NCBI GenBank assembly: GCA_963402885.1
Contig: OY727094.1
Coordinates: 7,690,501-7,754,500 of the forward strand
Origin: Antedon bifida
Taxonomy: Eukaryota; Echinodermata; Crinoidea; Comatulida; Antedonidae
Direction: 5' to 3'
DNA: 64,000 nucleotides
The notes below the pieces were generated by a model. The model did no database searches. It worked only from the letters and a program-made list of their open reading frames with translations, and had not been told where the DNA came from. Below, one piece after another: positions 1 through 64,000 of this stretch (the stretch's first letter is position 1; each line of letters begins with the position of its first letter). The position numbers and the translations under genes are program-made.

Positions 1-126
1 TTTTATGAAAATGTACTTTTTATTAAGAAGAATGAAAGGGGCCTGTTCAGGTGTGCTATTTACCCAGGTAAGTTAGTTCCTAGCAAACAAGGTCAGCACT
101 GAACCCATAACCAACTTGCTTATTAA

Positions 127-225
127 TAACATTCACTTTGACCAAAAATTGGATAGAAAAAAAAAACGTTATTTTAAACTGGAAAAATGGAATTTAAATC
201 AAAAGAGGTCAAATTTACTTTAGCT
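127..225. mobile_element. MITE family B fragment
   Basis: ATTCACTTTGACCAAAAATT and an AAATCAAAAGAGGTCAAATT stretch match the family interior (inverted). Confidence 0.4.
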
Positions 226-254
226 CTCTCCATTGTGTTTTATGTTTTTGTGGA

Positions 255-352
255 AGTTAGTTGCTTTATATTGTTAATTTTCTGGTGAAATTGTTTCTCT
301 TTTTGTTTTTTGTATGATTTGTATATCCGAAATAAAGAAAATGAATGAATTA
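255..352 (+). mobile_element. LINE-type 3' tail
   Basis: A T-rich UTR ends in GAAATAAAGAAAATGAATGAATT, the kind of tail left by CR1-like elements. No coding part is present. Confidence 0.3.
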
Positions 353-409
353 TAATGTGGACATAGGAACATGTGGTAATTTCACACTAGCCCACTGGGT
401 ACAAACTAA

Positions 410-800
410 TATGACAGCCATAATGAAATCTAAATTATTGACCATTGGAAATCTTAGATAAAAGGCTATAATAAAATCTATTGTGGCAATAAGGAAATCG
501 GAAAATCGGAAACCATAATAACTAAAATGGCAGCCAGAATAAATTTAAGATGTTGGCAACCTAAAAACCATTCTAAATATTGATGGCATCCATTGAAATA
601 CAAGATAATGGCCATAATAAAATCTAAAATTGTGGCCATAATGAAATCTAAAATGGCAGCCATAATGAAATCTAAAATGGCAGCCATAATGAAATCTAAG
701 ACGGCATCTAATATTAATAAAATAAAAAATTGTGCCCATAATGAAATCTAAAACGATGACCATAAAATAACTAAAATGGCAGCCATAATGAAATCTGAGA
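410..800. repeat. 24-bp tandem repeat, degenerate
   Basis: The unit is CCATAATGAAATCTAAAATG plus GCAG. It is tightest at about 628-715, with scattered diverged copies on both sides. Confidence 0.75.
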
Positions 801-1804
801 TACCCCCCAAAAACCATTTCAAAAATTTTCAACATGGTTTGTCTTTTACCTCTGCCATTTTCCAGGCAGAGTTGAGAAATTTTGAATGTGTAGACATGCT
901 TCCAGTCTGTCATCTGTTTTGAATTACGGTAATCGTCAGACCGCGACGACAATTTAATCATAATGCGGGCCGTAGTCAAAGAGATCTATGAAACATTGCG
1001 TATCACATTGGCTGTTTGTCGGCCATTTGCCAATCATTAGAAACGTGTAAGTGATAAGTTTCGCTAAGATCATCACTTCAGCTATCAAGTCAATTGCATT
1101 GTAGCTGAACTATATATTACAATTGATTTGTTGGTGTTACAATGTGAAAAAATTGTAATTACATTCTTTTTATCCTTCATTGGAAAACAAAATTTCATAT
1201 TTGCCACAAATGATAATTATATTTAACACTAGATACTTAAGTTCCAAACTATATAAAAATAAATAAAACAAGCGGTTTTGAATGGAGAAACTAATTGTGA
1301 TGTCGTCGAATTGAAATTCTCTGAAATATTCATCATTTATAAAATCTATCAGAAATAATAAAATCATCATTTATTTTTATTTCAAGATGCCATTGTCATT
1401 AAACATTGAAATTGTCGGCAAAAAGTAACCAGTCTAAGTATTTTCGGATTGCAGACATCAACTTGGCGACAATAAGACTAAATAATCATCGAGAAAGCAT
1501 CGGATAAAATTGTACATTTTACAGAAAAGATGGAAAGCATGTGTTATATATCAGTAATCCCAATGTGTAATTGAAAAAATGTTAGATAGATAGTTGAAGA
1601 ACCGGAATAAAATATAAGTTAATGGACGACGGAATAATTGCCAACTATTCAACCTAAGAAAGAAGTATTAGTTTTGCACACAATTCTGAAGTTACAATTT
1701 CAAATAATTGTTTAAAAAATGTTACAACATTCAAAATACTTTATTTTACGGAAGGTAGTGATATGTATTTAGTTATGTAAACTAAGGTAAAGTATTAAGT
1801 CCCA

Positions 1805-2018
1805 TATTCATTTCTGAACGTAGGGGAATGAGCTGTTAGGAGCTCATTTTACTAAGCTTTGGCATTATGTGGTAGGGTGACCAGCTCCTTTCGACACTGC
1901 CTTATCCTCCCTAGTATTTTCAACTAGGTACAGTAAGTAGACTGGGAGTTGTCGGGAATTGAACCCGGGTCTCGCTGTATGACAGTCAAGTGTCCTAACC
2001 ACTCCGCTACACAACTCT
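1805..2018 (-). mobile_element. SINE family B, tRNA-derived
   Basis: On the minus strand AGAGTTGTGTAGCGGAGTGG (box A region) is followed by CCCGGGTTCAATTCCCGAC (box B). A non-tRNA body follows to about 1805. The tRNA-like part is degenerate, so it is not an intact tRNA gene. Confidence 0.6.
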
Positions 2019-2067
2019 TTTTATGTATTATTTCATAGACATCCAACAGCAAGAAACTCTGCAATAA

Positions 2068-2213
2068 AAGGATGGATAAACAATACCAAAAGTCTAATTT
2101 GGGGCTTAGGGTAGAAATAGCTATGAGTTGAACCCTGACACTTGGTCAGAATTGAACCCTGGACCTTTTGATTGGAAGCAAGCACATCGACCACCAAGCT
2201 ATCTCAACTACTA
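2068..2213 (-). mobile_element. SINE family C, tRNA-derived
   Basis: On the minus strand the head is GATAGCTTGGTGGTCGATG with box B CAGGGTTCAATTCTGACC. The body CCCTAAGCCCCAAATTAGAC is shared with copies at 7.5 and 41.2 kb. Confidence 0.65.
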
Positions 2214-2229
2214 TAATTAACACTCATGG

Positions 2230-2375
2230 GGAGGATAGGAAGCAGGAGGTGGCCGGGTGCAAGGTAGGCCTGGCAGGGGAGGTGAAGGCCTGGTTAGCAG
2301 GGAGGGAGAGGTCCGGTTAGCAGGGAGGAAGAGGCCCAGGTAGCAAGGAGGGGGGGTGAAGGCCTGGGTAGCAAA
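2230..2375. repeat. GC-rich minisatellite (about 40 bp unit)
   Basis: AGGCCTGGTTAGCAGGGAGG and variants occur three to four times. It is a purine-rich island in AT-rich DNA. Confidence 0.65.
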
Positions 2376-3021
2376 GCAGTAGATTTGACAGTTAAGGTAA
2401 AGGGCTTATAATAATAATCATTGAAAAAATTATGATTAAGAGTTTAAAGTCTAATTTTCATTATCAGTTCAATCAAGAAAACATCCTCCCTCTGACCTTA
2501 CGGAAAACTGTACTTTAATGACTCACAATATTCATGGAATTCAGAAGGAGTTGGTATTGATTAAAGTAACTGTCGGTATCGTATTCAGCAAATGAGACCG
2601 TATTATTCATTATGCGTAACTGTTTAATTGCAGTCAAATGTATAGAAGAAAAGCAATTGTTATTTAACCCTTAGGTTCTAATATCATTACTAATGACTAT
2701 GTCTAAAGGCGCTGCGGTAAAGTGTAGAGGTAATCTGAATCAGCCGTAAGAAATGTGTTAAAAGTGCATAAACCCTAGAAAGCGAAGATCATAAAATGAG
2801 GTTAGATGTCACAGTGGTGTACTTATTAAGATACAGTAGCTGCAGTAAACAGTACATAGCTGTTAGCTATTTAAAGCTTGGTTCCTGCTTAGTAGCAAAA
2901 CAATGTTGTAGGTACAACGAAGTGCATTGACCAATCATGAGCGGCATTTCGGAAGATTCATCTTGTCATGATTTGTAAAATTACTTGCGACACACATACG
3001 TCCTTGTGTTGCGTCCAAGTG

Positions 3022-3160
3022 TTAATAAAGTAGAACCCCTTCTTTGGGACACCTCTATTAAGCGGAAACTTTCCAGTGAAATGAAAGAAGGAGGGGCTAA
3101 ATATGTAATAACTGTATGGCAAACCCCTATTCAGGGACATCCCTATAAATGGAACACTGT
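3022..3160. repeat. Interspersed repeat family E (GTAGAACCCC type)
   Basis: GTAGAACCCCTTCTTTGGGA, ACACCTCTATTAAGCGG and CCCCTATTCAGGGACATCC resemble similar words at 6660, 20265 and 26470. Boundaries are unclear. Confidence 0.45.
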
Positions 3161-4932
3161 GTTCAGTTCCGAAGTTGTTCTTTGCACTAGATGACGCTTT
3201 GGTTTTATATTTGCTATTGCTAAGACAAATTACTGCAAATTTGGACAGTGTAGTGTGAAGTGTAATAACTGGTTGGAGAGCATAATGGCTGGGCTTCAAA
3301 TGGTGTGAGTTGGGTTATAATGGCTAGGTGGATATGGCCTGCAGGTTTTTATATTGCTGGCTGGGTTAATATAGCTAGTGAGTGTTGTTAAAAATAAATA
3401 TGTGAATAAAACGGACAAGGTGTTTGTAGAATGTTAAATTAAAACTGCGGGCCAGTCTATTATATGGCTAGGTGGAGATGGCTAGCTTAGATCATAATAT
3501 AGTTAGGGAGTATTATTATAACCTCTCTCCCTCCCCATCCCTTTAATAAATGTGTGAATAAAACGGACAAGATGCAGAATTTTAATTAAAACTGTGGGCC
3601 ATGGAAGTCTATTAAACCATTTAATGATATTGCTAGCCTTATTTTATATTGTAGAGTGGCTATACATCATTATGGTACAGTTACGTACACACATAAACGA
3701 CAGATGTGATTAATGTCCTCGGCTATACTCTTAAATGTTATATTTCATACCTAATTTATTTCATGGAATAAATTCTCAGCTATACATTAAACTAAATCCT
3801 TGCAATATTGTATAGTAATACTTTTTAAATTTTCCACTAAACTGGAGAACATCGAGAAACCGTACCTCATATTTAACTCAAACAGTTGATGACAGAACGT
3901 TAACAATTTCTCGTAACTTGTATATTGGACAATCCGTAAGGTGAAAAATAGCTGTAACAGGCTCTTAGCGACTTAGTCCGGTTTGTGATTGTCCTATTTT
4001 ATATAAAACAAGTTAATTCCAACGAGTGATATATAGTTTCATTTATTTTGAAAGAAATTACCTCTCTGAGGAATCGTATACGCGATAGCAGCTGACCTAT
4101 ATAATGTAACTTTATTTAAGATCATTGATCAGAGACTGAATTTAATCAATATTTGGGACAGATGCTTTTATTGTGTGATCACAAGATTGAAGAAGATTGT
4201 ATCGTCTGTATCCTAGCATTACAAGTATACAAGATATATTTATTGTCAGTTGTGGAAATCACAAAAGTAAAATTCTTTTTCCCGATGCTCAAGTACTGTA
4301 AAAACAATATACAGAGGTAAAAACAGACAAACATCCTAATATTGTTGTATTGTTATAATAGAAATGCAGTTTTATAATCTATGAAAAAAAAAATTTATAT
4401 ACGGACCGGAAAATAAAGTTTCACAAAGAAAATGAAATGTCATCATTTTTTATCTCCTTATTTTATTTTTTACAATAAAGTTGAATATTATTGAAATGAA
4501 ATTTTTGACCGTAGAAATATCGCAGTAAAAATGAGTGATAACACAATTTGTGATTGGAAGAAGTAATTGAATTGCAAACCATCTCTCATTTTATTTTACC
4601 ATGCTCAATATTTTTTTTTTCAAAAATTCAATGGAATTAATGATTCGCATGATGAATAGTGCACTTAAATACAAAAATAATGAAAAGCCTGAATATAAAA
4701 CATGAAATGTATTTTATACTCGCTCGGTATTATCAATTATTGCTTCATTTATGGTTTGTAAGATGGAATGTATTATTTTTTATAATGTCAGTTAGTTTCA
4801 AATCTATATTGAATAAGAAATTATATTGCCTTCAATGTAGTATCTTGTACTAAAATAATATAACATAAAACAAGAGGTTAAAAAACTGGCTCCATACTAC
4901 TAATAGTTTCACATCTAAACAGAAATAAAGTG

Positions 4933-5250
4933 AGGGCGTGTGGCGCAGTGTGTCGGACATTCGACTACTGATCGTGAGATCGAGGTTCGAATCTAACAAC
5001 TCTCGCTGCATTGCTTGTATTCTTAGGCAAGATACTTTACTTACGTTTGCCTCTCTCCACCCAGGTGTATAAATGGGTACCCAGTTAGATCAAGACACAA
5101 TTTTGTGCTGATTACTAGCTGCATTATGGGAGTATGTTTCCAGATTCGTTTAATCCAAAAAAATGACTGGGGTAATAATGTTCAGTGCTTACAGGTCTCA
5201 CAACATTAGGCGCTATATAAATCCAGGATACTGTATTATTATTATAATGT
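4933..5250 (+). mobile_element. SINE family A, tRNA-derived head
   Basis: The head is GGGCGTGTGGCGCAGTGTG with box B GAGGTTCGAATCT. The body has CACCCAGGTGTATAAATGGG. The tail is GGCGCTATATAAATCC with an ATT run. A second copy lies inverted at 24.5 kb. Confidence 0.8.
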
Positions 5251-6659
5251 TTATAAAGATTTTAATAGTACCTACAGTAAACTGAACAAATTAGAATACA
5301 GAAGGTGCGATACAAAATACTGTAGATGGTGGGTAGGTTAAAAACAGCTTTGATACTTTATGATACTGTAGTTTCAAATCAAGAATAAGAAATATTATAA
5401 GATTTCAATTGTATCTTTAATACAGAAAAAAAAAGAAAATAAAATATTGTTTAATGCCACCTATCTGAAAATGGGACAGTCCAAAACCGCAATTTTATAA
5501 AACGTATGCATTGTACAGTATAACTCTATAACGAAATATTCCAATCATCTAAAAGTCTATAGTACTGTAACTTGTAAGTCTGGTCCATTCTTTTACTGTA
5601 CAAATAGCCTTCTTCATCAAACTTTCTATGAATTAGATGGCGACAAGAATGCTACACTATCATACCCAGTACCGTTCTGATTTTACGAACATTCAGGAAA
5701 ACATCCCACAACAGGAGCACCTCGAGATACATTCATGTAGCGTTGTGCACGCTATCTAATTATTATACAGTATTTCTTTTAATTCTAAAATCTTATTTAC
5801 TTTTTTAAACCAGTGAACACCATACTGTAACTAATTTTTTTTTAAATTATTTGTGGCAAAAAACAATTATTCGTGTCAAATCATAACCAAATAGAAACAC
5901 AAAAAAAAACACTAAATTACTTTTTATTTCATTTCAAAACATATCTTAATTGAATCACTATCATCTTTAAAATAAATTGCTTGAAATGCGTTTTACCGCA
6001 CAACCATACGAATGATATAGAAAGAAACAAAGAAATAACATAAAACCATTTACTTTCATAATGTTCAATATTAAACACAATATCTTAATTGAATGACTAT
6101 CATCTTTGAAATAAATTGCTTGAAATACACATTACAGACAAATTAATCTACCGAATATTAAGTTTCATTTTTGGAATTGGAGTCTGTGATGACCAATACT
6201 CATCTTCATCGTAAAAAGCGTGATTACGATTTAACGCACATTATAAACTTCAATGAACCGTGGATATTAAGCGTAAATGTATTTATTTTCCTAAAAGGTT
6301 TGAATCACTGCTATTGCAGCTGTGTGCAGCGGTATATTAAATGCGATTTGCGAAATCAATCTTCAGTTAAAAATAAGATTTTAAAGAATCTCTCAGTACA
6401 CAATGCCAGACAGCTATAGATAATGTAGTAAGCCTATGGATGAATAAGCAAGCTCATCTGTGGTAGAACGTTAACAAAGGCAGAAAGTGTGCGAATGGTT
6501 AGGCATGGGGCAATGAATGGACGAATAAATTATGGGATAGATAATTGAACGCATGGATGGATAAAGACTTTCATCTGCTTAGAGCAATTATAGAGAAAAA
6601 TGTACAGAAAAATAGTTTAGAGCCACTATAAAACAGAGTGCATTTGTGACTCAAAAAAA

Positions 6660-6800
6660 GTTTATAGGGGACCCTGGATAGGGGTAGGCCTTGGCTTGTT
6701 AAACATACAGTACAGTACAGTATATTTCCCCTCATTTTTTCACAAGAAAGTGTGCCCTTACTGTAGGGGTCTCTTAAATGAGGGGTTCTACTGTACAGGA
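6660..6800. repeat. Interspersed repeat family E
   Basis: TATAGGGGACCCTGGATAGG is at the left and TAAATGAGGGGTTCTACTGT at the right. The latter is the inverse of the GTAGAACCCC end. Confidence 0.45.
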
Positions 6801-7488
6801 CTATGAAAATAAATTATGTAAATTTTCTTAGAACCAGAACAAAATTTATATAACCGAGTATTATGACATTCCCAAATAAGCAGTTATCTGTTATCAATCA
6901 ATTGTATAACATTAGAAAAGCTTTTGATTTATTCAACAAAAACACTGAGTACAAAATGTAGTTTAACTGCAGTCATTTTGACATGGTCTCTATTAAAGAA
7001 GCCTTATTAAAATGCAAAAAATAATAATTAATATGGTAAACTAAATTGAAAAGTATAAAAGAATATAAATAAAAATGATAATAATTGATTACTATGACAA
7101 TTAGTTCATGCATGACATGACATGACATTTAAAAGGGTGGATGAACATAAACAAAGAGAAATGGTTGAGTGAGAATGGTGAATGATGAATCAAAAAGAAA
7201 TGAAAACAAAAACGGAATTAAATCATTCTTTAAACGCTTCTTTGTTATCAATATTGTATTCAAAGTTTGAAACAAAAATATAATTTTTATAATAATAATA
7301 TTATTAAAATGATAAGAATTATTTCCACAATTGTGATGTAAATCTAAGCTATTAGCACCAATAACTTTTTTTTTTAAAGAATTTTACCCTTATTGTACAA
7401 AAATATTATTTCTTTTCAATTATTAGGTTATAATTTTTTTTTATTTAAAAAAAAGGGGGTTTAAATAATACTGCACCTGTTATATATA

Positions 7489-7700
7489 GTAGTGTGGGGC
7501 TGTATTGGAAGTTAACATGCTTGCCTTTCAATCCCAAGGTCTGGAGTTCAATCCTTACCTAGTGCCAACTCAGAACTCTTTCTACTCCAGTCCCTAAGCC
7601 TCAAATGAGTTTATTCGGCAGATACCCAAAAAAGATCAATGCTTTAGTGAGAGTTGTAAAGATATCAAACCAATGATCGAATATTAACTGAATGAAGATG
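7489..7700 (+). mobile_element. SINE family C copy
   Basis: The head is GTAGTGTGGGGCTGTATTGG with box B TGGAGTTCAATCC. The body is CAGTCCCTAAGCCTCAAATG. Confidence 0.65.
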
Positions 7701-7739
7701 CATGGAAAGTCCCAAGGAAGTCCAGAATAAAACTAACTA

Positions 7740-7868
7740 AAAGCTCTGTCTACATTATAAAAGTGTGATTGTGCCCAAATATGGTATTGATATATGACAC
7801 CATCATGTCCATATATGGGCACATCACATTTTTTGTCACATAAAGTTTGATAGTGTAGACAGAGCTTA
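7740..7868. mobile_element. MITE family A copy (Notch-gene intron 4)
   Basis: The inverted ends are AAGCTCTGTCTAC and GTGTAGACAGAGCTTAA. The interior ATATATGGGCACATCACATT is typical of the family. The whole element is nearly self-complementary. Confidence 0.85.
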
Positions 7869-8187
7869 ACTCTAATAATCATTCCTTAACGTGTTTTTAA
7901 TGGCTGTCCATTTTAGCTTGCGAGGCAGGCAATTTTTCAGGATACAGACCGTCTGTACTGACCTTTAAGGACAAAGGATTTTATGATATTTCTATGTAAA
8001 TTATGCTAATCTTATGAGAAAATTGAATTAGTAATCATTATTCGGTGATATTAATTTTATGAATGGTCTACAGGCCTAGACTCGAAGAAGTTCTGTTCTC
8101 TGGTGGCATCAGCATGTTCTGGGTGCTTACAAATTCTGTAAACACACCCAAAGTGACAAAAATTTTATGTATTTGGTTCTTACTTAC

Positions 8188-8382
8188 CTAATCTTGGAAG
8201 ATGATCCTTGTAATAGTAGCTACCTGGGGCATCTTGAATATACTTTAAATCTACTTTTCCTTTGTGTCCGATACGATAAACATTCGTCGTTCCTGCAGAC
8301 CATGTAACATTTGCAACACTGCGACCCGACTCGGTGTCCCAACCACGAATATCATTGACTTTTCCATGTTTACCTTCACCAC
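8188..8382 (-). CDS. MIB2: MIB2 coding exon 4: rest of MIB/HERC2 domain 2
   Basis: The acceptor is TTAACTAG at 8383 and the donor is TTAG|GTAAGTAAG after 8188. The 195 bases leave in phase 1. The translation contains [35 protein letters not shown] and [12 protein letters not shown], the close of the second MIB/HERC2 domain. In vertebrate MIB2 the repeats that precede the ankyrin block follow here. I found no continuing exon between 8187 and the left edge, so exon 5 should lie outside the window. Confidence 0.93.
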
Positions 8383-11300
8383 CTAGTTAAGAAGAAAATG
8401 AATGAACTAATTATTACTGACATTATTTTAACTTTACTGAAATTTACCACCATCTGTACTGCAATCTCCATGACTGTCAATTCATCGAATTACTGTAGGG
8501 AGTGTGTAAGACTGCCAAATTTTTAGTGATATGAGTAGACATACAGTTTGATGTCATAAAACTCTAAAATTGTACCACAATAAAGATGGAGATCTTGTGA
8601 AAGGTCGTAGCGAGAGGTTAAAAACAGATATGCTTTAAATATAAATTAATTAACATAAAATAGGATGATCTGTACTGGGGAATTGGGGTAGGTGGTGAAA
8701 ATTGAAAATTTTAGACGAGACCAGCACCTCGTCTGCCTCATACTAGCTACGGCCCTGTTGTGATTATTACTGCTGTTTAAAGCCATCAGATATCATCAAG
8801 ATTCTTAACACTTCACAACTTACCATCTTGATGGTTCCAATCCCAGTCCGGTCCTCTTGCGACCTTTGCTCCTGGAAAGAGCCCTCTACTTTGTATTTTA
8901 GTACCCCCTTGTCTCTTTGGCATCCGTACTCTGTAAAAACAAAATCATATAAACTCTCAATCAGCAAGCCAATATATTGTTCTTATTACCTTGGAATTTC
9001 CAAGTGGAAATTTGTTACTTTTCTTGATTGGTTTGAATTGTTTTAACCTTGATTACCAAAAAAAAATCAAATAGTTAACGTCGCTATAAACATGATAAAT
9101 ACTTTAAACTTTTTTTTTTTGCAATTCAAAACACATTCATTAACAGTGAGTTTATCACCTGCAAATGAGAACTTTCATCATTTCCTAGTAAATTTTTTTT
9201 CATGAACAACATTCATTTTGATGATAAATTTCTATTTTCCATTCTAGGAAGGAGAGAAGGCGATACTTAAAGAAAGGGGGATTTAAAAGATATATACAGT
9301 ATAAGCTGTAGTTTATAGGTTTTACAAGTACATTTTGAATGTGAATGCTTTTTTTGATGTAAATCGTTTTGGGAAAGAGAAAGAATGTATGTTAATAAAA
9401 GGTTTTAACCTTCAAAATAAAAATTCATGAGATTTTTTTTTAAAAGATGTACGCACTAGATGTACGATTTGAAAGGTGGATTGTATTTAATTAAAATGCA
9501 CAAAGGATTGTTTTCATGAAGGAGAAAGGATGTGTGTTTAAAAGTAAAAATAAATATTATAAATAAAAAAATCAGGTTTTTTTAAAGATTTTTCGTTTTC
9601 AAGAGAATTAGCAACATAGTTGATGTAACGTTTTGGATTTTAATTGGATGTAAACAGGATAGTTTGTGAATGTTAATTGACTAGATGTATCATACTTAAG
9701 TGTTTATAGCATTCTTATAGTTAGTACTAGTTAGTAATTATGCATACTAATACTGTACTGGCTAAAAGGTTAAGCCGATCTTTAAGCCTATTAAATGATA
9801 TGACCTAGTTTGTTATTTTCTTGTTTTCTGTAAAATGCCAAATTTAAAAAAAACTTCACACCCTTGTCATGGACTGACAAATGACTATGACTGAGACCCT
9901 TCTGTTAGTTGGCAGCTTGACACGAAGCGACCCTTAGGGGATGTGACATCATCTTGTCCACTGAACTTTGTATTTTTGTTTTGAATAAATATTGATCTAT
10001 TGCGAAGTGTTATAAAGCAATGTCATTACCGTATAATAAAATTAATGCAAACAAACAAATATACATAGGAGAAAATGTTCTCAGGAAACGTACTATGTAA
10101 TAAAACAAAATATCAACACACCTTGATAATGTAGGTACCCTTAAGATCAGTTTGATCGTTACCGATCGCTCTGTTGATACCATATTTGTAATGATTCGAA
10201 TAAACCGTTTAAAAAATACTGGTACACTACTATTGTTTAAAAGTACAGTTTAGAGAATAACCTATGAGAATATCAGATAAGTTTGATTTGTGCTTTGTTG
10301 AATTTAGTTTCAGACTTGAACAACAGTGGTAGAAATCATCAAATCTGAACCAATTGTAAATGTTTCTATTCAATTTCATAAAAATAAGAACAAGTTTACG
10401 AACTGTACTCTTCTTAATATAAACTTTTGTTCAATTTGAAATTACTCCACAATGTTTTTCCTTTCAACTAACTGACCAGTATCAGTACAGGTTATGTGGT
10501 ATGTGGGAATGGTACCATTATCAAACAGGGGTGTTCTAACTGAATGTCTTCTTTTCGTAATGTATCCTCTCTTCAAATACAGAGGACTGTTGTTGGTTTA
10601 TTCAGGTAAGTCAGGCACAAAATGGACTAATGTACTTGTATCAGTTTAATTTAAAACAAACTGTTTTTTTTTCTACTTTGAAATATCGCCATTTAAAAAG
10701 TATTTATCCATAACTTATGATTTTCCTGTCAAACTACAATATGTATTATAATTCTTTCTCAAACAATAGGACAACGAATCATCAAATTCAGATGGGTTTA
10801 ACAGCACAATAAAGTAATACTTTAGTATGTGTTACTTTGAAATTTCATCCCATCTAAAATTAAATGTATCCATGAATATCAACGATTCTAGATGCCTTTT
10901 CCAAATTACACAGAAAATATCATTTTAACGCATAAATCCACAAGATTCAGGTGATCACAGGTTGAAATGGAAACACCAAACTTCTTTTCTTCTCACTGAA
11001 ATATCAACTTGCTATTATTACAATTACTATAAAATCAAATTCAGTTGAAATTTCAAATATTTTCAGAAATGTATCTTTCCATCATAACTGGACAACTTTG
11101 TTGTAAGAACAAAAGTTGATCAATGCTCATCAAAAATTAGTTAAATTTTAAGTTGTTCTTTAACAGGAAGGTAGATAGCGGTGGGTGAGTCATCTAGCAC
11201 ATGACCATAACACGCAGTTTGCGAATCCGTGTTGACAGCAAATTAGAAAGTATGATATCATTTTAATTATTTAAGTACTTTCATTTTTAAAAGCTTGCAT

Positions 11301-14300
11301 TAATTATCACGAATAGATTCAGTTTTGATTTTTTGTATATATGATTATGAGATCATGTGAACATTTTTTTTTACTGCAGTATGGAAACAAATATTATAAT
11401 ATACAAAAATATATATTTTTCATTTATAAAAAGAAAATCTTCTCGCGTAAGAAAAATAAAAGCATAATGAATATCTTCGTGGAATGGTACAAATAATTAC
11501 ATGAGGTGAAATATCAAATTCTATTTCCACTCAGCTGTTGCCTTGTGAAAATAGAATTTCATCTTTCACCTCATGAAATTATTTGTACCATTCCACTCAT
11601 TAACATTCATTATTGGTATACTATTCTTACACTGATCCATTTTGTTATGCAATCAATGTAAAGATCTTAGTTTCAATTTTGAAAGTTACTTGTCACTGCA
11701 ATAAACATGATGATAACAACGACCATAATGACGATGATTTACAATGATTACTAAAATAAAAGCTAGTAAAATTACATAAACAAGTTCTTAAACAGTACAA
11801 ACAAAATTGAGATACTGCTGTAACTGCACTAGAATAATTTTGAAATGATCCCTGCTGTAATTAAACATAATTAATAAGAATAAATGTTAACCTTTTTGTT
11901 AAACCAGTTGTCAAGTACTTACTTGAGAATAATTAATTTTGAAATCTTTTGGACAAAGTTGTTCCTAATAGATAATTTTTTTTTTGGTATGTAGAAAAAA
12001 TTAATAGATAATATTAATAAACTTAAACTTGGATCCTATCCAAAATTAAAAGCGATAAACTTATAAATTTGTATAGAGTGTAAACACTGTATGCATTTTT
12101 ATTTATTATAAATTTAGAGCATTCTAATTTTTTTTAAATAATGAAAAAAGGAGAGTAATGTTTTAACAAAACTAGTTAATATGTATTGAAATGATGAATG
12201 AATATAAGTGGTAGTTTACACTACAAAAGAGGAAAAAAACATATAAATGTAATTCATAAACCTTGGAATTAAAACTACAGAATAAGAAAATCTCAACTCC
12301 AGAAGAAATGAAACCGCGGAATATTCTACTGCAAAGACCAAGCACTTTAATTAAGCAGTAAATTAACCTTAATGAGATCTATATTATTATTATTGTTAAT
12401 TTACAGTACTGTTGCCACCGGGTATACTGTGGACATCACTATGCATTGCCTAGCAACCATAATAACAATCACGATAATGGCAGTAGATTCAATCAAAGAT
12501 TAAAACAATGTTTATTGATTTTCTATAGATTAAAAAAATCAATTGTAATCTCTAGGGGATTAAATGAGATGGGATATAAACTTATATGCATTTATGAGGA
12601 TTAAATGCCAATTAGACATCTCAAGGGATTAGGTTTGATGGGATAACCTAATAATATTTGGATTTGAGCGGATTAAACATCTATTATACATGATTTCAAT
12701 GGATTATATTTGATAGGAACCTATAATTTTTCCCAACAGGATATGCCATAAAATGAAGAATCTGTATTACAGGATATCAATAGCAATAACAACATCACCA
12801 AGGTACAATAAAAACAATCCAAAAATATGTTTAAAAACTACACAGATTGTTTGGGATTATTCTTCATCACAATAAATTGTTTAGTTTTTATCGATAACAA
12901 GTTAAAGTGAATAGTCTAAGAAGTCATTGTAATAATAATAAAGAGGTCAGAGGTTAAGAAGTCAACTTTGTACAATAGAACTGAACCTAATAATTAAGGG
13001 GACGCCTAACTAACATCTTTAAAATAAATATTACACTAGAGAACTAGGCTATACTGTATTGAAGGTTAATATGAAGTCGGAAAATCGTATGAAATGGCAA
13101 GCATCTGTCGTTAAACCTTAAAACTGGTACTTACAGTTCAATAAATTAATGAACATGAAAGCGAAAATGCGCAATCCAATCTAAGTTAGACTAATCGTTT
13201 AATTCAGAGATTTTCTAGTCAAGACAAGTTACCTAGATGTTTCAAATAAATTATATCTGTAATCAGTTCTATGATCGGCACTGTTTATCTAATGGCTTTA
13301 CCCTAAAGTAAAGTATACTGTGACGTCCCAGAAAGCAACTTGTACGGTTTGATAGTAAGTACACTCGTGTAGTTGAATTTCCGCAGCAAAAATTATTTCT
13401 TGGCCAACTACTGTATATATTTGCCACATATAAATAAGAAGTTATTGAAATTTGTTGAATATTTCTTATTTAATTGTATTGTTTGTAGTTATAAAGTGGT
13501 ATGCTAAATTAATCAATATACTGTGATAGTAATACCGAGCATGACAAGGTTTTATTTTGCGATGCAAGTTATTTTAATTTTAAATGTTGCAGTTCAGAGT
13601 TATGACATGATAGTGGAAAAAAGGCGGTGAATGGAGAAGACTGTAAGTGACTGTGATTGTTGGAGCCGAATACAATGCAAGAAGAAAAGGAATGTTGGAG
13701 GTGTTAAAGTTGGGAGGCATGTGAATACGGGAGGCATGTGAATACGGGAGGCCTGTGAATATGGAAGCCCTATGAATCCGGGAGGTGTTTACTGCTGCAG
13801 GAAGGCAGGGAATGTGGATGAGACTGAATGTGAAGTCAGTATTAACGAGAAGTGGTGGTACATAATGTGGAAGACAGTGACACAATGAGATAATGTCTCT
13901 GAGATGTAGTTATGGCAGGGAGCCATTCAGGAGGTGGGTGCCAGAAGTGATATTCTAAACACTGAGGCAGTGAAATCACAGATCAGCTGAATATGCCAAG
14001 ATTCGCAAAAGAACAACCTGCTTTAATATTAAAGATTCTCCTTATTGTCAATACTGTTATTTTAATATGAATTCTTAAAATCTCAATCACTTTATTTTCA
14101 AGTATTGAGAGCGAGAATTCTCCCAAGAATTTTTAAGTAGAAATGCTAAAGGTTTCTGAACTTCTCATAAAACGATTATATTATTATTACCACTTCAGCT
14201 GGCCTCAAGTTAATACAAGTATCGTAAACAATATCGTATTCTATAAAATGATTGATCGACACACCACATTGCACAGTACAAATTAAATTAACACAGTTAT

Positions 14301-17300
14301 TAAAAGCATTGCATTAGGCAATGAATGACTGGAATTTGGAAATTACTTGGAAGTTAGTTGTAATCTCTCCATGTTTTAACAGTACCTTCAATTTAGATAT
14401 AGTAAAAACTACTATAAGCTGCTGAAATTTGTCGGCGTCAGCAATGGTGCACTCTACAAACCAGTTCTTTGATTTACTCAATTCCAAAAAGTAATTTACA
14501 TTCTGGGAACTAATTTATTCCCAAGTAACCAAATTAAACACAAAAACAATTACAGCAAGGAAATCAATGTTAGAAATTTAATTAACATGGCACACATCGT
14601 AAAGTAGCAACGTTCGTTATGTAACCTAGACGAATTATGATTGCAAATAAAAATATATGTACGACCACCAGGAAAACAATACAATAAATCTTGCAGCATT
14701 ACAGTAGCTTTGATGGTTTTTCCCAGGGTAGCAGTAATTTATCCAGGATTGCTTTCGGTTTAAAAGGCTTACTTCAAGCAAGCTTAAAATCATAATGACT
14801 TTATCTTAGAAGCATTAATTTAGGTATGAAGATATTGCCAAGAAAACTAATCAAATTGATTATAATGCACCTGCTACGATGATGTTATGGTAGTAACTGT
14901 ATCCTGGCTATTATTTATTAAAGTTTAGAGAACTTTTAAGCGAAATTATCTGGATAAAATGTAAGGAGTACATTTTGGACATTCAGTATAAGACATCCTT
15001 GTGTTTAGTGGCACTATTGATTTCTTTCCAATCTTTCTTAGCTATTTATGGGTTTAAACTCTGGTACAAAATCTGTACAGTTACTGCCAAAAGGACTTAT
15101 TATTGTATTAAAAGCATTATATAACCTAGCAGTGTTAGTTACTGCCTTAGTAGTGTAACTGGCTTAGAACCATTACTGGCTTAACAGCATTACTGCCTTA
15201 TCAGTGTTACTGTCTTACAGTTAGCAGAATTATACTGCCTTATCAGTGTTACTGGCTTACAGTAGCAACATTACTGCCTTATCAGTATTACTGGCTTACA
15301 GTAGCAACATTACTGCCTTATCAGTGTTACTGGCTTACAGTACTAGCAGCATCAATGTTACTGTCTTACATTTAGCAGCATTACTGCCTTCAGTGTTACT
15401 GGCTTACAGTAGCAACATTACTGCCTTATCAGTGTTACTGGCTTACAGTAGCAACATTACTGCCTTATCAGTGTTACTGGCCTACAGTAGAAGCATTACT
15501 ACCTTATCAGAGTTACTGGCTTACAGTAGCAGCATTACTGCCATATCAGTGTTACTGGCTTACAGTAGCAGCATTACTGCCTTATCAGTGTTACTGGCTT
15601 ACAGTAGCAGCATCACTGCCTTATCAGTGTTACTGGCTTACAGTAGCAGCATTACTGCCTTATCAGTGTTACTGGCTTACAGTAGCAACATTACTGCCAT
15701 ATCAGTGTTACTGGCTTACAGTAGCAGCATTACTGCCTTATCAGTGTTACTGGCTTACAGTAGCAGCATTACTGCCTTATCAGTGTTACTGGCTTACAGT
15801 AGCAGCATTACTGCCATATCAGTGTTACTGGCTTACAGTAGCAGCATTACTGCCTTATCAGTGTTACTGGCTTACAGTAGCAGCATCACTGCCTTATCAG
15901 TGTTACTGGCTTACAGTAGCAGCATTACTGCCTTATCAGTGTTACTGGCTTACAGTAGCAACATTACTGCCTTATCAGAGTTACTGGCTTACAGTAGCAG
16001 CATTACTGCCTTATCAGAGTTACTGGCTTACAGTAGCAGCATCACTGCCTTATCAGTGTTACTGGCTTACAGTAGCAGCATCACTGCCTTATCAGTGTTA
16101 CTGGCTTACAGTAGCAGCATCACTGCCTTATCAGTGTTACTGGCTTACAGTAGCAGCATTACTGCCTTATCAGTGTTACTGGCTTACAGTAGCAGCATTA
16201 CTGCCTTATCAGTGTTACTGGCTTACAGTAGTAGCATTACTGCCTTACCAGTGTTACTGGCTTACAGTAGCAACGTTACTGCCTTATCAGTGTTACTGGC
16301 TTACAGTTAGTTATTAGTATGTGTTAAAATATACTAACCCGACAGAATGTTGCGTAACAAATCGTAGAAAGGAATGATTGAGGTCGTGTTTGTCGTTCAT
16401 ATAACACAGGAAGCAGAGGTCGTAGTCATGGCAATCACTACATTTCCATCTCGTTCCTTGTATTCCATGTTTTTTGCATACATTGCAAATTATATTTGGA
16501 TGCTTGATGCCTGCAGATAAAAATAAATCAAGTTCAATTTAAAGATGTATTGTCCCTTGAAACACCAAAAAATGAAGGTCAAAATATTCTAAATTTAAAT
16601 TGGCCATATCAAAGTAATATTAAAGTTATTCACTTTAAGTCGAAAATTCCAGCCAAAAGCAACAAGTTTACGTAATTAACAGGTAAATTAGTTTGATTAC
16701 ATTTCGTCTGGAAAATCGTCGCGAGCGAAAGTAAACAAAGATTTCAAACCACGAGTACGCATTATGCATATGCTAATTAGGATTGTTTACAACTAATCAC
16801 GGTTGAGAAGGTATTTTCACACAGATCCTGAGGAAGTTTTATGATTATGCATACAGAGTAGCCAAACAAGCGCGTTTCATTATGGGGTATGTTTTGATCG
16901 AAAACTTTGACTGGAAGTCAGAGTTTTTTTTTAAACAAAAAAACGTCTGTATTTCAGTTAAATGATTTTTTTTTCGACAAATTTTTGGTGATAGTTAATA
17001 ACTATTGTGATACTTCAAAATGACCCACCTTTTTTCGAAATCTGTTATTTTTTATTTTTTTGGAATTAGTCAAAGGGACAATACATCTTTAATAAAAAAA
17101 AAAGCATTTATTTTCTTTCACAAAGCTTCATTAAAGAGAAAATACTGTAAAACAGTACACTATCAAACTTCATGAGTAACAAAAACATTTGATGTGCCTA
17201 TTATTTTGACTGGATGATGTCATACCATTACCATATTTGGGCACATCACATTTTGTCAAAATAGTTTGATATTGTACACAGAGCTTAAGAATCGTGTATC

Positions 17301-20300
17301 TGATAATAGCAAAAGATGTTGGTGAAAAATATGTTTAAAGGTAACTGTCCTTTTGAAAAAAAAAACATCTTAATGCTAACATAGTTTCACTTTGACCAAA
17401 AATTGGATGGGAAAAAATTATTTACATGAAACAATATGTGATTTAAAGCAAGGAATAGTCATTTTTGTCTTTTTATAAGTGAAATATTATTTATTTTAAA
17501 GATAATGCTTAGGGTGATTTCTTGGGGGAGGTTTTCTCTCTCTCTACGGAAATGAATAACTTTATTAAAACTGCAAACTGGCCTCTTTTTTATATATCTT
17601 TATTTTTTGGAAAAAATACAGTACATCTTGACCATCTATGCTATTTTCCTAGTTTCCATTACCCATCATACCACATTGTAGTAACAAAGGACGAACATTA
17701 AAATAAAATCTAGAAAAAAAAATCATTATATCTTTACTTGACTGCCAGCAAAAAAAATTGATATTAAAATTTATGTATGAAAATTTATTTTTTTCTGGTT
17801 TGTAAATTTTAAAAACAATTTTGCTGGTTTTTGTTAACTGTGGTTTGTCTTATTCACAACCTGCTGTTCTTTGATATACGGAAATTCATCAGTTGAATTT
17901 ATGAATCAATTGAGGAGATACAGTGCATGTTGAATGCATTTCAAATCATGATCAAACTACTGTAAAATGTCTATATTGTATGGATTAAGATTGTCTACTT
18001 AAATTTAAATTACAAATCCAATTTGGCATTGTTTCGGAACGGCTTAGAAAATTGGATTTGTATGATGTTTTTGAGAACAAATACTCAGATTTGATTACGC
18101 ATGATGCCTTTATTTATTATGAAGATTCCAACTAAATTCTTGTTTTTTTCCATTTAAATGTTCTTGTTATCGATACAATATTCTGTATATCCTGTGTATT
18201 AAATTGAATTATTCTAGAATATTGAGTATATTTTAAAAGTGGATGGTGTAAAAATGTAATACATTTTTTTAAAACCTTGTTTATACAAGATGACGCTCAT
18301 TAAGCTCTGTCTACACTATCAAACGTTTAAACAAATTTGATGTGCCCATTATATATAGACATGATGATGTCATATCACTACCTTATTTGAACATATCACT
18401 TCCATATTTGGGCACATCACACATTTTTGTCAAACTATTGTAGTTTGATAGTGTAGATAAAGCTTAAAACAGCTAAACAATCAAGGGCTCTCATAGACAG
18501 ATAAAACAAACATAATAAAAGCACAACAAATCACAAAACAGAAACAACTAAATAAAAATAAAATACTAATTACTATACAGTAAAAAAACAACTTTACTTA
18601 TTTAATATACGGGTTATTTTAATATTTTCTTTTTTCATACTGTAGCAACTATTGTTGTTTTTGTATTGTTTTGTTATCGATCCAACATTCTGTATAGCTG
18701 TGTTGAGATTAAATTAAAAGATACTAGAATATATTAAATTAGAAACATAGTTGTATTTCTGGAATGGATACAAAGATATCAATATTATTTATTGAAAATT
18801 GAACATAAAGATTGAATGAAAATGAATGAATTAAAGGACATGAAGAATGAAGATTAATATTAACATTTTGCAGTTTCACTGAACTATTCACTTCTGTAAA
18901 AAAAAACAAACAAAAAATGATTTCACTTATAAAAAGACAATTTTAACCAAAAACCACTGTCTGACAGACAATTAAGGTACTTTTTGCTTTAAGTTACATT
19001 TTTTCAGGTAAATAACTTTTTCTTTCTATCTAGCTTTTGGTCAAAGTGAATAACTATTATGTGACATTAAAATGGTATATTAAAAAACAATTTTTTTAGG
19101 GGGACAATATCTTTAAGATGAAATTTAAATATTTGGCTACAAAATAGAAAGCTTCTTTCAAAATGTTGCTACAACTGCATTTTCTTATAATTGTTCATAT
19201 TTATAATATATTTTAGTGCACACTAGGTATTGACAATTTTATCTCAGGTGTGCGATTTAAATGCTCATTATCGTCGCCATCATCACGCAATTATCATTAA
19301 TTTATCAGAGCTCTACATTCCTAGTCAAAATATTTTTCTAGCTTAACAGCGTGATTAGGTCTTAAGCTGTTAAAACTCGGCAAATCAACGATATAATATA
19401 TTGCTAGCGCGCAAGGTGCGCTTCTCAAGGCAGGTAAAAATGGATTCTTGCACGTGTAATTACATACAAAGTCACATGGGACGTGACTCATATCTCTGAA
19501 GATTTCCCTAGTTAAAATATCAAATGCTACTCAAGCTTCGATAAATCCCACACTATGATTTATTTCAAAATTCCACAAGTTACAAGTCTAATAAAATAAT
19601 AATTTAAAGTATAGGTTTCTTTGTGTCATTGCATATCCTTGTAATTTGAATACTGTATAATTTTAAAAATTAAATAATTTATTTTAAAAATAACTGAACC
19701 ATAAATGTTTCTTCTCATCAGTTTCAAATTGGATAAAAAAGCAAAATAATTTGCATTAATTCCCTTGCCATGTACAGATATGGATATTCAAACTTAAATT
19801 ATTTTAAATAAAAAAATAATATTTTTGCATTGTAGCTATTTTCCCACTTCTCTCCACATAACTATGACTAAATTAAATCCACAAATAATATAGTCAAAAT
19901 TTAATTTATTTACATATTATTTATTTTGCTATAAAATTTTTGAAATGGCAACCAGACTTGAAATAATTGTTACACTATAAAATATAAACAAACATTTTAC
20001 AAACACATAATTTGCAAGAAATAAAACATACTGTATATTAATGTTATTGCTCCAATTTCGTAACTGTAAACCCTAACCCTAACATTAACCCTAATCCCAC
20101 CCATTAATTAAGCTTTAAGACCTTTAAATAATAGATTTGAAATGATTTACCTGTAAAGGCCACATTTTTTTTTTAAGTTTAGTTTTACACCATGGATTTT
20201 TTTTTTCATAGTTTATTTAATAACCAGTTATTTTATTTTGCTCGTGTTTCAGCAGATCAACGAAATACAGTAGAACACCTTTATTATGGTGACACTTTTC

Positions 20301-23300
20301 CATAAAACGAACAAGGAGAAATGTATTTTTAAACTAGTGTACAGCCAACACCTACTGTATTAAGGGAGCCTGCTATTTGGTACCAAAGATGTCCTCTTAA
20401 AGATATATTGTCCCCCAAAAACATGAAAAATGAAAATTAATTAAATCAGACTTTGAATATATTATTTTGTAGTTTTAATAAAGTTAATCACTTTCAATAA
20501 AAAAAACGAAAAAAAAAAATGTTTTCACTTATAAAATGACAAAATAAATGGTTAAATTCAACCAAAAATCCATTGGCTGGCAGCCAATTTGACCATTTTT
20601 TGTTTTTAAATCACATTTTTTTCAGGTAAATACATTTTTTTTCGATCCAATTTTTGGTCAATAAACTATTGTGTTACATTAAAGCCCCCTTCCCTACGTT
20701 TTTTAGATCTAATTTAAGATCACAAACTATATTTAATGTAAAAATAATACTATTATGGTCCTATTGCGATAACTGTTTTCGTCTTTAAACGGTTAAAAAT
20801 GTGAAAAATAAGTCGATTCTAATAATTATAGCGGCCCGCTATAAATCCCAAAATGCATTGCGCGCGGATTGATATTTTTGTTTTTCACCTGTAATTCGCC
20901 CACTTTTTGGTCGATCGTGAGGCCAAAACAAATGGAAGACTCCTAACTTTCAGCGAAAATACCGGGTTTTCCCCAATTTGTATCAACAGAGTCTGGCAAA
21001 AATAGAAAGACAATTAATGCAGCAACTATACAACGTCAGGCTTGGTATATAGCTTGCGTACGATGTTCGTACGTTACCGATGTTTACCAGCTAGGCCTAC
21101 AAAACTAAGCCTAGTTGGCTAGGCCTAAGACCGTCCACGAGAGGTCGATAGCCGCGAGCTACTTAGGTAGTGCATTGTTTCTCACTTTTTATCATAATTT
21201 ACCATAAAACGTACATTTAAGACAAGGAATGACATGGTTTAATGTTTTTAAAGTGATATATATGTATTATTTTCCAAAAAACGTCCAAAATTGCAGGGAA
21301 GGGGTCTTTAATCTGGAATATTAAAAAAAAAAATGTTTAAGAATTATTTTTTCAGGGGAACAATACATCTTTAATAAAGGTTTCATCCACAAATTATTTT
21401 CAAGCAGTTTTGTCTTGGCATTAGAAACAGGCTCTGTAACTGTGCTTGAACTTCTTTCAGTTTCGTATGTCAATAAGGCAACACTTGCTCGCTTACTTTA
21501 ATAGGAAACTTTCAAACAATAGGATTTTAGTGTTCTTACCTTCATGGTAATTAACTTTGAGGTTTTATGGATTTTGCCTACAATAGGGTTTTGACCTTTT
21601 TCAAGAAGGCTAATACAATGAATTAATATTTAAAGACATATTGTCGCCCAAAAACATGAAAATAAAGATGAATAAAATCAAACTTGAAATAGATTATTTT
21701 ATACAGTAGTTTTAATAAAGATATAAACTGTATTTATGCAAAAACAATTAACCGGAACGATTATAAATAACATTGGAAATATGTAAAGTCCCTTTAAAAT
21801 AATCCCCTACTAAAGCATCTCTACCCTTAATGAATTTTTAATTCAAAACATTCCTGCAGATATTCTTGTTAAAAAAACTTAAAATTGGTATGTACAATAG
21901 GATTTTCAAATAATATTGTACTGAAACAAGACCATATGGCTGCAGTCGCGTGCTCAAGTTAGTGTTTACCGACCAACCGACCGACCAACCAACCGACCAA
22001 CTGACATAAAAATGTTTGTATCTTCATTGGATACAGCTGAATCATACCTTTTTATAATTATCTGTAATAATTTCAGTGAGGAGGACTGGGGAAATAATTA
22101 ATATTATTTTATTTGTCTAGTAAATTGTGAATTCATGTTTACATAGCAAGGAGGGACTTATTGCAACATTATTTTTATCTTTAATTAATACTGTATAAAT
22201 AATTTATATACAGTACTATAGTAGTATACTACATCATATTCATTTTAAAACAAATAATTAAACAAACTAAAATTGCAAATAGAATGGCTTATTAGCCACT
22301 AAAACAGTAAATAAATATTAATAGTGCAGAAGAGGGTAAATACCAGAGGTTTGTTTAATAATAGTAATGTACAGAAATAGTATATGAACATTATATGTCT
22401 ACAGTACAATCAAACTTTAACCAAGAAAAATTATAATATAGCATGTCAAATTGTTATGGTTTATTTAATGTCAGGATCCTGTTTTGCACTATTAATACCA
22501 CACACACTGGTTTTAATGCACTCAAATTGAGGCACTTAACATAACAATAAACACAATGGTATTTTATTACAAAGCAAGTTATTTTTGCAGTATTGTTATT
22601 GAATATTACGCACTACAGGTTGTATAAAGATAGTTTTCCATATAAAGTATAGCAATATAAAATGTATTTGCCGAGCCAAAGCCAACCAGATGTCATTATG
22701 TTCAGAGAATTGTTCTATTTACACAGTAAACTCAAGAAGAAACATAATCTTTTTTCCGATTCAGATTAAATGAAACTGTTAATGTTGAACATACAAAATC
22801 ATATTTGCTAAAAAAATATGAATATTAAAAACAAAGTTATAATTCGTAATAATTGTATTCTCTATTTTATTGAGAATATTTTAGTTTTCTTGCAGGCTAG
22901 AGTAATCCTTGGCCAACTTTGAAATTCATGAAGTATTGTATTTTTGTATTATATTGTTAAAATATCTAGCTAAAAACATTTAAATTAATGAAAAAATTAA
23001 TTTCAGGATAGCAACCACACATTAGCCATTAATGACAGAAGGAGAAAATGAAGCTCTCGGTCTGGTACGAGATGTATATGGAGTTCTATGTATAGTGTAG
23101 ACCAGTGGCCGTATTCACTTAAAGTGAGTTTCCCTTTGCACAAGTGTGATTAGTGAATACGGCCACAGATGGCTTTAATAGGTTAAGTTAGTAGGAATTA
23201 TTGGGATGAAAGGGGTCATTGATCTGATATAAAAATTGATGACAAGTTTATCCAAGTAAAGCTTGACATGATTTCAGATCTTCGTGTTGGGGAAAGGGGC

Positions 23301-26300
23301 AGGGGGAGGGGAGGACACCAGGAAAACAAACAAAAAAGTCATAGGGACAATTGCTGCTTAAATTTTAAGGATTTTTCCATGAAAAGTGAGTGGACTTTTC
23401 TCTCTTCCTAATAAGATATCAGTGCCATAGAAGATGGGAACACCACATGACTGGGCACGAAATAGCTATTAAAGTATTAAATTATGGTGTGAAATACAAT
23501 ACAGAAGATGGATATGCAATAGAAAGCCATGCAGTATTCCTTATCGACTACCCAGCCTATGTACAGTATAGGCTATGCATGGAGAATCCTGGAGAAAACT
23601 AAGTGGCCCTAATACTGGAGACCTTGGACGTTTTTAGCCTTTTTCGACATACAGTATATTAATGCCTATTTTCCTCTAGACCATGCTCAGGGGCCCGTAT
23701 ACAGTAAGCTCTGTGCCCCTGGGTTTAGCCAGTGAGTGCACATAGCAGTTTACGCCACTGTCTCCAATCTACTATGTGAAAACAAATTACGAGGATAGTG
23801 TTATAGACAAAATTTACATGAATTCAATAATTACTTTTGCTGATGTTGACATTGTAATTACGAAAATGTATACAAACCTGATGAGTTAAACAGTGGTAAT
23901 ACTAGAGAGACTGAAACAGGATACTGAATGGCATAATGGCGCTGATTGCGTGCGTTAGTTGTTTCATTTATCAACAATATTCAAATCAGAAAAATACAAA
24001 GGTCATTATCCTTTGATGTTTTTTGTTTTTGTTGATTTTAGGGGAAAAAAATTTAGATTTGCATTCATTTCACCAAACATTTTAGATATGCAGGACATTT
24101 TATTTTCACCAAACAAAAAGTTTTTTTTTTTAATTGAAAATATTCATTAAATTAAGTGTTGTTGTCAAGTGTATGTAAACAGAAACTGGGAAGTCTTGTT
24201 GGTTTGACATGAATTATTCTCTCTGTTTTAATATGTACAGTAGGTAGGTAAAGGTTGTATTGAATTACAGTATGTTACAAGAATCATAAAAAATGTACTT
24301 AAATGGAAATAAATGTAAACAATTAAAGAAAAAAAGATAACTTTTTAATATTATTAGTAGAAATTTACCCATCCTAATATGAAAACATACAGCACTCTTA
24401 CCACATGCCGCTGGTTAGGGTACTATGAAGTACTCAATCAAAGAGGGAAAATATTGTATGGTCTCATTACAGTATAATAATAATAATATTCTAGATTTAT
24501 ATAGCGCCTATTGTTGTGAACCTTATTATCCCAATCATTTTTTCCTGATCAAACACGTATGGAAACATACGCCCATAATGCAGCTATAGTAATCAGCGCA
24601 AAGGTGTGTGTTGATCTAACCGGGTTCCCATTTATACACCTGGGTGGAGAGAGGCAAACGTAAGTGAAGTATCTTGCCTAAGGGTACAAGCAATGCGGCG
24701 AGAGTTGGATTCGAACCTCGATCTCACGATCAGTAGTTCAACGTCTAACACACTGCGCCACATGCCCTTATTCAAATAAACTGTTTAGCATTGCAGTGGT
24801 GCAGTGTTTTGTCGGACACGATATTTAACAATATTTTCAGCTGAGATTTGAGGATAGACAAAATTGATAAAATTTAGTCAGAAATCAATGCAGATCACTT
24901 AACATGAAAGGTTCTTATGCTATCTAAACATCTTTACAAACATCGGAATTAAAATGATTCTTATGCTTTCCTTGTTTTGACACTAAATTGTTAAGTAGAC
25001 TGGAAGGAAGGAAATCATGTTTACTTTCAAATCGAAAAGTAATCACAGAGGTTAGAATTCCTATTAAGTGGAAATCTTCAGGACCTAGTGCTCTGCTGTC
25101 TACACTTTCAAACTAGTTTGACAAAAAAAGTGTGACCAAATCAAATATGGCTGTGAATGCCGAAATATGGTAGTGATATGACATCATCATGTTTATATAT
25201 GGGCACATCACATTTGTTTGTCACATAAAGTTTGATAGTGTAGACAAGGCATAACAAAAAATCGGGCATTAATAAGATGTATCCTAAAGCAATTGTTCCC
25301 AATTGCTTTGGGCACATCACACTTTTTTTGTCAAACTAGTTTGATAGTGTAGGCAAACGTTGTGAACAGACGAACGTGCGCAGTTTGGTGGCAACACTCG
25401 ACACAAGGGACCCTTGATAAGAAGAAAGTTGTGGTAAGTGGCGTCCCAGGTTATTCCCCATTTACATTTGCTTTTAAAACAACGTAGTTTCAATGAAAGT
25501 GAGTTGTCTATCACAGGTGACATTCTAAGTACTGTAGGAACCAAGATTAAAAAGCGGAATAATAATAACAACTTTATTAATGTTAAAAAATACTGTTTGT
25601 TACTATTATTTTATATAATTTTAAGTGAAAATCAGAAATAAAGATTGAATTGAATTTATTAAGAACAGTGAACAGGTTTTTAATCATATTACTGTAAATT
25701 ATCATTACTTAATTAAATTCATTCAATAATTAATTAAATTCTGCTTGCCTCGTGTGAAAAAAAAACAAACTAAATTATGAATATTATTAGATCATTGTGT
25801 TAATTATTGGAAATGTTGTTACTCAATTTAAACATATCATACCCAAGACATTGGTGATTATTACTTAAGCTCTGTCTACACTATCAAACCCAGTATAAAG
25901 AAATAATAATAATAATAATAATAAAACGTTTATGTGACAAAAAAATGTGATGTGCCATATTTGGACATATCACTACCATATTTGGGCATATCACTACCAT
26001 ATTTGGGCACATCACACTTTTTTTGTCAAACTAGTTTGATAGTGTAGACAGAGCTTTACTTACAGTTTAAAGTGATTCCAACATTATGTTATTATGTCAA
26101 ATCATAATAATTATTATTGAAGAAAAAATGTACACTTGGTATGAAATTTACAAATTTAACAAAATTAAAAAAATATAGAAAACCTCACCAAATTGTTTTG
26201 TGTCTTTTTTCAGTAGTTGGAGGTTCTCAATAATAGTAATTAATATTCATGAGTACACCAAGCGCTTCCGGTTTGGTAGGACAAAACATAACAACGGAGA

Positions 26301-29300
26301 TATTTAATTGAGATATTGATCGAAAACATGAATATTCATTTAATAACGAGCAAATTGATCTAAAATAACAACACTATGTTATTGTTAATGATGACATCTT
26401 GTGTTGGAAATGGAAATGTTTAATTCTTTTATCAAGATTGTTTGATTTCATATTATATACTGCGGCAAGTAATATAGTATCCCTCTTTTTGGGACATCAC
26501 TATTCAAGGAAGACCTCTATTCAGGGGACACCCCGGCTTAAGCCATTTTTCTGTGTTCAACAAACAAACAAGGGCAATATTGCACGTTTTAAATAACACT
26601 ATGACCAGTTCCTATTTAGGGGACTCTCATTATAAAAGGGCAGTGTAATGCATATATTTTTAGGATTATTTTAAAAATTTAAATCTGAAAAAATGTAAAC
26701 ATTTGATTTGATTTTTAATTTATTGGACACTACTGTATTCTTTTGACATAATTATCGTGTGCCACTGTTACTAAGTAAGATTATTATCTATCTATTATCT
26801 ATCTATCTATTATTAACGATGACGATGTTTTGTTGGACATTCATTCATACAATAATATTATTATGAGACTACTGTGTAACATAAAATAATAAAACCAGTT
26901 ATTTATAAAAAGTTTTTATAGTATACTGTAATCATATTAAAGATCTCAATTTTGACATTACAACATTGAAAACTACCAGTTAAAAAGGAGAATCATTTTA
27001 ACATGGCAACTTCCTATACAACCTGGAGCCATTCAATAATGGAAAATGACACAGGGATGATACAGAAGCTATTCTACTCAATTTTAATTTACATTTTAAT
27101 AGAAAATTCTCGGGGGGATGATGATTGATGTAAAGTGGTTTTGAAGAAGATATATTTATTCTCAGTCTTTTTGGTGAGTCATGATTTATATAAAATGCAA
27201 TAATGAAATTTAATTTTGCTGATTTTTAAAGACAAAAAAATACACAAACAATGTATACCTGCAGTAGTAGGGAGGAGGTTTTTCAAGATAAATTTTATAC
27301 TTCGAATGACTATATAAAAATGTTTTTTTAATGAATTTTATAACATAGAAATATTTTACTGTACAGTACTTATAGTAATTTCAGTAATCATTCTTAACAA
27401 TGTAATGTCCCCCAAAAACATGAAAAAAGTTACTCACTTAGTTAATGTAAAAAAACTCCAAAAAATTATTATTTCACTTATAAAAAAGACAAAAGAAACA
27501 TTTAATTTTAATCAAAAACCATTGTCATTTTTTGCTTTAAATTACATTTTTTTCAGGTAAAACAAGACATTAAAATGGCATAATTAACAAAAAAATTTGA
27601 AGAAAACAAAACGTTTAGCGGGACAATCTTAAACTAAACTACTTTGGAAATTACGAAAATTGTTAAGTATTGAAAGTGTTTTTCAGTTAAAAAAAGAAAT
27701 AAACCTCATCTCCCCTTCATGGCTGTACCCAATGATCATACGGAGAAGCAGTCAATTATTTGCGACTAATGAAAAACCATTCCTCGCAATCGAATCATGA
27801 ACATATTGGTCCCCTCGGAGCGTTTCCTCATTCCACTCCATAATGGACTTTCTCAACTGACAATTTACGTCAAATTTCTTTCTAAATTATCTTTTATGTC
27901 GTGCTGCTGATCTGTCATGCCTTGTGAAACAACTTCTCAAACTCGGTTCGTTTGTGACAGTTGACGAAGGAGACCGCCAATATGGTAGTAGACAATATAA
28001 AATGTCATTCAAAATAAAATGCATTTGATTGATAGATATACCTTTGTCGTCTATATCCATCAACGTAAATTCATGTATGCGTTTGACGGCTTACCAAAAG
28101 CTTATATTCGTCTCGTACATGAACTCTTCGCGGACACGGTAGTAATATCAAACACTTCTGCCGCCAGACGCTACAACTGAAATTATTTTGTAAATTTAAC
28201 CATGTGAAAAGCAATCTTTGATTATGATCATGACCCAAATAAATGACCCAAAGTATTACGAAAGTATTTTCAAAATTTGTTGGATTAAATTATGTTTATT
28301 TTTTCAGATAATTTTTTTTTTCATTTGATCAATTTTTTGTTCAAAGGGAATATAACTATATTTGACATTTAATATTTAACAATAAAAATTGTACAAAATA
28401 TATATTTTTTCAGGGGGACAATTTTTTAAAAAGTTATTAAAATTGTGTTTATTTTTACTTTTATATCTTGCTCTTTGAAGAGAATAGGCTATTGTTGGTT
28501 TATCCATGTAAGGTAGGCAGGGAATAATTTCGCTAGTGTACAATAGCAAAAAAATATACAAAACAACCTTTTTATTTCTAAAACAGTGTTGCAAAAATAC
28601 AAAACAAAACTATGTTTCTCGACTCAAAAATCAGTTTGATTAGCAATATTGCTAAACAAAATTTTTTAATGAAATTTTTTCCCTGCTAGGCACCAAATAC
28701 AGTAGATGACAAATTATTGTATTTTGTGCTGGTACAGTAGAAAGAATAGTCATTCATTCAATGAATAGTCACTGATAATTATAGTATTTCGTACACATTG
28801 GGTGTGGATCTATCAATGACCTAAATAAACTGTCTGTCAATGCTGGGTATTGTTTACAATAATCAATATTTGATAGCTATTCTATCTAGTATCATCACTG
28901 ACAATGAGAAATAAAATAATAAATCCATACAAATATATTTACTAAGGGATCATGTCAAAATTATTCTACTGCAGTTACTGCAGGAAACTACATTTTCCAC
29001 CGCAATAACACATTATTTTACAGTAGTGTGTTTCACAATGTAGAAGATTATGAAGCAAGCATTCATTTGCAATAAACAGTGTATCTAATTCTACACTATC
29101 AAACTACAGTAGTTTGACAAAAAAAATGTCATGTGCCCATATATGATCATCATGTCCATATGGACACATCACATTTTGTTGTCACATAAAGTATAGTGTT
29201 CTCTAGTTATTTATTAATTAATAATACCATCTAAATGTATAGGAATGACCTAGTGTCTTACATACAGTCTAAACCGGGATGAATTATGCACAGGTGTGGA

Positions 29301-30520
29301 CGGCACATACTGTACAACTTTCTTCTCCCCTAGGGTCCCTGTGTGTCAACCAAGATCTGCCTGTTCGTCTGTCTACAACAACAGAGGCTGATTCATTAGA
29401 CCAGGTACATCGGGGTAACCCCCTATTCGAAAGATGCACTGGGTTCTTTAAAGTGCACACAAGCTATAATACTGTAGTACTGTACACTAGACATAGTGTT
29501 TAAAGTGCTACTGTCCACAAGAAGACGGGCTTAGATCAAAACTGTTGTAATCCTACTGTACTGGTACTGAGAAGATGTGTGCAAAAACAATTAGGTTAAT
29601 ACATAATTTTGTGACACACTTTACATGAATATAGCACAACTCTCTAATGAATGACTGATTGATATGAAGATGACTAGTAATTTATCATTATCATTGTTAT
29701 AGCCACGGAAGTTATTAATATCCTTTTAATTAAGTTTAAGTTTAAGCACTTAAATGCTTATTAATATTACGTTTGGTGTTAAAAGCCAATGACACCTACC
29801 TTAAGAAGTGTACATTGTTTTTTTGTTATACTTTATTTGAATTCACATTCAAATGTAGGGAGCCTACCACTAATACACAGAATGGTAACATACAACAGGT
29901 TCAAACAAGATGATGATTTAAAAAATCTTCATTTCAGAATTTTATCTTTAGATTTAATTGTTCAAATCAAAGGAAAAAAATGTTAAAGAATCAATAGAAA
30001 AATCAAATGCAAAAGATTAAAGATTAATAATAGATTAAATTTGTATTGTATTATTTAAATATATCGGAATGTATCTAATTGTATATTTGTATATTGTATG
30101 ATTGTAAAGTGTTAATAAAATAAATAAAAATAAAGTAAAATGAAATAACAAGTGTACATGTTTGCTGACTTAGACTAATTAACTACTGTAGATCAGGAAC
30201 ATCTTCGTCAAATAAATCATTTTCCTTGTGTACAGTACAGTAGTACTACAAATTTGTTATAATATTATTTTTATCATATAATATTATTGGTACTTACCAA
30301 CTGGTGCGTTATCATAAATCAATAAATCATAACAACCCTGGTATCCGGTTCGGTAGTTGGTACGTGTCCCACAATCCCATTGTACCACAACAGTTTTATC
30401 TGGAGACGTAGTGCTACCAGCACACCCTATCTCCACGACAGTCCCAATGTGGCCCTCCCCGTCATCCTGGTTGCCCCATTTCCAGTTCGGGCCGCGGACT
30501 ACACGTAATCCTACTTCCAT
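8188..30520 (-). CDS. MIB2: MIB2 (Mind bomb 2) E3 ubiquitin ligase, 5' four coding exons, 3' part outside window
   Basis: The spliced model is 30520-30298, 16510-16339, 8930-8824 and 8382-8188, and it continues past the left edge. All junctions are GT-AG with compatible phases (1, 2, 1, then 1 at the last donor), giving about 232 residues. The order is MIB/HERC2 domain 1, ZZ zinc finger, MIB/HERC2 domain 2, which is the N-terminal substrate-binding half of Mind bomb proteins. In known family members this half binds the tails of Delta/Jagged Notch ligands, and C-terminal RING fingers drive ligand ubiquitination and endocytosis. The ankyrin repeats and RINGs are not in the window. From memory, wording such as [10 protein letters not shown] and [11 protein letters not shown] is closer to vertebrate MIB2 than MIB1. 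No frameshift or stop is seen. Introns are very unequal: 13.8 kb, 7.4 kb, 441 bp and over 8.1 kb. Confidence 0.93.
8824..8930 (-). CDS. MIB2: MIB2 coding exon 3: linker and start of MIB/HERC2 domain 2
   Basis: The acceptor is TTTTTACAG at 8931 and the donor is GATG|GTAAGT after 8824. The 107 bases enter in phase 2 and leave in phase 1. The product reads [18 protein letters not shown] then [18 protein letters not shown]. The second part is the signature opening of the second MIB/HERC2 domain (GAKVVRGPDWEWGSQDG in vertebrate MIB2, from memory). Joining it to the next exon restores QDGGEGK exactly. Confidence 0.93.
9885..9965 (+). mobile_element. SINE family D fragment
   Basis: GTTAGTTGGCAGCTTGACAC and GCGACCCTTAGGGGATGTGA match the 34.6 kb body. 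Confidence 0.5.
11463..11613. repeat. Foldback element, about 70-bp arms
   Basis: GTGGAATGGTACAAATAATT is at the left and its complement AATTATTTGTACCATTCCAC at the right. Both arms continue through a TTTCACCTCATG block, with a short loop of about 13 bases. Confidence 0.85.
12557..12706 (+). promoter_or_regulatory. Five same-strand GGATTA words in 150 bases (Otx/K50-homeodomain type)
   Basis: They start at 12557, 12598, 12626, 12670 and 12701. GGATTA is the core bound by Otx/Gsc/Bicoid-class homeodomains. Surrounding similarity (GGGATTAAAT and TTTGATGGGATAA) suggests that they may derive from an old tandem repeat. Confidence 0.3.
13700..13796. repeat. 18-bp tandem repeat
   Basis: GAGGCATGTGAATACGGG repeats about five times with drift (GAGGCCTGTGAATATGG and others). 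Confidence 0.75.
15125..16308. repeat. 39-bp minisatellite, about 27-29 units, ending next to MIB2 exon 2
   Basis: The unit is CAGTGTTACTGGCTTACAGT followed by AGCAGCATTACTGCCTTAT. It is very homogeneous from 15246 on and degenerate before that. Because 39 is a multiple of three, one plus-strand frame stays open for 354 codons of repeated [14 protein letters not shown] regard this as a by-product, not a gene. Confidence 0.95.
16339..16510 (-). CDS. MIB2: MIB2 coding exon 2: ZZ-type zinc finger
   Basis: The acceptor is TTTATCTGCAG at 16511 and the donor is GG|GTTAGT after 16339. The 172 bases enter in phase 1 and leave in phase 2. The translation starts [19 protein letters not shown] and contains [20 protein letters not shown] and [11 protein letters not shown]. 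The pairs C-x2-C (ICNVC), C-x2-C (KCSDC), C-x2-C (LCFLC) and the two His of KHDLNH are the eight zinc ligands of a ZZ finger. None is missing. The exon is squeezed between a TTAA-bounded MITE starting 28 bases upstream and a 39-bp minisatellite ending about 30 bases downstream. Confidence 0.94.
16539..17092. mobile_element. TTAA-flanked MITE (554 bp) 28 bases upstream of MIB2 exon 2
   Basis: The ends form a perfect 20-base inverted repeat TTAAAGATGTATTGTCCCTT, including the TTAA target. There is no coding capacity. The ends resemble those of MITE family B, but the interior differs. TTAA duplication is characteristic of piggyBac- or Kolobok-type transposases. The mobilising element is not in the window. 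Confidence 0.85.
17156..17287. mobile_element. MITE family A copy, degraded left end
   Basis: CACTATCAAACTTCATGAG and GGGCACATCACATTTTGTCA are present, and it ends AGAGCTTAA. Confidence 0.75.
17335..17612. mobile_element. MITE family B copy, inverted and degraded
   Basis: It contains CTTTGACCAAAAATTGGATG, ATTTAAAGCAAGGAATAGTC and ACGGAAATGAATAACTTTAT, in reverse order relative to the 20.4 kb copy. Confidence 0.7.
18300..18467. mobile_element. MITE family A copy with TTAA on both sides
   Basis: TTAAGCTCTGTCTACACTAT and GTAGATAAAGCTTAA bound it. It is the best copy for reading the TTAA boundaries. Confidence 0.85.
18785..18838 (+). mobile_element. LINE-type 3' tail, short
   Basis: ATAAAGATTGAATGAAAATG plus further GAATGAAT words form a LINE-like tail with no coding part left. 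Confidence 0.25.
18850..19117. mobile_element. MITE family B copy, direct
   Basis: It contains TTTCACTTATAAAAAGACAA, ACATTTTTTCAGGTAAATAA and the end GGGGGACAATATCTTTAA. Confidence 0.75.
20066..20098. repeat. Short telomere-like CCCTAA run
   Basis: AACCCTAACCCTAACATTAA is followed by CCCTAATCCC. It is three to four imperfect units only. Confidence 0.5.
20262..20396. repeat. Interspersed repeat family E, fragment
   Basis: ACAGTAGAACACCTTTATTA and CTGTATTAAGGGAGCC match the family. It directly abuts the family B MITE. Confidence 0.35.
20397..21374. mobile_element. MITE family B, interrupted by another MITE
   Basis: The ends are TTAAAGATATATTGTCCCCC and GGGAACAATACATCTTTAA. Its interior words (CCATTGGCTGGCAGCCAATT and CCAATTTTTGGTC) recur in all family B copies. 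An unrelated 625-bp element splits it at a TTAA. Confidence 0.85.
20683..21307. mobile_element. Nested MITE (family C) inside family B, TTAA target duplication
   Basis: TTAA lies on both sides (20679-20682 and 21308-21311). The inverted ends are AGCCCCCTTCCCT...ACGTTTTTT and AGACCCCTTCCCT...ACGTTTTTT. The interior holds a CpG-rich block (GCGGCCCGCT and GCATTGCGCGCGG) and two TAGGCCTA words. Removing it leaves a normal family B sequence. Confidence 0.85.
21630..21722. mobile_element. MITE family B, left-end fragment
   Basis: It starts TTAAAGACATATTGTCGCCC and is lost after TTTTAATAAAG. Confidence 0.6.
21966..22002. repeat. GACC/AACC simple repeat
   Basis: Alternating CGACC and CAACC words, about eight 4-base units. 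Confidence 0.7.
23104..23167. repeat. Small foldback (GTGGCCGTATTCACT arms)
   Basis: AGTGGCCGTATTCACT and AGTGAATACGGCCAC form 15-base perfect arms around a 32-base loop. Confidence 0.8.
24475..24769 (-). mobile_element. SINE family A, inverted copy
   Basis: It is the same element as at 4.9 kb read in reverse: TATATAGCGCC tail, CCCATTTATACACCTGGGTG body, box B GGATTCGAACCTCGA and a GCGCCACATGCCC head. Confidence 0.8.
25090..25253. mobile_element. MITE family A copy
   Basis: CTGTCTACACTTTCAAACTA is at the left and GTTTGATAGTGTAGACAAGG at the right. Confidence 0.8.
25309..25357. mobile_element. MITE family A, right-half fragment
   Basis: GGGCACATCACACTTTTTTT, then CTAGTTTGATAGTGTAGGC. It lies only 55 bases after a full copy. 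Confidence 0.65.
25575..25660 (+). mobile_element. LINE-type 3' tail
   Basis: A T-rich UTR is followed by AGAAATAAAGATTGAATTGA. This is a 5'-truncated remnant with no coding part. Confidence 0.3.
25865..26058. mobile_element. MITE family A copy with an internal AAT microsatellite
   Basis: TTAAGCTCTGTCTACACTAT is at the left and GATAGTGTAGACAGAGCTTT at the right. An (AAT)n run at about 25901-25922 and a duplicated CACTACCATATTTGGGCA segment lengthen it. Confidence 0.85.
26472..26645. repeat. Interspersed repeat family E
   Basis: CCCTCTTTTTGGGACATCAC, CTCTATTCAGGGGACACCCC and CCTATTTAGGGGACTCTC match the family. Confidence 0.4.
27394..27632. mobile_element. MITE family B copy
   Basis: It is bounded by TTAA on both sides, with AATGTCCCCCAAAAACATG at the left and GCGGGACAATCTTAA at the right. 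It is shortened internally. Confidence 0.7.
28285..28432. mobile_element. MITE family B, right-end fragment
   Basis: TTTGATCAATTTTTTGTTCA and TTTTTCAGGGGGACAATTTT match the right end of the family. Confidence 0.55.
29088..29198. mobile_element. MITE family A copy, degraded
   Basis: CTACACTATCAAACTACAGT and CACATCACATTTTGTTGTCA are present. Both outer ends are worn. Confidence 0.65.
29288..29478 (-). mobile_element. SINE family D fragment
   Basis: Reverse of the 34.6 kb body: CTTCTCCCCTAGGGTCC, CGGGGTAACCCCCTATTCG and GGGTTCTTTAAAGTGCAC. Confidence 0.65.
30010..30135 (+). mobile_element. LINE-type 3' tail
   Basis: GTATATTGTATGATTGTAAA is followed by GTGTTAATAAAATAAATAAA. It looks like a retroposon 3' end in MIB2 intron 1. 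Confidence 0.3.
30298..30520 (-). CDS. MIB2: MIB2 coding exon 1: MIB/HERC2 domain 1
   Basis: The exon starts at ATG 30520 ([10 protein letters not shown]) and ends at donor G|GTAAGT after 30298, phase 1. It carries [19 protein letters not shown] followed by [19 protein letters not shown], the conserved Trp/Gly-rich core of a MIB/HERC2 domain (residues about 5-74). The start fits because vertebrate MIB2 also reaches the VVRG motif within some 15 residues of its N-terminus. The exon itself begins at an acceptor (TTTTCACAG) at 30553, so 32 bases of 5' UTR precede the ATG. That stretch has no in-frame stop, so a start in the previous exon is not formally excluded. Confidence 0.93.
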
Positions 30521-30552
30521 ATGTCGCAGTCGAGAAACTTTTGTAAGTATAT

Positions 30553-31376
30553 CTGTGAAAAAAAGAAAGATAAAGGTTAGTTTGAATAAAAAACTACAAT
30601 GAACTGCTAAAGGTTAATGATTTGAATGGCTTAATTGTAATTGGTATCTAGGCCTAGCTAGTAGTTAGTTCTGTGGTGTCAACCCAAGGTTGAACCTCCC
30701 TCCATGCCACATCTGTATACCATTGAACAGTTCACCTAGTTTGGTCTGTAATCATCATCACGGAATCCTATTGCATTCATATTGTCCTCCATACACACTG
30801 TCACACCAACTACAATACAACTACAGGCCTAGAAATAGTACTACTACTAGTATTCTACTAGCCCAGCTCACCTGTAACCTAGCCTACTATTATGTAGTGA
30901 AATAGCCTTGCTAGACTAGCCTAGATCAGGCTAAAATGAAAAATAAGGTTGAAATTATTTAAGTCAAGAGGGCCCCAGCCAGCAGGAGGTCAGATCCGGT
31001 CATTCAGTCAGTCACAAACTTTTATTTGAAAATAATAATTATTATTTATAATAATAATTAATATAACTTTGTATTTTCACTGTCATCCATTAATTTAGAG
31101 CTATTTTGATTATATAGTTGCCTAGGTCTACATCGACAGTTACTTAGGCTAGACAGTGACTGTCAATGACCCATCTGTCAACGGTCGAACCCTCTCACAA
31201 CAAACATTGACGTCTGCACTTTCCGTCTGGTGGTGGTGGGTTTGTAACCTCATTACCTCGTCCTCGGCCTAGCCTAGATTCATTAGAAGTGCTCCGTTTT
31301 ATTCCACCAAAGACCATATTTAAATGCACCAAAGAATCACATGTGCGTTGTGCTGTAAACTGAATTGTCAACTCAC
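30553..31376 (-). other. Predicted MIB2 5'-UTR intron
   Basis: This is the interval between the inferred non-coding exon and the first coding exon. It has no coding signal. Several CTAG and CCTA words are present, including two TAGGCCTA-like palindromes near 30651 and 30827. Confidence 0.35.
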
Positions 31377-31460
31377 CACAGAATTATACAGGTAGAACAG
31401 CAGTGTATTCGTAAACCTGACCTTTTAGACCAACCTATCTACACATCCGCCATTTTCCGA
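31377..31460 (-). promoter_or_regulatory. MIB2: Predicted non-coding first exon of MIB2 (5' UTR)
   Basis: The first coding exon begins at an acceptor (30553), so a 5' UTR exon is required upstream. The best donor near the promoter is TGTG|GTGAGT ending at 31377. A second possible donor, CAG|GTGAGC, ends at 30872. Transcription would start near 31455, just upstream of the AAAATGGCGG word read on the minus strand. The exon edges are inferred from splice words and spacing only. Confidence 0.4.
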
Positions 31461-31510
31461 CCAAAACAGTTTATTCATTGGTTGTGATTGATCTGAGCAT
31501 GCGCCATAAA
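31440..31510 (-). promoter_or_regulatory. Likely TATA-less MIB2 promoter (YY1-like, CCAAT and NRF1-like sites)
   Basis: Read on the minus strand, a GCGCATGCTC word (one base off the NRF1 palindrome, about 31497-31506) is followed by CAACCAATG (CCAAT box, about 31480). AAAATGGCGG (YY1-type, about 31450) follows. This order and spacing match TATA-less housekeeping promoters in which a YY1 site sits at the start point. It lies about 0.9 kb upstream of the MIB2 start codon. No divergent gene is visible to the right. Confidence 0.5.
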
Positions 31511-32431
31511 GTAACTTATGTTTTTTCCATGTGTGTGATATGTTGAAAGGGGAACTCCCCTTTGATATTTTATGCATTCTGCTAATATTTAGCAGACGAT
31601 GTTAATGTTTATTTTACAATTAATTAAAATGTTCATCCCGGATTTACAGCGAGTTTTCTGCAGTACAATAATTAATTATTTCAACTAAATTCTGCTCCTC
31701 CATTAAATACAATTATGAGGAAATGAAAAGAAAAGAATTATAGTTTATTTGTAGCCTATATATACTCAGACGGCATATTTTACCTGTATCGTTTTCGTTA
31801 TTTGCCAATGGGTAGTATAAATCATGATTTAAAACTTTTTATATTTGAATAAATAGTAAAATAGCGTTAATTGTTAATTACACAATCATTAGCCTATTGC
31901 GAAAGGGATAACACTACGTCGACGTTTTCCTTTTACTATTTAAATAATAAATAAAGTCTTGTGATTATTTCATTGTTTTATATTTACATTCCGTGAAGTA
32001 ATTAATATATTTCGGTTCTTTTTAATCCATTTAGGCACTGCTGAAGATCCGTGTTTTCGCGATATAGATTAAAACAAATTAGGATCGGCTCAACATCCGT
32101 GATAATAACAGGTGAATTGGAAGACTCTCGCAAGGCGAATCCTGTTTTTTAACAGGGAAGCGCTGACCATAAATGTAAAGTAGTTCTCTGTTACTTGAAT
32201 TTTAATTAGGAACTAATAATAACCAATTACACAGATATCAAAATAGTTCATCATATGATTATCATTTTATCATGGGGAAGAGCACGAACAAGAAGAAGCG
32301 ATCTCACCGCCCTAAAATTACTTCATATTTCATGTTTTCAATTAATAATAGGGAGGCCAACATTGTGTGTGTTCATTGATATTGTAATTGATTATTATAT
32401 TAGTATTACACTTTTTCAACCACCATTAAAT

Positions 32432-32602
32432 AAAGCCGCCTGTCTACATTATAAAAACTATAGTTCGACGAAGGGTTATGTGCCCAAATAATATGGTAGT
32501 GATATGCCCAAATATGGTAGTGGCATGATATCACCGTGTTCATATATGGGCGGCACATCACATTCTTTGTCACATGAAGTTTGATTGTGTAGACAGAGCT
32601 TT
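32432..32602. mobile_element. MITE family A copy, intergenic
   Basis: CCTGTCTACATTATAAAAAC is at the left and GATTGTGTAGACAGAGCTTT at the right. Confidence 0.8.
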
Positions 32603-32727
32603 ACAGGTTCAAATGCAACCCAAATCGAAAATGAACGTCAGCAGAAAGCAAAAACTTTCTCTTAATTATAGAGGGCGCTATTAATATTCTATATTCAGTC
32701 ATATTTTCCATTGACTGATTATTTTTC

Positions 32728-32854
32728 GCTGTCTACACTATCAAACTTTATGTGACAAAAAAAATGTGATATGCCCATGATGTCATACCACTACCATATT
32801 TGGGCATATTAAACTTTTTTTTTCAAGCTAGTTTGATAGTGTAGACAGAGCTTT
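32728..32854. mobile_element. MITE family A copy, intergenic
   Basis: GCTGTCTACACTATCAAACT is at the left and GATAGTGTAGACAGAGCTTT at the right, 125 bases from the previous copy. Confidence 0.85.
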
Positions 32855-33376
32855 AGTAAATAGTAAAAACAGGAAAAAAAAAAACGCTAGTATTTTAAAT
32901 TTCAATCAATATTGTTTATTAACAGAACCTTAGGTTAACACATTAGATAATATCATTTTCTTAATGATAATAAGTCCATCCATCTATCAATCCAATTATC
33001 CATTCATTTATCTTTTATATATCCACCATCCATCGCTCCATACAGTATGTAACATCCATCTATTAGACATTTTTTGTATACTTTTCCACCCATTTATCTA
33101 CTCTTTGTTTTTCATTTTCTTTATTATTTCAGTTGTATTAACCAATTTAAGAGTGTGCTAACTTTGCCTGGGCACTATTGCAAAAATAGTGCTCTCAAAT
33201 AAGTTATTTAAAACTTCAATGACAATTTTATATTTGTCCACCCTCTGGAATATGATTTAAGATTTTCAAGACTCATTTCTTCACCTTGGTTTTCTTCAGT
33301 GTTATGCACTTGTCAATTATATGACCCACTATATGAACCCCGGGAGAGGTGCGTCATTTACAAATAATTACTGACG

Positions 33377-33789
33377 TAAGGCTGTATCTCGAGATATTTT
33401 TTAATGTGTTGAGCCTTATGTTAGAGTGACTCTCTAGTTGTTTAATACTACCTCCATGGCTGTATCTCGAGATATTTTTTAATGTGTTGAGCCTTGTGTT
33501 AGTGTGACTTTCCAGTTGTTTAATACTACCTCCATGGCTGTATCTCGAGATATTTTTTAATGTGTTGAGCCTTATGTTAGAGTGACTTTCCAGTTGTTTA
33601 ATACTACCTCCATGGCTGTATCTCGAGATATTTTTTAATGTGTTGAGCCTTGTGTTAGAGTGATTCTCTAGTTGTTTAATACTACCTCCATAGCAGCTGT
33701 ATCTCGAGGTATTTTTTAATGTGTTGAGCCTTATGTTGAGTGACTCTCTAGTTGTTTAATACTACTTCTATGGCTTTATCTCAAGATAT
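33377..33789 (-). repeat. 78-bp tandem array abutting the THAP stop codon
   Basis: Five to six units start at about 33380, 33458, 33536, 33614, 33690 and 33768, each with GGCTGTATCTCGAGATAT, AATGTGTTGAGCCTT and GTTGTTTAATACTACCTCC. The last, most divergent unit overlaps the gene: TTATGAATGTGTTGGATCTTG there encodes the final residues and stop. The array therefore appears to be tandem duplication of the end of the coding sequence plus 3' UTR. Each unit carries ATTAAA hexamers on the minus strand, the closest at 33755-33760, about 30 bases after the stop. Confidence 0.85.
33755..33760 (-). terminator. Possible polyadenylation signal ATTAAA of the THAP gene
   Basis: This is the first ATTAAA hexamer downstream of the stop, about 30 bases away. 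The same hexamer recurs in every 78-bp unit, so several poly(A) sites may compete. There is no transcript evidence. Confidence 0.3.
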
Positions 33790-34538
33790 TTATGAATGTG
33801 TTGGATCTTGTTGCAACAACATGTTATTACACTGGTCCTGGATAGATGCATAGACAGCTTCGTGGCTAGCACCGTCTACTATGCTACTCTCCATCATATA
33901 AGGAATGGTAAGGACTTCAACCAAAGGGCCATTTGGCTCAAGACAATCTGTCACAACCACTTCAGTTTCTGTATCTATGTTTGGGGAGAGAGAATTACTG
34001 GAAGAGACCATATCAGTTACAGGTGAATCAGTACTGTGAACCAGAGTGGGTTGTTGCAGTTCTACAGGTAAAACACCACTGCAGCTTACACTGTTTTGTT
34101 GCTGTATTCCAGATATACTAGTTCCATTATTGGCTTGCTGCTGTTGCTGCCTAGTCCCCAATAAAACATTGTGATTATTTGTCATAATATCTCCAATTTC
34201 AAATGTCATTCCTTCACTATTAGTCTGTAGAAATTCCTCACTTTGACATATTTTAATTAATTCATCAGGGAGAATTTGGTCTGTAGTCTCACCCCTTTCT
34301 GATACAATTTGTCCATCTCCTATTTTCCTTGTGATCCCAAACAAAGCTAAGACATTTTCATCGTTACAAGCCAAGTCCTGTACAGTGCCGTTTTCACTGT
34401 CTAGAAGTCTTAGGACAACCATATCTGATGATGGTGGACTGACATGAGCACCATCTACATTTTGGGTGCCTGGTTCAGATCTTTCTTCAGTCTTTGCTTT
34501 TTCATCCATAGCTTTCTTCTCCTTATCTTTTTTCTCTT
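33790..34538 (-). CDS. THAP gene exon 4: acidic, Gln/Ser-rich C-terminus
   Basis: The acceptor is TTTTTCCAG and the stop is TAA at 33792-33790. The exon encodes 249 residues starting QEKKDKEKKAMDEKAK. I recognise no family in it. It is low in basic residues after the first 20, with DSENGTVQDLACNDENV, a TRQQQQQ run and many Ser/Thr/Asp/Glu, as in transcriptional regulator tails. It ends NNMLLQQDPTHS. The last codons continue directly into the 78-bp array, whose units repeat the sequence around this stop. Confidence 0.9.
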
Positions 34539-37362
34539 CTGGAAAAACAAATATTTACTTTAAATACCGATAAATAAATTTATGGGATGAGGCTATTGGC
34601 ACCATCAACCATGCATGTGTGATGAGTGAGTGTGGCTGAGCGGTTAAGACAGTGGAACCGTAATCCATAGCCATAGAGGCTCACTCGCTCCATGGTTCTG
34701 GTGGTAGAACAAGTCTTCTCGGATAAGGACTATAAACCGTAGGTCCAGTGTAAATCTGGCTCATGTGCACTTTAAAGAACCTAGTACATCTTTCGAGACA
34801 AGTAGGGGGTTACCCCGGTGTACTAGTTCATACACACACACTGTCGTGGACAGACGTAATGTCGCTGTAGTTGGCTGCCGATGACACGATGTGACCCTTA
34901 GGGGAGAAGAATGTTGTTGAAAAGGTGTAACATCTTAGTCCACAGCGCCTTTGATCACTTGTTGCTGGAATTGGCGCTTTACAAATTCGTATATATTATT
35001 ATTATTATTATGTATTTTAAAATTTTTTATTGGAAAGGTCGACTATGTGCCTTGTTTTCTGATAGATAGTTCTCCGTTTAATGAAATTAGCTTATTAAAA
35101 AAAATGTGTCATCTTTGCACAAGTACATAAAATATACAACTTATTGGGAAAAACTTTTGAATTTATATTAAAACATGCACACTTATACAAGTTGGGATAA
35201 CCATATTATGTTAATTAGGCATGCTAATTTACATATCAATTTCTAATATGCAAATTAAACATTACTTACGTCTTATTCTTCGTTGTAAAGTCCTTTCGGA
35301 AGGAAACGGGTAGTTTTTGGCCAAAAGATATCGATAACCTTTTCGTCCACAAATAGACTTCAATTCCATCGTTTTCTTGATAGTTTCACTCGTCCATTCA
35401 ATGCCATGTAAACCACCTGTAGCGAGAGCCTTCAATTGGTCCTCTGCAAAAAACTTCTTAAAAGCAGCGGTCAGTATTTCTCTTTCTTTTATCAACTTCT
35501 CACATTTTCTCTCAGATTTACGAAGAGATGTTTTGAGCTCTTCTATGATTTGTGAATTTGATTCGGAATTCGGTCTTGACAATGAGTGTCTCTCCTCTCC
35601 ACATTTATTGTCAGTTTGAACAGGATTTTCGCTATTTTGATTTTCTGTGTGAATCAAATTTTGAGTGTCACTATAGGTATGATCCACATTGTCAATATGA
35701 GCCAAATGTTGCACGTCAATATTACCCAGATTTTGACTGTCCATGTGAGCCACATTTTGAGTGTTGGTTTGATATGAACTTTTATAGTTGGATTTTTTTG
35801 CATTTTTGTTTTTAGTGGTTGATTTCCGTAGCCATGGATAAGACGACTTATCAAATTCTGAAATTAAAAAAAATATATAGAAGTGAACAAATAAAAATTC
35901 AATGAATCAAAATGATAATGAATGGGATGATGAGAATATTATATAAGTTGACAAATTTTACTGCTCTATTTTTAATAACGAGGTGAAGCCAAATATTGCC
36001 AGTCAAATTTGTTTTCATTAATCTTTTGCTTTTCTTTTCTGTTGATTGTTCAGCGATTAGGAGCACCCTGCATTTTGCACTATATTAAATTGAACTTTTT
36101 TATTAATTTCCATTCAACAAATAAAAAACATTCATTATTTGTTTTATAACACACCAATTTTTATACAATTTATCCATTGTAAATCATTGACAAATTCTAG
36201 GCCGGGAGCTAGGCCATTAAAAATGGCAGTGCTTCAACTTTGGACGCAGAGTAGAACAGTTATACTGTAGACGGCGCGCACAACAACAAACCAAAAAGCC
36301 ATGGCTGTGAGACAATTGCCACACATGTGCATTCTCTCTGCAACAGCGACTGTTTTTATTACTTAAAATGAAACTCCTACTGTATATATTTTGTTCATAG
36401 TACAAACCTAGTTTGAGAGGTGACCTAGCTCTTCCAGGTCTCCTAGGTCTTTCAGGTGGTGGCAGATCTTTAGCGCAGTAATTATGGTCGGCAGTCACTC
36501 TCTCTGGAATCTTCAACTTGAGTACACTATTATGAGCTACGTACGTTCTCTTTACTGGCTTTCGTAGGTGTCGACCATGCGGAAAAATTGTTGGTACTGC
36601 ATTGAATTTAAGATTTCGTTTTCCATCTGTTCGATTTTTCTCAAATTGATCATCATCAAAATGTGCCTGGTAAAGAAAATGTTAAGTAAATTACTAGAAT
36701 TTATACAACAAGACCGTAAAATGAATGTGTGTGTTTAACTTTAGGACACATACATAAACAAACCATTCAAATTTTCTATTTACTAATACTATATTGACAT
36801 TTTTATCACGCTTAGGAATAATTATAGCCCTCTGTTCAACAGAGTAATTAATAGAAATGCAAGATGAAAACTTTAATAAAGAACAATAGCGCCCTCCTAT
36901 TATTATTAATTATTATACTGTACTAAAACTACCTTCTAATCTAGGCCTAGTTATTAGGAGGCTAGCCTACTTCCAAGCTAGCTAGGCCTAGGCCTAGCCT
37001 CCCTCTTTCTAGCATGATAGCCTAGGTAGGGCTAGGCTAGTCAAGCAAGCTCTAGACCTATGCCTAGCTTTGGGTAGGCATAGGCCTATATAAAGTTAAG
37101 ACTAGGCCTAATCTAGCTAGTAGTAGCCTATTTTGATCGGGGCCAGCCGGCTAGTCAGGCTCAACAACGTCAACAAGGCTCACTCAGCAGACTATTTTTG
37201 TACCTGACAAATTAAACTATTTTTTTTAGGAATCCATCCCTTCCGCCCAACATTTTCTTGCCAGTGTTTTCTTCTAATTGCATTAGCTGGAAATCTATGC
37301 AATCTTATTGTTAAACCTTTTTCACGACGAGTTTTGCATCCAACAACACTACATCCCGGCAT
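33790..37362 (-). CDS. THAP-domain protein with P-element-transposase-like N-terminal architecture, four exons, 584 aa
   Basis: The model is 37362-37204, 36666-36408, 35857-35270 and 34538-33790. It totals 1755 bases, with GT-AG junctions and phases that fit. Residues 1-85 form a C2CH THAP finger: MPGCSVVGC, W44/W52-type aromatic positions around NVGRKGWIPKK, ICQAHF, and the closing AVPTIF box. A basic Pro/Arg-rich linker follows (PPPERPRRPGRARSP). Then come degenerate QN/HxD repeats (about 170-225) and a charged coiled coil (about 243-269). Residues 270-335 (FFAEDQLKAL, ELKSICGRKGYRYLL, PFPSERTLQRRIRR) resemble the P-element transposase helical N-terminal domain. The last exon is acidic and Gln/Ser-rich with a Q5 run. 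I see no RNase H-like catalytic core. It is probably a DNA-binding regulator built from P-element-type parts. The MPGC start was chosen because THAP fingers begin at the N-terminus. An upstream in-frame ATG at 37398 would add 12 residues. Confidence 0.92.
34539..35269 (-). other. THAP gene intron 3, carrying a SINE
   Basis: The 731-base intron lies between exons 3 and 4. About half of it is the SINE-D copy listed separately, on the opposite strand. The rest (35010-35269) is AT-rich with no other feature seen. Confidence 0.85.
34622..35009 (+). mobile_element. SINE family D copy in THAP intron 3
   Basis: The tRNA-like head is GTGTGGCTGAGCGGTTAAG. The body has GCACTTTAAAGAACC, GGGGGTTACCCCGGTG and GACCCTTAGGGGAGAAGAA. 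The tail is TTGGCGCTTTACAAATTCG with an ATT run. Confidence 0.75.
35270..35857 (-). CDS. THAP gene exon 3: QN-repeat region, coiled coil and P-element-like domain
   Basis: The acceptor is TTTAATTTCAG and the donor is AGAC|GTAAGT. The 588 bases enter and leave in phase 1. The first third shows irregular copies of TQNV/LxH and HID units (NVAHMDSQNLG, VQHLAHIDN, TQNLIHTENQN), typical of low-constraint repeat expansion. SQIIEELKTSLRKSERKCEK starts a coiled coil. GIEWTSETIKKTMELKSICG and YPFPSERTLQRRIRR resemble the helical domain after the leucine zipper in P-element transposases. Confidence 0.92.
35858..36407 (-). other. THAP gene intron 2
   Basis: The 550-base intron has GT-AG ends. I see no exon or recognisable repeat in it. 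Confidence 0.85.
36408..36666 (-). CDS. THAP gene exon 2: end of THAP finger and basic linker
   Basis: The acceptor is CTTTACCAG and the donor is CTAG|GTTTGT, 86 codons plus one base. AHFDDDQFEKNRTDGKRNL completes the finger, with zinc His at residue 55. KFNAVPTIFPHG is the AVPTIF box that closes every THAP domain. The rest is a basic Pro/Arg-rich stretch that could act as a nuclear localisation signal. Confidence 0.93.
36667..37203 (-). other. THAP gene intron 1, dense in TAGGCCTA-type palindromes
   Basis: The 537-base intron has GT-AG ends. Its middle (about 36945-37130) is a run of overlapping CTAG, GGCC, TAGGCCTA and GCTAGC words, the densest cluster of this palindrome in the window. Confidence 0.8.
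37204..37362 (-). CDS. THAP gene exon 1: N-terminal two thirds of the THAP finger
   Basis: The 53 codons run from MPGCSVVGCKTRREKG to NSLICQ, donor CAG|GTACAA, phase 0. The exon holds the first Cys pair (C4, C9) and the third zinc Cys (C52). RLHRFP matches the THAP beta-strand wording LHRFP, and KHWQENVGRKGW covers the invariant Trp. Confidence 0.93.
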
Positions 37363-37384
37363 TTTGTCTGTATAAAATGGAAAC

Positions 37385-37450
37385 AAAATGGCCCCCAACT
37401 CTCAATTGTCTCGTCGTGTGTCGCGTCTCCTCTCGTCGATCGCGAGTCAA
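37385..37450 (-). promoter_or_regulatory. CpG-containing region upstream of THAP gene, likely promoter/5' UTR
   Basis: Immediately upstream of the start codon the sequence turns CpG-rich against the AT-rich surroundings (CGTCGTGTGTCGCGTC and GTCGATCGCGAGTC on the plus strand). A GGCCATTTTG word faces the gene. No TATA box is seen. Position and composition fit a TATA-less promoter. The exact start site cannot be read. Confidence 0.4.
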
Positions 37451-37906
37451 AAATTGTAATACATCGCCCTCTATTGTTATTATTGCTAACTGACTGATCG
37501 ATCCACCAATTGGTTAAAAGTTAGTCCACGGGAAAAGAGACTTTTAAATTGTAAGACGCCTCGTTAGAATACTACACTGATAACAGAATATCAAAATGAC
37601 TGGAATTGTACTGTTTTTTATCATGATCTATTTCTTGTCTTTACGGAAAAAGAATCGTCTCAGATAATTAATTAATTTGTTAAATCTCACTGTTAGCTGG
37701 GCCCTACTGCATGATATTTATGACTGTGGGTTTTTGTTAACAATGACATTAAAACCACTCTCTCTATTTAGTCAAGGGAGGTTTAATAAGACAACGAATG
37801 AGTAGAATGTTCTTATTCATCCCGTCACCATCTTGAATCGGATGTTGTACAGAAGTGAACAAAGGTGTAAAATTTGAATTGGATATAGGCCTAAATTCAT
37901 ATAACA

Positions 37907-38492
37907 ACTAGAGGGTACTCCGAGAGTACAAACCTCCGCCTACTGTGTAAAATTCCCTACATAAAATGCCCCCTGAATACTTTTTTTTACATTTTTTTTT
38001 ATTAGTTCTAAGTGTAAATATGTTAACTGCACACTACAAAGTTGTGGATGACAGTGTGGTGTAATGGTTATGTATCCAGCCTCTCACAGTTGAGATCGGT
38101 GGTTCAAGTCCCAATGAGGTTTTTTTTTTTAATTATTTTTTTATTTCTTTTTTTTTAGTTTTTTGTGGACCTTGATCTTTGACCCTGACCCTTCAAAATT
38201 TAACCACAATTATATGATGTGTCATTGATCATTGTGGCTAAGTTTGGTGAGAATCGGATAAAAACTGTGGTCTCTAGGCAGTAAAATAGTTTTTTGTTAG
38301 CTGTGACCTTGACCTATGACCTTTTCCCCTCAAATTCGAACTCGTCCGAGCTTTTGGGGCATAGATCATTGTTGCCAAATTTGGTGAGAATCGGATAAAA
38401 ACTGTGGCCTCCAGGCTGTTCACAGACACACAAACACACACACACACACAAACATACATGGGTGAAAACATAACCTCCTTGGCGGAGGTAAT
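37907..38492 (+). mobile_element. Composite repeat with tRNA-like SINE head and inverted GGCGGAGGT ends
   Basis: The outer ends are complementary: AACCTCCGCC near 37934 and GGCGGAGGTAATAATG near 38482. Inside is a tRNA-like part (GTGTGGTGTAATGGTTATG and box B GGTGGTTCAAGTCCC, 38050-38115). Two diverged copies of AGTTTGGTGAGAATCGGATA and a (CA)n run follow. Either a SINE inserted in a MITE-like element or a composite unit. Confidence 0.6.
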
Positions 38493-39766
38493 AATGTTTT
38501 TGAAACTACACCTTTACAAAGGTGGCGCCCGTTCATACACGGTGCGTTCTATATACAGATAGACATTCAACATATACAAAAAAAAATTTTTTAAATAGAT
38601 ACAAAGTAGAACATTATTACTGATGGGAAGTGTATCTGTCCCCAGAACATAACATTTTGTTGTCATTGTTACTGGTGCAAAATATTTCCCAAACATCTAA
38701 CTCGTTATGATAAATTAAGTAAATCGTTGGGGGCGTTAATTTATCTCTGCTTCCATGGATAAGTCTTTCAATATCCATGCTTATACACGGTATTTGCTCG
38801 TGCAGAAAAGCTAATTATTCTGGCGTATTAATAACTTAACAAATGCTTCAAAAGTTTAAGTTTCCAAGAGTGTTAAATAATCCAGTACTCCACTTATTGT
38901 ATGGCAGATTGTACTTTGCGGACTATAACTTTCCAGGATATTATGTGGAAAAAAGTGTTCATGAATATAAATTACTTTATATTCAGATTGTAAGAGGCGT
39001 AGCCTACACGACATGACATTGTAGTTTTTGCAATTATTTTACATATTTTTTTTAATTTTAACATAACATGTTTATGTTGTATATTATACATTATAATAAT
39101 AATAATAATAATGTAGACTTGCAAAATAAACCAATTTATCATTTTTATTGAATATATTTATTTTTTTATGTTACACTGTGATGTTTTTGTACATACATTT
39201 TTCATAACTATAATGTACAAAATACACCAATTCAGTCAATCATTGGCAGCTTGCTTTTACAGTTTTCGAATGAATAAAGATACTAAGATATCCTCTTTGG
39301 TTCATTTTCCCCTTCTTGTGATAGTATAATGAGTGTACGTCACTGTTCAACCTCCACCAGAATGGTGACAGGTTATTCAATTCAATTTTATTTTCATAAG
39401 ATACATCATCAATCAATCAGTCGTTCGATTTATATAGCGCCATTCCAACATTCATTGCTCATTATCATTATGTAAGAACAACAAAATGAGAGTTTAAAAA
39501 AAAGTAGAATACACGTGCTGGAGAAACTTAAATAAACCCAGAGGCCTTAAGGCTATTAGTTCCACCAGAAAAAAGGAGTCTATATATAAATATAAATAAA
39601 GAGTAGGCCTAATCAACAAATAAATAAATAATAATGAATAAATAATTGTAAAGGGGAGAAAAGTTATGTGGTCGATTGCGCGTGTTTGTGTGTGTATTCT
39701 TGCTTTCTTTGTAGATCTATAATATTTGTTAGTTAGCAAGATACTCAACAAGTTTGATTCAATTCA
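38493..39766. other. Intergenic, no gene seen
   Basis: It holds a CATGGATA...TATCCATG palindrome at 38754-38779 without flanking duplication, an (AAT)n run near 39091, and a GATTTATATAGCGCC SINE-type tail near 39428. Confidence 0.6.
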
Positions 39767-39893
39767 ATTTGATGTTTATTGTTACATGTTTATGTCTCGT
39801 CATGATGTATTTTTGTGAGGGTCCCTAATGATCAGCTTCGGCTGAATGGACCACCCTCGTAAAATATTGTTGAAATAAAAAATAAATAAAGTT
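39767..39893 (+). mobile_element. LINE 3' UTR fragment, same family as at 52.5 kb
   Basis: It shares GTTACATGTTTATGTCT, TATTTTTGTGAGGGTCCCTA and CAGCTTCGGCTGAAT with the 52.5 kb copy. It ends in an AATAAAAAATAAATAAA tail. Confidence 0.7.
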
Positions 39894-40989
39894 ATTGCCC
39901 GATTTTCATAAGATTTTAACTAGTATAATTTGGTAAAAATATATTATTTTTTATTTTTCGATATTTAAAAATGAAACAAAAAATTAACTCGCCCGATAAG
40001 GGACTTGAACCCAAAGGATGGTTCCATAGATGAATGGGAACACGTCCTTAAATGTTCATATGCCTAGTCTGAGCATGGTCTGAGATTTTCGCTCTCTGAG
40101 TGCCCTGTTATTTCTGTAACCACGTGCAGAATATACAATTAATCACTCCATCCTGATAACTAAAGAACTGCATCAACACGAAATACACGGTTCAGTAGAC
40201 AGTACAAAATAGTACGCAATAGTACATTTTGTCGGAATCATCAATGGTATAACTATAAGAATATCTACAAATAAAGGAAGTCCGAGAGAGTGCATTAAAG
40301 ATAGCTGAAATAGATACTAAAAATGAACAGATTATTTATTGGCCTCAAAGAAACGCCGAAAATATTATCTAATTGAAAATTATATCCTGGAAAAAATAGT
40401 TTAATTGGAAAAATATTACAATGTTGTAGGAAGTGGAAGAGAGGGTAAATTAAAGATAGATGAAATTGATAGATTGTTATTATTTACTTTAAAGAAACGC
40501 CGAAAATATCTAATTGGAAGTTATTTGTGGTTAAAAAAAAGTTGACATTCTGTTATTATTAATATTATGAGTAGTATTCGCATTATAAAATATACAAAAG
40601 TTGTTGTTTCAGCTTTTCGTTGAAGTTAGTACCTGACACGAAGGCGCAATCCGGTGGTCTAGTGTAAAACAATTTAAACATTTTTCTTTCCTGGCACGAA
40701 TTATTACATCCTATCTATGCCGTTCGTTACCTCAAACACAAAGACAATTTCTCATTTATACAATAATAATAAAAATCAAATCCAGTTCGCCGACATGGAA
40801 ATGAGAGTATGATCATAAACTGAGGTTGCCAACTGTAATGTAATTTACACACACAAATCGTACTTAATAACTAACAGAAAAGAAACTTACAAAAAAAAGA
40901 AGATAGATAAAAGAATGACAATGCCACAAATAGAAAGTCTGTGCACTTTAAACAATAGAAAACAATATATTTGGGCGCAAACCTCTGAA

Positions 40990-41021
40990 CATGGAGGAAA
41001 AAATTTATTTTTTCCTCCATG
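40990..41021. mobile_element. 32-base palindromic insertion, 7-base target duplication CTCTGAA
   Basis: The arms CATGGAGGAAAAAAT and ATTTTTTCCTCCATG are perfect over 15 bases. CTCTGAA lies at 40983-40989 and again at 41022-41028. It is not part of any longer repeat I can see. Confidence 0.75.
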
Positions 41022-41149
41022 CTCTGAATAGTGTATAGTGTTAAGTCTATATATTTCCTCTCGCTCATGTCACGTGAACGTATGTTTTTAATGTGTTTGT
41101 ATAATTTTATTATTATTTTTTTATATATTTTATTTTATACGCATACAAT

Positions 41150-41338
41150 AGCGATTACAGGATGGATAAACTATGTTTAAAAGATAATTGGTCGTGGCTT
41201 TTAAACTAAGTCTCATTTGAGGCTTAGGGAGTGGAGTTGAAAGAGTCGTGAGTTTTAACAAGATTGAACCCTGGACCCTAGAATTAAAAGTTAGCAACCA
41301 CGCTAGTGACGGCTCCACTACTTAACCACCAAGCTACA
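41150..41338 (-). mobile_element. SINE family C copy
   Basis: On the minus strand the head is CTGTAGCTTGGTGGTTAAGT with box B CCAGGGTTCAATCTTG. The body is CTCCCTAAGCCTCAAATGAG. Confidence 0.65.
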
Positions 41339-42009
41339 GATTCACTATTAAATGTAGGCCTATGGTTATTTCAATGTATTTTTAATTTTATACTGTATCA
41401 ATGATGACATTTATGGTATAGGCACGTTACCGTCAGCAGACACGATACTACACATTGTATAATGTCGCCAGCCATGATAAAATTGAAAATCGGTTACCGC
41501 ACAACTCCCTGGTTACCGTAAGAAATTCAAATCACTTGAAATATCCAACAAATCAAAAGAAGCATTTACAGCTGGGGGTGTTTTTAAACTTTAAGTACAC
41601 CACGTGTAACCCTTTGTCTTCGTTAATAACTCGCTTTTAACAAACAAAAAAACTACAAGATGGGATAAAAGGATGACAATGTTAGAGATAAAAAGTGTCT
41701 ATTTTGTGCCCTTTTCTCATTACCGCTCAGTAATTAAAAGATTAAGATGGGAAAGTGGTGGTTTATTGTCGGCTAATTTTCGCATAACACCTCGATTGTA
41801 CATAAACACTAGACGTGTTAATTCTTTCACACTTAGGTATTTTCGATTGCGCATCTGTGTACCTAACAGATGAAAATCTGTTAATTCTTTTATAAGAGTG
41901 CATTCCATTTCATCAAGGGGTTTCGTTAATCTAAAAGTTTTCAGAATTGGTTTTGTGAAACACTGTATTAGAGCCCGCATACTAGATTAAAACAATGTTA
42001 ATGAATACC

Positions 42010-42720
42010 TCTGGATATCACGTCTGTTTGCTCTAGTGATCAGTTTTCTAAGCTGAAATTTAAAATCCTCAGCATAGAATTTAGTTTTTGTGAAACTCAA
42101 TTAAAGTTTTAACGAATGCCTCTCGATAACGCGTCTGTTTACCAACACCTGTGTGTTTTCTATATATATTTCACTAAGCAGAAAGTTAAAATCTTTAGCA
42201 TAGAATTTTAGTTTTTTGAAACTCAATTAAGGTCTTATCCTCGATCTAAACTTGCAAAGAATCGCTCTACCAAAACGATAAACACACCTGTGTGTTTTCT
42301 ATATATATTTCACTAAGCAGAAAGTTAAAATCTTTAGCATAGAATTTTAGTTTTCTCAAACTCAATTAAGGTCTTATCCTCGGTCTAAACTTGCAAAGAA
42401 TCGCTCTACCAAAACGATAAACACACCTGTGTGTTTTCTATATATATTTCACTAAGCAGAAAGTTAAAATCTTCCGCATAGAATTTAAGTTTTCTCAAAC
42501 TCAATTAAGGTCTTATCCTCGATCTAACCCTGCAAAGAATCGCTCTACCAAAACGATAAACACACCTGTGTATTTTCTATACAGTATATATTTCACTAGG
42601 AAGAAAGTTAAAATCTTTAGCATAGAATTAAAGGTTTTTGAAACTCAGTTTAAGTTTATCCTTGATCGAATCCTGCAAAGAATCGCTCTACCAGATTTTT
42701 TTTCCGAAATAAAAGAAATT
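42010..42720. repeat. 139-bp tandem array, about four to five units
   Basis: Copies of TTTCTATATATATTTCACTA occur at about 42158, 42297, 42436 and 42575. Each is followed by AAAGTTAAAATCTTTAGCAT and GCAAAGAATCGCTCTACCAA. The outer units are more diverged. Confidence 0.85.
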
Positions 42721-43214
42721 GAATTGAAATTGAAAACGATAAACAGCAGAAAGTGAAAATCTGATGATCTGCATAGAATTAAGGTAACTCAATTAGGGTC
42801 TTTAAGAATAAATTCCAATCGATATGGCAGCCTGTTTGTTTTCCCAAAGATGTTTTGTGTTTACATGGAATCCATAATATTAAAATGTTCAGTAGGCCTA
42901 CACAATTTGGTTGTGTGAAGTTTCGTACTGAATTAGGCCCATCGTGTTTATTTATAATATCCAACATTTGGTTTTGTGAAGCACTGAATTAGGCATAGTG
43001 GATTGACCTAAAAAACGTTTATTGCATTATGTCGACATGGTTAAACATTCGGTGTATAGGCTACAAAATGATGTCGCATCAGAGAGTTCATTTACTCTCT
43101 GGTCGCCTACATTAGAATAATGTTTTTTCGTGGCACCCGGGGTAATAGGCCTACTACTGCAAAGCTTTTCTTCACTGATGTCGAAATGAAAGGAACTGAT
43201 CAATGTGGTTGGAC

Positions 43215-43248
43215 CATGGAGCTATAAAATTAATTTTATAGCACCATG
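43215..43248. mobile_element. 34-base palindromic insertion, 7-base target duplication GTTGGAC
   Basis: The arms are CATGGAGCTATAAAATT and AATTTTATAGCACCATG, with 16 of 17 positions paired. GTTGGAC lies at 43208-43214 and 43249-43255. Confidence 0.75.
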
Positions 43249-43440
43249 GTTGGACCATGTTAAGCCCAGAGAACCTACATTTTGAGCTTGGGAATGCTCG
43301 GTGGGCTTCATTCAAATCCAACACTATATACTCCTTTCATGAATTCAGGATACGTCACTGCATAAATACAAATAATATTTGGCTTTGTTCCTATTATGCA
43401 ATTTCAATCACCAATATATGATTTATTTTGTAAAAATTAC

Positions 43441-43597
43441 TAAAGCTTTATCTACACTATCAAACTAGTTTGACCAAAAAAAGTGATGTGCCCAAATATG
43501 GTAGTTATGGTTAAATATGGTAGATATATATCATGTCCATATATAAGGGGACATCGCATTTTTGTCACATAAAATTTGATAATGTAGACAGAGCCTA
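43441..43597. mobile_element. MITE family A copy
   Basis: TAAAGCTTTATCTACACTAT is at the left and GATAATGTAGACAGAGCCTA at the right. Confidence 0.8.
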
Positions 43598-44687
43598 AGC
43601 CTAGCCTATCCGAATGTTATAATAGATTTTGTGATTCACTCGATTCTCGGTCGGTGACTGTATATGACGATATTTGTTGAATATCTATGCAAATTCGGTG
43701 ATACAGCATAACATGTGGAAAATTAGGTTCTCTTCAATTCCATGGTTAAGGGTAGGTTGGATACAGGCGTTACATGTGAAACACATATGATGCTGTTCAC
43801 GGAATTTGCATGAATACTTTTAATACAATCTTAACAGTATAAGCTCACTGAGAATCCGCTAGTAATGTCACGTTTGTTGGTGGATAATTACGCTGTAGTT
43901 TCTGTTGACTAACTGCTTATTTTATTCTTTTAGAAAAACATACAATATTAAACCTTGGAAAAAAACAATTTTATATTTAACAAATATTTAGTTTGGAGAA
44001 CAAGCATAAATCTAAACTGCTTTACTGTTTAATCGGTCGTGTTTAATGAAGTGAAATTCCGTCTCGTTAAGTCACAAACCAAACAATAGGCACGTTTTTA
44101 GGATAAACTCCAATTGTTGATATTTCGGCTTAGCTGAGTTCCAAGCCCTGGTAAAAGGTATCCAATTAAGGAAAGTTTCCACCGGTTAACGTTCTCTTTA
44201 AACCCTCTTATTTTTCTACGAGCTGAGATTATCTGTGATAAGGAAATTACGCCCTCCGGCTGAGTACTCTACTAATAATACAATTTATTAGTAGAAAATA
44301 TTGATATTTTTTTATCAGGATATCTCCATTCTTGATCACGGCTCGAGAATAGTGAATCGAGGTGTGTGGACGCGTACGGTACCCTCGGCTATGTATTTGT
44401 ATAATCACAGGTGAACTCCCGGAGGTGACAGGGTTTAAATTTGATAGGATTTCTTTACCTAATCTGTCCACATTTGACTAACCTCTCCTTAAAAATATCT
44501 ACATTGTATTACTGTTTTCATTCTTATTGAAAATATAAATCCAACAAAGTCTGCCGAAGTGAGATAACTTGGAATTTGATACTGAATGCGAACTGTTACA
44601 ATTGCAACGCAAAAAAAAGATTAACATTATATTATTATAGATATTTTACTAAGATAAATAAATGTGTTAATATTAACACTATATCCA

Positions 44688-44897
44688 GATGTTGATATAA
44701 ATTTGAGGTACACCACATATATTGTTTTGGAAAGAACTGCTGAGTGTCTCGACGTTTCGATCAATATACTTTGATCGTCTTCAAAAGTGAGAATGTTCTG
44801 AGGACAATCAAAGTATAATTGATCGAATCGTCGAGAAACTCAACAGTTCTTTCAGAAATATGTATACGTGATGTACAGCAAACTTTATACCAACATA
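44688..44897. repeat. Foldback element, about 100-bp imperfect arms
   Basis: GAAAGAACTGCTGAGTGTCT and CGACGTTTCGATCAATATAC on the left pair with GTATAATTGATCGAATCGTC and AACTCAACAGTTCTTTC on the right. The loop is short. It has no coding capacity. Confidence 0.8.
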
Positions 44898-45614
44898 TTG
44901 ATTTCGTCATGCAAACCTTCAAGCAATATATATATACAGATGCAACTGTTTAAATAATAATGTATTCAAAATCAATATTAACATTTCTGGTTTATACCGA
45001 ATTGAGACAAAATAGAAGGAAACAAATATCATTCTTTAAAAATGTTGCCGTGCATACCAAAATTTAACATTTATATCAAACCATAACCTTTATTAAGGGG
45101 ACACCTTCGGGACCAACAGCTGAATGACCGTGTTAACAACATATAGGCTTGCATGGCTCCTTGTTAATTTTATGGGAAAGTATGTTCCATCATGGTAGGC
45201 CTGTATCATAGCTGTTTAAAATCTACACCTTCAGTAACACTTTTATTGTGGCGACGTGTTCTTGCACTGTCTTTGTTGTTTGTCTACCTTTCATTCAAAT
45301 TAATTACCATCGATACTTACACATATAATTATAATGATGATATTATGATTGTGTATGACATAATAAAACAGATAGACACCGCTTATTATGCTTTACTATG
45401 CTGTACGATACCGCCCTCACTCGCAGCCTTAATATAAATCATGGAAGTTCCATGAATTAAATGTATAGTGACTGACATTAGAAGTGCACACAAACATCAA
45501 AATGCTATTCAACCAATTACCTTTTTTATTCTTTTATTACTAAAAATATATTCATTTCATAATAGGCCTATTCATAACTTAACATATACAGTACATCTCC
45601 TTAAATGTTAAGTT

Positions 45615-45994
45615 ATTAACACATTCACTTAGTGTATTTATTTTCTTAAACATATTCATTTCTTAACATAATCATTTTAGCCTACCTTTCTTAACACAAT
45701 TCATATTTTGACATATTCATTTCTCACATAATCATATTCTAGCATATTCATTTCTTAACATAATCATATTCTAGCATATTCATTTCTTAACATAATCATA
45801 TTCTAGCATATTCATTTCTTAACATAATCATATTCTAGCATATTCAATTCTTAACATAATCATATTCTAGCCGTATTCATTTCTTAACATAATCATATTC
45901 TAGCATATTCATTTCTTTTAGCATAATCATATTCTAGCATATTCATTTCTTTTAGCATAATCATATTCTAGCATATTCATTTCTTAACATAATT
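45615..45994. repeat. 32-bp minisatellite, left part
   Basis: The unit is CATATTCATTTCTT followed by AACATAATCATATTCTAG. About eight good copies begin near 45743, with degenerate ones before. Some copies have a TTTAG insertion. The array resumes beyond the LINE at about 49694. Confidence 0.9.
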
Positions 45995-48900
45995 CATTCA
46001 TTCATTCATAATAACATTTATTTCTTATCATTTCAAAGTAAACAAAATAACAATTTAAATATAAATAATTAAGAGGCAACACCCAGAAAGTAATAACATT
46101 TGGAGGTTTCCCTCCAAAAAAACTTGTGACGGGTAGCCAGTTAAAAAGTTATAAACATATTGGAGTTTAAACAAACAGAAACAAAACAAGTCAACGACAA
46201 GTTAATAATAATATAATACTATGGAAGCACAGAAAAACCAGAATAAATATGTTGTTTTATTATTATTAGTTATTTATGGAGTAGAATTTGTTTAAGTTTA
46301 AAAGAAAATTTATTTTTTGAAGGTGCCAATTTAATTTCGTCGGGGAGATCATTAAATAATTTGGTGCCACTATAACGGATATTATGTTGCATTAATGTTA
46401 ATTTGGTAAGGGGAGGGTGGAGGTTACAGGAGGATCTAGTTTTATGGGTATGAATACTATTATTTTTTATAAAGCTGCAAGAAAGTTTAGTTGGAAGTAG
46501 ACAGTTGACATGTTCATAGACGAAGGTGCATTGTTGGAGGATATTGATGTTTTGGACAGTTAATAATTTAAGGTCAGAGAAAAGCTCACTAGTGTGATCT
46601 AGGCGTGACGCACCAGAGATGAGGCGAATAGCTTTTTTTTGGAGAATAAAAAGTTTGTTGAGGTTTGAAGCATAGTTGTTTGCCCAGACAATATTACAGT
46701 AAGAAATAAAAGGTAAAACAAGTGAACAATAAATCATGCGAAGGACTTCTTTGGGCAAGTAAAATGAAAGACGATATAATATTCCAATATTTTTCGAAAT
46801 TTTAGTTTCGATTTCTTTAATGTGGTGTTTGAAGTTTAGTTCTTCGTCTATTTCTACTCCAAGAAATTTGGTATGCTTAACAAGAGGAATTTTGTGGGCA
46901 GCAAGGTAAACATTATGAGTGTCGTTAATCAAATCTTGGTGTCGAAAACCAAAAAGCATAAAATGGCATTTGTTAATATTTATTGAAAGTTTGTTTGCAT
47001 TGAAATAATCGTTCACGTTCTTCAATTCCCTATTAAAAGTATTGAAAATGAAATCAAAATTAGTGTGTGAATAAAAAATGGTTGTGTCATCAGCATAAAG
47101 ATAAAAAGAAAGGATGTCAGATGCATTTGGTAAATCATTGATATACAATAAAAAAAGAAGAGGGCCTAATAGAGACCCTTGAGGAACACCACAAACAATA
47201 GGTTTGAAATCGGAAAAAACATTGTTGATATAGGTGCATTGAAGTCGATTAGACAGATAATCTTTAAAAAGGTCAAGAGAAATGCCACGGATACCATAGT
47301 TAAAGAGTTTTGACAGTAAAATAGTGTGATCAATGGTATCGAATGCCTTCGACAGATCTATGAATAGGCCAGACGAAAACAACTTATTATGAATAGCATC
47401 CACAATGTTGTTGGTAAGATCAATTAAAGCAAAAGAAGTGGAATAGTTTTGTCTGAAACCATATTGTTTATTGTAGAGAATGTTGTGTCGGTTAATGAAA
47501 TCATACGTACGGTCATAGATAAGTTTTTCAAGAATTTTTGAAAAGAAAGTAAGAACAGAAATTGGTCGATAATTGTTGGGATCAGATTTGTTACCTTTTT
47601 TGTATATAGGAGTGACCTTTGCAGTTTTCATGCTTTTAGGGAAAGATCCTGTGGATAAAGATAAGTTGCAAATATGAGTAAGTGGAGAAAGAATAAGGTC
47701 TATTGATTTTTTAACAACATTGCCACATATATCGTCAATTCCAGCAGCCTTGTTGTTTTTGAAAGAGTTGACAATTTTAAGAACCTCATGTTCCGAAACA
47801 GGAGATAAAAAAAGGGAATTTGGAGTAGGAGGACTAAGATAGTGACGGAAACTATTGATAGAACTAGTGTCGATTTCTTTTGCTAATTCAGGCCCTATAT
47901 TGGTGAAATGGTTATTTAATAAGTTGGACACCATTTTCGGGTCTTTTGTTAGATTTCCATTACTCATTATCTCAATGTTAGGAATTGTGTTGTTTGATGG
48001 TTTAAGTATAGAGTTTATAGTACGCCAAGTAGCTTTAATATTGGATTTGTTTTCATTAAAAAAGTTTTTATAATAATCCACTTTAACACTTTTTAGAAGA
48101 TTATTTAACTTATTACGATACTTTTTGTATTTCAATATATTAGCGTTGGAAGGGTGCCGAATGCTCTTGAGATAAAGTTTTTGTTTGTATGAGATGGAGG
48201 TTAAAAGCCCGTTGGTCATCCAAGGTTTTAATTTCTTTTTAGTTTTAGGTGGATCTAACAAAGGGAAGTTCCTATCATATAGGGCTTTGTACTTTACGAA
48301 AAAAGTATCATACGCTTCGTCAGGGTCTAATTTATCTAAGACATCATTCCACGATGTTATTGACAGATCATTTCGAAAATGATGAATATTGTTTTCATTA
48401 AATTTTCTAAATTTACGCTTCTCTTTGTCTGTAGACTTACTTGAATTAATAATGTTCACAGTGAAAACGGGAAGGTGATCAGTTGCGTCACTAATGACAA
48501 TGCCGCTCATTGAAGAGTCTAGACTGTTTGAAAAAATGTTATCAAGAAGAGTGGCAGAACTGGGAGTTATTCTTGTGGGTCTGTGGATAAGAGGATAAAA
48601 AGAATTGTTAAATAGACAATGGACAAAATCATTTACATTATTATTTGAATCAAATTTTAAAATATCTACATTAAAATCACCTAAAAGAAATACCTTTTTT
48701 TTCTCTCTAGATATTTGTTTTAAAAGAAGTTCAAGTTGTTCTGTAAAAAAAGGCATATTAATTTCGTGAGGTCTATATATAGTACCTATTAGAATAGATT
48801 CTTTGTCGGTATGCACTTCAATAAATTGTGATTCACAGAAGTATTGAGTAGAAGTTAAATCATCTCTGGTTGAATAGCGTGTATTATTATTTACAAAAAT

Positions 48901-49693
48901 TCCAGTTCCTCCACATTTATATGAACGAGGATTGCAAAGAAATGTATAGTTGGGTATCTGAATAAGTGGGCTTGGGTGATCCATCCATGTTTCTGTAATT
49001 GAAATAATATTGAAATTAAAGTTTAAAGATTGAATGCAATCATAGATAGAATCAAAATTTTTTTGCAGGCTTCTGGCATTAAAATGGACACAAGAAAAGT
49101 TAAATTGGGTTTTGTCATTAAACTGAGAGTTAAATTCATTTGGCAGGTAATAATTTGAGATATTTATGTCATTAAAAAAATTATCTGGGTCTATATCGTC
49201 GAATTGTCTACTGTGTGTAGAGGGGTTAAAAAGTAAATTAGAGAGTCGGTCATGGTTATTGTTTTGTGCTTCCATATTATTAACAAACAAATAAAAATAG
49301 TTAGATTTGAATAATAAAAAACTAAAAGCTTAGAGCTTGAATTACAGTACATAACATTACTCACAAGTCTATCAACTATCAACATTAAGGAGTGAGTAAC
49401 TTTGAAAAACAACATTTGAGAATAGCAACTTTTCCCTTATATATACATATATACACATTATATCACATGAAATAGGTTACAGCAGTATGGTATGGTGCTG
49501 TTGGGTAAAATTGTATCAATAATAATTGAGTTGATTATTTAAGTTTAAATTTATACAATTTGGATTAATTAACAATATAAAAATCAGTAACAATTTTTTT
49601 TTTTTTTTTTTTTTTTTCTGTTATTGTTATACTGTAAATATGTATTAATGCATTAATTCGATTACTTGCATAATTGATTATTTTCGAAAGCTG
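45995..49693 (-). mobile_element. Whole LINE insertion including UTRs, inside a 32-bp minisatellite
   Basis: The 3' UTR runs left from 46269 to a (GAAT)n-like tail at about 45995-46012 (ATTCATTCATTCAT on the plus strand). The 5' side extends to about 49690 and contains an A-run (plus-strand T-run at 49589-49617). The insertion is flanked on both sides by units of the same 32-bp minisatellite. There is no ORF1, so the copy may be 5' truncated upstream of the main ORF. Confidence 0.75.
46270..49290 (-). CDS. LINE (non-LTR retrotransposon) ORF: endonuclease plus reverse transcriptase, uninterrupted 1006 aa
   Basis: Residues about 65-280 form an apurinic-type endonuclease of the exonuclease-endonuclease-phosphatase fold: HFNARSLQ, SITETW (E100), GGTGIFV, LLGDFNVDI (205-208), HRPTR, LDNIFSN and the closing SDATDHLPVF. 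Residues about 505-815 form a reverse transcriptase: NNKAAGIDDI, NYRPISVLTFFSKILEKLI, GFRQNYSTS, FIDLSKAFDTIDH, GVPQGSLLGPLLF, YADD (732-735) and TKFLGVEID. The C-terminus (SGTKLFNDLPDEIK) matches CR1/Jockey-group LINEs. There is no RNase H domain and no gag-like ORF1 upstream. The exact clade is not resolved. A second Met at residue 6 may be the real start. No stop or frameshift interrupts it, so the insertion is young. Confidence 0.93.
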   Translation of the reverse strand: MFVNNMEAQNNNHDRLSNLLFNPSTHSRQFDDIDPDNFFNDINISNYYLPNEFNSQFNDKTQFNFSCVHFNARSLQKNFDSIYDCIQSLNFNFNIISITETWMDHPSPLIQIPNYTFLCNPRSYKCGGTGIFVNNNTRYSTRDDLTSTQYFCESQFIEVHTDKESILIGTIYRPHEINMPFFTEQLELLLKQISREKKKVFLLGDFNVDILKFDSNNNVNDFVHCLFNNSFYPLIHRPTRITPSSATLLDNIFSNSLDSSMSGIVISDATDHLPVFTVNIINSSKSTDKEKRKFRKFNENNIHHFRNDLSITSWNDVLDKLDPDEAYDTFFVKYKALYDRNFPLLDPPKTKKKLKPWMTNGLLTSISYKQKLYLKSIRHPSNANILKYKKYRNKLNNLLKSVKVDYYKNFFNENKSNIKATWRTINSILKPSNNTIPNIEIMSNGNLTKDPKMVSNLLNNHFTNIGPELAKEIDTSSINSFRHYLSPPTPNSLFLSPVSEHEVLKIVNSFKNNKAAGIDDICGNVVKKSIDLILSPLTHICNLSLSTGSFPKSMKTAKVTPIYKKGNKSDPNNYRPISVLTFFSKILEKLIYDRTYDFINRHNILYNKQYGFRQNYSTSFALIDLTNNIVDAIHNKLFSSGLFIDLSKAFDTIDHTILLSKLFNYGIRGISLDLFKDYLSNRLQCTYINNVFSDFKPIVCGVPQGSLLGPLLFLLYINDLPNASDILSFYLYADDTTIFYSHTNFDFIFNTFNRELKNVNDYFNANKLSININKCHFMLFGFRHQDLINDTHNVYLAAHKIPLVKHTKFLGVEIDEELNFKHHIKEIETKISKNIGILYRLSFYLPKEVLRMIYCSLVLPFISYCNIVWANNYASNLNKLFILQKKAIRLISGASRLDHTSELFSDLKLLTVQNINILQQCTFVYEHVNCLLPTKLSCSFIKNNSIHTHKTRSSCNLHPPLTKLTLMQHNIRYSGTKLFNDLPDEIKLAPSKNKFSFKLKQILLHK

Positions 49694-49810
49694 ACATTCA
49701 TTCGTATATGAAAATACAAACATAGCATTCATTTTATAAAATCAAATCATACTCTAGCATATTCATTTCTTAACATAATCATATTCTAGCATATTCATTT
49801 CTTATTTCTT
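49694..49810. repeat. 32-bp minisatellite, right part after the LINE
   Basis: Two near-consensus units (49756 and 49788) are preceded by two diverged units (about 49694 and 49724), each ending ATAG or CTAG. The same unit as on the far side of the LINE shows that this was one array. Confidence 0.85.
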
Positions 49811-51947
49811 TTCAACTAACTGTGTTACCAGCGTTCCCAACAATTTTATTTTCGATATATTTATTTAATAAAACAACAATAACTTATGACAATACAAAGG
49901 CGTGTCGAGTGCTGAATTGACGTATTCTTTACAAAATGGATTGAAACAATAATAGAAAATCACAAATTATAAAGATATAACCAGGGAAGAGAAAAGTTTT
50001 AGTGAATTACTGTACTTTTACTCTTCCCTGAATAAAACTAAATTTGAATATATTATTCGGTCAACGGTCAGCATGTTTCTATGATCAGTGGTCTAGCGTT
50101 GTCCTTATCTGCCTTGGTCATTTGTTTGAAGTATCATCCCTTTGAGAGTTTCAGCAAGTGGAATAGAAGATACCAGCACGGGAGATAAAACAATATTTCT
50201 TTCTAGATTATTAATAAAGAACGAAGTATTCCCTGAGAGACATATCATTACCAGCAGCAGTTATTGTTTGCTTGTTTGCAATAATTGACTTTTGGAAAAA
50301 CAATTTGTTTTTGACCTCAGAGTTCAGAAAATTAATAAAACGAGTTAGAAAAAGTGCACGAGATCAAAATCAAAATGAAATCTTTATAATGTTCCATATA
50401 TAAAAATGTGTACTTATAAGGAAAATTGTTTTCCTCGATAGAAATAATGGTAAAACAAACAATAGGTTCACAATTACTATAGTTAGATAGTTAACATCAT
50501 GATTTATAAAAAAAAAAGATTCACTAAAACATACATCAATCCCATAAATAATAGATAAATAGTTAGATAGTGGCCAATCTAATGCATGTAAGCATGGGAC
50601 AGGATATCTACCCGGGGGTATAGGTACTTTCCTCGGGGATGTTTTAACTTCTCGGGGCATAGGCCTATAGGCCTAACTATACGTATGGTGTGAAATAATG
50701 TTGAGAAATGCATAGATGTTTTATTATCACAAAAGTCAGTTCATAGTTTGAGTCATTATGCTAAGGCTTACCCAAATGCATAATTCATTTCAATAATTTA
50801 ATTTCATATCATACAGGATCACACAGGTCACAAACGGGGTCAAACAGGGTCAGGTTCGAATCTCGGTTGGTCGGTTTGCCTCCTCCTCATCTACCGTGTT
50901 AACCTATAGGCCTAGCGCATTACAATGTTCAAGTTATAACGTTGTTGACTATTTCTATTCTGCCCTGCATTGCATCGAGCACTTTTCATACTTGGCCAGG
51001 TTCAAGCTTACAACCTATATAGTTACATTTTAATTACTTAAATTATTTTCTTTCTGTACCTAGTTGATTTGTTTGTACAAAGTATGGAAGAACCTTTTCT
51101 TTGCAAATAATTATCATGAATTGAAATGAAGGCAAATACTTTCGATTCCGTTATTAATTTCAGTGCATTTTCCCCTTTAATTTATTGGTCAGCTTGTCTC
51201 TTTTGTTGCTTTATTGGTGGAGCGTGTTTTGCAATTCCACCGCCTGTTGTAAAAATTATTATTTTTAAATTAAAAAAATATATATAGGCCTAAAACAAAG
51301 GAATTCGTAAAAAAAAATATTAAACAAAAAAACAAAACAAAAAAACTAATAGTAATAAGAACAAAACAACAGATGATGATAATTATGCTGGAATATACAA
51401 TTCCCTAAGGAAGTGTATTGGATTCTTCTAATCCATAGGTTTCCTGCTTTGCTATCAACGCGAGGTTAACGCCTCTCCTGATGACGTTGGTGACATGCAA
51501 CATCCGCACTCCAAAGCGTACGTCCGCGCTTGCTGTCCTTTCCGCTCACGTGGCGCCCACTCATTCGGTTTATTAAGAATATTTAGACATTTTCTAAATG
51601 TTAGTATGTAATGGACAGCCAAAACTGCCCTGAAGAATAATGATATACAATAATTAACTTGCAGATGTGATAGCACATTGGCCTATACCCTTTGTAAGTT
51701 GAATGAACAGGCTGCGACGGGGAGGAGCTGGTGCCAATCCTCTCGTGATAAAGTATGCGTACTTATCAGGCCTAAAGTAGGCATTAATTACTCTAGGCAT
51801 ACGTCAATATTGTATCCTATTTTTTGTGCTTATACAAGCACACATTCCTGTCTGAACCGTACCAAGCTTCTTATTCATTTTCATAATTGTGTTTTTACTT
51901 TAAAATATTCTTGTGAGTTGTTATTGTGACAATTGTGTGAGAAAGTG
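49811..51947. other. Intergenic, no gene seen
   Basis: There are several TAGGCCTA words (50658-50672, 50906 and 51285). No domain-bearing frame and no repeat beyond the 49.98 kb palindrome were found. Confidence 0.6.
49982..50030. mobile_element. 49-base palindrome (CAGGGA type)
   Basis: The arms are CAGGGAAGAGAAAAGT and ACTTTTACTCTTCCCTG (one unpaired base). Flanks ATATAAC and, one base off, ATAAAAC are similar but not convincing as a target duplication. Confidence 0.45.
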
Positions 51948-52330
51948 ATGTGACAAAAGGGCGCAAGTGCAAATTCATACGCGACTAGACAACGTAAGCG
52001 TCACACTCGTTTGTGACCAGAGAACGCAAGTGTGAGTTTGCGATCAGAGAACTCAAATGTCACACGCGTTTGCGATAAGAAGACGCTAGTGTCACACGCG
52101 CTTGTGACCAGAGAACGCGAGTGTCACACGCGTTTGCGACAAGAGGACGCAAGTGTCACATGAGTTTGCGATCAGAGAACTCAAATGTCACACGCGTTTG
52201 CGACAAGACGCTAGTGCCACACGCGTTTGTGACCAGAGAACGCAAGTGTTAGATGAGTTTGCGACCAGAGAACTCAAATGTCACATGCGTTTGCGACAAG
52301 ACGCGAGTGGCACATGCGCCACACGTTTCA
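51948..52330. repeat. CpG-rich 32-bp minisatellite, about 11 units
   Basis: The unit is GTCACACGCGTTTGCGAC followed by CAGAGAACGCAAGT. A variant unit with ATGAGTTTGCGATCAGAGAA alternates, and two units lack three bases. It is the most CpG-dense stretch of the window, rich in ACGCGT. A 120-codon open frame across it looks incidental. Confidence 0.85.
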
Positions 52331-52499
52331 GAAGAAGGCAGAATAACGGGAGTACTGCACACGCGTTTATGGCAAGCGAGGTAATTAGTCATACGCCGCG
52401 TTTACAACAGGAGGACGCTGCAGGTGCCACACGTTTTAAAAAAGCAGCAGCAGCAGAGCGCGAGTGCAAACGTACGCGCATTAAGGGCACATCTTTGGA

Positions 52500-53005
52500 G
52501 CACGAATTATTATAATTTAATTATTTATTTTATTTTTATTTTAACAATACGAGGGTGGTCAATTCAGCCGAAGCTGATCATTAGGGACCCTCACAAAAAT
52601 ACAACATGATTAGACATAAACATGTAACAATAAAAATTAAATAAATTAAACAATTTAGAATAAAAAATTAAATGAACTAAATTAAATTGGCCATCTCATA
52701 AGAAAAGATAGGGGAAAGGAAGCAACTAAACAAGAAAAGATGGTTCTTGAGCAGAAAAGTGAAGGAAGATTAAAATGAAGCAAGTTGGATATCTAAAGTA
52801 AGAGAAGTAAAACAAGTTGGGGCATTGCAGCTAAAAGACTGTTTGAAAAGTTCCAAGTAAGGTCTGGGTATAAAAAGATCACCGTTGGTGATCTGGCGTG
52901 TGGCCATGCGGTCATTAGATAACCATGTTTACGCAACAGAACACGTACAGGAGCACGAGTTACAGCAATAGAATGTATTATTAGGCTCAGGGAAGGAAGA
53001 GCAAT
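52500..53005 (-). mobile_element. LINE 3' fragment (C-terminal coding remnant and 3' UTR)
   Basis: On the minus strand a remnant reads TNGDLFIPRPYLELFKQSF and SCNAPTCFTSLTLDIQ, like the C-terminus of CR1/Jockey LINEs. A 3' UTR follows, with the stem-loop AATGATCAGCTTCGGCTGAA and an AATAAAATAAAT tail at about 52505-52560. It is truncated at the 5' side. The tail matches the fragment at 39.77-39.89 kb on the other strand. Confidence 0.65.
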
Positions 53006-53019
53006 TTTACTCTTCCCTG
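52988..53019. repeat. 32-base palindrome (CAGGGA type), no flanking duplication
   Basis: The arms are CAGGGAAG and CTTCCCTG, with partial pairing beyond. The flanks TTAGGCT and TGCACAT do not match. It may be an old copy or coincidence. Confidence 0.35.
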
Positions 53020-53762
53020 TGCACATCAATCTACACTTTACCTATGCTTATAGTTTAATAATGACAGCCTATGTTTTTTTTAAATAATAAATAAATTTGT
53101 TCAGAATAAAATGTTAAAACAATATGCCAAATGTGTTTTCACTACCAGAGAAATAAGGATGCTGTGAGCCTCTCAAACCGGTTACAATAATAAGTCTGAG
53201 AAAAATGTTGATTCGAAAAAAACAAATAGGACACTCTCTCTCTCTCTATGAAATTTCATCTGGGGTTTGATTTAATGCAATTAACCCACCAGCACTTACT
53301 TAATGTTGTTTATTAAATAACACCCTCGTTAGCTAATTGGCCTTGTGTGTTTGTGCACGATTATTGTTGTTTCCAGTAATTTCCGTCATTTCAAATTGGC
53401 GGCGTATTTTGATGATTTGTTCTTCTTTATCAGCTTAAACAATTTGTTTATGCTTCTATCATTCAATCATTTTATGTAATGATAATAATTAAATCTTATT
53501 TGTGTCGGTAATATATAATGATGAATATAAAATTATCAAGAAGTAGAATTTAATGTAATTATCGTTTTTGCTTATTTGATTCGTATCTCCATTGAGATCC
53601 AGCCACTGATACCCACAGCATTGTAATTTTTTATTCAGTGCTTATTTTATTTGTAGGCCTATCTCCATTAAGATCCACGTCACATAGCCACAGCATTGTC
53701 ATTTTTTAGTAATTTTCCTTTGGATTATACACTAATTAGTTATAATCATTTAGAGTCGTAAG

Positions 53763-54240
53763 TTGAAATCAGAGCCATATACAGTATATAATCATTTAGT
53801 TTTGAAATGTAACATTTTTTACAACATTAGAAAAGAAGAATTAAAAAACCTAGAAAATCATTTGACCCTCTGTAATGATTATGACCTATGGACATTATTT
53901 ATAAATGCAAATGATGAAAAATTAAGTTTTACATTAGGAGGAGAGTCTGCCCCCTCTTTCTAATAAATCATACAATTCATTTGATAAATTTTGTAAACAT
54001 AAGTTCTGCATGGGAGAAACGATCCTCTATAAAGCAGGGAGGTATCAAATTATAATCTTTTTTACCTCCCTGTTTAAAGTACTCCCAATGATCGATTTAT
54101 AGTATTGTATTGTAAATTGTTTTTAGTTTAGTTACAGTTTAGTTATAGTTGTATTTCTTTTTCAATATGTTATGTTCTGTTTTGTTTCTTGGAACGAAGT
54201 ACATGGTCAACAGATAAATAAATTAATAAAAATGGCTCTG
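53763..54240 (+). mobile_element. LINE 3' fragment with C-terminal coding remnant
   Basis: The reading NHLVLKCNIFYNIRKEEL, then NDYDLWTLFINANDEKLSF, follows the C-terminal Cys/His pattern of LINE polyproteins (H..L..C..Y..IRK...). A short 3' UTR and an AATAAATTAATAAAAATG tail follow. A 38-base palindrome (54035-54072) is inserted in the UTR. Confidence 0.5.
54035..54072. mobile_element. 38-base palindromic insertion (CAGGGA type) in a LINE 3' UTR
   Basis: The arms are CAGGGAGGTA and TACCTCCCTG. The flanks TATAAAG (54028-54034) and TTTAAAG (54073-54079) match in 6 of 7 bases. Confidence 0.6.
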
Positions 54241-57200
54241 ATTGAAATGCTGGTATGACGCCCTCTTCGGTCATCTCCGCCAGGAAAGTTGATCAACTGC
54301 AGTATTGTTTGTTTGTCTGTAACGGTCCGAAACCCTAGATTTTAAATTCATTAACTTGCAGATTCTTTAAAAAGTCTATTTATTGTCTAGGCGTTTTAGC
54401 TTTTGATTTTATATTACAGAGAAAAAGTACACCGACGTGTTTGTTGGTTTAAATTACCACTAGGGCGTTAAGTTATTATGTATTATGTTGGTACCACACG
54501 TTCAACAGTTGCTATAGCAGTTGCCAGCCACGTGACACACGATCGAATCAACTAACACGTCCCCTTCAAAATAGCGTCCTTGTGGGGTGTTCCATGGACA
54601 ACAAACACATGAGTTAGGCCTAAACATCCCTTTGTTTACACGCGAAGCGTGCGGTATTTAGACCGTCGCAAGCGATACCGACTGTGGCGTATTTAATTAC
54701 ATTGTAATTCGCGTGGACGTGGGAAAGCCACGAGCTTCTATTGTTAAGAGAGCGCAGATGATCGACCACGAGCCACGGGCTGCCGTGGGAATTCACCGAA
54801 TCTGTTACTTTCGTTGTTGAATCAACAAGATTCATGAAATCAACAAGCACAAAATCAAATTATTTGTTTTATTATGTTTACAATCGTGAAGATCACATGA
54901 CGCGTGATAAATAGAAACTAGATAGATAAGTTCGATCTAACATTTTATCAAGCTACACTGGACGCTTTTTATGTGCGCGCGCAGCGTTTAATGTTGATAA
55001 AAATTAATGTATACGGGATTGTTACGTGCGCGTAACTGTATACTTTGTATGTTTCAGAATTTCATGATTATTTTTTAATTTTTTAAATATATTTTTTCCA
55101 TTGTTTTTATAAGTAATATTTTGTATTTATTTTTTCTATTTATATTTGTTTTGAAGTTGGCAAGGGACAAGTTTAAACACGTGACAAGACAAGATTCTGT
55201 GTGACTTCTGCTTTTTCATCTACACACGCATATTCATGACGAAGGCATACTGTTTTCTGAAAGCTTTGAACTTTTTCTGACTGTTTAACTTTTTGTTTTT
55301 TAAGAGTTTTATTTTAGCTTTCTGCTTATTTTATTTGTATCTCCATTGAGATTAAACACTGATACCCACAGCATTAACAATACCAAAGTAAATTGTCTTT
55401 GAATAAATAAAATAAATCTTTTATTTTGCTCTAGTCACAATAACAAAGAGACCGTACGTTATATTTTTGCCTTTAGGCCTAATATAAAAATACACTAATT
55501 ATAATTAATATATAATCATATAATGATAAATGATAGTATTGTATATCAATTAACTAAAGTGACCTGTAGCATACATTCAACAAAAAGCGTTGGGCAGATT
55601 GACCATATACAACTTTTATTCTTCTAGCGCATGCACAGTATCAATATACCTAATTTACGAACAAAAAACAATTATATATAATATCAAAAAAGTAAACTAA
55701 TTTAAAATTGGCACATGTCGCTAACAAACCGCACACACCGCCTTTCCTCCCACTTACGGATGTAGCAATTTGGCTTGCAGGCGAACCGGCAGATGAGCCA
55801 AGAACGGCGCGTGTCGGGTCATGGGAAAATTATAGCCAGCGCACTCTGCTACTGGTTACGATTATTAAGACCTATTATACTTAATCGCCAAGCGAGTAAC
55901 AAATCAGAATGTATTAATTGACACGCGCCCGCTACCGACAAGTCAAGCGAGCGTGTTTACTTGATTTTTTTTCTGCGTTGTTTGTGGTCACTTTTGCGAA
56001 TACTGCATGCGCCTGGCACACTCTTACATGAAATTAATTCATTTTATATTCGCCTGCTGGTGAGCGCGAATTCACAAGTTGGTTTCTAGACTGAGGCTAA
56101 ATTAAAATAAAGTTGTAACACTATTAAATTATACAGGCCTAGAGTACTGTAACAAAACGCATCACGCATGTGTCCGCTGTGTTTCTTGAAAAAGTCTGGC
56201 TAAATAGGTCAAATAACTGAAATAAGCGATAATAAGCGATATACGCTTAGTCCATCCATTTTATTTTTGACACTTCGACCAGGTGACGAATTAATGTCTG
56301 TATTTACAGTAGATACATTTTACTGTGTCTACTGTAAATACAACAAGACATTAATTAAAATACAATAACAAATGACAATATTAAAATATTGTATATTCTA
56401 CGCCCTGTCATTCGTTACTCTCATGGGCTGTGTGTGTCCCAGGTAAACATGTGTAGTTTAGTAGGCCTACATTTTTCATTTTCATCATTTTAGTCCATAT
56501 TTTCTTTGGTCTTCAAACGAGTCTCTTTATTTTCTTATTATCTATTAACATTGGCACAATACCTCTATGATAGCACATGTTGTATGCTGCATTATAGGCT
56601 ACTTATGATAAAATGATATATATATTTCGTAGAAAATTCAATAATATTGTCATTTATAAGTGATATTCTAGTTATATCGATAGAGATCATACGAGAACAC
56701 TGTTTCAGGCATAGAACGTGGTCATTAGATTTCGATTGTTTAGAGTTAGTTAAAACATTGGTTAAAATCAGAATGTGTTAGGCTACCATATTGTGATATC
56801 TCAATATTTAACCTACCCTTCATTGAAATCTAGGCCTTGATAGATTGAAATAGGCCTATAAACAAAATTTTCTAGAAACCTATTACGTTGACTTGTCATA
56901 GCCCAAGCATAAAATTATTGTTACTTTTAGTAGTTTATTTGTTTAAATATTTGTCTTTTCGTAGGGAGAGAAACCTTGCTTATGTAGCGCCCCCTATAGA
57001 TATGTACATGACCAGCATACCGAAGTCGGTCGAGATGCTCAATACTGTGGGAACCAAGTCCGTACCATTGTGTTTGTTTACCGTTGCTTCAAATAAGGCG
57101 TTAGGCAAACAATAGCCCGGAGCTAGTTCAATCAATTAATCCGGATCAGATTTGAACGCGTGTTGGCCACACGAAGCATTGTTAAGAGTGTGGGAACCTT

Positions 57201-58299
57201 TTCTACGTTTGTTGTTAGAAATAGTCATGATTATCCGTATCAGGGTAGCTGTATTTCATGATTCAACAGAACCGCGTACGTATAATTATCGAATTCGTTA
57301 ACAATAGATTGGAATGATGATGTCATACGATAATTATTGAGCATGGTGTGTTGATTACATGTCATTACCAGAATATAAGTTTTGATGATGAACACCAAAA
57401 ATCAGAAAATAAAAGAATTGTAAAAAAAAAATCCAATAAATATTTATTCATCAGAAATAAAATCGAAGTTGAATAAATTAAACAATAAAGACCTGAAAAC
57501 AATTGAAAAAATGCTACATTAAAAAAAGTGTGAAAAGGCTGAAGCCAAAAAAGTTTGCAAAACAAAAGCCAAACAAATTCTAACTTCCTAAACTAGTAGG
57601 CTTTATGTCTAATCATAAGAAAAAGAAACTGATCTTTTTGAAATATCTCATGAAGCCTTTTTGCCATGCGGTATCAAATGTGTTATTACACAAAAATTCT
57701 ACAAAAAATCCAGCCACAAATTGGTAGTCTTTAACTAACACAATTCATTACTAAATTAAAGTAAAACATATAATATCGCATATAAAAATACAAAACATTG
57801 CAGTCAAAAGGTAATCAAAGGTTAGCCAGGTAAACACACATTATTCTCTGGGCTGTCATGCAGGCAATATGTTACCAGTTCATAAAAACATCATGGCGGT
57901 AATAGTCACATCTAGAGTTGTTTGGCAATCTTTAGTTGGATATCTTCCATTTTTAAATATAGGTACTATGGTATAAACAAATGTACATGTTGCACAATTT
58001 CTGCAATCTTTCTACTTTCTGTTGAGTTTTAAACATAATTTGAATTTAGGCTTATGAACCGAGCAAGACTCCCGTGCATGTTCATATTTAAATGAGGAGT
58101 TCAGCAAACATTTTGCAAAAGTGATATTTATAACAACCAACTTACTAAAACTTATTATTTCAGGCCTTTTAAAAATGTCTAGGCCTATTTTATATCACTT
58201 TGTTTTATGGTAAATGAAGTTATAGGCCTATCTCAAGCTAAATTTTTTTTTTTTTTTGAGAGGTCATAAAGTAGGCCTGAACTGCATTTTTTAAAAGAG
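54241..58299. other. Intergenic or intron, no gene seen
   Basis: CpG-bearing, less AT-rich patches occur at 54480-54830, 55740-56080 and 56960-57260 (words such as CCACGTGAC and TGTTTACC). They could be regulatory. No exon with good splice words and a recognisable product was found. Confidence 0.5.
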
Positions 58300-58638
58300 A
58301 TAGTTTCGATTTGTTTCTATTGATAATATTGCAGGTGCAGGTGGAAAACAACCTGTTAAGAAGTCCAATTCTTTTGTTATCTAAAACCTCCAGTGTTTAT
58401 ACAGTGAGAACCGTTAAAACGAGACAGATGGTTTGCATAGAAAATGCTATAGTTTCGAGATCTTTGCCAATTCAAAAAGAGCGCGCATCGAAGTGTTTGT
58501 TCGTTTAAGCTCTTTGTTTGGTCGACGACAGGTTAGAATTGATCACGTGATCTAAGTATCGATTAGCAGGTTATTGCACGGGTTAAGCCCTGAAACCTTT
58601 TGTAGTACCTGTCAAGCGGAAAAGGCCACGGTTCTTAC
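58300..58638. promoter_or_regulatory. Possible regulatory block next to the 58.6 kb exon
   Basis: It is less AT-rich than its surroundings and repeat-free. It has TTGATCACGTGATCTAAG (a perfect E-box-centred palindrome) and TATCGATTAG. It lies just downstream of the candidate exon. No function can be read from sequence alone. Confidence 0.25.
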
Positions 58639-58694
58639 CTGCTCCCAGCATTCCGAAAGGCTCAAAAAGTTTTAATTTCATAGCAGCACCTGCT
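58639..58694 (-). CDS. Candidate short coding exon (possible start MKLKLFEPFGMLGA)
   Basis: On the minus strand a 56-base segment is bounded by a good acceptor (TTTTCACTTGCAG) and donor (AGCAG|GTAAGAAC). It is open in one frame as AGAAMKLKLFEPFGMLGA, with an ATG in a fair context (GCTGCTATGA). I do not recognise the protein. A donor at 63612 could supply a first exon, and splicing the two keeps the frame open. No next exon to the left was recognised. The call rests on splice words and composition alone. Confidence 0.4.
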
Positions 58695-59950
58695 CTGCAA
58701 GTGAAAATATGAAATGGCCCGTTACTAAAAGAATAAAAGAACGCTTAAAATGGAATTTGAAACATTTACAATTTATAATCGCTTTCGGTAATTCCTACTT
58801 TATTGATACTTTGTTAAATTAAATCCAAAGTATTCAAATCATTATTTAAAAGCGCAATAAAAGTTGACATAACAATACTACAGTTTTTAACGGAACTTCA
58901 TGATTTCCGTTTTGGTACTATTTTTTACTAAAATAATCTTTAAACTTTCAAATTGTTGACAGATTTAATAATTGGTATTTTAGAAATTGTTAATTAATTC
59001 GCAGATAGATGAGTTTGGTATCGGTATAAATTATAGTATTGAGGTATCATTGTGGTTCGATTTTACGAGGTCTAGGCCATGCGAAATTGAGACCTGGTAA
59101 AATTGAACGATGCCCAATGTGATGTTGCCACTCCGGTGTCTGGTTTGTATTTATAATGAACCCTACTTTATGTTAATAACTTTCTAACATTAAGTCCTAA
59201 AAGTTTCTCTTTTGTGCTTTGTTTTAACATTTAATTTTATCATATTGGTACAATCGTCGAGGAAAATAAATGTCCATGCCCCAGCTAGACCAAGAAGAAG
59301 GTTGGAAACATTGTACCATGGGTTTTAAAAAATAACTGGGCCTATGCCTATTAGATTTCATCTTCTTGGTTAATTAGGGTGGGTGGAAAATGTGCAAACT
59401 ATTAGGCCTACAAGTTGCAAAGATTCCAGCCCCCTGAGTGTTCCGGCTTAGAAAATTTGCTCTTACAAAAATGGCTTCAAATATGAATTTAAGAAGAGAC
59501 AAATGTTAATGTTCGATAATCCGTTTTAATATATATTTTTGCTTACAAAACGCCCGCATCTATCATAACTTTCAGTACGCCTATTCCTACTTTGTGTTTT
59601 TCTTATATTTTCTATAAATGTATACAGAACTTATTTTGACACGTGTTAGATGACAAGTCAGTACAAGATACGATTTTGTATAGTATTGTCTTAATTGGGC
59701 AGGGTCGTCTAAAATTCCGTGACACGTAATGCCCGCATATCCTTATTGCAAAGTATTTTTGTTGTGACAAGAACGCTCACGCCTGCGCTTGAGAAGGAAG
59801 TTATGACGTATTAAGGTATTTCTTTTATCCAACAAGCCTGTGAAAATTCTTCATCATCCAAAACATCTTGCAATCTTTCTGAACCCCTTTTAATTTTTGA
59901 AATCAGGTTTTCTCGTTATTCAAATAAGTTCAATTTAATTTAAATTATTG
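58695..59950. other. Intergenic or intron, no feature seen
   Basis: AT-rich, with TAGGCCTA-type words only. Confidence 0.5.
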
Positions 59951-60268
59951 TTAAAGCTGTATTGTCTCCCTGAAAAGATAATTCTTAAACATTTTTTTAA
60001 TATGCCATTTTAATGTCACCTAATAGCTATCCACTTTGACCAAAAATTGGATCGAAAAAAATGTATTTACCTAAATATCTGTAATTTAAAGCAAAAAATA
60101 GTCAAATTGGCTGCCAGCCAATGGGTTTTTGGTTGTAATTGGCCATTTATTTTGTCGGGTTTTTTTCTACGGAAGTGAATAACTTTATTAAAACTACAAA
60201 ATAATCTATTCAAAATCTGATTTTATTAATCTTTATTTTCCATATTTTTGGGAACAATATATCTTTAA
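59951..60268. mobile_element. MITE family B copy, complete, inverted
   Basis: It runs from TTAA to TTAA (318 bp): TTAAAGCTGTATTGTCTCCC to GGGAACAATATATCTTTAA. Interior words match the 20.4 kb copy in reverse orientation. Confidence 0.85.
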
Positions 60269-60299
60269 TGTAAAGATAAAAAACCCTCAAAACACTTTC

Positions 60300-60598
60300 A
60301 AAGATGTATTTTTCCCTCATAACATGAAAATGAAGACTAATAAAATTTGATTTTGAATAGGCCAGGTAGTTATAATAAAGTTAATTACTTCCGCAAAAAT
60401 AAAAAATGTTTCACTTACAAAAAGGAAAAACAAACGATTAATTTCAACCAAAAACCATTTGGCTGACAGCCAATTTGTATATTTGTTTGCTTTCTTACTT
60501 TTTTTTGTGACTAACTATTATGGAACATAAAAATGGCGTATTAAAAAAAATTCAAAATTATTAAATTATTTATTCCAGGGGGACAATAGTGTCTTTAA
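60300..60598. mobile_element. MITE family B copy, direct, facing the previous one
   Basis: It starts CAAAGATGTATTTTTCCCTC and ends GGGGGACAATAGTGTCTTTAA. It is only about 30 bases from the inverted copy, so the pair can fold back. Confidence 0.8.
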
Positions 60599-62084
60599 GT
60601 AGTATTGGTGACGCTTTTGATGAATTGAAAGGGGTTTTTTTTCAGTGTGCAAAGAAATATCAACTGTAAATGATGTATTAATAGTTTAGCAATTCAATTA
60701 ATATTTATAATACATTATATATTATTAATCAGTACGCTATTTTTCTTAAAGTAGGAAGTTTTTTTCTCATTCTGTAAAGAAACACAAAATAACACATAAC
60801 ATAACACGTATTTACTGGTTAATGGATATTCAACAGTTTTAATCAATGTCTGAAATAGCAGTGTTTCGGGTTTTTAAACCTCATTATAATGAATGCGTAT
60901 TGTTATATAAACACACAAAACAACAAAACATTTGCAAATACAATGTAAACTTTTTTTTTCAAACAAAATATCCCAATATGTCTAATTAACACGTAGAGAG
61001 ATGACACAGGTGTACACTTATACAGTAAAGTTTTAAGGGTGTCACGAAACCTAAGTTCAACGCGCAAGCTTTTGGGCGGTAATGGTGAAGAATTCAATGG
61101 TGAAATGTTTCTGTTGAGAGAAACACTTCTTGAGGATTCTTTTTCGTTTGGCAATTAAAATATCTAATACCTAATGTTTTTAATCGAACATTATGACAAT
61201 ATAACGGCTCAATGCGATTGATTACCTATAACAATTAAAAGATTAGAAAACTTTCAAAAGTACAAATTACAACGGTTTCTTAAATCAGCAATATTGAAGT
61301 TGTCGACGGGTAGAAATACAAAAGGACTCAGAGGCCATAGGAGATCGTAAAGAACGATATGGCTAAATCCCGCCAATTATATGCCTACCTAAGTTAATAA
61401 TTATTATTCAAAATATAATTGTGTAACACTGAGTGGTGTGAATCTAAAAAAAGATACAATTCTGTTTCATGGAAAAACATCCTTCCATAATAATTATACT
61501 ATAACTAATTTAAAAAAATCATTATTTATACAGTATAGAAGGCAATACAACATTATAAAATATTTCAATGTGTGCTATTTATGATAGTTAAAATATATTG
61601 ACTAAGGTGTTCGATATATTTCAACTATGGCCTTATTGCCTTAGATGTTACAGGACTTTAAAGTTAAGGTAGGTTAGGGCGCGTTGTAAAATGCTCTCCT
61701 GGGTACAATAGCGCAATTCCTCTGGCCATTGATTTCCTCCCAAGGGGTAGTATGGGTACACTGTATCGATAAAAGTAACAAAGTTGTTGAACTTTTTGTA
61801 AGAAGAATAGGTTCGTTCAATAGGGGTTGTTGACATTAGGACTTATTTGAAACTTTTTCCACAAGGCGATAAATCATGGCGGCTTGGTTAGGCCTATGTG
61901 TTGAAAATATTAAAATCAAAACTTAAATTCATATTAAAATATCATGACTCAAAATGCTTAATAATTAATTGTTGTTTACAAAAAAAGGACCTTAAATCAA
62001 CTTAGGCCTAGGAACATGGCTTGATATGGTCCTTGCTTGAGAACATGTAAACTAGAAAACCATGCGTTTATTATCTAGAATTCT
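60599..62084. other. Intergenic or intron, no feature seen
   Basis: AT-rich. A short frame at 60903-61154 lacks an ATG start and any domain. Confidence 0.5.
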
Positions 62085-62210
62085 AAAGCCTTGTCTACAC
62101 TATCAAACTTTATGTAACCATGGAGAAATAAGTATTTCTCCATGATGTAACAAAATGTGATGTGTCCATATATGGACATGATGATGTCATATCACTACCA
62201 TTCGGGCACT
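62085..62210. mobile_element. MITE family A copy carrying a 26-base palindrome
   Basis: AAAGCCTTGTCTACACTATC starts it and the right end is worn. Its ATGTAAC word is duplicated around a palindromic insertion at 62119-62144. Confidence 0.75.
62119..62144. mobile_element. 26-base palindromic insertion inside a family A MITE, target duplication ATGTAAC
   Basis: The arms are CATGGAGAAATA and TATTTCTCCATG. ATGTAAC lies at 62112-62118 and 62145-62151. Other MITE copies have a single TTATGTGAC here, so the interrupted sequence is known and the insertion is clear. Confidence 0.8.
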
Positions 62211-62632
62211 TATTATACTAGTTAAGATTAAAGTAAGAACATTTATTAATTCAATAATGGTAATAACAATACATATAATAATAAATAAGACATTTTAAAG
62301 ATTATGGATTAGAAGACAGAGTAAAAACAGATACTTAGTAGATAGATTCACAGTTTTTTTTAATTAGACCTAACGTTATAACTTTTTAAATGTAATTACA
62401 ATTACATCAATAATAGGTAATTCATATTCCATAAGTTAATTTAATCCACCGTCACCATCTGGACAATGTCATTGCTTAAAATTGTCACAAATGTGTTGTC
62501 ATTACTATAAAATTAACATGTGAAGAATTTAACATGAATTTTTCAGTTCACATTTTTGTAGTAAAATAGTGGAAAATTATTACTAGATCAATTTTACGGA
62601 ATTTTACTGAAGCTGACTTTTATTAATGATAC

Positions 62633-62648
62633 CATGGAGGAAACTATG
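62633..62648. mobile_element. 16-base insertion of the same type, target duplication ATGATAC
   Basis: CATGGAGGAAACTATG shares its first 11 bases with the 40.99 kb copy but is cut short on the right. ATGATAC lies at 62626-62632 and 62649-62655. Confidence 0.55.
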
Positions 62649-62789
62649 ATGATACCACTTCTAGTTTCAACGAATTTAAGTAGGGTTAAATCAATTTAAA
62701 TTCAACCTTCCGACGAACTATGATTAAATTATATTTTGTAGGAATCTCTTTTTAAATGTTACCAATTTGTTTCTGTTAAGTTTATTTAA

Positions 62790-63475
62790 AATGTCAATAT
62801 TTGCTGCCGACGACCATTGTAGCGATCTCCTTAGAAGGTCCCGAATATTTGATTTCTATATTCGACCTCCTTATATTTCTATCTTCTCATATAGAGGGTA
62901 CGACAAGTCAAGTAGTTAGGGCTTATTTGTATTGTTCATCGTCCTTCGATCTATCCGGAAGACCTCATGCATGTAGTCGGCCCTATTGTCATACTCTTAT
63001 CGTGTGTCAACGCCTTTGGTCTTGGTGGCTTTTCGTTGGACTTTCCCACACTCTGATCGAGTATACAAATTCAACGTACAGGTTGTAAGCCGTAGAAAAG
63101 CCCCGGTGTATTGTGGTTGTTTACAATTAGTAATAAGCACGAACAATGGCTGGGTGTGCAGGTCCTTTATTCTCTACCGTGGGAACGAGTGTCTACATCC
63201 CGTAGAATAATAACACCGAGCATGGGTTATTGTTAAGCGCACCCGAGCTTTCAAGTTCTCCTATTGAGGTTCGTGGCTAGAATAAAAGCCCTGTTTCGTC
63301 GGCATAAATACGAAAGAATAGCCAAAGGACCTTTCTATTTGCTACAAGGAGGATTAGTGCTTTCAATATCATGTACTTTACAAGTATGAATAAGACTTGT
63401 GGATGGGATAATTTTACATTCCTTCACACATACATTCACAGGCATGTGAATTCCCAGACTCTAATTTGCTGCGCG
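62790..63475. promoter_or_regulatory. Repeat-free, GC-balanced block upstream of the 63.48 kb TATA word
   Basis: It contains GAACAATGGCTG (Sox-type), TTGTGGTTGTTTAC (Runx/Fox-type words) and balanced composition, with no repeat. Two overlapping short open frames here lack any recognisable domain. An enhancer or proximal promoter is possible. Confidence 0.25.
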
Positions 63476-63510
63476 TATAAATAGGAGCTAACACAATTAA
63501 AAAAATCTCA
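63476..63510 (+). promoter_or_regulatory. TATA-box-like core promoter, plus strand
   Basis: TATAAATAGGAGC at 63476 follows a GCGCG word. A TCAATTTG initiator-like word lies about 32 bases downstream. This is textbook core-promoter spacing, but the window ends before any downstream gene can be tested. It points into the E2F-like block facing the other way, so probably only one of the two is real. Confidence 0.3.
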
Positions 63511-63612
63511 ATTTGCATCTTGTTTTGATGTCTCATACACACTTCTCTTTAAACTCAGATTGACGGCTACTTAAGTTAATCAGTAGAATTGATAATTAAA
63601 TCTACTTACTCT

Positions 63613-63700
63613 TGTTCTCCGAGTCTTTGGGCGCGAATAGGCAAAACTACAGTTTGGGCGCCAAGACAAGAACGCGTGTATCGAAATCAGATATTTTATA
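63613..63700 (-). promoter_or_regulatory. Possible first exon/promoter of a minus-strand gene with E2F-like sites
   Basis: On the minus strand CTTGGCGCCCAAAC and TTCGCGCCCAAAG lie within 45 bases. Both fit loose E2F half-sites. They are followed by AACAAGA|GTAAGT, a strong donor ending an exon at 63613. It would be the 5' end of the gene suggested by the 58.6 kb exon. The start point is not determined. Confidence 0.33.
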
Positions 63701-64000
63701 CGAGAAAATCCACCAAACAGAAATCTCTATTGGACAGGAAAAATTATATAAAATAATATAATATTTAAATCCATATTTAAAAGTATTGCATTAAAAAAGC
63801 CAATATAAGGCTTCTATTCCAACTGCACAAAAAAAAAACAAATTGAAAAAAAACCCCATTTTGTTTGTAATTCGCTCAATATTAATATTTTCATAGGTCA
63901 CGAAATAGCTTTACACAATATAAAATGCCTCAAATACAAATTTCCTGTTGAAAAATTAATATCTAATAATTAATCTAATCATAATCTAATTAGGCCTATA

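Follow-up and report, generated by a model that had tools for sequence, protein, structure and literature searches.

The window analysed here, a 64,000-nt stretch of the Antedon bifida genome, contains four short inserts that start with CATGGAG and are bounded by exact 7-base direct repeats, each where the first-pass annotation had placed it (Table 1). Their lengths are 32, 34, 26 and 16 nt; the 38 of the range given earlier matches none of the four. Near-perfect hairpins, claimed for three of the inserts, are borne out by folding (z -8.1, -7.7 and -5.9), and the 16-nt insert at 62633–62648 forms none (z +0.3); the right arm of this insert is trimmed or decayed. By inspection the 43215–43248 insert consists of 17 + 17 nt without filler, and the fetched regions showed no intact parent with its ends. 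On the plus strand of the window, the 7-mer preceding CATGGAG recurs exactly 12–60 nt downstream at four of five sites, against a background of 2026 of 63800 window positions (3.2%; binomial P about 5e-6), while on the minus strand it does so at two of nine, these being the two inserts ending in CTCCATG. A window scan for CATG...CATG pairs up to 12 kb apart between exact 7-bp repeats returned three of the four short inserts and one pair of 7186 bp, missing the fourth insert because its right end is CTATG. The 7186-bp pair was rejected as a parent element, its ends not being inverted repeats, and within this 12-kb range the window holds no intact parent bounded by CATG...CATG and exact 7-bp repeats.

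Table 1. Inserts and target duplications in the window, and full-length elements found elsewhere in the genome
Feature	Position	Strand	Detail or basis
Left copy, 7-bp target duplication CTCTGAA	40983..40989	.	sequence
Proposed excision footprint, 32 nt	40990..41021	.	family C TIR arms: left 15 nt, right 18 nt, 1-nt overlap
Right copy, target duplication CTCTGAA	41022..41028	.	sequence
Left copy, target duplication GTTGGAC	43208..43214	.	sequence
Proposed footprint, 34 nt	43215..43248	.	CATGGAGCTATAAAATT + own reverse complement, one change; fold tested
Right copy, target duplication GTTGGAC	43249..43255	.	sequence
Left copy, target duplication ATGTAAC	62112..62118	.	sequence and empty repeats
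Proposed family B footprint, 26 nt	62119..62144	.	left arm 15 nt, right arm 12 nt, 1-nt overlap
Right copy, target duplication ATGTAAC	62145..62151	.	sequence
Left copy, target duplication ATGATAC	62626..62632	.	sequence
Proposed footprint, 16 nt	62633..62648	.	left arm CATGGAGGAAA (family C type); right arm CTATG
Right copy, target duplication ATGATAC	62649..62655	.	sequence
Full-length element L029, 6335 bp			exact 7-bp TSD, ends start CATGGAG
Full-length element L032, 7184 bp			exact 7-bp TSD, ends start CATGGAG
Six family B copies (L033-L037, L039), ~6.45 kb			exact 7-bp TSDs, ends start CATGGAG

Across the genome (315.6 Mb), the pattern CATGGAG-N(1-30)-CTCCATG occurs at 1969 loci with a total length of 15–44 nt, compared with 11 for the reversed-pattern control, a count that includes duplicated copies of single events; among the 50 loci listed there are one tandem triplet and one duplicated pair, the pair being recognised from its flanks. 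At total lengths of 45–74 and 75–104 nt there are 157 loci (control 5) and 61 loci (control 11), respectively, and locus counts past 44 nt are 12.5-fold lower. Flanks were compared at 24 of the first 26 listed loci, a non-random sample near the start of contig C1 that leaves out two members of the tandem triplet. The 7-bp repeats are exact at 13 loci, carry one mismatch at 4 and 2–6 mismatches at 7, as against 12 of 552 mispaired flanks drawn within the same 24 loci, so that in this sample the flanking 7-mers match above chance. Target copies within one mismatch thus accompany 17 of the 24 fetched loci, and are exact at all four window inserts. Speaking against an origin by excision, the other 7 fetched loci have no in-register 7-bp repeat within one mismatch; at four of these seven (L047, L057 and the duplicates L063 and L064) a one-base-shifted repeat is visible by inspection. 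Across 26 exact 7-mers, the degenerate 18-nt insert at 8198–8215 of L029 being left out, position 2 is T in 20, position 6 is A in 24 and position 7 is C in 16.

The insert at 62119–62144 sits in a dispersed repeat, eight other aligned copies of which are without it. The 7-mer is single in the clearest empty copies, related empty repeats reading ATGTGAC once where the flanks of the insert read ATGTAAC. Of the empty sites to which the first-pass annotation had looked, we find a paralogous, not an allelic, form at this one of the four inserts. It counts against the excision reading that no element was seen both present and excised at a single locus.

Twenty regions examined yielded eight full-length elements of 6.3–7.2 kb, with CATGGAG terminal inverted repeats (TIRs) of about 30–34 bp and exact 7-bp target site duplications (TSDs). 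The 7-mers flanking the inserts come from the target, as the first-pass annotation held. A family B 25-mer has 35 matches in the genome, comprising 16 inward-facing pairs and 3 single ends. A Wntless-type gene adjoins one element. The Pfam domain PF21787 gives 58 matches in this genome, fragments included, and none in 14 control genomes; families B, C and D carry it in one ORF each (E 3e-24 to 2e-26, well above cut-off), and PF12017 in the same ORFs lies near the cut-off (E 1e-4 to 3e-4; one above, two below). PF21789 follows downstream in family B. Among solved structures, that of the Drosophila P transposase (6p5a) comes closest (E 5.8e-10), D230 and D303 being aligned (positions counted by hand). 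In the main transposase ORFs of families B, C and D a search to E 0.1 gave no THAP match, and two of these ORFs have weak zf-AD matches below cut-off. The THAP domain is not known to be universal in the P superfamily, and its lack lowers the likeness to P/THAP9, not membership of the superfamily. The GTP-binding insertion domain had no Pfam match in the scan, which covered single ORFs. The second ORF of the elements gave nothing above cut-off in the Pfam scan, and against the transposase of another P lineage aligned weakly and at the C-terminus only (E 0.039, probability 1.3). Judged by sequence, the P-type RNase H transposase, the TIRs and the 7-bp TSDs place the parent elements in the P superfamily; the longer transposase-bearing element with CATGGAG ends, for which the annotation had proposed a search, exists as a P-type element of 6–7 kb.

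Footprint interiors prove to be variable joins of TIR tips. Forty-four of the 50 listed footprints are distinct in sequence, and a 27-mer whose join lies at a TTA microhomology is the one that occurs three times. A match of at least 11 nt on one side to the TIRs of families B, C and D is found in 22 of the 50, and in three of the four window footprints; the remaining 28 listed footprints have no such match to the known B, C and D TIRs. Counting against the excision reading, the tip types of these 28 (GGTATAAAATTAG, GCTATAAAATT and others) have yielded no intact parent, and among the 44 exact 19-mer matches of the GGTATAAAATTAG type there is no intact pair facing inward.

Family B tips of at least 14, 17, 18 and 21 nt with CATG nearby number 387, 271, 129 and 32, respectively. 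Eighteen of the 32 longest have the intact left-end length, and subtracting these intact ends leaves about 369, 253, 111 and 14, corresponding to an arm survival of ~0.88 per base from 14 to 17 nt that falls to ~0.44 at nt 18. About 17 nt is the main edge of the arms, not a strict limit. Against a sharp edge, some family B arms extend further, about 111 of them to 18 nt and about 14 to 21 nt, the latter figure counting one arm twice. Seven of these 14 share a total length of 35, suggesting either a recurrent join, and hence an occasional longer cut, or duplicated copies. Arms up to 24 nt are common to some footprints of other families in a set enriched for long ones (three duplicates of 50 dropped, 14 footprint-like rows of 45–74 nt chosen by eye), and TTA/TA microhomology at 17 nt may be the source of part of the pile-up of arms there. 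In a small test on six fillers, from 10 family B, C and D footprints chosen by eye, the summed longest match was 32, compared with 25.5 for shuffled sequence (p 0.0005); tested singly, five of the six were not significant.

We conclude that each insert is almost certainly the excision footprint of a P-superfamily cut-and-paste transposon that formerly lay at the site, which among the options offered by the first-pass annotation favours the excision product of a 7-bp-duplicating transposon, with both ends retained. On insertion, such an element would duplicate 7 bp of target, as is seen in the flanks and at the full-length elements. Its transposase would later excise it by a long staggered cut, leaving on each flank ~17 nt of TIR as a 3' single-stranded tail. 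End joining would then unite the tails through short microhomologies, in some cases adding a little A/T-rich filler. Because the tails are the same sequence on opposite strands, the product would be a palindrome of at most about 34 nt, not counting filler, with a target copy on either side. Joined tips between target copies are what we observe; the hairpin fold would arise because two identical tails are joined, and the conserved CATGGAG would be the transposon tip. Repair probably proceeds by polymerase-theta end joining, and the scars, holding only the tips of the ends, should be inert.

The length of the stagger, which we deduce from arm lengths, is reported for Drosophila P, whose transposase leaves 17-nt 3' overhangs (PMC2895639). 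P(wa) junctions from Rad51-deficient flies retain TSDs and up to 17 nt per side, with TA/AT microhomology and A/T-rich inserts; of the 66 isolates, 20 were joined through long microhomology, with most of the tips lost (PMC2895639); scars of this last kind would for that reason escape the present scan. The two systems share target copies around the tips, 2–3 nt microhomology or short A/T-rich inserts, and ends that begin with CATG. They differ in the target duplication (8 bp for Drosophila P, 7 bp here), in the CATGGAG ends found here, and in that the fly junctions are experimental and from one locus, whereas the present scars, about two thousand, are natural and stem from several families.

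Could the inserts instead be ultra-short minimal MITEs, transposing as 16–40-nt units via a P-type transposase? The many sites with conserved ends and target duplications would suit this, but we consider it very improbable. In Drosophila P, internal transposase binding sites are needed for movement. Such sites are described within the P ends (PMC7776569), whereas the inserts mostly lack any sequence inside the first ~17–21 nt, including the rest of the 30–34 bp TIR. A mobile unit would moreover lack an arm edge near 17 nt. MITEs are multiple copies with one internal sequence; here interiors vary, the repeated 27-mer has a TTA join, and most inserts differ as end-joining products do, which also speaks against the terminal-only mobile derivative suggested earlier. 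There is likewise very little probability that resident elements suffered internal deletions through replication slippage or hairpin excision, without transposase: TIRs are inverted repeats, and a deletion between them could leave palindromes, but random loss predicts all arm lengths, whereas those of family B fall off beyond 17 nt and are few beyond 21, and the 12.5-fold fall in locus counts past 44 nt points the same way. Least credible of all is a hairpin insertion of a new class with no tie to transposons, such as a folded oligonucleotide captured at breaks, which would explain the short size and hairpin fold but not ends and 7-bp duplications identical to those of full-length, 6–7 kb P-type elements in the same genome, the end-joining-like variation between sites, or a fourth window insert that is no hairpin.

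Excision footprints of P-superfamily elements can also be set beside other members of the superfamily. Galileo of Drosophila makes 7-bp TSDs with the consensus GTAGTAC (PMC2775673), and the present 7-mers share its leaning to T at position 2 and to a final AC; unlike the TIRs here, of about 30–34 bp, those of Galileo are long and internally repetitive (PMC3573991). THAP9 and zebrafish Pdre2, like the present elements, involve an animal P-type transposase. They carry a THAP finger, where we see a weak, below-cut-off zf-AD-like match. Their transposase excises its own elements, and deletion-bearing repaired products have been recovered (PMC10983969); the duplications are of 8 bp (PMC7776569), compared with 7 bp here.

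This kind of footprint is already known from fly genetics; what is new is the scale, and tips for which no intact element was detected. In a literature search thin on subscription journals, none of the titles and abstracts returned dealt with P-element footprints collected across a genome. The scars number about two thousand (duplicates included), whereas the most uniform of the families now present has 16 paired-end copies, and on balance we lean towards viewing the genome as a natural archive of P-element departures, including families perhaps surviving only as scars, such as GGTATAAAATTAG. Since inserts of 16–40 nt are easily overlooked, such scars may go unnoticed elsewhere. If our reading is true, staggered cuts of ~17 nt are not confined to Drosophila, and germline breaks of this sort are often healed by end joining. 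With ~2000 natural junctions, one could read off without experiment where a distant P-type transposase cuts, which targets it prefers and by what pathway the breaks are repaired, and vanished transposon families may be recognisable from their tips alone.

The first-pass annotation had placed four CATGGAG inserts between exact 7-base repeats, and the window sequence agrees in both positions and repeats; three of the inserts fold as strong hairpins, and the 16-nt insert at 62633-62648 does not. Coincidence is a poor explanation, as that annotation had argued: the preceding 7-mer recurs 12-60 nt downstream at four of the five plus-strand CATGGAG sites in the window, against 3.2% of window positions. 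Over all 27 contigs of the genome, 315.6 Mb together, CATGGAG-N(1-30)-CTCCATG occurs at 1969 loci, compared with 11 for the reversed control. The number of loci drops with longer spacing between the two motifs, to 157 (control 5) at total lengths of 45-74 and 61 (control 11) at 75-104, and several of the 45-74-nt matches listed are two short palindromes, separate or nested. Flanking 7-mers match more often than in a control: among 24 loci fetched with flanks, the 7-bp repeats are exact at 13 and carry one mismatch at four, versus 2 and 10 among 552 mispaired flanks. Agreement at each of the seven positions is 17-21 of 24 loci, and immediately outside the repeat only 7 and 9 of 24; 16 of 24 agree two bases outside on one side, where the flank is set against the constant T of CATG. 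A nested footprint in the Antedon bifida genome (G000 C7:15388759-15388810), one CATGGAG...CTCCATG palindrome inside another, has identical sequence at C7:16157564 and C7:16335824, which suggests insertion and excision within an older scar, duplicated afterwards. CTCCATG also recurs at 33452, 33530 and 33608, in a ~78-base tandem repeat at ~33390-33615 of the window.

PF21787, the P-element transposase RNase H domain, has 58 matches here, including fragments, and none in 14 control genomes. Twenty ten-kb regions selected around these matches yielded eight elements with CATGGAG-starting terminal inverted repeats (TIRs) and exact 7-bp target duplications (L029, L032 and six members of a uniform ~6.45-kb family), the kind of longer, transposase-bearing element for which a search had been proposed. 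Their TIRs begin CATGGAGAAATAAGTTAGGAAGGAGTAACATCGA in family B, CATGGAGGAAAAAATAAAAGGAGATCTCTCAA in family C and CATGGAGTAAAGAATAAGAGGAGACACAAC in family D. The remaining 12 regions contained no CATGGAG-TIR element with an exact 7-bp duplication: L026 and L027 hold another P lineage, L038 and L043 a single family B end inside the fetched region, and the others ends that differ or lack a match. The transposase matches the Drosophila P transposase structure 6p5a (E 5.8e-10), with D230 and D303 (positions by manual count), which we take to be the catalytic residues, aligned. A family B 25-mer occurs genome-wide in 16 pairs that face inward across 3.6 to 10 kb, and as 3 single ends. Two family B elements at G000 C9:27814044-27826956 follow one another at a distance of exactly 7 bases, as though a single target duplication served both. 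Three CATGGAG families have a second ORF, convergent with the transposase, with a common RYVAGYVPFAL...RGGLF motif and 41% and 38% identity of the other two families to family B. It weakly resembles the transposase C-terminus of another P lineage, as if that domain had been turned into a separate opposite-strand gene.

Footprints, P-type elements and associated features
Feature	Location	Strand	Details
Family B footprint	62119-62144		arms 15 + 12 nt, 1 overlapping; TIR tip match
Family C footprint	40990-41021		arms 15 + 18 nt, 1 overlapping; TIR tip match
C-type footprint	62633-62648		11-nt C-type arm, right end trimmed; TIR tip match
Footprint with no intact parent seen here	43215-43248		tip arms 17 + 17 nt, by inspection
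Short dispersed repeat	7765-7890, 17121-17250, 18291-18392, 25160-25265, 29140-29225, 62069-62210		at least 6 window copies
Other P lineage	L026 2489-7588		CAAAGATCTTATA ends; exact 8-bp duplication
Other P lineage	L027 2443-7508		CAAAGATCTTATA ends; exact 7-bp duplication; 711-aa ORF
Additional P-type family	L031 7831	-	end CATGGATTAAAGAATAGAAGGATATGCATCGACG
Additional P-type family	L030 position 3	+	end CATGGATTAAAGAATAGAAGGATATGCATCGACG
Second conserved ORF, CATGGAG family	L033 6837-7778	-	
Second conserved ORF, CATGGAG family	L029 2246-3271	+	
Second conserved ORF, CATGGAG family	L032 2572-3171	+	

Among the 50 footprints listed (44 distinct sequences), 22 have one side that matches family B, C or D for 11 nt or more and 28 do not, many of the latter bearing other tips, such as GGTATAAAATTAG. 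This tip has 44 exact 19-mer matches (22 per strand). By their coordinates, only one pair of them faces inward at 20 kb or less, and that pair is a 40-nt footprint; diverged parents may exist. A 27-mer with a TTA join is present at three loci among the footprints listed, and target duplications differ between the two fetched.

Insert 62119-62144 sits within a dispersed repeat, and its 26 nt are absent from all eight other aligned copies, of which five lie in the window and three come from L026 and L027. In the clearest empty copies (window 25160-25265, 7765-7890 and 29140-29225) TTTATGTGAC continues directly into downstream sequence, the 7-mer being single there and double (ATGTAAC) in the footprint copy. 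This empty site, from an alignment for one of the four inserts, is paralogous rather than allelic. Elsewhere in the window, ~34620-34700 holds a sequence, GTGGCTGAGCGGTTAAGACAGTGGAACC, that we take to be tRNA-like and possibly a tRNA-derived SINE.

In Drosophila, the cut of P transposase is staggered by an unusually long 17 nt (PMC7776569; PMC10983969), leaving donor DNA with 17-nt non-complementary 3' tails (PMC2895639). Junctions from Rad51-deficient flies often preserve the two target copies together with no more than 17 nt of either end, and show microhomologies of 2-3 nt or short insertions rich in A/T; summed from Table 1, 20 of 66 fly isolates are long-microhomology joins with most of the tips lost (PMC2895639). 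The footprints here share the anatomy of the tip-retaining junctions; long-microhomology joins would escape the CATGGAG-N-CTCCATG pattern used.

Genome-wide, at least 14, 17, 18 and 21 nt of the family B TIR followed by a nearby CATG give 387, 271, 129 and 32 matches, counts that are approximate because some arms match the pattern twice. The intact-left-end length (45 nt) accounts for 18 of the 32; with 18 subtracted from each count, per-base arm survival is ~0.88 at 14-17, 0.44 from 17 to 18 and 0.50 at 18-21. Since 17-nt family B tails end in TA, a TA join yields a 32-mer with both arms of 17, and 8 of the 16 both-strand matches among the family B matches of at least 17 nt listed have this length. 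Total length is 35 in 7 of the 14 remaining arms of at least 21 nt, and up to 24 nt are shared in a minority of long footprints, so that longer cuts, occasionally or in certain families, are possible. Filler bases resemble copies of tips in some cases (a small test of six fillers), and polymerase theta, by extension from fly work, may take part in end joining.

The P excision footprint is already known as a kind of object, and no report of a comparable set was found in the literature searched. What is new here is how many such footprints a natural genome holds, their 7-bp-duplication lineage, and the presence of tips for which no parent was detected.
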